Source of the DNA: a virus
IMG/VR virus record: IMGVR_UViG_3300017744_000066
Coordinates: 1 to 33,524 of that record
DNA: 33,524 nt
Direction: 5' to 3' (one strand)
The notes under the pieces are model-generated. The model ran no database searches, was not told the origin of the DNA, and worked only from the letters and a program-made list of their open reading frames with translations. Positions 1 through 33,524 of the stretch are shown in pieces. Position 1 is the first letter of the stretch; each line of letters starts with the position of its first letter. A program made the position numbers and the translations under genes.

Positions 1-123
1 GTACTTCAGTTTCATCTGATAAATCTTTTTTAGATTTTGATTTAGGTTTTTCAACTACATCTTCTGTGTCTTTTTCTGCTTCTAAATCCCTAGGTTCTGA
101 ACCTGTAGCAACTTGTGAATCTA
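1..123. repeat. Terminal direct repeat, left copy (123 bp)
   Basis: These bases are identical to 33402-33524 at the other end of the window. The repeat lies inside the scaffold-like gene, whose frame continues without a break when the two ends are joined. This is seen directly. The usual cause is an assembler reading round a circular or terminally redundant molecule, so it is probably not a biological end repeat. Confidence 0.97.
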
Positions 124-397
124 GTTCTTCTGTTACTTCTTCTTTTTCTTCTGCCATTTCTGATTTAATATCGTCTATAATTCCTTCTTCGGATACGATC
201 AATGTGTTTCCATCTTCGAGTTGATAATCTCCAATTGGCAAAGCTACTCTTTCATCTTCTGTTACAATAAAAACGTTTTCGCCACTTGTAAAATTTTCAG
301 CTTCCAGAATTGTGCCATTTTCTAACTTCATACTTTCTAGCTCTACTTTTGTAGAAAGCAAAGAAGTAATTTTGTTTAACATTTCTGTCGGTTTCAT
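1..397 (-). CDS. Head scaffold-like protein, N-terminal part (gene crosses the genome join)
   Basis: The start codon is at 397 (MKPTEMLNKITSLLS) and the frame leaves the window at base 1. It continues in frame at 33401 and ends at 33082, giving 238 residues in all. The N-terminal 75 residues form a beta-rich domain containing VFIVTEDERVALPIGDYQLE. A long acidic, Glu/Lys-rich stretch follows, then a helical coiled-coil-like C-terminus. This domain order, placed between a prohead protease and the capsid gene, is what I associate with scaffolding or capsid-assembly proteins of Bacteroidetes phages; that role is inferred. The leader is 68 bases or so and holds a copy of the two-part CGTTAT promoter motif (431-461). 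The protein probably fills the procapsid and is removed by the upstream protease. Confidence 0.75.
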   Translation of the reverse strand, partial: MKPTEMLNKITSLLSTKVELESMKLENGTILEAENFTSGENVFIVTEDERVALPIGDYQLEDGNTLIVSEEGIIDDIKSEMAEEKEEVTEELDSQVATGSEPRDLEAEKDTEDVVEKPKSKSKKDLSDETEV

Positions 398-430
398 AAA
401 TATATATTTAACGTTAATTACATTTCTGTA

Positions 431-461
431 TTAATATAACGCACCGAAAAAATGATTTGTA
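431..461 (-). promoter_or_regulatory. Two-part phage promoter motif, copy 1 (scaffold gene)
   Basis: On the minus strand TACAAA (461-456) is followed after 14 bases by CGTTATATTA (441-432). The same pair with 13-14-base spacing occurs at five other places in the genome, mostly just before genes. This copy sits about 35 bases upstream of the scaffold start at 397. The promoter role is inferred from recurrence and position. Confidence 0.6.
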
Positions 462-463
462 TT

Positions 464-613
464 TTAATTTGGAATTTTTGTGATAGAACCAATACCTTGT
501 GCTTGATAGGAACCATCACAGCACTTTCTACTGTATCTTATACCATCTTTACATAGACAACCACGTTTGCCGCTTTTTGGACTGCTGTAACGTCCGTTAT
601 TAGATGATTTCAT
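464..613 (-). CDS. Cys-rich 49-residue miniprotein between protease and scaffold
   Basis: The ATG at 613 overlaps the stop of the protease gene as ATGA, and the gene ends at 464. The protein is basic and rich in Gly, Ser and Cys. It contains GCLCKDGIRYSRKCCDG, with a CxC and a CC pair, and ends in QAQGIGSITKIPN. I recall similar Cys-rich miniproteins in head regions of flavobacterial phages, but I know no function. The paired cysteines suggest metal binding or disulphide cross-linking in the virion. The tight overlap with the protease means the two are translated together. The scaffold gene's promoter motif begins only 3 bases after this stop. Confidence 0.7.
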   Translation of the reverse strand: MKSSNNGRYSSPKSGKRGCLCKDGIRYSRKCCDGSYQAQGIGSITKIPN

Positions 614-1515
614 TTAAAAGTTTTCATTTTATTTATCGCCCAATTAATACCACTTGTACCTCCCCAAGCATCCCACATAATACCACCACAACCTTCGCTA
701 TATGGAACATCTTTATTTTGTTGTTGTCTTTTAAAACTAGCCATTCTGCCTATTGTTTCACGACTGATGTTTTTTTTTTCAGCAAGTTGTCTTGCTCTAG
801 TCCAACCAACTCTAGTTCCACATTTAGAATTGTTTTCTTCTTTATACTTTATAGCTTTTTTTGCATTGTTACTTGCAGATTGTGGATAATCGTTATATGT
901 TTCAAAAGTATATCTTACCAAATCTTGTTTTATTTTCAATAGTTTTTTTCCTGCTTCTATTTCTTGTGATAATTCGTCTTTTGTTTTTTTTTTAGGTCGT
1001 TCTGCTTTGTCAGCAAAGTATCCTTCAATACTAAATCCTTTTACCAATCCTGTTTTGACGTATTCATTCCATATTTCGTCATTGTAAACTTTTACAGAAC
1101 CAACCCAAGAACCTAATGGCAAATCCATACCATACAATGCTGTTTTATCTTGTTCTTTATTTTCTACAATCCAAGATTCTACAAGTGAAACGCCATTTAT
1201 TTTCTCAAAGTGTTCGTATGTAGAATTGTTTTGGTTTCCATTTGACAGATATAATTCAGATGCTTTGCGGACTGTGTCCTTTGTAAAATATATATAGTAT
1301 TCTGTATCCCCATCTTTCCTGTAGATTGGTTTATTAGGCACAAGTATAGCACCCATTAATAACCTTTTTTCTGCATCTACTTCTGCAAACTTATATTCTT
1401 TATTTTTAGATAATGCCAAAAAGTTTTCTTCAATAGCAGGGTTTTCTACTAAACTAATCGCATCAATGCCACTATTTTCGTCTAGTTCGTCAATTACTAA
1501 TTCAACTATTTTCAT
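610..1515 (-). CDS. Prohead serine protease, XkdF-like (Peptidase_S78_2 type)
   Basis: This 301-residue protein has an XkdF-type protease domain at about residues 50-175. Recognisable blocks are AILVPNKPIYRKDG, YYIYFTKDTVRKASELYL, STYEHF (His candidate), VSLVESWIVEN (Ser candidate) and KGFSIEGYF. The expected role is cleavage of scaffold and capsid precursors during head maturation. A separate C-terminal domain (about 200-301) carries YPQSASNNAKKAIKYKEEN, CGTRVGW, IGRMASF and GCGGIMWDAWGG. I have seen this extra domain in Bacteroidetes phage head proteins but do not know its function. The start at 1515 sits only 6 bases from a CGTTAT promoter motif, so the mRNA may be leaderless. The adjacent scaffold gene supports the assignment. 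Confidence 0.85.
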   Translation of the reverse strand: MKIVELVIDELDENSGIDAISLVENPAIEENFLALSKNKEYKFAEVDAEKRLLMGAILVPNKPIYRKDGDTEYYIYFTKDTVRKASELYLSNGNQNNSTYEHFEKINGVSLVESWIVENKEQDKTALYGMDLPLGSWVGSVKVYNDEIWNEYVKTGLVKGFSIEGYFADKAERPKKKTKDELSQEIEAGKKLLKIKQDLVRYTFETYNDYPQSASNNAKKAIKYKEENNSKCGTRVGWTRARQLAEKKNISRETIGRMASFKRQQQNKDVPYSEGCGGIMWDAWGGTSGINWAINKMKTFK

Positions 1516-1547
1516 ACTATTATAACGTTTTAGTTTTTTAATTTGTA
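1516..1547 (-). promoter_or_regulatory. Two-part phage promoter motif, copy 2 (protease gene)
   Basis: On the minus strand TACAAA (1547-1542), a 14-base spacer, then CGTTATAATA (1527-1518) directly before GT and the protease ATG at 1515. It occupies the whole 33-base gap after the tape measure gene. If CGTTATAATA acts as the -10 region, transcription would start at or within a few bases of the ATG. Confidence 0.65.
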
Positions 1548-1548
1548 T

Positions 1549-3420
1549 TTATATAGACGCATTTTCTACTATATTTCGATCTAATGCTTGTGCGCTTGTT
1601 ACATCTCCACTTGTTACAAATGCTTTTACAGGCTTCTGTTCATTTTCTCCCAATGCTGTTGCTAATTGATTTTCTGGTGCTTCACCAACTATATTAAATG
1701 CAGGGGGTGCTGATGCAGGTGCTCCACCACGACTACCACCGCCACCACCTTTTGCGCCTGCAGGTGTTTTGGTGCCAACAATTTTTTTAACTGTAGCTAA
1801 TCCTGATGCCAATATAGTTCCTGCACTCACAATTTTTTCAATAGATGCGAATGGTTGTGGTAAAGTAGAGGGTGTTTTTAAAACTTCTGTAAATCCTAAA
1901 TATGAATTTATTGTTGCTTGTGCTATTGCAGCAGCTTTTCCTGCAGCACTATTTTCACCCAACAGTTGTGCAATACCACCTAGTGCATCAGCAGCTAATC
2001 CTAGCTTTTGTTTTTGTAATAATATACTAGATGCTAATTCTTGTTCATCATTTGCTAATTGTTGTCCTTTTATTTGATTATTGAAATCTTGTATTTCTAA
2101 TCCTTTTTCTTGTTGGAAATCTAACAACTGTTGTTCAGCATCTTGCCTTGCTTGTGTTCCTTCGCCTAATCTTTCAATCTGTGCTTGTAGCCTTTCTGTT
2201 TCAAGATCATTTTCTTGTTGAGCAATATCACGTAAGGCTTGTAATTTTTCAAGTTCATCTTCTATTTCTTCTGCATTAAATTGTTTTTTAGCTATTAATC
2301 TTGCATTCTCTGCTTCTGATTTACTATTTATTAATTCAATTTCCTCTAGTTCTAATCCCTCACGATTAACTTTTTGTTCTGATTCAAAACCTGCAATGCT
2401 TTCTTTAACATCTAAAATGTTTTTTTCAGCTTCTATTAAAGCAGTTTTATTAGCTATTAAGTTAGGATTGGCTGCAAGTTCTGCTTGTGCTAATTCTAAT
2501 GCTTTTTGTGCATTTGCTAATTGAAGTGAAGATTGTTCATCAAGTATATTTTTTAATTTATTATTTGCTGCTATTCTATCATCTATTGATGCTGTAACAT
2601 CATCTCTGATTTGCCTTTGCCTTTCTGCTGCAAGTTGATATTTAAATTGTAATTTATCATTTTCTGCTAATGCTAATTCCGTTTCATTTTTTAATTGTTG
2701 TATTCTTTCTTGATTAGCTAGTTCTTGCGTTGTAGATATTTTAGATACGTTTTCCACAGCTTTTGTAGTAAAGTCGCCTAATTCCTTTCCTGTTTGAATA
2801 AAACCCTTACCGATGCCTACAACATTATCAACTAGACCACCTGCAGCACCAGCAACCTTTTCATCAACCCTATCAATGTCTGCTTGTAATTCTTTTATTT
2901 TATCAGCATCTTGACCACCTAAAAAAGATTTTTCCCAAGCAAGTTGCGCCCTTAATAATCCTGTTTGTACACCAAAGATTGAAGTCTTTAAAAGATTAAC
3001 AGGCACCATAACAGAATTTTTAACAATATCCCCCAAAGCTGTAAATTCACTACTTGCATCTATAACACCATCAATAACTTTTGTAAACACAGCAGATACA
3101 GTTCCAAACGCAACACCTAATCCATCTACAATGGTTTGATTTTGCATTAATATTTCTGTAAACTTTTCAAATATCTTTAATCCTAGACCTGCAATAAATG
3201 CCTTTGCTGCTAATCCTGCACCTTTAAAACCTTTGCCTACACCCTTAACTGTTTTGCCTAGTTTTGCTAAACCTTTATTTCCTTTTTGGTTGGTTTCATT
3301 TATAGCATTTAAAGATTCTTGGGTTTCATCCTTAAAATCTTCCATTTGATCTGTAAGTTTGCCAATCGCTTTTGTTGCACTTTGCACATCTATATTTAAG
3401 CGGATATTTTCTTCGGTCAT
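1549..3420 (-). CDS. Tail tape measure protein
   Basis: This 623-residue protein is the tail length ruler, threaded through the tube and ejected with the DNA. The N-terminus is a Lys/Gly-rich amphipathic region (KGLAKLGKTVKGVGKGFKG). Hydrophobic segments follow at about residues 70-160, then a long Glu/Gln/Ala-rich coiled coil (about 230-460). Next comes an Ala-rich helix (AAGKAAAIAQATINSYLGF) and a Gly-rich hinge. The C-terminal block PVKAFVTSGDVTSAQALDRN is one I associate with flavobacterial phage tape measures. At roughly 0.15 nm per residue the tail would be near 90 nm. The start overlaps the stop of the preceding 46-residue gene as ATGA. It is the last tail gene before the head cluster. 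Confidence 0.85.
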   Translation of the reverse strand: MTEENIRLNIDVQSATKAIGKLTDQMEDFKDETQESLNAINETNQKGNKGLAKLGKTVKGVGKGFKGAGLAAKAFIAGLGLKIFEKFTEILMQNQTIVDGLGVAFGTVSAVFTKVIDGVIDASSEFTALGDIVKNSVMVPVNLLKTSIFGVQTGLLRAQLAWEKSFLGGQDADKIKELQADIDRVDEKVAGAAGGLVDNVVGIGKGFIQTGKELGDFTTKAVENVSKISTTQELANQERIQQLKNETELALAENDKLQFKYQLAAERQRQIRDDVTASIDDRIAANNKLKNILDEQSSLQLANAQKALELAQAELAANPNLIANKTALIEAEKNILDVKESIAGFESEQKVNREGLELEEIELINSKSEAENARLIAKKQFNAEEIEDELEKLQALRDIAQQENDLETERLQAQIERLGEGTQARQDAEQQLLDFQQEKGLEIQDFNNQIKGQQLANDEQELASSILLQKQKLGLAADALGGIAQLLGENSAAGKAAAIAQATINSYLGFTEVLKTPSTLPQPFASIEKIVSAGTILASGLATVKKIVGTKTPAGAKGGGGGSRGGAPASAPPAFNIVGEAPENQLATALGENEQKPVKAFVTSGDVTSAQALDRNIVENASI

Positions 3421-3557
3421 TTTTTTAGTTTTAAACTGTTCTTCACATCTGCAAAACTGATAGGTAATTTATATTTACCTAATGCTTGATCAATGTTGTC
3501 GCTTCGTATGTCTTGTTCTTTTGCTAGTTCTAGCAATGTTAAAATATTATCTATCAT
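3417..3557 (-). CDS. Small protein preceding the tape measure (46 aa)
   Basis: The gene starts at 3557 (MIDNILTLLELAKEQDIRS), sharing the A of the preceding TAA as TAATG, and its stop overlaps the tape-measure ATG as ATGA. The protein is helical and charged, ending NSLKLKK, with no membrane segment or known motif. Its position directly before the tape measure is where tail assembly chaperones are found in other siphophages. At 46 residues it is much shorter than gpG/gpT-type chaperones, so the role is only a suggestion. Overlaps on both sides make it very likely to be a real, co-translated gene. Confidence 0.65.
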   Translation of the reverse strand: MIDNILTLLELAKEQDIRSDNIDQALGKYKLPISFADVKNSLKLKK

Positions 3558-6500
3558 TAGTAAAATGTTTTTACATTAGTAACTATCCCATCTATTACTG
3601 AACCTGAAACACCTTGTCCGGGTGCATAACATCCATTTTGATTAGAATCATAAAAAGCATAAAATCCATCTGGTGCATAAAGCAATTTATTACTTTCTGT
3701 ATTCCTTTGATATACACCAAATTGATCGTCTGGTATTTGGTATAATCCGTATCCTTCTTTTAATGGTCTATAATTTTGACAAACAAAATCTGTTTCGCTA
3801 CTAGCACCTTGATTGTAAAATCCTAATTTTGTTAATTTTTTTCCATTAGGTAAAGTTGAACCTGTAGCTGAAAAACTTCTAGCATACGATTCAGCAGTTG
3901 CACGATCAGTTGCGTGATAACCACAAGCGTCTAATTCCCTATCGAATTGTTTTTGTGATTCTTTGTCATATTGGTATCTAGTATCGTGTACTGCAATACC
4001 TGTAAAATCTACGCCTTGAAATCTTTGTTGAAAACTTACAGCATCACCCTCAATAAGCACCGGCACAACTAAAGAATATAAAACACCACCACTGATTCCT
4101 TTTACATCAAAGAAAGTTCCATCACCATTTTTAATTCTAAATGTTGAATTACCGGTAGCAAAAGCACTTCCGTCTGGTTTCATCACGTGATAACTATATA
4201 CAGATGTTGTGGTTGTAAAACTAATACTTGGCGTTGCTTGTTCAAATAATACAGAACTTAACATTTCACCACTAGCTACATCAAACGATGTATCATTTGT
4301 AGTTTTACCATAGAATCTATAATAAATTGTATCGCCTGCAGATAATCCTGTAATTTGGTATTTTATATTTCCAGATAATGTGTTTTTATTTTGTGGTGTA
4401 GTATCGTATTTTATATTAGTTGCTGATCCTGTTTTTAATGTTGTTATACTATCAGAACTTAAATGCGATTTTGTAGTTGAATAGAAAAATCCATATTCAT
4501 CTATTTGCGATGTCGAACCAACCTTGCCTAATGTAGTAACTGTAAATGAAATAGTAACCACAGAACTTGAAGGTGCAGTTGTAAGGTATGTTAATGTTGG
4601 TGGTGTAACTGTTAATGCTTCATCACTAATAACTACTTGTGGAATATTAGGCACGCTTACATCTTCTGGCACCACTTCTGTTGTGCTAATTACTTCTAAT
4701 CCTTCAAAGTTGTTAAATTTATCTACTGTAATAATACCATTGTCTGCAAAAAATTCGTCTGAATCTGCACTTAAATTTGTGTCAGTTGAAACAGGTAAAA
4801 ACTTGCTTGGTATTATTGGCGTAATTTCTGTTGTTGTGTTTATTAGTTCTAAATCACTTAACAGCGTTTCAAAGTTTGTTACAATTTTGTTAATCTTATA
4901 TGTCTTATTGAAGATAACTAGCTTGTCTGATAGTGTTAAATTTTGTAAAATAGAAACAGGTAAATACGCTTTCACTTTTGTTAATCTTCTGCGTTTATCA
5001 AATACATCTTCTATATAGCTTTTATAATATTTTTCAAATAAAGATTTGTTAAATGGGATGCCTTCATATTCGTTTGTTTCAGAATTAAAATTTATGTTAT
5101 CGCTTGAATCATCACTTAATGAATTACTTAAATACAAAGAATTTGATGGCACAAAATAAGATGTAACTTCTGATACATTGTTTGCAGAATCTAAAACGCC
5201 AATACTTGTGCCTGAATTTAAAACAGGGTAAAACAACAATGGCTCTGGTAGGTATGCACCTTGTTTATCGTCTGCACTCCAACCCCATTGTACAGCAGTA
5301 TTAGCATTACCTGATACATTTTTTAATCTTTCAAACATAAAATGATCAAAGGGTAATTTAATTTCGTAAACTTGACCATCAAATTTTTCTCCCGCATTAT
5401 AATTAAGTGATCCCCATTTGCGATTAAATATTTGTTCAAAATTAGATGCCATAAAACTTTTATCACCTTTGTAACTAAAGTTGATTTGTTTGTATGGCAA
5501 CACACTATCAACCATTGATGATTCTTTGTCAATAAATTCTGTTACATCAGTGAACGTTGTATTAGTGTCGTAAAAATCATCTAGCGTTTGTATCTTAATA
5601 GTTTTGTTGTCTTGTATAAAAGCTGTTAAATTGAACATTTTAAAAATGCCGGTCAGGAAGTCTATAATTTTTATTTTTGGTAGCTGTTCAGTAATTTGTA
5701 CTTTTTTATTTGTTATTGAAATTGCTGTGCCTGTGAAACCAATAGAAAAAAATATGTTTCGAACTCTAGGACTAATTTCAAAAGTTGCTACCGTGTCTGA
5801 TTCAACTGCAAAAGTAAAAGTGCCTTTGGCTAGTGGCACGTAATCTGCATTACCTTTTTTGCCTTTTCCTTGACCTTGCGTTGGGAATGTGTCACCTACT
5901 AAATCTTTATATTCTAATTCAAGTTCGCCATCTTTGAACAAGTAAACATTATATTTTGCAGTTTGATTTGTTGTTTTTACACTAAATCTTATTTCACTGA
6001 AAGAACTTAAATTTATAAAAGAATTTTTATTTAAAGTAAAAAAATTACTATCTGGTGAACTATTAAAAACCCTTTGATAATTAGTGAATTTTATTTGTTC
6101 TGGTTGATCACTAAACATTGAACCAACTTTGTTGTGTAACCACAAAAATAAATTATAATAACTAGCATTACTAGTAGCAAAAAAATCTTTACTAAACGAA
6201 AAACCTTGTTGAGTAAAAAATCCCCTTTCTATTGCTTTTATAATAGCGTGTACTCTAATCGCAGGTTTTAGTTGATCAAATTCAACACCTTTATTTTGAC
6301 CTGCAGCATAGGCAATATTTGCTAATGTGTCTGTGTTTAATGTTGAACTACTAGAATCATAAATCAATCTTTTAGTATGTGTCATTAAAGGAACCAATAA
6401 AACCTCTGGAAACACAACACCATTCATAGTTTTAGATTGTGCTGTATTTAACATTCCTTTTATGCTAGCATCTGTATATTCAAACTCAAGATCTGTTAAT

Positions 6501-6889
6501 ATTGGTAAATCACTTAATGTGCTATCTCCGATTTTATCTTTAAGATTTACAGTATTGCCAAAAAATGTAAGTTTGTATGTGTGGGGTTTGTTTATTTTTA
6601 ATGTTGTTCCTTCTAGTTTTACTTTACCCTTTTTAAATAGTTTGTAATTTAAATATAATTCAGCATCTACTTTTACCCTAGCATCAAATCCATTTAATAT
6701 TTCAAAATTATAAAAGTGTTTAAATATTTTGTTATTGGTTTCGCTTGCAGGAACTGAAAAAGTTTTGCTAAAATCACTAAATATTTTATCTATATTTCTT
6801 ACGTCTTGAATAGTTTGTGTCAGCGTTACGCTTTCATCATCAAACATTTCAACCAATTGGTTTTCTACATAAAGTTGTAGTCCTATCAT
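3557..6889 (-). CDS. Large tail-tip / baseplate protein with fibronectin-like and C-terminal receptor-like modules
   Basis: This 1110-residue protein begins MIGLQLYVENQLVEMFDDES. Its N-terminal third includes DFSKTFSVPAS, NNKIFKHFYNF and HTYKLTFFGNTVNLKD, blocks I associate with tail hub or baseplate proteins of Bacteroidetes phages. The middle contains further beta-rich sequence (about 400-700). A fibronectin-III-like stretch is visible near residues 790-880 (DEYGFFYSTTKS, YQITGLSAGDTIYYRFYGK). The last 130 residues form a separate Cys/Tyr/Gly-rich module (ELDACGYHATDRATAESYA, NGCYAPGQG), probably exposed at the tip and available for receptor contact. The gene overlaps its upstream neighbour as ATGA. 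The structural role is well supported by position, while the exact tail-tip role is inferred. Confidence 0.7.
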   Translation of the reverse strand: MIGLQLYVENQLVEMFDDESVTLTQTIQDVRNIDKIFSDFSKTFSVPASETNNKIFKHFYNFEILNGFDARVKVDAELYLNYKLFKKGKVKLEGTTLKINKPHTYKLTFFGNTVNLKDKIGDSTLSDLPILTDLEFEYTDASIKGMLNTAQSKTMNGVVFPEVLLVPLMTHTKRLIYDSSSSTLNTDTLANIAYAAGQNKGVEFDQLKPAIRVHAIIKAIERGFFTQQGFSFSKDFFATSNASYYNLFLWLHNKVGSMFSDQPEQIKFTNYQRVFNSSPDSNFFTLNKNSFINLSSFSEIRFSVKTTNQTAKYNVYLFKDGELELEYKDLVGDTFPTQGQGKGKKGNADYVPLAKGTFTFAVESDTVATFEISPRVRNIFFSIGFTGTAISITNKKVQITEQLPKIKIIDFLTGIFKMFNLTAFIQDNKTIKIQTLDDFYDTNTTFTDVTEFIDKESSMVDSVLPYKQINFSYKGDKSFMASNFEQIFNRKWGSLNYNAGEKFDGQVYEIKLPFDHFMFERLKNVSGNANTAVQWGWSADDKQGAYLPEPLLFYPVLNSGTSIGVLDSANNVSEVTSYFVPSNSLYLSNSLSDDSSDNINFNSETNEYEGIPFNKSLFEKYYKSYIEDVFDKRRRLTKVKAYLPVSILQNLTLSDKLVIFNKTYKINKIVTNFETLLSDLELINTTTEITPIIPSKFLPVSTDTNLSADSDEFFADNGIITVDKFNNFEGLEVISTTEVVPEDVSVPNIPQVVISDEALTVTPPTLTYLTTAPSSSVVTISFTVTTLGKVGSTSQIDEYGFFYSTTKSHLSSDSITTLKTGSATNIKYDTTPQNKNTLSGNIKYQITGLSAGDTIYYRFYGKTTNDTSFDVASGEMLSSVLFEQATPSISFTTTTSVYSYHVMKPDGSAFATGNSTFRIKNGDGTFFDVKGISGGVLYSLVVPVLIEGDAVSFQQRFQGVDFTGIAVHDTRYQYDKESQKQFDRELDACGYHATDRATAESYARSFSATGSTLPNGKKLTKLGFYNQGASSETDFVCQNYRPLKEGYGLYQIPDDQFGVYQRNTESNKLLYAPDGFYAFYDSNQNGCYAPGQGVSGSVIDGIVTNVKTFY

Positions 6890-7875
6890 CTGACATTATT
6901 TATCTTGTTAAATGCAAACTCAAAGTCAATCGTATGGTTTATTAATTTATCATTCAAGCTAGTTTTAAATGTAAAGTCTTTGCTTGTAGGTATCACAGGC
7001 AAAGTTTTGCTTTCATATCTAATCCATATATTTTTAGATAAAAACAATTCTTCAATAGTGCTGTTTGCATCCTCAACCATAAACCCTGTATTTAATTTTA
7101 ATTTAGTTTTGGCATTTATGTTGTATCTAGTTTGTTGTGACTTGTATGTGTTATAAGTTACAGTTGAGTTATTGATTATGTTACTTTGATACGTTTCATC
7201 TGTTACATTAAAACTCTCAACAGTTTTTTTAAACATATACAAATCTTGGAATGCTCCGTGTTTGTTTACGAAAGTGATTTTGTAGCTTGTGAATTTTGGT
7301 TCGCATACATTTATTACAGTAATGGTTTTTTTAAGTGTTGTATCATCAGTGTCGTAAACTTTTATTTCTGAACTATCTGCAGGTATTGTAGCATATTGTA
7401 TTTTCTGATTGCTATTACCACTATCTGTTATTTGAGTAGTTGCGCTATCAATAATTATTTTACCAACTCCCGGTGCATACAATGGCAATTTTCCTGCAGT
7501 TCCTTCTGGTAAATAAATATTATTAGTTGTTATTAAAGCATTTGTAGAACCTTGTGGGTTTATTTCTTCTTCATAATAACCATATCCGTCAAGTGCTAGA
7601 TATGTGCTAGTTACAGGATTGCCATAAGTAAACGTAACGCCTGTATCATCTACCAAGGTTGCAATAGTTGTAACCCAAACAGCAATAGATGTATAATCAT
7701 TATTGAAAGTCATTGTCAAATAATCCCTAACTAATTCTGCAAACTCAAATACAATTTTAGTTTCGCCTGAAATTATTTCTTTTTGTAAAGTATATTTCAA
7801 ATCAGAATCGCTGTAACTTCCAGAAGTTCCTGTATAAATATATATTTCTAAATTTGCTGTTTTTAAAGTTGCCAT
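6886..7875 (-). CDS. Tail-tip structural protein (329 aa)
   Basis: The frame is open to 7926, but I choose the ATG at 7875 (MATLKTANLEIYIYTG). It lies 5 bases after the stop of the preceding gene, and the extra 17 residues upstream overlap that gene's coding sequence. The protein is beta-rich with YGYYEEEINPQG, SSEIKVYDTDD and a conserved-looking C-terminal half (ITFVNKHGAFQDLYMFKK, LFLSKNIWIRYE, FEFAFNKINNVR). The NKHG...DLYMFKK pattern is one I recall from flavobacterial phage tail genes next to the large tip protein, but I know no biochemical function. The ATGA overlap with the 1110-residue tip gene suggests the two products act in the same structure. Confidence 0.65.
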   Translation of the reverse strand: MATLKTANLEIYIYTGTSGSYSDSDLKYTLQKEIISGETKIVFEFAELVRDYLTMTFNNDYTSIAVWVTTIATLVDDTGVTFTYGNPVTSTYLALDGYGYYEEEINPQGSTNALITTNNIYLPEGTAGKLPLYAPGVGKIIIDSATTQITDSGNSNQKIQYATIPADSSEIKVYDTDDTTLKKTITVINVCEPKFTSYKITFVNKHGAFQDLYMFKKTVESFNVTDETYQSNIINNSTVTYNTYKSQQTRYNINAKTKLKLNTGFMVEDANSTIEELFLSKNIWIRYESKTLPVIPTSKDFTFKTSLNDKLINHTIDFEFAFNKINNVR

Positions 7876-7880
7876 ATTAA

Positions 7881-9362
7881 TTAAATTTGAAACCCTTGTC
7901 CTTGTCCACCACTTCCGCAATCCCATTCATAAACAGCTTCAATAACTCCATTGTTACCTATTCCCCAAATATAAAAAGTGCCTGAATTTGATCTTGCTAT
8001 GTTGTTAGTTATAAATTCACTTACTACATAATATAAACTAAAACCTTTCATTGGTTGATTATTTCGGCAAACTGTATGTCCGTATGCAGTATCTATTTCT
8101 TCGCTAGTACAAAACACTTCCGTTCTTGCTCTGACACCTATTTCTTCGCATATTACAGTAGGATCAGAATAGGGTGTGGTATCAATATAATAAGTACCAC
8201 CACCATCAAAATTGCATACATTAAGTTCCGGTGGTTGTGATACTAATTTAGAACAAACTATATTAGCACCAGAATTAGAAAAACCACTCGGCGCAGTAAT
8301 TGTAAAATCTATTGTTCGGTCTGTTTTTGTGCTTACAATACCAAAATCTGGAGGACTAAAACTTACGATTGTTCCTGTATTTATTTTACCTTTTTTTATT
8401 GAGCCATCAGTATAAACACCTTGTTCTGTCAATATAAGATCTCCACAACCAAAAGCAGATAAACCTGTTCCGGCTTGTGTCATTACCAATTCACATTCTA
8501 TCGTGGCGCCAGAATTAGTATAATTTAATGGTGCTGTAATATCAAAAAATATGCTTTTAGTAATTGATCCACTAGCACTATTAGTACCCGCATTAGTAAT
8601 CGTTGATCCACCAGATGTTAATTTTCTAGCTGTAATTGTACCTACTAAATCAGGATCAGTTATAACACCGGTTTGTGATATAAATCCACCTTTTAACCCT
8701 GCGTCACCACAAGCGAATGCTGTACTTGCATTTATGGTTACGCTAATAGTTTGTACAGGTCGGCAAGTATTTATATCATTATCAAAAGCAGAAACATAAA
8801 GTTTTTCTTCACCACCTACTCCTAAAGAAGTTATTGTAAGTGTAGATGAAGTTACAGATGCCTGCATAAAACTTGTGTGATTATTATTGATAGTAAATCC
8901 TGCTATTGCAGAACTGCCTTGATTAAAAAACGATGCTAGATTCACAGTTACAGTATTGCCACCAGAGTTTAATGTTTGTGTAGGTACACTTCCATTCACA
9001 GTTGGTCCACCTGAACAACTAGGTGTAGTACCACTTGTTACCCTTTTCGGTTGTGTAAATGTTAAATCACAATTAAAAAAAGCATCAGCAGAATTACTAA
9101 ATCCAGATGGTATAACAATTTTAAAAGTTAATGTTCTTAATGTGTCGCTTGTAACGGTAGCATATTTGCCATCAGCAAACCCTGAATCAGTGCTTGTAAA
9201 AGAATCTAAAACACCTTGATCAAATTGTGGTAAAGTAATTATGCCTTCTTGACTTATACTTAATCCTGTGCCTTTTGCAATATCACAAGTAAATGCAGGT
9301 GATGGTTTTGTCGGTGTGCTAAACGATGCGAAAAATGGCGAACGTGCATTTATTTTAGTCAT
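7881..9362 (-). CDS. Tail-associated adhesin-like protein with three internal repeats
   Basis: This 493-residue protein contains three related units at about residues 24-105, 216-297 and 304-378. Each starts with F(T/A/G)C(D/G), has a G(I/V)(I/Y)T strand in the middle and closes with a (P/T)SGFSNSGA.I.C-type motif. Between units 1 and 2 is an Ig/cadherin-like segment (about 120-212). A Cys-rich C-terminal module (VFCTSEEIDTAYGHTVCRNN, SFYIWG-type strands) ends in QGQGFQI. The architecture is that of a modular surface-binding protein. It sits between neck and tip genes, so it may decorate the tail or its tip. Target and fold are not determined by sequence alone. Confidence 0.6.
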   Translation of the reverse strand: MTKINARSPFFASFSTPTKPSPAFTCDIAKGTGLSISQEGIITLPQFDQGVLDSFTSTDSGFADGKYATVTSDTLRTLTFKIVIPSGFSNSADAFFNCDLTFTQPKRVTSGTTPSCSGGPTVNGSVPTQTLNSGGNTVTVNLASFFNQGSSAIAGFTINNNHTSFMQASVTSSTLTITSLGVGGEEKLYVSAFDNDINTCRPVQTISVTINASTAFACGDAGLKGGFISQTGVITDPDLVGTITARKLTSGGSTITNAGTNSASGSITKSIFFDITAPLNYTNSGATIECELVMTQAGTGLSAFGCGDLILTEQGVYTDGSIKKGKINTGTIVSFSPPDFGIVSTKTDRTIDFTITAPSGFSNSGANIVCSKLVSQPPELNVCNFDGGGTYYIDTTPYSDPTVICEEIGVRARTEVFCTSEEIDTAYGHTVCRNNQPMKGFSLYYVVSEFITNNIARSNSGTFYIWGIGNNGVIEAVYEWDCGSGGQGQGFQI

Positions 9363-9873
9363 TAGTTCTGAAATTTTGTTTTATAAGAAACGACATAAAA
9401 TTGCTTACGTCTAGTCCAAATGCATCTGTAATTTCTTGTGGTATATTTTTAAAATATTTCTCAAATGGTTTTGTAAAAAACAAACTCGGCTTAATACCAT
9501 ATTTATATATTCCTTCACGAACTGCAAATGCTGTGCTTTTGTAACTTAAAAATCTACCTTTTTTATCTTGAAACTGAAATCGTTTTTTTGTAACCCAATC
9601 TATCAATGCAGGTGGTTTTTTATTTGTGTATTTATATGGCGTATTATATTTTGTAATTGTACCGGATACACCCTTGTCTACAAATGTTCCGTAGAAAGGC
9701 ATCTCTATATTAAATTCTAAGCTGTTTTTAGACACTCTAACGGACGTTCCTTTAATTTTATCATATAACCCCCCACTATTTTTTTTCTTTGCTCTAGCGA
9801 GGTTGTTTTTAGATTCTTCAATTACAAGGTCACGATACTTTTCTAGTGCTAGTTTTAGATTATCATATTTCAT
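9355..9873 (-). CDS. HK97 gp10-like neck / head-tail joining protein
   Basis: This 172-residue protein has a helical N-terminus, then a compact domain with MPFYGTFVDKGVSGT, a basic loop, KYGIKPSLFFTKPF and a helical end. The central FYGTFVDKGV...RPP/KPP...I.W pattern resembles the HK97 gp10-like family of head-closure or tail-completion proteins, which link the portal ring to the tail tube. The gene overlaps the next upstream gene (stop at 9863) by 11 bases and the downstream adhesin gene by 8, so it is translated as part of one unit. Placement beside another tail-completion-like gene fits the assignment. Confidence 0.65.
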   Translation of the reverse strand: MKYDNLKLALEKYRDLVIEESKNNLARAKKKNSGGLYDKIKGTSVRVSKNSLEFNIEMPFYGTFVDKGVSGTITKYNTPYKYTNKKPPALIDWVTKKRFQFQDKKGRFLSYKSTAFAVREGIYKYGIKPSLFFTKPFEKYFKNIPQEITDAFGLDVSNFMSFLIKQNFRTND

Positions 9874-10333
9874 TGTCTACATCATTTTGCACTAATATCG
9901 AAAAAGTAGTTGCCCACCCTGCTATTTCATTTTCAAATCTATCTACAAAAGGCTCACAACTTGCGTTGCCATCTAATTGGTATTTGTTTAGGTATAAAGT
10001 TCCAGACCTTAATTTTTCAACCATTCTATTAGACACAAACAGTTGCGTATTTAAAACATCTTGTTCATTGCTGTTGTCTAGAAAAATATCTGTTGTAGCA
10101 TCTTTTGAAAAATCCACAACATCCATCGTAAAAACAGTAATGTTAAAATTTAAAAGCCTTTCAACTTGTGTTACAGTATTTACCATCACGTGTGCTAGTG
10201 GAAATATTGTTTGCTTACTTAAATCTATTTTGGTAATATCCCCATAGGTAACTGTGTTAACGTGTGCATTGCTAATCAGTTCATCCTTGATAGTTTGTGT
10301 AACTCTATAAAAAGCTGTTGCGCCTACGTTCAT
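9863..10333 (-). CDS. Tail terminator / completion-like protein (156 aa)
   Basis: The ATG at 10333 overlaps the stop of a tiny upstream gene as ATGA. The protein shows a helix-strand alternation with FPLAHVMVNTVTQVERLLNFN (a long helix-strand section), FTMDVVDFSKD and a C-terminal IAGWATTFSILVQND. Length and secondary-structure pattern resemble tail terminator or neck proteins that cap the tail tube. I recall similar genes beside gp10-like genes in flavobacterial phages. No catalytic motif is present. The role is inferred from neighbours and size. Confidence 0.55.
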   Translation of the reverse strand: MNVGATAFYRVTQTIKDELISNAHVNTVTYGDITKIDLSKQTIFPLAHVMVNTVTQVERLLNFNITVFTMDVVDFSKDATTDIFLDNSNEQDVLNTQLFVSNRMVEKLRSGTLYLNKYQLDGNASCEPFVDRFENEIAGWATTFSILVQNDVDNEI

Positions 10334-10422
10334 CGTTTAAAACTTTTTTTAATCTGTTGATTTTCCAAATCTGTTTTTTCTTTTTCAAAACACAAATGCA
10401 AAAAGCAGGTGTTTATATTCAT
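10330..10422 (-). CDS. Tiny conserved-position gene (30 aa)
   Basis: A short frame starts at ATG 10422, 5 bases after the end of the 223-residue gene, and ends with a TGA that overlaps the next ATG (ATGA). The product (MNINTCFLHLCFEKEKTDLE...) has two cysteines and a charged helical tail. Filling the gap exactly between two genes with a coupling overlap argues that it is translated. Its size leaves chance possible, and I know no function. Confidence 0.4.
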   Translation of the reverse strand: MNINTCFLHLCFEKEKTDLENQQIKKSFKR

Positions 10423-10427
10423 TTTAC

Positions 10428-11099
10428 TTATAGCTTCATATCTTGTAACATCCCCTTTAGCGAGAGAATAGATTGATTGATGCCATCCCCATTTTCTAGA
10501 AAAATTTGAGATTCCGTCAACTCTGGTTTCGCTTTCGCTTTCTCCAAAAATTTCGTCATACCTATCGACAAGTCCATCCCTAAATGATAAAAAAAAATCA
10601 GTGAACTAAAGGCAACATCTAAAGGCATCAGTTTCATTGCTTCGTGATAGGCATCGCCCTTGTAATCTTCAATAAGGTATAATCCTTTTTTCTTCAGTTT
10701 AATAGGTCTATATAACACAGCCATTGCTTTGTGCATATTATCCCAATTAGAAATGTTTGTGTCTAGGTCTACATATTCTCCGAATGTCATATCGTCTAAC
10801 TTTGGAATGAATCCAAATGTTGTATCGCCTAGTTTAAATGATCTAATCAATTCAGGCTTTTCAGATAATAGTTTTTCTATTTTTAAAATTATCTTTTTAA
10901 CATCAGTCAACCTCAACTTCATTCCATCTTGGTAATTTATACCTGTAAATATTTCTAGTGTTTTTAATAAATAAAAGACATCAGAATTTTTATTCTGTTC
11001 TTTCATTTTCTCAAATTGCTCTATGATATTTAAGTATGCAGAATATTGAGTAATTGTAATCTCGCTTAATTGATCTGGTATCTGTACTTTAAGTTCCAT
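10428..11099 (-). CDS. Possible tail assembly chaperone-like protein (223 aa)
   Basis: I choose the ATG at 11099 (MELKVQIPDQLSEITITQY). It is the start nearest the CGTTAT promoter motif, and the open frame upstream of it runs over a terminator. The protein is mainly helical: QYSAYLNIIEQFEKMKEQN, MKLRLTDVKKIILKIEKLL, then a beta pair (GDTTFGFIPKLDDMTFGEYVDLD) and helices to LKGMLQDMKL. The FIP.LD.MTFGEYVDLD block is one I recall in Bacteroidetes phages, usually among tail genes, where such helical proteins are often called tail assembly chaperones. No enzyme motif is visible. A terminator upstream and its own promoter make it the first gene of a tail transcription unit. Confidence 0.55.
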   Translation of the reverse strand: MELKVQIPDQLSEITITQYSAYLNIIEQFEKMKEQNKNSDVFYLLKTLEIFTGINYQDGMKLRLTDVKKIILKIEKLLSEKPELIRSFKLGDTTFGFIPKLDDMTFGEYVDLDTNISNWDNMHKAMAVLYRPIKLKKKGLYLIEDYKGDAYHEAMKLMPLDVAFSSLIFFYHLGMDLSIGMTKFLEKAKAKPELTESQIFLENGDGINQSILSLKGMLQDMKL

Positions 11100-11100
11100 A

Positions 11101-11130
11101 ATAATATAACGTATGTATTTAATATTTGTG
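11101..11130 (-). promoter_or_regulatory. Two-part phage promoter motif, copy 3 (tail unit)
   Basis: On the minus strand CACAAA (11130-11125), a 13-base spacer, then CGTTATATTA (11111-11102), followed by TT and the ATG at 11099. It lies immediately downstream of a terminator (11132-11160), as expected for a fresh transcription start. A leaderless or near-leaderless mRNA is predicted. Confidence 0.65.
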
Positions 11131-11131
11131 C

Positions 11132-11160
11132 AAAAAAAAAGGGTACCTGTAAAGATACCC
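11132..11160 (-). terminator. Intrinsic terminator after the nuclease-like gene
   Basis: The minus strand reads GGGTATC, a 6-7-base loop, GGTACCC and then nine T residues, a classic hairpin plus U-tract. It ends the unit containing the nuclease-like gene 11192-11668. Confidence 0.85.
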
Positions 11161-11191
11161 AATTTTCCTAAAAACAATAACAAGAAAAATA

Positions 11192-11668
11192 TTATAACAA
11201 ATGCATAGGTTTTAAAAGTTTATGATCAAGTCTTAATGAATCTCCTTTGCCATAATTTACGACTTTACATTTAGAATTAAATTCTTCTTTGCTAATCCAT
11301 CCAATCAAATAAACATCATCGTGGTTGATCCAAGATAAAACATAATACTTTGCAGTATCACGCATAAATTCTTTTTTTAATAATAAATTAGGGCAACTAT
11401 TTATCATACTAGATTTAACATCTACACCATTTTTAAAATCAGTACCATCATCCCCATAAGTATATGCTTCAGTATCAATAGGCAATCCAGAATATTTACT
11501 GTAAGCTAATTCTCCGATTGCACCAATATAATGTTTTTTAGGTACTGAAATTTTTTTTTCTATTTGTCTTGGCTCTGCAATTTTATAATAATTATTTGTA
11601 GAGGTTCTTAATTCTGCTATCTGCACACAGTAATAAAAATCATCATACGTAAATGGTATTTGCACCAT
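11192..11668 (-). CDS. PD-(D/E)XK-like nuclease (putative, 158 aa)
   Basis: The protein shows the layout of small restriction-like nucleases: GAIGE (49-53, Glu53), then GDDGTDF (72-78, Asp77) and VDVKSS (82-87, Asp83 and Lys85). The G..GE - GD.G.D - DVK order matches the PD-(D/E)XK core, in which the acidic residues and Lys bind metal and cleave DNA. The C-terminal half has WINHDDVYLIGWISKEEF, a beta-alpha unit common in such folds. The start at 11668 forms TAATG with the upstream 48-residue gene, and a strong terminator follows. Placed just after terminase, it might resolve or degrade DNA, but the substrate is unknown. Confidence 0.6.
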   Translation of the reverse strand: MVQIPFTYDDFYYCVQIAELRTSTNNYYKIAEPRQIEKKISVPKKHYIGAIGELAYSKYSGLPIDTEAYTYGDDGTDFKNGVDVKSSMINSCPNLLLKKEFMRDTAKYYVLSWINHDDVYLIGWISKEEFNSKCKVVNYGKGDSLRLDHKLLKPMHLL

Positions 11669-11814
11669 TATTTTCCCTGTATAGCAACTTGTCGCATTCT
11701 AGCTTGTTGAAGTGTAGCGAATCTATCGCCTACAATCCTACCACATAATGGTATAAGTTCTGTAAAGTAGTCGTCATTGAAAGTGATAGTCTTTGTGCCT
11801 TTGCGATTTTGCAT
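11668..11814 (-). CDS. Small basic protein (48 aa) after terminase
   Basis: The gene runs from ATG 11814 to a TAA that overlaps the ATG of the nuclease-like gene (TAATG). The product, MQNRKGTKTITFNDDYFTEL..., is basic with a helical C-terminus (FATLQQARMRQVAIQGK). No known motif is seen. A nuclease-like partner translated from the same mRNA suggests a linked function such as a DNA-binding helper, but this is a guess. Confidence 0.6.
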   Translation of the reverse strand: MQNRKGTKTITFNDDYFTELIPLCGRIVGDRFATLQQARMRQVAIQGK

Positions 11815-11862
11815 TTTTTCTATTGTTTTTATAAATATAATAAATTTTTTAATCTAATAAAA

Positions 11863-11917
11863 GGCGTGTATGCTGATAGTGTACTTTCGAACTTTGTCAA
11901 CAATTATAAGTCACGCC
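11863..11917 (-). terminator. Long hairpin with weak U-tract between two small genes
   Basis: On the minus strand GGCGTG (11917-11912) can pair perfectly with CACGCC (11868-11863) across a 43-base interior, followed by TTTTATT. The interior carries a palindromic TTCGAA. The long loop and impure U-tract make this a weak terminator, or possibly another structured RNA. Confidence 0.35.
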
Positions 11918-11921
11918 AATA

Positions 11922-12095
11922 TTATAATTGGATGTTGTCTAGTTCATCAATGATCTTGTCAATCTGATGAAACGTGCCTGTGATTCCAATTGTAGGTGTG
12001 CTTTTTAAAAGTCTTAGCATACCTTTGACTTTGCCTACTGTATAAGCATTATCACTTCTTTTTTCTATTGTATCTAGTTGTTCTTGTAAATCCAT
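11922..12095 (-). CDS. Small helical protein after large terminase (57 aa)
   Basis: The frame runs from ATG 12095 to TAA 11922. The product begins MDLQEQLDTIEKRSDNAYTV and continues VGKVKGMLRLLKSTPTIG, ending in IDKIIDELDNIQL. Two amphipathic helices flank a short Gly/Thr-rich turn, suggesting a small helical bundle that could dimerise. No family is recognised. It has its own host-like promoter (12118-12147) and is separated from the next gene by a possible hairpin, so it may be a stand-alone early gene. Confidence 0.6.
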   Translation of the reverse strand: MDLQEQLDTIEKRSDNAYTVGKVKGMLRLLKSTPTIGITGTFHQIDKIIDELDNIQL

Positions 12096-12117
12096 AATTT
12101 TGTTTTTAATTATAGAT

Positions 12118-12147
12118 CAAATATAATAAAAAATATTTATAAACAAA
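12118..12147 (-). promoter_or_regulatory. Bacteroidetes-type promoter (TTTG-N18-TATATTTG)
   Basis: On the minus strand TTTG (12147-12144) is followed after 18 bases by TATATTTG (12125-12118). This matches the known Bacteroidetes -33/-7 consensus (TTTG / TAnnTTTG). It lies 22 bases upstream of the 57-residue gene, in the only AT-rich gap after large terminase. Confidence 0.6.
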
Positions 12148-12163
12148 AAAATAATAACTTTTT

Positions 12164-13336
12164 TTATCTGATAGCGTATTTACCATAGTTTGGTCTGGAT
12201 AATTTGCTGTAAGTTCCATAGCGTATTGCGTCAATACTATGATTGTTTGTGTCAATAGGAACATTTAATACGTTACCATTTTTATCTTCTTTCCATTTAT
12301 AGTTTCTAAATTCTTTAATTGTGTTTAGGCTATCTTTTGTAACAAACAGTTTGTATCGTTTTAAAGTATCTATCCCTATGTTTATAGAATCCCTGCCTTT
12401 TGTTGCAGGTTTCATATTCCAACCAAATCTGTATATTTCTTCTATTGATTTTGGTTCTGCGCTGTCGGCATAAATTTCATCACGTCTATTTAATCCTATT
12501 CTTTCTAGTTCTTTTGCGATATCTTGGTTGGTCATTCCTGTTCTGTAAAGATATTCTTTGATGTATAAATTGGTGTCGTGTTTCCAAACACCTATCAACG
12601 TAGTTGGATCGTTTGTATATCCAAAGTCCATACCATAAGACAAAAACTTAGCTTCTTGTGGAACGCTATCACATACGTGTGAGTTAAATATAAGGCTTCT
12701 ACCGGTTCCAATTTCACCCAACCCATATATACGCCAATAATTTTCATCCGTGTCTTTTAAACGCCTTATTTCATCTTTTATAGATTCTTCTAAAAATGGA
12801 TTATCATTAAAAGTTGTAATATAAAAATCAGCATCTTCCCTTACTTTTACTTTATCGTATATCCAATGGAATTCATCTGAAGGATTATAGTCTATTATTA
12901 TTTTTTCTTTAGTTCTAAATATTAATTGTTGCCAATCTTCAAACGTAAGATCATTCGCTTCGTTAATAAACAGTAAATCCCTTTTACGACCACGCACTTT
13001 TCTTGGTTCATCTAATGATATAAACTCAACCAAACAATTATAAAGCATATATTCTGAACTGCTTTTGTTGTGTTTTTCTTCGCTATACATTCCTTGACTT
13101 TTTATAATATCAAAGAAATCACGCATTACAGTTGCACGTAATGCAGGAAATGTTTTTCGGCAAATAGTAATTACTTTATTATGATTGCTAGGTGCATAAA
13201 AAAATATTAACCAAATCAGTATGTTATAAGTTTTACCTGATCTAGTTCCACCTTGTTCGATGGTGATTTTTTTATCTGAATATAAAAGATGATCACAGAC
13301 TACATTAGTCGCTATCGTTGTTTCTAATGATCTCAA
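12164..13336 (-). CDS. terL: Terminase large subunit (PBSX-like)
   Basis: This 390-residue packaging motor has an N-terminal ATPase with Walker A GGTRSGKT (29-36), an adenine-side RKTFPALRATV block (60-70) and Walker B LLFINEA (121-127, catalytic Glu126). The C-terminal RNase H-fold nuclease shows MDFGYTNDPT (Asp237), IYADSAEPKSI and HSIDAIRYG, which supply the metal-binding acidic residues. It hydrolyses ATP to pump DNA into the prohead and cuts the concatemer. The start at 13336 overlaps the small subunit gene by 32 bases. The 390-residue length is close to the usual size. The identification is firm, and the nearest named group appears to be PBSX-type. Confidence 0.95.
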   Translation of the reverse strand: MRSLETTIATNVVCDHLLYSDKKITIEQGGTRSGKTYNILIWLIFFYAPSNHNKVITICRKTFPALRATVMRDFFDIIKSQGMYSEEKHNKSSSEYMLYNCLVEFISLDEPRKVRGRKRDLLFINEANDLTFEDWQQLIFRTKEKIIIDYNPSDEFHWIYDKVKVREDADFYITTFNDNPFLEESIKDEIRRLKDTDENYWRIYGLGEIGTGRSLIFNSHVCDSVPQEAKFLSYGMDFGYTNDPTTLIGVWKHDTNLYIKEYLYRTGMTNQDIAKELERIGLNRRDEIYADSAEPKSIEEIYRFGWNMKPATKGRDSINIGIDTLKRYKLFVTKDSLNTIKEFRNYKWKEDKNGNVLNVPIDTNNHSIDAIRYGTYSKLSRPNYGKYAIR

Positions 13337-13655
13337 TTTTTATGTCATTTGGTAATCCTTCTGCACCTGTTATTTCCTGACGTTCTACATAACCCCTGCG
13401 TTTACCTTTTGTTTTTAAATAGAATATTGTAGCTGCGGTGTTACCATCTCTTATTTGTTTATGTAATTGACTTTCAGCAAAGTCTAGTGCAATATTAGAA
13501 ATGTCATCTACTTGTTTTGCAAATAATGTGTCTTTCATATATTCATAAAACATAGTTCTACCCACACCTACTTGTTTGCAAGCAGTTGTCACAACGCCTA
13601 GAGTTTTTTCTAACGCTTCGAGTAATGCCTTTTTTTTGTGTTCGCTTTTGTTCAT
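13305..13655 (-). CDS. terS: Terminase small subunit
   Basis: This 116-residue protein has an N-terminal helix-turn-helix at about residues 18-45 (VVTTACKQVGVGRTMFYEYM) that would bind the packaging start site. Helical oligomerisation segments (DFAESQLHKQIRDGN, AATIFYLKTKGKRRGY) follow, with a C-terminal acidic tail that would meet the large subunit. The AATIFYLK...RGY motif is frequent in phage small terminases. It directly precedes and overlaps the large terminase gene. It begins one base after the stop of the glycosyltransferase gene, so packaging and early-type genes are transcribed together here. Confidence 0.85.
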   Translation of the reverse strand: MNKSEHKKKALLEALEKTLGVVTTACKQVGVGRTMFYEYMKDTLFAKQVDDISNIALDFAESQLHKQIRDGNTAATIFYLKTKGKRRGYVERQEITGAEGLPNDIKIEIIRNNDSD

Positions 13656-13656
13656 T

Positions 13657-14373
13657 TTATACTCCTTTTCTTGGTGATCTCATTTTTAAGAAATTTTTGT
13701 TGTTTTGTAATTTTACTACTTTTTTTCCCCATTTTTTCAAAAGAACTGAATAAGCCTGCATTTCTACATCTTTTGTTCTATAAGAAACACAACCACCTTC
13801 ATTTGTTAAATGAATTACATCAATTCCATATTTCATACATCTTAAAGCACCTGAATATTTTGCAATATTTTGCATTGAGTAATCATAATCTTCTTTTACT
13901 TTTAATCTTTCATCAAATCTTAAATCATTTTTTATTATACCAATAATATTTGCACCTATAACTCCTTGTGTGCTGAAAGGGGTATATTCTCTATAAAATT
14001 TGTAATCTGCTGCTAAAGCAAATCCCCAAACTTTTAAACCCCATCCATCACATAAATGAAACTGGTTATCTAATATTTTATGTATTTTGTCTTGATCTAT
14101 AAATGTTTGTTTTTTTCCTTTTTCAAACATATGGAAACTCAATGCATCATCATCAACTTGCACGTGCCAATCGTCATTAATATTGTTTAAAATCCAATTT
14201 CTTGTTGAAGTTATTCCCTTTACTTGATCTGGTACTGCTATAACATTTTTGTGATAATCTTTATAATTTTTTTCTTCACTTTCTGGACAAATAATAGTAC
14301 TTTCTTTAAATAATTTGTGACTTGTTACTTTTCCTGCTCTACCCTTTGAAGGAATATATACTTTATAATCCAT
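13657..14373 (-). CDS. TET-associated-type glycosyltransferase (GT-A fold, TAGT-like)
   Basis: This 238-residue protein begins MDYKVYIPSKGRAGKVTSHK. Visible blocks are IPSKGRAGK (7-15), the nucleotide-sugar site GITSTRNW (53-60) and a DxD-type VQVDDD (71-76) that would bind metal and UDP-sugar. A later segment reads FDERLKVKEDYDYSM (acceptor/catalytic region). This pattern matches the TET-associated glycosyltransferase family, known from phages in which modified DNA bases are glycosylated. No TET/JBP oxygenase, base hydroxymethylase or DNA methylase is visible in this genome, so the acceptor could be host-made or non-DNA. The gene starts at the stop of the ParB-like gene (TAATG overlap), a pairing reported for this family. 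Confidence 0.7.
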   Translation of the reverse strand: MDYKVYIPSKGRAGKVTSHKLFKESTIICPESEEKNYKDYHKNVIAVPDQVKGITSTRNWILNNINDDWHVQVDDDALSFHMFEKGKKQTFIDQDKIHKILDNQFHLCDGWGLKVWGFALAADYKFYREYTPFSTQGVIGANIIGIIKNDLRFDERLKVKEDYDYSMQNIAKYSGALRCMKYGIDVIHLTNEGGCVSYRTKDVEMQAYSVLLKKWGKKVVKLQNNKNFLKMRSPRKGV

Positions 14374-14969
14374 TATTTTTTGTTTATAGCTTCAATTAAA
14401 AGTTTTCCAGATTTTACTCTGCCAATTCCTTTTTGCATATATGTGTCTGTATATCCTGCTTTTGCAACCGTTACAATATTAAATATTTCTTTCACTACTT
14501 GCCAATCTAATTGATTATCAAAAGTAAAAACCAAATAATTATGTTCTTCTAAAATTTCTTCTGTAATTTCAATTTCTGGTTCTTCACCATTTTCAATTTG
14601 TAATTTCTCATTTAATATAGGTAAATCAATTCCCCAATCAATTAACTTTTTATTATCCCATTCATTTGCAAGTATATCCCAATCCCATTCCCCAAAATTA
14701 CTATTGTCTTTTATTACAAATTGTTTTTTCTGTTCATCACTCCAACCCTCTGCTATTATAACGTATAATTCTTTTAATCCTAATTCTTGGCTTGCTTTAA
14801 ATCGCATATTGCCACCAAGTATCATCATATTTTCATCTACAACAATAGGTCTTTTCTCTAGCATTTCTGGAAATTCTTTAATGCTTTGTACTAGTTTTTT
14901 AAACTTATTATCCTTAATCAACCTAGGATTGTCAGGATTTGTTTTTATTTCAGTGATTTTGACTTTCAT
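14373..14969 (-). CDS. ParB-like nuclease-domain protein
   Basis: This 198-residue protein has an N-terminal ParB/Srx-type domain: NPDNPR (11-16), KRPIVVDENMMILGGNMRFKAS (39-60; GGNMR is the phosphate-binding signature) and IAEGWSDEQKKQFVIKDN. The middle segment GEWDWDILANEW is common in phage ParB-like proteins. The C-terminal part (about 140-198) with HNYLVFTFDNQLDWQVVKEI is a separate small domain. Family members bind or hydrolyse nucleotides and act near DNA-modifying enzymes. This one is translationally coupled to the glycosyltransferase. It overlaps the DnaA-like gene by 20 bases. It is not a partition system, as no ParA is present. Confidence 0.75.
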   Translation of the reverse strand: MKVKITEIKTNPDNPRLIKDNKFKKLVQSIKEFPEMLEKRPIVVDENMMILGGNMRFKASQELGLKELYVIIAEGWSDEQKKQFVIKDNSNFGEWDWDILANEWDNKKLIDWGIDLPILNEKLQIENGEEPEIEITEEILEEHNYLVFTFDNQLDWQVVKEIFNIVTVAKAGYTDTYMQKGIGRVKSGKLLIEAINKK

Positions 14970-15348
14970 ATTCTTTTACTTTTGTTTCTAGTTTTTTTAT
15001 AGTTGAATTCATTTTATCCATTTTTTTTGCCAATGAAAAATACAAAGTTTCTTTAGATGATTTTATATTATTTATTTTCCTTAAAAATTTATATAATATT
15101 TCGTAATCATTTAAAAGTTTTTGATCATAAAGCATCCAATCGCTAATTGTTTTTAATCCGTGTAATACCGTAGCGTGATCTTTGTTAATACTTTGACCTA
15201 TTGAAGATAACGTTCTGGTTTCTCCAAAGTCTTGACATAGTTTGAAATAAATATATCGTGCTTCTACATAATTTTTAATTCTAGTTTTTTTTGTAATGTC
15301 TAGTTTAAAATGTTCGTTGACATATTTTTGTATCTCCGTAAATTTCAT
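14950..15348 (-). CDS. Free-standing DnaA domain IV-like DNA-binding protein
   Basis: This 132-residue protein carries a helix-turn-helix like the C-terminal domain of the replication initiator DnaA. It includes a long helix KNYVEARYIYFKLCQDFGE (25-43), then TLSSIGQSINKDHATVLHGL (46-65). KDHATVLH is the counterpart of DnaA's (R/K)DHxTVLHA signature that contacts the DnaA box. A coiled coil follows (residues 95-129). The AAA+ domain is absent and the protein is complete at this size. It overlaps both neighbours (ATGA with the exonuclease gene). It may bind phage or host DnaA boxes to start phage replication or block host initiation; both are inferences. Confidence 0.75.
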   Translation of the reverse strand: MKFTEIQKYVNEHFKLDITKKTRIKNYVEARYIYFKLCQDFGETRTLSSIGQSINKDHATVLHGLKTISDWMLYDQKLLNDYEILYKFLRKINNIKSSKETLYFSLAKKMDKMNSTIKKLETKVKEYESQNH

Positions 15349-16058
15349 TTAGTTCTTAATTTTAATAAATTATAGCATTCAGAATATTTTTCTTTTGCTT
15401 TTGATTTGTATTCTTGTTTAAATAATTCGTACAATTTTCTTCTGTATTGATAATCTGTTTGACAATCTTTGTAGTAATTTTTTGCAAACTTAACACCTTT
15501 TCCTATAAAATAATTAACATTATCTGCAGTATCTCCGGCAATCATTTGTTCATAAAAGTTGTATCTCGCTTCTTCTGGTGTTATATCCAACACTACTTTA
15601 TGCTTATGATGATAATTATAATAAAGGCAAGGAAACTGTTTATAGTCTTTGTCAAGACTTACAATCATCACTTCATCCCTACCCATCACTTCTGATATTT
15701 CGAACCAATATCTTGCAACCGCATCGTCTGTTTCAACTCCGTGTGCATTTATTGAATCATATTGTTTTGATACATAGTTATGCAAATCAAATAACAAAGG
15801 TGGTCGTTCTGCATTCGTTCTATTCGCTTTATATTTAGGGGTTATTATTTTTCTAAAGTTTCCCCTAGCACCATTAAAAACAATAACACGATCTACTTCA
15901 TACATTTCTTCAATGTCATTTATCATTGATGTAAACACTTCATCAAATTTTGCAACTGCATCTTGTAACTCTGTAAAGTATGGATAATCTTCAGGGTGCA
16001 ATTTTTTACGATAACACGCACTAAAAATTAAAGAATCTGCATCAACTAATAATATCAT
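15345..16058 (-). CDS. Flap endonuclease / 5'-3' exonuclease
   Basis: This 237-residue FEN-like nuclease shows the expected ordered acidic motifs: VDADSL (5-10, Asp6 and Asp8), the substrate-contact YKANR (76-80), ETDDAVA (109-115, Asp111/Asp112), SLDKDYKQ (134-141, Asp136/Asp138) and GDTADNV (175-181, Asp176 and Asp179). These residues hold two metal ions and remove 5' flaps or degrade duplex DNA from the 5' end. Such enzymes take part in phage DNA replication, RNA primer removal or recombination. The C-terminal helix-hairpin-helix region is short. It overlaps the preceding 46-residue gene by 17 bases and the DnaA-like gene as ATGA, so nuclease and DNA-binding protein are made together. Confidence 0.9.
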   Translation of the reverse strand: MILLVDADSLIFSACYRKKLHPEDYPYFTELQDAVAKFDEVFTSMINDIEEMYEVDRVIVFNGARGNFRKIITPKYKANRTNAERPPLLFDLHNYVSKQYDSINAHGVETDDAVARYWFEISEVMGRDEVMIVSLDKDYKQFPCLYYNYHHKHKVVLDITPEEARYNFYEQMIAGDTADNVNYFIGKGVKFAKNYYKDCQTDYQYRRKLYELFKQEYKSKAKEKYSECYNLLKLRTK

Positions 16059-16182
16059 TTATTATTTTTTTTGTTTTGATCCACCAATCATTTTGTGTTT
16101 CGGCAATGGTTATTTTCCAAGTGCCATCTATCAAGGTTCGTCTAACTACTATGTCTGTATCTAGTCTTTTACTTTTTTCCAT
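16042..16182 (-). CDS. Small basic protein (46 aa) before the exonuclease
   Basis: The ATG at 16182 sits within the stop of the upstream gene (TAATG), and the frame ends at 16042, 17 bases inside the exonuclease gene. The product MEKSKRLDTDIVVRRTLIDG... has a beta hairpin-like stretch (GTWKITIAETQNDWW) and a basic helical end. Coupling at both ends supports translation. The function is unknown. Confidence 0.6.
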   Translation of the reverse strand: MEKSKRLDTDIVVRRTLIDGTWKITIAETQNDWWIKTKKIINDIIS

Positions 16183-16802
16183 TATAAATTAAAGTTAAAA
16201 TTTGGTAAGTCGCTTGTATCTACATCTGGTATTATTCCTGCATAATAGTCTTGATAACTTTTAAATCCAGTTTGTGATAAAATTTTTATAGAACTTTTTC
16301 TTTCTGATTTTGTAAAATTATTTTGTAACCATTCTTCTAATTGATAAAAATCTTGTAAATATTCTCCAAAAAATTCATCTTTACAAATCACATAAGTGGT
16401 TGACCTTAGTACTTGTAAATTAAAAAATTTATCTTTTGAAATTAAATCTAAAAATTCAATATGAATTGTGAGCTTAATTGCTTGATCAAAGTCGTTCTTA
16501 TAATCTTGAATATAATTCTGTAATAATTTATTAAAATGATTTAATCTTTTTTTATCTCTATATTTTCCTGCAACTTTTTTTGTGTTTATTGGATTTTGTT
16601 TTTTATAAAACTGTCGTTCTTCAGCACCGATTTTTTTTCCTGTTAATGGATTTATTTTGCTATATCTATTCTTTCTTTGTTCTTTTTCTTTTTCTGCATT
16701 ATCAATTTTCCATTGAACAGTTCTTTTTTTGGTTAATTCCTTGTTTCTTTCATACCAAAGTTTTGATGCTTTGGCTTGATCTTCTTTATTTTTATACGCC
16801 AT
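16182..16802 (-). CDS. Hypothetical basic protein with HNH-neighbour-like N-terminus (206 aa)
   Basis: The N-terminus MAYKNKEDQAKASKLWYERN followed by KKRTVQWKIDNAEKEKEQRK is a Lys/Glu-rich helix. It resembles the basic arms that precede HNH or GIY-type nuclease domains in phages. No HNH or other catalytic motif follows. The remainder is helical (NHFNKLLQNYIQDYKNDF, YLQDFYQLEEWLQNNF) and ends DTSDLPNFNFNL. It may be a nucleic-acid-binding protein whose basic arm contacts DNA or RNA. It overlaps the upstream gene by 11 bases and is part of the early-type cluster. I do not recognise the family. Confidence 0.6.
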   Translation of the reverse strand: MAYKNKEDQAKASKLWYERNKELTKKRTVQWKIDNAEKEKEQRKNRYSKINPLTGKKIGAEERQFYKKQNPINTKKVAGKYRDKKRLNHFNKLLQNYIQDYKNDFDQAIKLTIHIEFLDLISKDKFFNLQVLRSTTYVICKDEFFGEYLQDFYQLEEWLQNNFTKSERKSSIKILSQTGFKSYQDYYAGIIPDVDTSDLPNFNFNL

Positions 16803-17088
16803 TTTTTCTATTTTTAATTAATTTATCTTGTAAATCTCTAAAGTTATCATCATATAATTCTGATGGTCTTACCTTAATTGAATCCTCTAAATTTAATTGT
16901 AAATGTGCGCCATTAAAACATACAGGATTTTCTGCGCTTATATCCATACAATGTGATACTGTTTTGCCACCATCTAAATAATCTATTTCAACAGGCACGA
17001 ACATATCTTTTGCTAGTAACCCAATCATAAATTCTTTGTCATACATATCCATCTTATGGTACATATTAATCATTTTATCCTTTGTCAT
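16792..17088 (-). CDS. Hypothetical early protein (98 aa)
   Basis: MTKDKMINMYHKMDMYDKEF starts a small acidic/neutral protein with helical N- and C-termini (LQDKLIKNRKNGV). Its central strand region is VPVEIDYLDGGKTVSHCMDI. No family is recognised and no membrane segment is present. The start overlaps the preceding zinc-ribbon gene by 14 bases. Its place in a run of overlapping short genes suggests an early host-takeover or accessory role, unproven. Confidence 0.6.
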   Translation of the reverse strand: MTKDKMINMYHKMDMYDKEFMIGLLAKDMFVPVEIDYLDGGKTVSHCMDISAENPVCFNGAHLQLNLEDSIKVRPSELYDDNFRDLQDKLIKNRKNGV

Positions 17089-17386
17089 AGCTAGTCATTG
17101 TTTCTTGTTCGCCTTCACATTGTTCGCACATAACATCTTCGGTAGGTTCGTTGCAATAGTGGCAACAATACATATCGTGTAAATGTTCTCTAGTTTCTCG
17201 CCAATTAACTTGACGTAAAAAATCAATCGCATAATCAAAACAAAGTCCTTCGCCTTGTTCTGATAATATTTCACGACAATATTCTTCTAATTCATCTTCA
17301 CTCCACGTAGCCATTTCTGGACTACCATCAAGCATTTCTAAATTAACTCGCCAAGTTTGACGATTTGACCATCCGTTGTGTTTCAT
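17075..17386 (-). CDS. DUF7249-like protein with C-terminal zinc ribbon (103 aa)
   Basis: The N-terminus HNGWSNRQTWRVNLEML shares the NGW(S/T)N..TW..(N/H)L signature with the neighbouring gene 17383-17676. This signature occurs in a phage family that I know as DUF7249-like, of unknown function. Both proteins also share an N(W/Y)(R/T)E...EH(L/I) stretch near the end of the domain. Here a Cys cluster follows (CCHYCNEPTEDVMCEQC, two CxxC knuckles), probably binding one zinc ion. Two paralogues side by side imply tandem duplication followed by gain or loss of the ribbon. The start overlaps its paralogue as ATGA. Confidence 0.65.
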   Translation of the reverse strand: MKHNGWSNRQTWRVNLEMLDGSPEMATWSEDELEEYCREILSEQGEGLCFDYAIDFLRQVNWRETREHLHDMYCCHYCNEPTEDVMCEQCEGEQETMTSYDKG

Positions 17387-17676
17387 AACTGCCCTTGGTA
17401 ATATAAATGTTCATCTAAAATATGCTCTGCTATTTCTGTATAATTAATACGACTATAGTCCATAGTATTAATCGTATCGTTATCTTTTTCATACAAATAA
17501 TGCTCTACTTGTAAAAGTAATCTTGTCTGAATTACTTGTAAAGCTTCTTTTTGATTTTCTGGTAGATCTTCGCTAAATTGATAATATGCATCTATAAATA
17601 AATGTAAATGAATGTACCAAGTTTCCCAATTAGTCCAACCATTATATTGGTGAATTACTGTTTTAAATTTTCTCAT
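17383..17676 (-). CDS. DUF7249-like paralogue without zinc ribbon (97 aa)
   Basis: YNGWTNWETWYIHLHLF near residue 11 carries the same NGWTN..TW core as the downstream neighbour, and INYTEIAEHIL near the end matches that protein's NWRETREHL. No Cys cluster follows. The helical middle (QKEALQVIQTRLLLQVEHYL) differs. The function of the family is unknown. ATGA overlaps at both ends place it firmly in the early operon that starts from the promoter at 17986-18019. Confidence 0.65.
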   Translation of the reverse strand: MRKFKTVIHQYNGWTNWETWYIHLHLFIDAYYQFSEDLPENQKEALQVIQTRLLLQVEHYLYEKDNDTINTMDYSRINYTEIAEHILDEHLYYQGQL

Positions 17677-17981
17677 AGTTTTAAAGTTTTAAGTTTCTTT
17701 TCTAGTGTTTCTATTTTTTTATCTGCAACCCTTGCACGTTCAACTGCTCTAGTTTTATCTGCACGATATTCACTTACAATTTTACGCATATGCCTGACTT
17801 CTTCTTCCATATTAAAAGAATAATAATACATTCTAATTGTTGCATTGATTAGTTTGTCAATAGTTTCAGTAGGCTTGGCTTTTTTCCATTTTAATAAAAC
17901 CTCTGAAAGCATTTGAAAGTCGTTGGAAAATTCAATAGCTTTTAATAAATCAATTTTTCTATCTGTTACGTTTTTTTCCAT
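17673..17981 (-). CDS. Coiled-coil protein, first gene of an early unit (102 aa)
   Basis: MEKNVTDRKIDLLKAIEFSN begins a fully helical protein. The C-terminal half (MRKIVSEYRADKTRAVERAR and ADKKIETLEKKLKTLKL) is a basic coiled coil likely to oligomerise or contact nucleic acid. No enzyme motif is seen. The start codon is only 4 bases downstream of a TATATTTG -7 box, so the mRNA would be leaderless or nearly so. It is the first gene in a run of overlapping small genes down to 14373 and beyond. Confidence 0.6.
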   Translation of the reverse strand: MEKNVTDRKIDLLKAIEFSNDFQMLSEVLLKWKKAKPTETIDKLINATIRMYYYSFNMEEEVRHMRKIVSEYRADKTRAVERARVADKKIETLEKKLKTLKL

Positions 17982-17985
17982 AAAA

Positions 17986-18019
17986 CAAATATATAAAAAA
18001 CATTTTAATTATTAACAAA
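17986..18019 (-). promoter_or_regulatory. Bacteroidetes-type promoter (TTTG-N22-TATATTTG)
   Basis: On the minus strand TTTG (18019-18016) lies 22 bases before TATATTTG (17993-17986), with the ATG of the coiled-coil gene 4 bases further on. The boxes match the host-type consensus. The spacing is at the long end of the known range. It lies in the only sizeable gap (41 bases) of the early cluster. Confidence 0.55.
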
Positions 18020-18022
18020 AAA

Positions 18023-18442
18023 TTAATAACTAATATTGAAATTGGTAATTGTAGCATCACTTTCCTCTAGCATATACACATCTTTGTCTGTGCGTTTTTT
18101 AGTCCATAACGTAGTATCTGGACAATTTATGGTCGTTATTTCTGGCATATCTATTTCATTTAACCAGAACAAATAATTTGCTTTAGGATCATTCACAAAA
18201 TATAACTTAACCATATCAGCAGGCATATTCATCAACTGATCAAATTTATATTTTTCTAGCATTTTAGTTTCGTAATACTTTTGCCTGAACTTCATTTCAA
18301 TAACACAGGGTATCCCCTTTGATGTTTCACCTACTGCATCGTAATGTTCAAACTTTCCACCACACCAAGTCAAATCCCATTTATCAAGATTTAAAACATT
18401 TACAATCGCCTGTTCCCAAAGATGTACTTCTTTTATATTCAT
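18023..18442 (-). CDS. PD-(D/E)XK nuclease-like protein (139 aa)
   Basis: The core reads FEHYDAVGETSKGIPCVIEMKFR (31-53). Asp35 and the Glu49-x-Lys51 pair form a D-x13-ExK arrangement typical of PD-(D/E)XK nucleases, followed by a helix with YKFDQL. An N-terminal helix precedes the core. Phage members include Holliday-junction and single-strand-cleaving nucleases. The substrate here is not determined. The start overlaps the upstream 68-residue gene as ATGA. Together with the NinG-like, FEN-like and second PD-(D/E)XK genes it gives this small phage four probable nucleases. Confidence 0.65.
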   Translation of the reverse strand: MNIKEVHLWEQAIVNVLNLDKWDLTWCGGKFEHYDAVGETSKGIPCVIEMKFRQKYYETKMLEKYKFDQLMNMPADMVKLYFVNDPKANYLFWLNEIDMPEITTINCPDTTLWTKKRTDKDVYMLEESDATITNFNISY

Positions 18443-18645
18443 TTGTATATCTTATATCGTTCATTTAGTTGTTGAGCCCATTCTTTAATAATTTTGCCGC
18501 CATTGCAACTACAAGGCTTGTAAAAGGAATGCTTAAAATAAGTAGCGTGTAATTTACATAAAACATCAAAATCGGCACTATCAAGTCTAACTCCATCGTA
18601 TCTTTTTTTAAATTGTTTCCACCATTTTATATCTTCTAGTTCCAT
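18439..18645 (-). CDS. Small Cys-containing helical protein (68 aa)
   Basis: MELEDIKWWKQFKKRYDGVR starts a small helical, aromatic-rich protein with CKLHATYFKHSFYKPCSCNG in the middle and a helical end (IIKEWAQQLNERYKIYK). The C-x18-CxC plus His pattern could bind a metal, but spacing does not match a named zinc finger. It overlaps the 51-residue gene upstream by 10 bases and the nuclease-like gene downstream as ATGA. A helper of the nuclease is possible but unproven. Confidence 0.6.
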   Translation of the reverse strand: MELEDIKWWKQFKKRYDGVRLDSADFDVLCKLHATYFKHSFYKPCSCNGGKIIKEWAQQLNERYKIYK

Positions 18646-18791
18646 AGGTCTATTTTTATATGGTTTAATTTTTCTTTTCTTTTATCACATCCGCAAGATT
18701 TGTAACCTAACAGATCAATAACAATTTTTTCAACAAGCCATTTAATGCCTGTGTATTTAAATATCTTTTCTAGTACGTTTCCTAATTTCAT
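18636..18791 (-). CDS. Small CGC-motif protein (51 aa)
   Basis: The frame MKLGNVLEKIFKYTGIKWLV...KIVIDLLGYKSCGCDKRKEKLN runs from ATG 18791 to a TAG at 18636. An amphipathic helix precedes SCGCDKRKEKLN. I recall small proteins with the same (K)SCGCDxRKEKLN end in phages of Bacteroidetes, of unknown function. It overlaps the sigma-like gene by 35 bases and the 68-residue gene by 10. Dense overlap and the recognisable end make this a real gene. Confidence 0.7.
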   Translation of the reverse strand: MKLGNVLEKIFKYTGIKWLVEKIVIDLLGYKSCGCDKRKEKLNHIKIDLWN

Positions 18792-19362
18792 ATTTCTTTT
18801 TAATTTGTTTTTTAATAATGTTTATGGTATTGCGTAAACTCCAATACGTAATGTTTGTATCCTTTGATAATTTTGAAACTTGTACATCATCATAAAATAC
18901 TTCTTTGAAAATTCTTCTTAAATAATATTTTTCTAGTTCTTCTTTTGTATAATTCACATCTTGCAAATCTTCATTTTCTAGTAAATCTAAATACAGTTGA
19001 TCATTGTACCATTCTTCAATAGATATTTTTTTATCCAAATTTATATTGTAATCTTCTAAATTTTCATTACTGACTTCTGTTTCCATATCACCTAAAATTG
19101 ATTCATTTATTTCAACCATTTTTACGTTTTTTAATTTACGATGGTAATCTGTGTACAAACTTCTTAGGGTTAAATAAATAAAATAGACGTTAACATCATC
19201 CCCATATTTTATATTGTTGTTGTTTTTTTTTAGATATGTATCAATCTTAATATACATTTCTTGTGTTATATCTTCGCACAAATCTTTTGGACATCCCATT
19301 TTTAATAAATAACGTATCCATAATTTATGTTTTTTATATAATAATTCTAAAAATCCCACCAA
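18757..19362 (-). CDS. Sigma-70-family (ECF-like) sigma factor
   Basis: This is about 201 residues from a TTG at 19362 (or GTG at 19359). Region 2 is visible: MGCPKDLCEDITQEMYIKID (22-41), matching the (E)DIxQExF core that binds RNA polymerase, then YFIYLTLRSLYTDYHRKLK (60-78), the -10-reading and melting segment. A region 4-like helix-turn-helix (153-190, FYDDVQVSKLSKDTNITYWS) follows and would read a -35 element. It would direct host RNA polymerase to phage promoters. A copy of the two-part CGTTAT motif lies upstream of this operon, so autoregulation is possible. Matching of the two is inferred. The non-ATG start overlapping the 56-residue gene may keep its level low. Confidence 0.75.
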   Translation of the reverse strand: MVGFLELLYKKHKLWIRYLLKMGCPKDLCEDITQEMYIKIDTYLKKNNNNIKYGDDVNVYFIYLTLRSLYTDYHRKLKNVKMVEINESILGDMETEVSNENLEDYNINLDKKISIEEWYNDQLYLDLLENEDLQDVNYTKEELEKYYLRRIFKEVFYDDVQVSKLSKDTNITYWSLRNTINIIKKQIKKKYEIRKRTRKDI

Positions 19363-19517
19363 GTAATATGTATGCCAAAGAATACAAACATTATAGTTAA
19401 CTGATGATAAAAATCATCATCATCAACGTTTGGTTGATCTGGTTCTAGATTTGGATTGTAATATAAAACACCTAATGCACAACCATAAATCGGTATTAAT
19501 TGCACGTCTAATCCCAT
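19347..19517 (-). CDS. Small protein upstream of the sigma factor (56 aa)
   Basis: ATG 19517 to TAG 19347 encodes MGLDVQLIPIYGCALGVLYY..., an acidic middle (four consecutive Asp residues) and a hydrophobic C-terminus (LTIMFVFFGIHITWWDF). The last 16 bases overlap the sigma-factor gene, so translation of this gene may feed ribosomes to the weak TTG/GTG start of the sigma factor. No family is recognised. A membrane-proximal C-terminus is possible. Confidence 0.6.
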   Translation of the reverse strand: MGLDVQLIPIYGCALGVLYYNPNLEPDQPNVDDDDFYHQLTIMFVFFGIHITWWDF

Positions 19518-19557
19518 AGTTTTTTAATAGGAAAGTTACGCAATTTTTTTTTACCTT

Positions 19558-19588
19558 ATATAATAACGCTAGAATGGTAGGTTTTGTG
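19558..19588 (-). promoter_or_regulatory. Two-part phage promoter motif, copy 4 (sigma-factor operon)
   Basis: On the minus strand CACAAA (19588-19583), a 14-base spacer, then CGTTATTATA (19568-19559). The left part overlaps the end of the helicase gene. The 56-residue gene and the sigma-like factor follow, about 40 bases downstream. It places the phage sigma gene in the same regulatory class as the late genes. Confidence 0.6.
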
Positions 19589-20480
19589 GGGTTTTAACTG
19601 TATCTAGTAAATCAATACCATTTAAAGAATATCCAACATTGTTAGGTAATGCTTTTATTGGTATAGGATTATTAATTGCAGTCGGTCTGCCACCGGTTTC
19701 TATTTCTTTGACTTTTCTTATGTGTATAAAACTATACATATAATCTGATGGATGCTGTACGTAGCGATGCACTACCATAAAATCATCTGCACGATTAACA
19801 AATTTACCGCCACCCTCAACATCACTTGCCATAGGTGGAATAGGATGTCCTGCATATTCATCAAAGCTACTGTGCTTTTTTCTTAATGCATCTGTATTAG
19901 CGTGTGTATTTAACCAGATAGTTACGTTATGCTTTTTACAAAATATTCTAAATTCAGTACAAGCTGTATAATCATATTCGTGACCACCTACGCTTTTTAA
20001 TAAGTCTGCATCTTTTTTTAATGAATTATATGGATCAATAAATAGTCCGTGATAATTCCACGCTTGTTTTATAGCATCTGCATAATCTAATAAATCTTTG
20101 TAAGTATACATTTGTCCATTATCTATAAATTTAAAATGATCATTTATAAAATCACTAGACTTTTTAAATCCTTTGTCTGTTACTTTGTTGATTGGTTTTT
20201 TTTCTAAAAATTCAATCATTTTGCGTATTAAACTATAAGGTTCATTTTCACTAGAATAGACTAGCCATTTTTTTTGATGCAACACACTATACAATAGCAT
20301 CAAATATAAAGCAATAGATGTTTTTCCTACGTTTGCGTGCCCTAATATAATATTGAAATTTGAACTTTTAAATCTGAAATGTTCGTCAAAATCTTTTATT
20401 CCTAGACCTGTAGCAGTTTTGATTTCACCTGATCTTACCTTTTGTAAATACGCAATCTGCTCACTAAATTCTATTAACAT
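19569..20480 (-). CDS. Replicative helicase, DnaB/RecA-type ATPase core
   Basis: This 303-residue single RecA-like domain has Walker A GHANVGKT (47-54), the catalytic-Glu motif YSSENEP (75-81), Walker B GLFIDPYNS (145-153) and an arginine-rich C-terminal strand (FIHIRKVKE). It is similar in layout to the helicase half of DnaB/T7 gp4 and lacks primase and N-terminal domains. It would unwind DNA at the phage fork with the host primase and polymerase. The last residues are LPF, also found on the SSB-like neighbour. The gene starts 4 bases after a TATATTTG box and follows a large RNA hairpin/terminator. Confidence 0.85.
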   Translation of the reverse strand: MLIEFSEQIAYLQKVRSGEIKTATGLGIKDFDEHFRFKSSNFNIILGHANVGKTSIALYLMLLYSVLHQKKWLVYSSENEPYSLIRKMIEFLEKKPINKVTDKGFKKSSDFINDHFKFIDNGQMYTYKDLLDYADAIKQAWNYHGLFIDPYNSLKKDADLLKSVGGHEYDYTACTEFRIFCKKHNVTIWLNTHANTDALRKKHSSFDEYAGHPIPPMASDVEGGGKFVNRADDFMVVHRYVQHPSDYMYSFIHIRKVKEIETGGRPTAINNPIPIKALPNNVGYSLNGIDLLDTVKTPQNLPF

Positions 20481-20484
20481 TTAA

Positions 20485-20492
20485 CAAATATA
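20485..20492 (-). promoter_or_regulatory. TATATTTG -7 box before the helicase gene
   Basis: The minus strand reads TATATTTG, 4 bases before the helicase ATG, the same layout as before the 17981 gene. No clear TTTG -33 element is found at the usual spacing, and the box overlaps the U-tract of the upstream terminator. It is therefore only a candidate. Confidence 0.35.
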
Positions 20493-20600
20493 AAAAAAAA
20501 GGGGGGATAAAAACGTAGTGAACTTTCAACTACTTAAAGACAAATCACTTTCCTAACAGTTTGACACAACAGCAAACTTGCCTTTTTTATTTACCCCCCT
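20491..20600 (-). ncRNA. Structured RNA / multi-hairpin terminator between SSB-like and helicase genes
   Basis: On the minus strand GGGGGG (20599-20594) pairs with CCCCCC (20506-20501). A further seven A-U pairs form between ATAAAAA (20590-20584) and TTTTTAT (20513-20507), with a three-base bulge between. Inside the stem are two hairpins: AGTTTG/CAAACT with a nine-base loop (20578-20558), and GTAGT/ACTAC (20533-20515). A run of nine T follows at 20499-20491. It is at least a terminator. The roughly 70-base folded interior is far larger than a terminator needs and has no reading frame, so it may be a small phage RNA or an attenuator of helicase expression. Confidence 0.55.
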
Positions 20601-20605
20601 TTAAA

Positions 20606-20905
20606 TTAAAAAGGTAGATCACTCTCAACCCTATCCGGCATATGTTCGCTAGATTTCACCTCGGGCTTTTTTTCAAATTCTACTAGCACTTCAAAAAACT
20701 TTCCTGTCTTTCTGCTAGTTTTTACTTGTGTGTTAACCCATTTGTCTTTGCTTTTAACAGGGTTACCATTTGCATCTTTATCACGAAGTGATTCGTAAAA
20801 GGTAATTATTTCTTCTAATTTACCTGACCTTTCCATTTTAATCCAATCAAACTGACCGGCTCTAACATAAAAAGGTAAAAACTTGTGTTCTGCTTTATTG
20901 TCCAT
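20606..20905 (-). CDS. Small protein with SSB-type C-terminal tail (99 aa)
   Basis: The N-terminal half (FLPFYVRAGQFDWIKMERSG) and the basic loop KSKDKWVNTQVKTSRKTGKF suggest a small beta-rich DNA-binding domain. The C-terminus MPDRVESDLPF is acidic and ends in DLPF, like the (D)DxPF tip with which single-strand DNA-binding proteins recruit replication partners. Classical OB-fold residues are not clear, so this may be an SSB variant or a protein that mimics the SSB tail. It overlaps the OB-like gene by 11 bases and is followed by the structured terminator and then the helicase. Confidence 0.55.
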   Translation of the reverse strand: MDNKAEHKFLPFYVRAGQFDWIKMERSGKLEEIITFYESLRDKDANGNPVKSKDKWVNTQVKTSRKTGKFFEVLVEFEKKPEVKSSEHMPDRVESDLPF

Positions 20906-21284
20906 TAATAATTAAATTTTTCATCCATTTAAAATCTTTTATTGTTTGTTCTTCTACTTTGTCGTTGTAGTCTTTTCCAAACGCATCCATATTTGCTTTA
21001 TAACACACCTGTGCAAGAATGCTATCATTTGTGTTTATTTTACCACTAGGCATTTGATTAAATGCTTTTGTAAAATTATCCTCACGAATTATTTTGCCAT
21101 TACCATTTGGCTTTAGTTCGTAATTAATTTCTGTGCCAACTTTTAACGGAAAGTTTTCATCAGTAGGTTCGCTTTTTGAGAAAAATAAAACACTATCCCC
21201 TTGCGAATGATTAAACGTGACATTGTACTTTTGCAATTCCTGAAAAGTTCCTGTCTTTTGTACTGCTTTAATAGTTCCTTTCAT
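20895..21284 (-). CDS. Possible OB-fold nucleic-acid-binding protein (129 aa)
   Basis: MKGTIKAVQKTGTFQELQKY with the following VTFNHSQGDSVLFFSKSEPT and VGTEINYELKPNGNGKII gives five predicted strands, as in small OB-fold proteins. The C-terminal half is helical (ILAQVCYKANMDAFGKDY, IKDFKWMKNLI). I recall similar MKGxIKxVxKTGT... proteins in replication regions of Bacteroidetes phages. It may bind single-stranded DNA. The start is 47 bases downstream of a strong terminator, but no convincing promoter is seen between them except AT-rich sequence. Confidence 0.5.
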   Translation of the reverse strand: MKGTIKAVQKTGTFQELQKYNVTFNHSQGDSVLFFSKSEPTDENFPLKVGTEINYELKPNGNGKIIREDNFTKAFNQMPSGKINTNDSILAQVCYKANMDAFGKDYNDKVEEQTIKDFKWMKNLIINGQ

Positions 21285-21330
21285 AATATATATTTAAAAT
21301 TTGCAACTAATTTATAAAAAAATTGTCAAT

Positions 21331-21358
21331 AAAAAAAAAGGCGGATGGTGAATCCGCC
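21331..21358 (-). terminator. Intrinsic terminator after the NinG-like gene
   Basis: The minus strand has GGCGGAT (21358-21352), a 5-base loop, ATCCGCC (21346-21340) and nine T residues. It is a perfect 7-bp stem. Confidence 0.9.
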
Positions 21359-21379
21359 CTGTCAATAGAAAAAAAGAAA

Positions 21380-21408
21380 CTAATCAAACAGTGAGAAAGG
21401 TTGATCAG
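21380..21408 (-). terminator. Second, weaker hairpin in tandem with the terminator
   Basis: On the minus strand CTGATCAA pairs with TTGATTAG (one G-U) across a 13-base loop, followed by TTTCTTTTTTTC. With the stronger hairpin downstream it forms a tandem stop. A TACATTTG box (21421-21414) lies just upstream without a good -33 partner. Confidence 0.45.
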
Positions 21409-21432
21409 TATAACAAATGTAGCGATTATATA

Positions 21433-21821
21433 TCAAATACTATATTCTTTTAAAAGGTTTTTATAATGGACTATTTTTTCTAATAAATCATTGTTGCTAA
21501 ATTTTTCTACTTGCCTGCATTTTATAGATAAATTTTCTGCAGTATCTAATCCATATTCTTCATTAAGTTTATTACCGAATATAAACTGCTCACCATATCT
21601 AGCAACATTACAAGCATAACATTGTACTTGACAATTTGTTTCATCCCATCTAGTAGAATAATGTTTGCGTGACATAAAATGTCCGCATTGTAGTTTTTTC
21701 CAATGATCTTTTTATTACAAGTATAACATTCTGATATATCATTATTGCTTTTACGCAATCTTATATATTGGCTAAATAAAGTATCTAATTGCTTAACAAT
21801 AGATTTTCTAGTTCTTTTCAA
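21433..21821 (-). pseudogene. ninG: NinG-like recombination endonuclease split by a -1 frameshift
   Basis: Frame one starts at TTG 21821 with KRTRKSIVKQLDTLFSQYIRLR and ECYTCNKK. The second half of the family pattern lies in the -1 frame: DHWKKLQCGHFMSRKHYSTRW, then CQVQCYACN and GEQFIFGNKL, ending at 21433. Joining at AAAAAG (21713-21708) restores the complete lambda NinG pattern with its CxxC...CGHF...CxxC zinc/HNH-like centre. The -1 frame has a TAA immediately upstream, so only this spot can link the halves. Explanations are a lost A in the five-A run (mutation or sequencing error) or programmed -1 slippage. If intact, it would cut branched or single-stranded DNA in recombination. Confidence 0.75.
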
Positions 21822-21827
21822 TTTTTT

Positions 21828-21903
21828 TCCTGTTATATATATATATATTATTATATTTTTATTATATTATATATTTATATTGTTATATATATAATAGCAA
21901 ATA
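21828..21903. other. AT-only low-complexity tract (candidate origin or promoter region)
   Basis: About 75 bases are almost purely A and T with long TA runs, broken by a few G or C. It lies between the lysis genes and the NinG-like gene, at the boundary of lysis and replication modules. Such tracts melt easily and can serve as origins or promoters. No iterons or clear DnaA boxes are seen beside it. The function is open. Confidence 0.4.
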
Positions 21904-21978
21904 TTATTTTCTTTTAATTTTTTTAATCAATACAGCACAACCAATTAAACATACCGCTACGCAATGTGGACAAATCAT
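21904..21978 (-). CDS. Tiny membrane peptide (24 aa)
   Basis: ATG 21978 overlaps the holin stop as ATGA and the frame ends at 21904. The product MICPHCVAVCLIGCAVLIKK... has a CxxC pair, a hydrophobic stretch of 12-14 residues and a Lys/Arg end. I recall similar tiny CPxC plus membrane-helix genes next to lysis genes in flavobacterial phages. It may assist lysis. The size limits certainty. Confidence 0.5.
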   Translation of the reverse strand: MICPHCVAVCLIGCAVLIKKIKRK

Positions 21979-22388
21979 TTGTGTTTATTATCACCGAATA
22001 CTTTTTCAACACCTCTGCTACCAAAATAACCGCCTATAACGATCGTAAGCAGCCCTGTAATTTCATCTAAGGGATAACCCATATACCAACCAAGAACGTA
22101 GCTTACAGTTAAGAATATTAATGTTAGTGGTCTTACATTACTTGCTAACCAACCACTTTTAGAATCTGCAACCCAACGTTTGGTAACACCATCCATTTCT
22201 GTGCGTTCTAGTTTTAATTTTTCTAGTGCTATTTCTTTATCTTCTGTGGTCATATCTGAACCACCAATAATTGCTTCTATGACATTTCCAACCGGTGTAT
22301 CTTGTGCAATAGCACCAACGACTTTTGGTATCTTTTTTAATAAGAAAGAACCTACTGCAGTATCTTTAAATTTTTTTTTATTTGACAT
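21975..22388 (-). CDS. Holin, 3TM family
   Basis: This 137-residue protein begins with a basic segment and a hydrophobic stretch (about 18-45), then a charged linker with WVADSKSGWLASNVRPLTLI (72-91). Two membrane helices follow at about 86-104 and 107-124, with a short basic tail. The (A)DSKS.WL.(S/R)NVRPL signature is that of the 3TM holin family first noted in gene transfer agents. It would form the membrane lesion that frees the endolysin. The gene follows the M15 peptidase by 23 bases. Confidence 0.75.
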   Translation of the reverse strand: MSNKKKFKDTAVGSFLLKKIPKVVGAIAQDTPVGNVIEAIIGGSDMTTEDKEIALEKLKLERTEMDGVTKRWVADSKSGWLASNVRPLTLIFLTVSYVLGWYMGYPLDEITGLLTIVIGGYFGSRGVEKVFGDNKHK

Positions 22389-22411
22389 CTATTAAAGTAT
22401 TGCCAACTGTG

Positions 22412-22780
22412 CTAGTAAGTCCAGATAACATCTGGTGATTTTGTTTCGTCACTATCTGTATGTACGAAGGTTTTTGCAATGCCAAGTCGATTAAATCCTG
22501 CGTCTTGTAATGCTGTAATAATAATCCATCTTTGTCTTGAATCTGTGTATGCGATATCTGCCGCTTTTCCAATAAGATGGCTCGAATCCGATTTTCCTCC
22601 AACCTTTTGATTGTGTTTTTTTGTTCTGTATCCTGAATTGATTTTAAATGGTATATCGGCGATTTGACGTGCAACATCGAGCATCCCCAAAAATTCATCA
22701 TCCATAAGATCACCGCTGCCAATATCATCAGGGCTGTCAAATTCTTCATAAGAAAAATGTTTTAATTCGTACCTTGACAT
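22412..22780 (-). CDS. Endolysin, M15-family peptidase
   Basis: This is a 122-residue zinc peptidase domain: FKINSGYRT (45-53), [11 protein letters not shown] (66-76, with the zinc ligands His68 and Asp75) and [10 protein letters not shown] (105-114, His107), ending IWTY. This is the M15_3 / D-Ala-D-Ala carboxypeptidase-like layout, cutting peptide bonds in peptidoglycan. No signal peptide is present, so export would need the neighbouring holin. It overlaps the upstream membrane-protein gene by 19 bases. Confidence 0.85.
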
Positions 22781-23172
22781 TTGCAGTTTTCGTTTTTACA
22801 TCCATAATTTTTGCTATCGTACGACAATGTATTATTTAATAATAATCTATCAATCGTATCGTCTTGTACTTTGATCAACATATTTTCTAACATATCTTTT
22901 GATGCAACTAACATATCAATTTTCATTTCCAAGTTACTGATTTTTTTCTTAGCAGCTTCAAGATCGTCTGGGTTTCTTCCTGTGATTGAACTTATTACCA
23001 TTGCAATGCTCGCAGCAATCATACCGATCAGTGTGTTTACTATTTGTGAATTTTCGTCTGGTATTTCGTATCTAGTTAAATAAAATAAAATAACCACGAC
23101 AAGAAAAAACACCACCAATGCACCAATATAGTGCCTTATATCTTTTGCTACTCCATTGCTTGGTAGTTTCAT
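22762..23172 (-). CDS. Two-helix membrane protein with coiled coil, lysis cluster (136 aa)
   Basis: Two membrane helices are clear: [18 protein letters not shown] (15-32) and [18 protein letters not shown] (44-61). A coiled coil follows (about 72-105, with [20 protein letters not shown]) and a Cys-rich tail (CKNENCKC). The helix-helix-coiled-coil plan suits a holin, antiholin or inner-membrane spanin. It overlaps both the 51-residue gene (ATGA) and the M15 peptidase gene. A lysis role is inferred from position and topology. Confidence 0.6.
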
Positions 23173-23324
23173 TTTTTTAGTGCTTTATAAATTTGAATAA
23201 CTGTGAAAATTAAAGTGGCAGACATTACAAGCATTTGTAAAAATCCATTTACCTCTGATACACTAAAAGCCAATGCTAAAATATTAGCAGAATACAATCC
23301 AAATATTTTCATTCCGTCATCCAT
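23169..23324 (-). CDS. Small two-helix membrane protein (51 aa)
   Basis: I choose ATG 23324 ([20 protein letters not shown]), one base after the fibre gene stop. The frame is open further upstream to 23420 but that part overlaps the fibre gene. Two hydrophobic helices ([16 protein letters not shown] and [19 protein letters not shown]) and a short Lys tail give a small holin-like protein. It leads the lysis cluster and overlaps the next gene as ATGA. Confidence 0.6.
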
Positions 23325-23325
23325 A

Positions 23326-26300
23326 TCATTTGATTGCCATATATAAATAAGTATTGCTACTTTCGTTAAATACATTACCATCAAAATCAAAGCCTGTTGA
23401 AGTAAGGTTAAATCTAACATCAGTATTTTCAGTATTACTTGAATCAGCTTCTAATCTTTTATCAGGTCTTCTAGTATCAAAAATAAACCAACTTTCAGTA
23501 GCTGTTGTTCTTTTAATTATAACAAAACTTGGTTTAAATCCTACATCCTGTGCATTCCCAGCAAGACCTGTTCCTGCATAACTCCCTATCTTTTGATAAC
23601 CTGATACGCTGTGGAAACAATAAGCCACATAGTTTTGTGCAAGATTTGAATAATAAGGGTTAAAGGTTGTTGAAGTTGGATCAGCAACTGAAGTAACGCT
23701 AAATGAACCAGTTCCATTTAAGCTACCACTTTTAAAAGTGCCACCTATATTAGCTTCGACTTGCCAATTATCAGTCGCAGTCCTTGATTTTACAATTACT
23801 ATATCGGGTGTTTGTGAAAGTCCGTGTCCTACTGTATCGCTTGTAACATTTCCGTTTCCTGTTCCTGTATAAGTAACAATACTAAATCCAGCAGCAGTAT
23901 TTGCACTTACAGAACTTGTAATGTTTGCACCATTTGTATTTGAAACAGGTGTACCTCCACCTTTCCACACCCATCCAACATAATTATCGTTGTTTTTATT
24001 ATAACTATATTCTAAAGAACCTAAAAAGAAACCATTTTTTTCTAATGAAGTTACACCTGAAGTTTCGGTATAATCTGCACTGTTATCATTACTATTTAAC
24101 TCAAGTGAAACACCTCGAACAGAATCAATTAAAACGTGAGAATAATTTGTTGTTCTGTCTTTTATCCAAACTAATCCACCACTTGTTTCTAAGTCCATTC
24201 CTACATTAGAAATATATTGATTTGCAGCAGTACCCTTATACAATACAGCCTTAAAATTACTTGTATCTGTTTCGGGTTTTTCGTTGTAAAGACTTGTTAC
24301 ATTTGCAGCAGTTAAAACAGAATCAAAAACTTTAAATTGATCAATACTGCCTGAAAATAGTGCACTACTTAAACCGCCATTATTTCTTTGACCTATTCTA
24401 AAAACACCACCATCATAAGTTGGTGAAGATGTTTTCCAAGTTAATGCACCGCTTGGATAACTTCCACTACCTGCTGCTCCAGAACTAGCATTTATATAAT
24501 TTGCTTGTTTTTTGTTGCCATTAATATAATATTCTATTTCATTAGTTGATGTATTAAATGTTATTGCTACGTGATTCCAAATACCTTGTGTAATTACATT
24601 ATTATCAGTTTGTGAATATTCAGAACTACTACAAGATGCTGCTGTATATCTGCTTAAACCAATCCTGTTATTTATATGATCAAACCAATGACCAAAACCA
24701 TAACATACGCCAACAGTAGAAACTAAACCTCTTGCTAGTATATAGCCAAATTGATTATTAGGTTTCATCCAATAAGATATGCTAAAGTCGTCAGTAGCAC
24801 CGCTAGGAATTAAAGTTGAACTTGTATCTATGTAAGAATTACTACCATTAAATATTGCAGCTTGATTGTAGCGACCAAACCTGTATTCTATATTATTTTC
24901 TGTGCCATTGTGTGTATCTTTTTCATCTAGTGCTGAATTATCCAATTTAAAATATGCACGATTTGTAATAGGAAAATTTATATCGTCAGTTGTAGATGTA
25001 TGAACACACGCTGTTTCTGCAGCTAAAGTGCTAATTTTAGTTCCATCGAGTATAGATGAAAAAACCCTTACTTGGTCTATAGTTCCACTAAATTCATCAT
25101 AAGTAGTATCGGCAGTATAATTTTGTAAAATATAAGCACCTAGCGAAGCTGTAAGCGTTTGACTTCCACTATAACTTAATGAAGCTGAATGTGTAGAATC
25201 TAACGAACCATTTATGTATATTTTTGTTTGTGAACCTGTATAAGAAACAGCAATGTGAGTAAAAGTATTTAACGATATTGAAGCTGTTGAATAAACAGAT
25301 GTTGATGAAGGGTAGTGTTGAACATATATTTTATCAGAACTACCATCATTCCTTACGCTTATTATAATTCCGTGAAATTGTTGACCATTAATATAACTTG
25401 TATTTGCAAAAATTGTTTTGACATTTGTATCTGATAGGTTTGGATTTATAAAAGCCGAAATAGTTACATCTGTGTATTTAAAAACATTTGTGCCTAATTG
25501 TATTACACTACTACTTCCATTAAATCTTGCGGCTGCATTTATTTGACCACCTACCCCAAAGTCTACATCAGTAGGTGTGCCATCGTACAAACCACCTGTA
25601 TCGGAAGCATCGTAATCAAGACTGTATAAAGCAACACCTGCACCATCGTTTAAAAGGTTTGTGTTGGATGTTGTGCTAGATGTTTCAGCATACAACTCAG
25701 CAACTTCAGTAGAGGTTACTGCTCTATTAAAAAATCTTGCTTGGTCAATTTCGCCTACTAGACTTGCAATCGATAAATTTTGATAACCTAAACGATTGTA
25801 TTTATAATTTGTATCTGTATAACTTAAAAAAGTACCATCCCAAGCTGTATTTCCTATTAATACACTATCTATGTATAAAGAAACTCCATTGGTTGAATTA
25901 CCTGTCCAAACTATATGATACCAAGTGCCTGTAGATAATGCAGATGATGTTACAGAAGATGAAGAATTAGAAGAATTACTTACAATAGCTGTAATCGTAT
26001 TGTTTGATGCGTGTACAGTAATTAAATTGTAAATGTTGTTTAATAGACCTACAATCCTACCGCCATAAGCATTTGTTTGCGTAGCGTGTTTATACCAAAT
26101 CGAAACTGTAAAAGCACCTGCAGTACGCATAGGATCATCTATCGTGGATGGTAATTCAATAACAGTATTTGTATTGTTAAATGTAGCTGATGAACCAAAT
26201 TTACCTGATCCGTTAAAACTTACATTATTAGTGGCATTATAATTAGTTGTAACATCGTTAGAATCACCATCTAATTTATAAACAGCATAATTAGTTGAAT

Positions 26301-26385
26301 TTGCAGCATTAGCACCAAAAGCTGTAACAGTTTCAGTATTACATTCTGTCACACCGCCTATAAATAATCTTTTGTTAAATGCCAT
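23326..26385 (-). CDS. Tail fibre/receptor-binding protein with three LamG-like domains
   Basis: This 1019-residue protein has three concanavalin A/LamG-like units (about 30-230, 245-455 and 470-690). Each has a (A/T/S).FNG(S)-type strand, a WYHI/THIA/WNHVA strand with a Y(I/G)(D/N)(G/S) turn, and a closing G.IDQ.R.F.R/S sequence followed by a helix ending (Y/A)(A/N)E. The C-terminal 300 residues carry FKAVLYKGTAANQYISNVGM, YVGWVWKGGG and FSIVTYTGTGNG, a pattern I know from marine phage fibres (DUF7483-like). LamG folds bind sugars, so this is the best candidate for host surface recognition. It overlaps the 188-residue gene by 11 bases. Domain limits are approximate. Confidence 0.75.
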   Translation of the reverse strand: MAFNKRLFIGGVTECNTETVTAFGANAANSTNYAVYKLDGDSNDVTTNYNATNNVSFNGSGKFGSSATFNNTNTVIELPSTIDDPMRTAGAFTVSIWYKHATQTNAYGGRIVGLLNNIYNLITVHASNNTITAIVSNSSNSSSSVTSSALSTGTWYHIVWTGNSTNGVSLYIDSVLIGNTAWDGTFLSYTDTNYKYNRLGYQNLSIASLVGEIDQARFFNRAVTSTEVAELYAETSSTTSNTNLLNDGAGVALYSLDYDASDTGGLYDGTPTDVDFGVGGQINAAARFNGSSSVIQLGTNVFKYTDVTISAFINPNLSDTNVKTIFANTSYINGQQFHGIIISVRNDGSSDKIYVQHYPSSTSVYSTASISLNTFTHIAVSYTGSQTKIYINGSLDSTHSASLSYSGSQTLTASLGAYILQNYTADTTYDEFSGTIDQVRVFSSILDGTKISTLAAETACVHTSTTDDINFPITNRAYFKLDNSALDEKDTHNGTENNIEYRFGRYNQAAIFNGSNSYIDTSSTLIPSGATDDFSISYWMKPNNQFGYILARGLVSTVGVCYGFGHWFDHINNRIGLSRYTAASCSSSEYSQTDNNVITQGIWNHVAITFNTSTNEIEYYINGNKKQANYINASSGAAGSGSYPSGALTWKTSSPTYDGGVFRIGQRNNGGLSSALFSGSIDQFKVFDSVLTAANVTSLYNEKPETDTSNFKAVLYKGTAANQYISNVGMDLETSGGLVWIKDRTTNYSHVLIDSVRGVSLELNSNDNSADYTETSGVTSLEKNGFFLGSLEYSYNKNNDNYVGWVWKGGGTPVSNTNGANITSSVSANTAAGFSIVTYTGTGNGNVTSDTVGHGLSQTPDIVIVKSRTATDNWQVEANIGGTFKSGSLNGTGSFSVTSVADPTSTTFNPYYSNLAQNYVAYCFHSVSGYQKIGSYAGTGLAGNAQDVGFKPSFVIIKRTTATESWFIFDTRRPDKRLEADSSNTENTDVRFNLTSTGFDFDGNVFNESSNTYLYMAIK

Positions 26386-26941
26386 TTTCAGGTTTTACAG
26401 GAAAGAAAGTAGTATCATAACTTAAAAGACTTTCGTATTTCTTTTTAGCATTTACTTCTTTTTTCTTTTTATCATATTCAGCTATTATTTCTGCACGTTT
26501 TGTTTTAACATCATCATCAATAGCAATATCCCTTTCTGCTTTTCTAGTTACTTGCCAATCTGTACTTGATAAAAGTCTATTAGCATTACCTTTTAAGATT
26601 TCTATAAGTTGTGTTTTTTTAGTATCAACATCGTAAGTGTTTTTAACCTCGCCTGTTTTAACTAATTCGCCATCTTTTTCTTCCATTACTTCATAGGTAG
26701 CAGAAAAATCAATGTCAGTTATTTTGCGTGTAAACACTTTTTTCTTACTATCCCATTCTATACCACCAATGTTTTGAGTTAGTGCATTATAAGAAGGCTG
26801 TACTACATCATAAAATCCTTCGGCTTTTAAAACTGTTTCAGATGCATTTCTAAAATTTAAAATATAACCACTTTTGCCATTCCAAGAATTTGGTAATTGT
26901 GGATATGTTACTATATTTCCGTCAAATTGTCTAGCTTTCAT
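26375..26941 (-). CDS. Fibre-associated protein, tail fibre assembly-like (188 aa)
   Basis: The N-terminal part (MKARQFDGNIVTYPQLPNSW, GIEWDSKKKVFTRKI) resembles phage tail-fibre-region proteins. The C-terminal helix with LLSSTDWQVTRKAERDIAI is the (T)DW...R(K)AE signature of tail fibre assembly or fibre-chaperone genes. A Lys/Glu-rich helical tail follows. It lies between two fibre genes with 2-base spacing upstream and an 11-base overlap downstream. It probably helps fold or attach the LamG fibre, or is a fibre adaptor. Confidence 0.6.
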   Translation of the reverse strand: MKARQFDGNIVTYPQLPNSWNGKSGYILNFRNASETVLKAEGFYDVVQPSYNALTQNIGGIEWDSKKKVFTRKITDIDFSATYEVMEEKDGELVKTGEVKNTYDVDTKKTQLIEILKGNANRLLSSTDWQVTRKAERDIAIDDDVKTKRAEIIAEYDKKKKEVNAKKKYESLLSYDTTFFPVKPENGI

Positions 26942-26943
26942 AA

Positions 26944-27801
26944 TTATGGTGTTGGATCAGATGTATAAGTTGCAATGGTATAATTAAAAACAGCATTGGC
27001 TGAATCGTCTATACATTCAATTTGTAAAAGATTTGTGGTGCTTCCGTCATAATCTACACCACCAATTTTATTAAATGTTTCGCTAGTTCCTGCGTCACTA
27101 TCTAACGTAAGCGTATAAGCACCTGTGAGATTATGTATTGTTATTATTTGTCCTTTTTTGTAATTGGTAAAATCAAATTCTTTGGCACCGGTACAAGCTG
27201 ATTGCATCCTAAAAATAGTTCCTGCTGACCAATCTACGGAAGTAGCACCACTTGTGCCTGTAATTGTAACTGATGCAGTATATCTATTTTCTAGTTTGTC
27301 GTGTGTAACATTATTGTCAGTTATACTTGCTGTGACAACTGCGTTACTTGCAAGTTGATCTGCGCCAACAGCATCGTCAGCAATCATTGCTTGTTCTACT
27401 GCATCATTTGCTATTGTAACTGCGCCTGTATTTGCTAGGGTTACATCACCACTTAAAGTTGCTGCAGTCATTCCTGTGCCATCGCCAATTAATATTTGAG
27501 TATCTGTTAACGCTTTTTCTGTAAGCACTCCAGAACTATTAGCATCACGAACTAAAAGGCTATTTGCTGCAACGTTTTGCATTTTAGCAAAGGTTACCCC
27601 CGCATCATTTAAAGATATTGTTACAGCACCTGTGGCTTGATCTCTAGCAATCGGTGCAGTAGCTGTTATACTTCCAACATCCCCTGCATCATCTGTATAC
27701 AATTCTGTAAAGTTATCATTTACTTTATCGAAAGCTGCACGAAGTTGATCGCCTGTGCCATCGTTAGCAGTTGTTCCAATATTTATAGTCTGTTTAGCCA
27801 T
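26944..27801 (-). CDS. Tail fibre protein (285 aa)
   Basis: The N-terminus INIGTTANDGTGDQLRAAFD with DNFTELYTD is widespread in tail fibres of aquatic phages and probably forms the attachment helix. The middle is a beta-repeat shaft with AVTIANDAVEQAMIADDAVG-type steps. The C-terminus (about 175-280) is a beta-rich tip (YTLTLDSDAG, LLQIECIDDSANAVFNYTI). The repetitive Asp/Ala/Thr composition indicates a trimeric fibre. It lies 2 bases from the fibre-assembly-like gene and 10 from the 55-residue gene. Confidence 0.7.
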   Translation of the reverse strand: MAKQTINIGTTANDGTGDQLRAAFDKVNDNFTELYTDDAGDVGSITATAPIARDQATGAVTISLNDAGVTFAKMQNVAANSLLVRDANSSGVLTEKALTDTQILIGDGTGMTAATLSGDVTLANTGAVTIANDAVEQAMIADDAVGADQLASNAVVTASITDNNVTHDKLENRYTASVTITGTSGATSVDWSAGTIFRMQSACTGAKEFDFTNYKKGQIITIHNLTGAYTLTLDSDAGTSETFNKIGGVDYDGSTTNLLQIECIDDSANAVFNYTIATYTSDPTP

Positions 27802-27811
27802 TGTTTAAAAT

Positions 27812-27979
27812 TTAATATTCTGTTGCATCGGAAGTATACGATGTATCATCTGATGTTTCTTTTGTCGTGTCGGCAGTAAAAAAACTCCCATCTGCATCAA
27901 ATGGATATATTGCACCCCATCCGTTGTTTTCGTTTACGCTACCAAAATAGCTTTCGTGATATATATCTCCAAATGCCAT
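27812..27979 (-). CDS. Small acidic virion-like protein (55 aa)
   Basis: ATG 27979 (MAFGDIYHESYFGSVNENNG) to TAA 27812. The protein is aromatic and Gly-rich at first (NGWGAIYPFDADGSFF) and then Thr/Ser/Asp-rich. The MAFG.IY..S.(F/W)G-type start is one I recall in small fibre-region genes of marine phages. It has its own CGTTAT promoter motif directly upstream and is the first gene of the fibre unit. Confidence 0.6.
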   Translation of the reverse strand: MAFGDIYHESYFGSVNENNGWGAIYPFDADGSFFTADTTKETSDDTSYTSDATEY

Positions 27980-27982
27980 CTT

Positions 27983-28012
27983 TTATAATAACGTTATTTT
28001 TTTTCTTTTGTG
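27983..28012 (-). promoter_or_regulatory. Two-part phage promoter motif, copy 5 (fibre unit)
   Basis: On the minus strand CACAAA (28012-28007), a 13-base spacer, then CGTTATTATA (27993-27984), 4 bases before the ATG at 27979. It sits in the 94-base gap after the connector gene. The rest of that gap is AT-rich with no other structure seen. Confidence 0.65.
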
Positions 28013-28073
28013 CATTTTTTTTTGACGTAAGACATTAATTTTGTTAGATTTTCGCTTTTAATTTTATACGTAG

Positions 28074-28586
28074 TTATAGAACCCATCCTAAAAAGTTGTT
28101 TGATTTATCTGGATACATATCATCATTATTGTTTGTGTAATATTCGCTAAATTTTGAAGAAGCATTAAACGACATATATTGCAAAAACCTTTCAGTATAA
28201 AAATCTGCAAAATGTCTGTGTCTTTGTACTAAATAATCTACTTCATCTTTGCTTGGTGTTTCAACATTTTCTGATCTGTGTTTAAATAAACCACCATTTT
28301 TTAATTCGTATGCTGCAAAAGGCAAATAATCTACCATTGCGTAGTGAATTAACATAGGTTGTATGTAATCATTTACTAATGCCAAATAATCCCCTGTTAA
28401 ACTAGCGCCACCTGTACCTAAAATATCTGTGCTAATTTTGTCATATAATTTACTGCCTAAATAATTCTGTATGTGCATTTCCTGCGCAATCTTTATAAAG
28501 CCAATAAATTTATCCGTATCAACATTGCCATTTAATATGGTGTTTTTTACTAGGTCGCTACGTTTTATAAATAGTGCTACTGCCAT
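28074..28586 (-). CDS. Head-tail connector-like protein (170 aa)
   Basis: A helical protein: ALFIKRSDLVKNTILNGNVD, FIGFIKIAQEMHIQNYLGSK, then IQPMLIHYAMVDYLPFAAYE and a Tyr/Asn-rich C-terminus (YYTNNNDDMYPDKSNNFLGW). The KIAQ..HIQ.(Y/L)LG(S/T)KLYDKI block is one I associate with neck/adaptor proteins encoded next to portals in Bacteroidetes phages (DUF6712-like). It shares one base with the portal stop. Function is inferred from position and fold class. Confidence 0.6.
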   Translation of the reverse strand: MAVALFIKRSDLVKNTILNGNVDTDKFIGFIKIAQEMHIQNYLGSKLYDKISTDILGTGGASLTGDYLALVNDYIQPMLIHYAMVDYLPFAAYELKNGGLFKHRSENVETPSKDEVDYLVQRHRHFADFYTERFLQYMSFNASSKFSEYYTNNNDDMYPDKSNNFLGWVL

Positions 28587-30676
28587 TATCTTTTTCTTTT
28601 ATATCCTTTAGTAGGTGTGTCTATTGGTCTTTTTGCTACAATTGCAGGTTCTTGTTTTTTTGTAGGCGGTTTAATACCTTCTTTTTGTTTTTCACTTCTG
28701 TATATAGGTTTTGCAAGTGGACTATTCGGATCAGGCTTCACATCATTTTTAAATAGATAAGTTTTTCTAATCCAATAGTGATGACAATTAGCGCCGCCTT
28801 TGTGTAAAAATATGTTATAAGATGTTTCACCACTTGCTGCAAGTTCACCGTTTGCTGTGCTATTTTTGTCTAAATCTTCTTTGCGATATATTTTTTTAGC
28901 TGCAACCATTCTTCTGCAAAAATCTCTAGAATTATTTTTAACTGCTAGTGGTGCGTATTGATATCTAACAATAAATTTTTTACCATCTTTTGTTTCACCA
29001 TCTAATGAACTTTTTGTTGTAGCTTTATTTGGTACTACTGATGCAAGCGATAACAAAGCATCTAGTGTTTCTTCATTTTCATAATCAACTGCACGTTCAT
29101 CAAACAACTCCCATCCATCACTAAACAGCTTTTCTTCATCACTACCATTTTCTTCTAAAGAATTTAATAAAGCCATTCTTATTTGTTCTGCAGTTTCTAT
29201 TGGTATGCAATTAGGAACTTTTTTACCATTTTTAGTTTTCATACCATACTGTTCATATCCCTTCCAACACGGATCATCAGCATCTTTTAAATCTTGTTTG
29301 CTGTTTTTTATTGGAACGCAATTAGGAACTTTTTTTCCGTTCTTCATTTTGAAACCAATCATTTCATATCCTTTGTAGCAAGGTGCCTTTAAATCGTGTG
29401 ATTCGCAAGGCATATACCATTCCTGTCCATCTAGTTCGTGCGTGTGATAACCACCACAACCCACTTCTTTTGATACTAATTCTGCTTCTTCTTTTGTGTC
29501 ATACGCAATGCGACCATCTATAATTTTTGATGCTAATGCTAGTTTTTGTCCTGTTTCTTCTTCGACTTGTTCTTTAGTAACAGCATTTTCTAGATCAGCA
29601 AATTCTAATGGCTGTAATGTTTTAAAATATAACTTTAAACTAATTTCATTAAATGCTAATATTTTATCAAAGGCATCTATTAGTAAATCTTGAAATGGTC
29701 TAATAACTGTATTATCCATTAAATTACTAGCAGTTTTTAATTCGTCTGCATTGTTGCCTAGTCCTGTAGAATCTTTAATACCTAAAAGCATCGGTGATAC
29801 AATCCTATGGCTTACCATAATTTTACGCATAGATTCATCAGATAAAAATTGATATTGATTATGCGCATCTGATAATTGTACAGGCTCTATTGATGCAGCT
29901 TGATTTTCGTTATCGTTAAATGCTAATATAAATTTGCCTGCGTTTGATGTACCACTAAATTTTTCTTGTATTCTATGTTCTATCATTTGCCTTTCTTCTT
30001 CAGTAGGCGTTCCATTATTAAAATTGATTAGCATACTAGGTGCCAGTCCATTCATAATATTGTTTAAATGATAATTTGCTACTTCTTCTTCTAGTTCACT
30101 ATATTGTAAGCCACCTTGATAATCAACAGGCGAGTAATAATAGAATCCTGTTCTATATGGCTTGACGTATAATATCTCAAGTCCTTCATTACTGAAACCG
30201 AATGCCGGTATGCGTTTTAATTTTTCTTGTGGCTTAATTTTCTCCCAATTATGATGATAGTAATATGCTTCTATTTCACCATCGTCATTACATTTTTCTG
30301 CACGCAAAGTTTCAACAGGGAAATGTTCTATCTGCACAATCTTTGATCTATCTTTTGAATAGATAACTTGCATTGAACATTGTCCTAGTAATTTTAAATC
30401 GTGTGCTAGTTTTCTTACGCAATCATTATTGAACAATCCCTTCATTTGAGCATATTGCTCTGGTTGTTTATTTGAATCCGTAGCGTCTAATCCTTGACCA
30501 AATATTAATTGCGATATACCATTTACAGCAGCATTGTTTGTAGGACTACCATTATGTCTGTCAATTAAATATTGGAAATAATTATTATCCTCACCATACG
30601 CAACGTAATCTTTGTTTTTTAATTCAATGATTTCTGGTGTGCTGTAATTGCTTAATTGTACTATTTTTACGTTCAT
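28586..30676 (-). CDS. Portal protein with extended C-terminal minor-head-like region
   Basis: This 696-residue protein has a portal core at about residues 1-400: AYGEDNNYFQYLIDRH, NAAVNGISQLIFG, VYSKDRS-like strand and the long helix before MVSHRIVSPMLLGIKDSTG. It forms the dodecameric DNA gate. The C-terminal 300 residues are extra. They hold two 24-residue Cys repeats (433-456 and 470-493, C(Y/W)KGYE...NGKKVPNC(V/I)PI), then a region with RDFCRRMVAAKKIYRKEDL and GGANCHHYWIRKTYL (585-641). The last region resembles the Cys/His end of Mu F-like minor head proteins. A fused minor head function is inferred. The start overlaps the upstream tail gene as ATGA. Confidence 0.85.
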   Translation of the reverse strand: MNVKIVQLSNYSTPEIIELKNKDYVAYGEDNNYFQYLIDRHNGSPTNNAAVNGISQLIFGQGLDATDSNKQPEQYAQMKGLFNNDCVRKLAHDLKLLGQCSMQVIYSKDRSKIVQIEHFPVETLRAEKCNDDGEIEAYYYHHNWEKIKPQEKLKRIPAFGFSNEGLEILYVKPYRTGFYYYSPVDYQGGLQYSELEEEVANYHLNNIMNGLAPSMLINFNNGTPTEEERQMIEHRIQEKFSGTSNAGKFILAFNDNENQAASIEPVQLSDAHNQYQFLSDESMRKIMVSHRIVSPMLLGIKDSTGLGNNADELKTASNLMDNTVIRPFQDLLIDAFDKILAFNEISLKLYFKTLQPLEFADLENAVTKEQVEEETGQKLALASKIIDGRIAYDTKEEAELVSKEVGCGGYHTHELDGQEWYMPCESHDLKAPCYKGYEMIGFKMKNGKKVPNCVPIKNSKQDLKDADDPCWKGYEQYGMKTKNGKKVPNCIPIETAEQIRMALLNSLEENGSDEEKLFSDGWELFDERAVDYENEETLDALLSLASVVPNKATTKSSLDGETKDGKKFIVRYQYAPLAVKNNSRDFCRRMVAAKKIYRKEDLDKNSTANGELAASGETSYNIFLHKGGANCHHYWIRKTYLFKNDVKPDPNSPLAKPIYRSEKQKEGIKPPTKKQEPAIVAKRPIDTPTKGYKRKR
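29198..29380 (-). repeat. Tandem Cys-motif repeat in the portal gene
   Basis: Two units (29309-29380 and 29198-29269), 111 bases apart, encode C(Y/W)KGYE-x4-(F/M)K-x-KNGKKVPNC(V/I)PI. Each has one Cys at either end. The linker is acidic. The period is 37 residues. Confidence 0.8.
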
Positions 30677-31029
30677 ACTGTTATATAATCATCATCATAC
30701 GTATTCTGTGTTGTGTACTCTCCACTATTAACTGTATAATAATTGTTGTTTGCTTGATTCACAGTTTGATCTGTGCAAAATATTTTGTCTTTATAAATTA
30801 TTTTAGCTGATGAATTTTTAATTGTCATATCATAAAAAAATCCTTCTGTTAATACAGGACTAAATGTAACATTAAAAGTTAAATCATCCTCAACTGTACT
30901 TGCTGTTATGTTATAATTTGTGCTAGTATTTGTTGTATCATCTCTCACAGTCAAAGTTCCGCTTGTAATATATTCACGTGGTATTACTTTTATTGTTTGT
31001 GCTGATGCAGTTGTTTTTAAAACTTTCAT
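30673..31029 (-). CDS. Small tail/neck structural protein (118 aa)
   Basis: I choose ATG 31029 (MKVLKTTASAQTIKVIPREY), because upstream of it lie a promoter motif and the tail-tube terminator. The protein is all-beta: SGTLTVRDDTTNTSTNYNIT, VTFSPVLTEGFFYDMTIKN, IIYKDKIFCTDQTVNQ and a Tyr/Asn-rich end. I recall the same IYKDKIFCTDQ block in flavobacterial phage structural genes, but no function. With the portal gene it forms the first pair of a unit driven by the adjacent CGTTAT motif. Confidence 0.65.
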   Translation of the reverse strand: MKVLKTTASAQTIKVIPREYITSGTLTVRDDTTNTSTNYNITASTVEDDLTFNVTFSPVLTEGFFYDMTIKNSSAKIIYKDKIFCTDQTVNQANNNYYTVNSGEYTTQNTYDDDYITV

Positions 31030-31030
31030 A

Positions 31031-31060
31031 CTAATATAACGCAAGATTTTTATTTTTTGC
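31031..31060 (-). promoter_or_regulatory. Two-part phage promoter motif, copy 6 (portal unit)
   Basis: On the minus strand GCAAA (31060-31056), a 14-base spacer, then CGTTATATTA (31041-31032), then GT and the ATG at 31029. It directly follows the tail-tube terminator. The -35-like box is the most divergent of the six (GCAAA for ACAAA). Confidence 0.6.
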
Positions 31061-31062
31061 AT

Positions 31063-31096
31063 AAAAAAAAGGGTAACATTTCTGCTACCCCCTTTT
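31063..31096 (-). terminator. Intrinsic terminator after the tail tube gene
   Basis: The minus strand has GGGTAGC (31090-31084), a 6-base loop, GTTACCC (31077-31071) and eight T residues (31070-31063). One G-U pair is present. Confidence 0.9.
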
Positions 31097-31114
31097 AACA
31101 CAAACCAAAATTTC

Positions 31115-31636
31115 TTATGGTGTAAGTTGTGTTCCTTGTGTTGCACCTGTAACAACAGTTGAATCCACAAAGTATGCAGGTATTGTTTCCTGTGCGCTGA
31201 ACGTAAGTGTGTATCCACTTAAATCGCCCATTGCTGCGCCACTAGAAATTGTACCGGCATTTAAATCCGCACCGTGAACTGCACCTACCAGAAAGTAGTT
31301 GCCATTATAATCTTCAACAAATATGTGTGGTCTATTTTGAGCCACAAGTTTAATTTCTTCTTGTGATTCTTTTTGTTGTTTTGTCAAAGTAAGATTTAAA
31401 GTTTGTTCGTAGAACACAGTACCATTTTCAGTTGATCCTGTTATTGTTTGTTCTAGTGACGAATTACCTTTTAAATCATATTTCATAACTGTGGGTGATC
31501 CTGCCATTGCAGTAACCTTTCCACTTGAAACTGTTAATGCACCTAACGTTCCATAGGAAACTAGATAAGCAGATTTTAATCCACCTACTGAATCTCTACA
31601 CGGTAATGCACGTCCTTTTGTAAGTAAGCAAGCCAT
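31115..31636 (-). CDS. Major tail tube protein
   Basis: This 173-residue protein starts MACLLTKGRALPCRDSVGGL. Its beta-rich body has MKYDLKGNSSLEQTITGSTE, FYEQTLNLTLTK, IFVEDYNGNYFLVGAVHGAD and a final LSGYTLTFSAQETIPAYF. The YDLKGNSSLEQTI and VEDYNGNYFL blocks are ones I associate with tail tube subunits of flavobacterial siphophages. A long beta hairpin in the middle fits the tube fold. It has terminators on both sides (31650-31688 upstream, 31063-31096 downstream), so it is made from a short mRNA or by read-through from the capsid gene, allowing separate dosage. Confidence 0.8.
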   Translation of the reverse strand: MACLLTKGRALPCRDSVGGLKSAYLVSYGTLGALTVSSGKVTAMAGSPTVMKYDLKGNSSLEQTITGSTENGTVFYEQTLNLTLTKQQKESQEEIKLVAQNRPHIFVEDYNGNYFLVGAVHGADLNAGTISSGAAMGDLSGYTLTFSAQETIPAYFVDSTVVTGATQGTQLTP

Positions 31637-31649
31637 AGTTTATAGTATT

Positions 31650-31688
31650 AAAAAAGGGTAGGTAGGCACATCGGCTCACCCACCCCTT
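31650..31688 (-). terminator. Intrinsic terminator after the capsid gene
   Basis: The minus strand has GGGTGGGT... pairing with ACCTACCC (two G-U pairs) around a 14-18-base loop, then six T residues. It separates the capsid from the tail tube gene. Confidence 0.75.
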
Positions 31689-31706
31689 TTGTTGATTAAT
31701 TAATTA

Positions 31707-32633
31707 TTAAGAATAAAGAACAATATCGCTACCGATAGCGTGCTGTATTCCTGCTGTAAATCGCATTACAACCCTTACATTCTGACTACCATCAATGTCA
31801 GCCATATCAATGACTTTCACTTCATTTTGGTCAGACATCAGTCCTGTGCCGAAAAACAAATTAGATTTTTCTGCAGCCACCATAGTGTTTGCAGCTAATC
31901 CTTGCGCTAAAACAATATTGATTCCGTCCATTGTCAAGGCACCACCATTAAACCATTGTGTTCCTTTGTCTTCTGTACCTGCTGCACCAACGTTGCTAGC
32001 AAATCCACCTAATGCTCTCACATAGGCTCTGTATACATTAGAAGAAACATAGATAAATAGATCGTCTGCACCGTAGACTGCGCTAGGAATAGCATCGACT
32101 ACCAATCCCATTTTTGCGATTACATTGCTAGAATCTACAGCTGCACCTGCACCTACGTCAGTTACATCAGCATCAGCTAGAAGTGTAGTTTTAAATCCAT
32201 CAAATTCCCCTGCGTTAGCATTCGTACCACCCCAGATATTATTTTCTAGTTTTTGTGCTACTTTTGCAGATACGTGAGCAATTAAGAAATCAGAAAATTT
32301 GCTTGGCATATTAGAAAATGCTGAATATCCCATTGAAATTGCTTCCCAATCATTGATAAAATCTTTTTTGCAAAGTTGTAGATTTACTTGAAATTCTTCT
32401 GGTTGTAGAAGTCTTTCAGTTAAAGTAATATTTGAAGTAGGATCAAAGTCACAGCTAGCATTTTTAACGATGTCATTTGAAGCGACTTTTTTCATTACTT
32501 CTTTGTACTTAATGTTTGGCTTGATTGTAATTAAATCATTAGCCAAAGTTGTTCCACTCAATAATGCTGCGGAAATGTATTCCCCTGCGAATTCGCCAGC
32601 GTATGTAGTGGTTATTGAAGTTGTTGTTGCCAT
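31707..32633 (-). CDS. Major capsid protein (HK97-like fold)
   Basis: This 308-residue protein starts MATTTSITTTYAGEFAGEYI. It shows an N-arm, VNLQLCKKDFINDWEAISMG (E-loop/spine-helix region), DFLIAHVSAKVAQKLENNIW (long spine helix), FIYVSSNVYRAYVRALGG (P-domain) and FRTAG-like VVMRFTAGIQHAIGSDIVLY at the end (A-domain). The size and order of helices fit a HK97-type capsid. It follows the scaffold and decoration-like genes and is closed by its own terminator. The initial Thr/Ser-rich stretch may be exposed. Confidence 0.85.
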   Translation of the reverse strand: MATTTSITTTYAGEFAGEYISAALLSGTTLANDLITIKPNIKYKEVMKKVASNDIVKNASCDFDPTSNITLTERLLQPEEFQVNLQLCKKDFINDWEAISMGYSAFSNMPSKFSDFLIAHVSAKVAQKLENNIWGGTNANAGEFDGFKTTLLADADVTDVGAGAAVDSSNVIAKMGLVVDAIPSAVYGADDLFIYVSSNVYRAYVRALGGFASNVGAAGTEDKGTQWFNGGALTMDGINIVLAQGLAANTMVAAEKSNLFFGTGLMSDQNEVKVIDMADIDGSQNVRVVMRFTAGIQHAIGSDIVLYS

Positions 32634-32656
32634 TTTAAATTATTTTAATATTAATA

Positions 32657-33073
32657 TTATAGTTCGCCTACAGTAATTGAAGATGACTGTGCGCCATTTC
32701 CACTTAACATCCACACAGAACCATCAGAGGATAACTCAATGAAATCTCCGATTCTTTCTGCACCATCCTCAAAAGTAACTCTATCGATTGCATCTGCATC
32801 GACAACTGCACCTGCAACAATTACGGAACCACTAATGGTATCCCTTTCTGTTGATACAGTTTGAACTAGCATATCAGTACTAAATGCTGCTACTACTTTG
32901 AATTTGTAATTTACACCTGCTGTACAAACAGGTAGTGTAATTGTGTAACCTGTTCCGCTTACTAAAAACGTTTTACCACTGTCTGCAGCAGTAATCGCTT
33001 TTGATTCGGTGATTACTTCTTGATCTTCAAACTTTCTTTCTACATCGTTTGAAATGTGAGTAAATGTTCCCAT
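32657..33073 (-). CDS. Head decoration or fibre-like protein (138 aa)
   Basis: MGTFTHISNDVERKFEDQEV leads to a beta-rich body: ESKAITAADSGKTFLVSGTG, YTITLPVCTAGVNYKFKVVA, IDRVTFEDGAERIGDFIELS and WMLSGNGAQSSSITV. The ITAADSGKTF...Y.ITLP....G..YKF pattern is common in small phage surface proteins encoded next to capsid genes. It lacks helical scaffold features. It lies 8 bases after the scaffold stop and 23 before the capsid start. A decoration role is inferred. Confidence 0.55.
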   Translation of the reverse strand: MGTFTHISNDVERKFEDQEVITESKAITAADSGKTFLVSGTGYTITLPVCTAGVNYKFKVVAAFSTDMLVQTVSTERDTISGSVIVAGAVVDADAIDRVTFEDGAERIGDFIELSSDGSVWMLSGNGAQSSSITVGEL

Positions 33074-33081
33074 TATTTAGA

Positions 33082-33524
33082 TTATTTATTAAAATTAGAC
33101 ATTCGTTGTAAAACCCTATCCATTGTTGAATTGGCTTTTTTGTTCTTGCTTAATAGATTAAGCCTTGTATCATCCTTTGTTTCTGGATTATGTTTAATTG
33201 CTTTTGTAGCAGGTTCAGTAGATAATTTTTCTTGCACTTCTTGTTTTGCAAGTTCTTCATCTTTCATTTTGCCTAGTTCTTCTTTGACATAAGCAAGTTC
33301 TTGTTTCATTTCGTCAATTATTGGTGTCATTGCTGCCACAACTTCCTCAACTATTTTATTCATTTCGTCTTTTTCTTCTTCTTCGAGGTTTTCTTCTTCT
33401 TGTACTTCAGTTTCATCTGATAAATCTTTTTTAGATTTTGATTTAGGTTTTTCAACTACATCTTCTGTGTCTTTTTCTGCTTCTAAATCCCTAGGTTCTG
33501 AACCTGTAGCAACTTGTGAATCTA
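33082..33524 (-). CDS. Head scaffold-like protein, C-terminal part (gene crosses the genome join)
   Basis: This is the 3' part of the scaffold-like gene that starts at 397. The section 33402-33524 duplicates 1-123. The residues here include an acidic linker and then a predicted helical segment around MNKIVEEVVAAMTPIIDEMK with heptad-like hydrophobics, followed by a basic tail ending RMSNFNK. An apparent internal Met start at 33363 is not the true start, because the frame is open through the join. The stop codon at 33082 lies 8 bases before the next gene (start 33073). A coiled coil plus a basic C-terminal tail is typical of scaffold proteins that contact the capsid, but sequence alone does not prove the role here. 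Confidence 0.75.
   Translation of the reverse strand, partial: DSQVATGSEPRDLEAEKDTEDVVEKPKSKSKKDLSDETEVQEEENLEEEEKDEMNKIVEEVVAAMTPIIDEMKQELAYVKEELGKMKDEELAKQEVQEKLSTEPATKAIKHNPETKDDTRLNLLSKNKKANSTMDRVLQRMSNFNK
33402..33524. repeat. Terminal direct repeat, right copy (123 bp)
   Basis: This is the second copy of the 123-base sequence at the window start. Removing one copy gives a unique genome of 33,401 bp. Both copies read as the acidic, Glu/Lys-rich middle of the scaffold-like protein. Confidence 0.97.

Follow-up and report, generated by a model that had tools for sequence, protein, structure and literature searches.

A two-part, mostly start-codon-adjoining motif as a probable late-promoter class read by an ECF-like sigma factor in uncultured phages of Bacteroidota

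That a phage may encode a sigma factor and carry late promoters of its own is already known from phages 7-11 and phiEco32. In Salmonella phage 7-11 the late sigma factor SaPh711_gp47 serves about eight bipartite promoters (GTAAtg-16-aCTA) before late genes, and the early genes use the host primary sigma (PMC8948821). As the same paper summarizes it, gp36 of phiEco32 serves six promoters before middle and late genes; their consensus is a single element, tAATGTAtA, with no -35 block, the sigma is without region 4, and transcription starts 6–8 bp downstream of the element. Taken together, starts in phiEco32 and 7-11 lie 6–9 nt from the element (PMC8948821). Primary-sigma promoters of Bacteroidota have the form TTTG / TAnnTTTG, where the first base of the -7 box is T-12; transcripts start 4–5 nt after the -7 box, and in F. 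johnsoniae 87% of them have leaders longer than 10 nt (PMC6847099). ECF promoters with CGT in the -10 box are known in Flavobacteria as motif SM6 of F. psychrophilum, which serves host genes, those for type IX secretion and others (PMC9723704). The cultured Nonlabens phage P12024S (NC_018271) encodes a protein, gp33, whose annotation goes no further than the presence of Sigma-70 region 2. The record lists no promoters, and a search of the literature outside subscription journals found no promoter description for P12024S-like phages.

The window, the whole stretch of 33,524 nucleotides analysed here, carries six copies of a two-part motif and encodes an ECF-like sigma factor. It ends in an exact direct repeat of 123 bp (1–123 and 33402–33524), which makes it probable that the record is a whole genome of 33.4 kb (33,401 bp) that maps as a circle, and that it has no motif copies beyond these six. 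The host of this marine virus is probably a Flavobacteria-like bacterium. All assigned genes lie on the minus strand, as do the six motif copies, and 7.2% of the window is non-coding. The motif copies, the terminators and the genes concerned are as follows.

431..461, minus strand: motif copy 1, TACAAA-N14-CGTTATATTA, 44 nt before the ATG of the scaffold-like gene
scaffold-like gene, minus strand: 238 aa when read across the circular junction, downstream of copy 1
1516..1547, minus strand: motif copy 2, ACAAA-N14-CGTTATAATAGT, adjoining the protease ATG at 1515
610..1515, minus strand: head maturation protease (Peptidase_S78_2), downstream of copy 2
11101..11130, minus strand: motif copy 3, ACAAA-N13-CGTTATATTATT, adjoining the ATG at 11099, straight after an intrinsic terminator
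11141..11160, minus strand: intrinsic terminator just upstream of copy 3, GGGTATC-loop-GGTACCC plus T9
10428..11099, minus strand: late gene of 223 aa (phrog_32199, function unknown), downstream of copy 3
12164..13336, minus strand: terminase large subunit, an independent anchor for finding relatives
19558..19588, minus strand: motif copy 4, upstream of the small-ORF/sigma operon, overlapping the 3' end of the helicase gene; lineage-specific
27983..28012, minus strand: motif copy 5, ACAAA-N13-CGTTATTATAAAAG, adjoining the ATG of a 55-aa ORF
ATG at 27979, minus strand: 55-aa ORF ahead of the tail-fibre genes
31031..31060, minus strand: motif copy 6, GCAAA-N14-CGTTATATTAGT, adjoining the ATG at 31029, straight after a terminator, heading the portal unit
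31071..31090, minus strand: terminator-like hairpin just upstream of copy 6, GGGTAGC..GTTACCC plus T8, read by eye
ATG at 31029, minus strand: 118-aa gene preceding the portal gene
28586..30676, minus strand: portal protein, second gene in the unit headed by copy 6

Each of the six copies was found on the minus strand exactly as the initial annotation had written it. The pattern CAAA-N13/15-CGTTAT-WW-TA has six matches on the gene strand and none on the opposite strand of the window; 300 third-order Markov simulations of the window gave a mean of 0.017 copies and a maximum of 1, which rules out a chance origin. The spacing of 13–14 bases first reported holds if the -35-like block is taken as CAAA plus one or two further bases, and it depends on that reading. 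The copies were also said to sit in rare gaps; five of the six are wholly non-coding, but the copy at 19558–19588 has 11 of its 31 bases in the gap and 20 in the end of the helicase ORF, and its -35-like half encodes the last residues of that ORF. Two copies do directly follow terminators (11160–11141 and, by eye, 31090–31071). The TAnnTTTG -7 box of the Bacteroidota primary sigma was not found in the six sites, which read CGTTATWWTA instead, in agreement with the earlier statement that the -10-like part is unlike the host box. TATATTAG, which has the TAnnTTnG form, is embedded in the 31031 copy only. Matches to E. coli-type sigma-70 promoters in the window did not rise above shuffle level, and promoters of this type were discarded.

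The genes downstream of the motif copies comprise the Peptidase_S78_2 head protease, portal, T4 gp9/10-like, fibre and tape-measure-like tail genes, functions that suggest late expression. As with late-sigma promoters of the 7-11 and phiEco32 type, a repeated motif distinct from host promoters thus stands before late genes on the gene strand.

When the same motif was sought in related phages with the sigma gene, it was found before orthologous late genes of divergent phages. The conserved bipartite element is roughly WMAAA-N13-15-TACGTTATATANNT-ATG. An unsupervised hexamer count over the 20 nt before ATGs in contigs fetched by their sigma gene returned CGTTAT 50 times at 37 loci (8 expected). 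It is the most enriched G-containing (CG-containing) hexamer there, pure A/T and AC-rich ones being set aside, and in 29 cases the ATG lies exactly 12 nt after its C. Orthologs of the 11099 gene provided 42 non-redundant upstream regions (<80% alike), 32 of which contain CGTTAT, compared with a mean of 0.35 for permuted hexamers; an A-flanked A stands 16 nt before the C in 32/32 of these regions, and the ATG is at +12 in 22. The motif also precedes orthologs of the protease (L139, L141, L147, L148, L120 and L144), the scaffold-like gene (L143 and L144), the 55-aa ORF (L013 and L041) and the 118-aa gene (L076 and L103). A set of 23 contigs of at least 30 kb, chosen as relatives carrying the sigma or the motif, holds 78 CGTTATA-N3/9-ATG sites, and 77 of these keep to a single strand within their contig. 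A match at the sigma gene in L012–L015 was set aside, being inside a coding region.

Cultured phage P12024S resembles the window in having a homologous sigma (20% identity in A1) and six matching copies in structural regions. These copies, CAAA-N13/15-CGTTAAT-ATG (0.02 expected), are all at ATGs and precede structural and packaging genes. They differ from those of the window in the -10 block, which in all six is CGTTAAT and not CGTTAT. A fresh-water clade of 45% GC (L164, L177, L180–L183 and L187) has the sigma and lacks the CGTTAT motif, and motif discovery in this clade gave no clear replacement. In L177, L180, L181 and L187 the ATG of the 223-aa gene is preceded by GGTTATTTTA-like text, not CGTTAT. 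The presence of the sigma without the motif counts against their pairing; a shifted promoter specificity is possible in this clade.

The sigma gene lies in the following region.

18757..19362, minus strand: ECF-like sigma factor (P0001), with a TTG or GTG start overlapping the upstream small ORF
19347..19517, minus strand: conserved 56-aa ORF overlapping the sigma gene start
20485..20492, minus strand: -7 box TATATTTG resembling that of host sigma-A (host consensus from PMC6847099 and PMC9723704), immediately downstream of a terminator, at the head of the helicase/small-ORF/sigma unit

As a single sequence, P0001 had no match in Pfam, PHROG or PDB sequence searches, and a single-sequence search of phage records gave nothing useful; an alignment of relatives was needed. 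NCBIfam returned TIGR02937 sigma70-ECF at E 5.9e-6 (positions 10–164 of 165), below the curated cut-off, and SigY at 3e-7, and its remaining matches were all sigma factors. Pfam Sigma70_r2 was recognized in 10 of 15 relatives from IMG/VR (best 1.4e-5). A 15-member profile retrieved ECF SigE, SigW and other sigmas from the PDB; unrelated proteins followed with weaker E-values. The structure predicted by AlphaFold (mean pLDDT 80) consists of two helical domains joined by a low-confidence, floppy linker; helices 140–157, 162–169 and 173–198, modelled at high pLDDT, form a region-4-like helix-turn-helix. The best Foldseek matches in the PDB were the two-domain ECF sigmas SigL (E 2e-4), SigE, RpoE, AlgU and SigH. 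With SigL, RpoE and AlgU the match extends over both domains, and region 4 of E. coli sigma-E on its own (2h27) was matched as well. Over the full length the TM-scores are low, at about 0.33, an effect of the flexible link between the domains. Nearly all profile and fold matches are thus ECF sigmas, which upholds the first assignment of this gene. As expected of ECF (group 4) sigmas, region 2 and a C-terminal region-4 helix-turn-helix are the only regions, without region 3 or 1.1, in a protein of about 160–200 aa; family members have 159–212 aa and two helical domains. Placement of P0001 among the ECF sigmas is well supported by sequence and model, and core binding and activity are predicted.

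P0001 is a member of a large family from phages, nearly all of them uncultured, whose proteins show the two-domain features of ECF sigmas. At least 532 sigma stretches were confirmed among the 600 candidates listed from IMG/VR, and a tblastn search of 50,697 phage records found the family in P12024S/L only. Three Bacteroidota genomes (including Maribacter and Prevotellaceae) gave matches to the same profile that are ordinary ECF sigmas with weak E-values, and a scan of genome contigs found no cellular homologs with phage-sigma-specific patterns. The 56-aa ORF adjoins the sigma in 46/46 relatives having both. A neighbouring anti-sigma factor is common, though not universal, for ECF sigmas, and this ORF is a candidate anti-sigma or translational-coupling partner. 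Additional sigma-like genes were seen in some relatives. L086 and L103 (about 10.0–11.1 kb) carry tandem overlapping paralogs, and L016, L020 and L027 have a second copy about 7 kb downstream. The 47.7-kb record L257 has two sigma genes and identical promoter-string pairs about 29 kb apart; it may be a concatenated or chimeric contig.

Our main reading, to which we give a probability of roughly 0.85, is that the six sites serve as late promoters of the phage and are recognized by its ECF-like sigma (18757–19362) together with host RNA polymerase. The initial annotation had proposed such a phage-specific class, and it is the best-supported reading: the motif is conserved before structural genes and almost absent from cellular genomes, and phages fetched by the motif encode the sigma. 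The sequences show directly that the motif exists, where it stands, that it is conserved and that it occurs together with the sigma; from this we infer the pairing of sigma and motif, the start sites, the timing and leaderless translation. The phage sigma would join the host RNA polymerase core, its region 4 contacting the (A/G/T)CAAA or TAAAA block and its region 2 melting the CGTTATATA block, and the first transcribed base would lie about 12 nt past the C, in most cases being the A of the ATG. Early and replication genes, including the helicase and sigma unit, would probably be transcribed with the host primary sigma from TTTG / TAnnTTTG promoters. Accumulated phage sigma would then turn on the head, portal, protease, tail and fibre units, and their mRNAs would be leaderless where the ATG adjoins the motif.

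Copy 4 had been taken as autoregulatory. The motif is indeed present at 19558, but CGTTAT upstream of the 56-aa-ORF/sigma pair is found only in the window and L005–L009, its closest lineage. The phage sigma may therefore read some copies only, the 19558 copy being a chance match or a relic and the sigma operon being host-driven, an explanation whose odds we put a little short of even. Besides this narrow distribution, it draws on the -35-like half lying in helicase codons, on the TATATTTG box at 20485 that heads the sigma unit, and on more distant relatives, in which TAnnTTAG or TAACTTCG (TAnnTTAG/CG boxes) occupies the site upstream of the sigma pair in 8 of 21 non-redundant regions, none of the eight belonging to the lineage that keeps CGTTAT. 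On the other hand, copy 4 is shared by the window and L008, whose sigmas are 63% identical, and the lineages keeping it are exactly those in which the final G of the host-like box is gone; this would fit a switch to self-activation. The simplest cascade would run from host sigma-A to the phage sigma and on to the late genes; the sequence comparison makes a lineage-specific, self-activating copy of the motif at the sigma operon possible.

A reciprocal search bears on whether the motif is instead read by a host alternative (ECF) sigma and not by the phage protein. IMG/VR was scanned with the 17-nt string TACGTTATATANNTATG, which spans the -10 block and ATG and includes neither the sigma nor the -35 block, and with a control string in which CGTTAT was swapped to GCTTAT. 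At least 120 stretches contain the motif string and 35 in all the control string. An A-block (AAA) at -18 to -14 accompanies 92% of the motif matches listed compared with 10% of controls, and the ATG opens an ORF in 93% of the motif matches listed compared with 26%. The sigma is encoded in 16 of 20 motif records of at least 20 kb and in 0 of 20 control records (19–172 kb; Fisher p=1.5e-7), a comparison in which control contigs were not taxonomy-matched to motif contigs and which is phylogenetically confounded, and so not independent proof, because the sigma and the motif descend jointly within a single phage lineage. The four sigma-less motif records (L194, L195, L224 and L259) have no -35 block, and their ATG opens only 1–21 codons; they were rejected as chance matches. 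A sigma-less control was also sought via the terminase anchor, and all listed contigs with at least about 9 kb upstream of the terminase had the sigma.

In 84,980 cellular genomes (257 billion bases) the bipartite motif was found in 16 stretches, at least 12 of which do not stand at the start codon of any complete ORF of at least 50 aa. This near-absence speaks against an ordinary host promoter. Seven of the 16 are one repeat in a single MAG, of Candidatus Ancillula, where the same motif-bearing sequence occurs in seven contigs (L345–L346, L348, L353 and L356–L358), mostly near their ends, and is probably a repeated mobile element. In Bacteroidales MAGs L352 and L355 the motif stands at the ATG of ORFs of 387 and 300 aa with a signal-peptide-like start. 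These two copies are possibly host ECF promoters of similar form and, like the CGT-containing SM6, count in favor of reading by a host ECF sigma. We nevertheless consider such reading improbable, given the cellular counts, the presence of the phage's own sigma in most motif-bearing contigs, and the joint shift of the P12024S copies to CGTTAAT, as expected for one phage factor. An alternative to a promoter would be a signal that acts after transcription, in translation initiation or otherwise. This explanation draws on the fixed, mostly 12-nt distance from CGTTAT to the ATG and on the absence of Shine-Dalgarno sequences in Bacteroidota (PMC6847099), yet it is highly improbable, since the conserved block reaches 30 bp upstream with promoter-like two-part spacing, copies stand right after terminators, where a new transcript must start (an upstream T-run accompanies 36% of the motif matches listed compared with 3% of controls), and the ATG is 44 nt from the C of CGTTAT in the copy at 431 and 51 nt in that at 19558.

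Under the phage-sigma reading, the start-codon architecture has a consequence of its own. The fixed motif-to-ATG distance was absent from the initial annotation and is new here. In four of the six copies the ATG follows the block by 0–3 nt (1515, 11099, 27979 and 31029). If the C is taken as -12, like the first base of the host -7 box, the A of the ATG becomes +1; since this A is usually 12 nt after the C, where +1 would fall, the late mRNAs are probably leaderless or have hardly any leader. The bases at -1 and -3 before the ATG, looked at for leaderless initiation, gave a weak signal, which is given no weight here. It is about an even bet that this uncultured Bacteroidota phage lineage runs its late programme as a leaderless regulon, in which one ECF-like sigma starts exactly on the A of the late AUG and the switch alters both promoter choice and the mode of translation initiation. 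If true, there would be a leaderless late regulon in hosts whose own mRNAs mostly carry leaders.

Compared with known systems, the locus shares with 7-11 a phage sigma and, as its probable promoters, bipartite sites before late genes, and with phiEco32 a phage sigma and the number of six such sites. It differs from 7-11 in an unrelated consensus and host phylum and in its mostly ATG-adjoining sites, and the function of 7-11 was shown by experiment whereas that proposed here is read from sequence. From phiEco32, as summarized in PMC8948821, it differs in having two blocks and a region-4-like helix-turn-helix. Unlike the host promoters of SM6, the long phage form CGTTATATA-NNT-ATG is nearly absent from cellular genomes. 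Bacteroidota primary-sigma promoters are likewise two-part and belong to the same presumed hosts, but their -7 box is different and host leaders mostly exceed 10 nt, whereas the phage motif mostly adjoins the ATG. Very probably, then, the sites form a genuine and conserved class of late promoters served by the ECF-like sigma of the phage itself. Novelty lies in the hosts concerned, in a sigma family that is large and uncultured, in its presumed cognate consensus and in sites that adjoin the start codon. Pairing an almost wholly unannotated phage sigma family with its likely promoter would make late operons of uncultured phages readable from sequence and would offer a compact, possibly orthogonal sigma/promoter pair for Bacteroidota. 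A phage-driven host shift to leaderless late translation also becomes testable, with P12024S as a cultured system for it.

Two further features of the window were observed. ParB-like and TET-associated glycosyltransferase genes lie side by side at 13657–14969, a pair that suggests modified bases in the phage DNA. After the terminase, 495 bp at 11669–12163 contain no ORF of at least 60 aa and probably hold shorter ORFs; a host-like promoter, TTG-TATATTTG, lies at 12118 inside this stretch.
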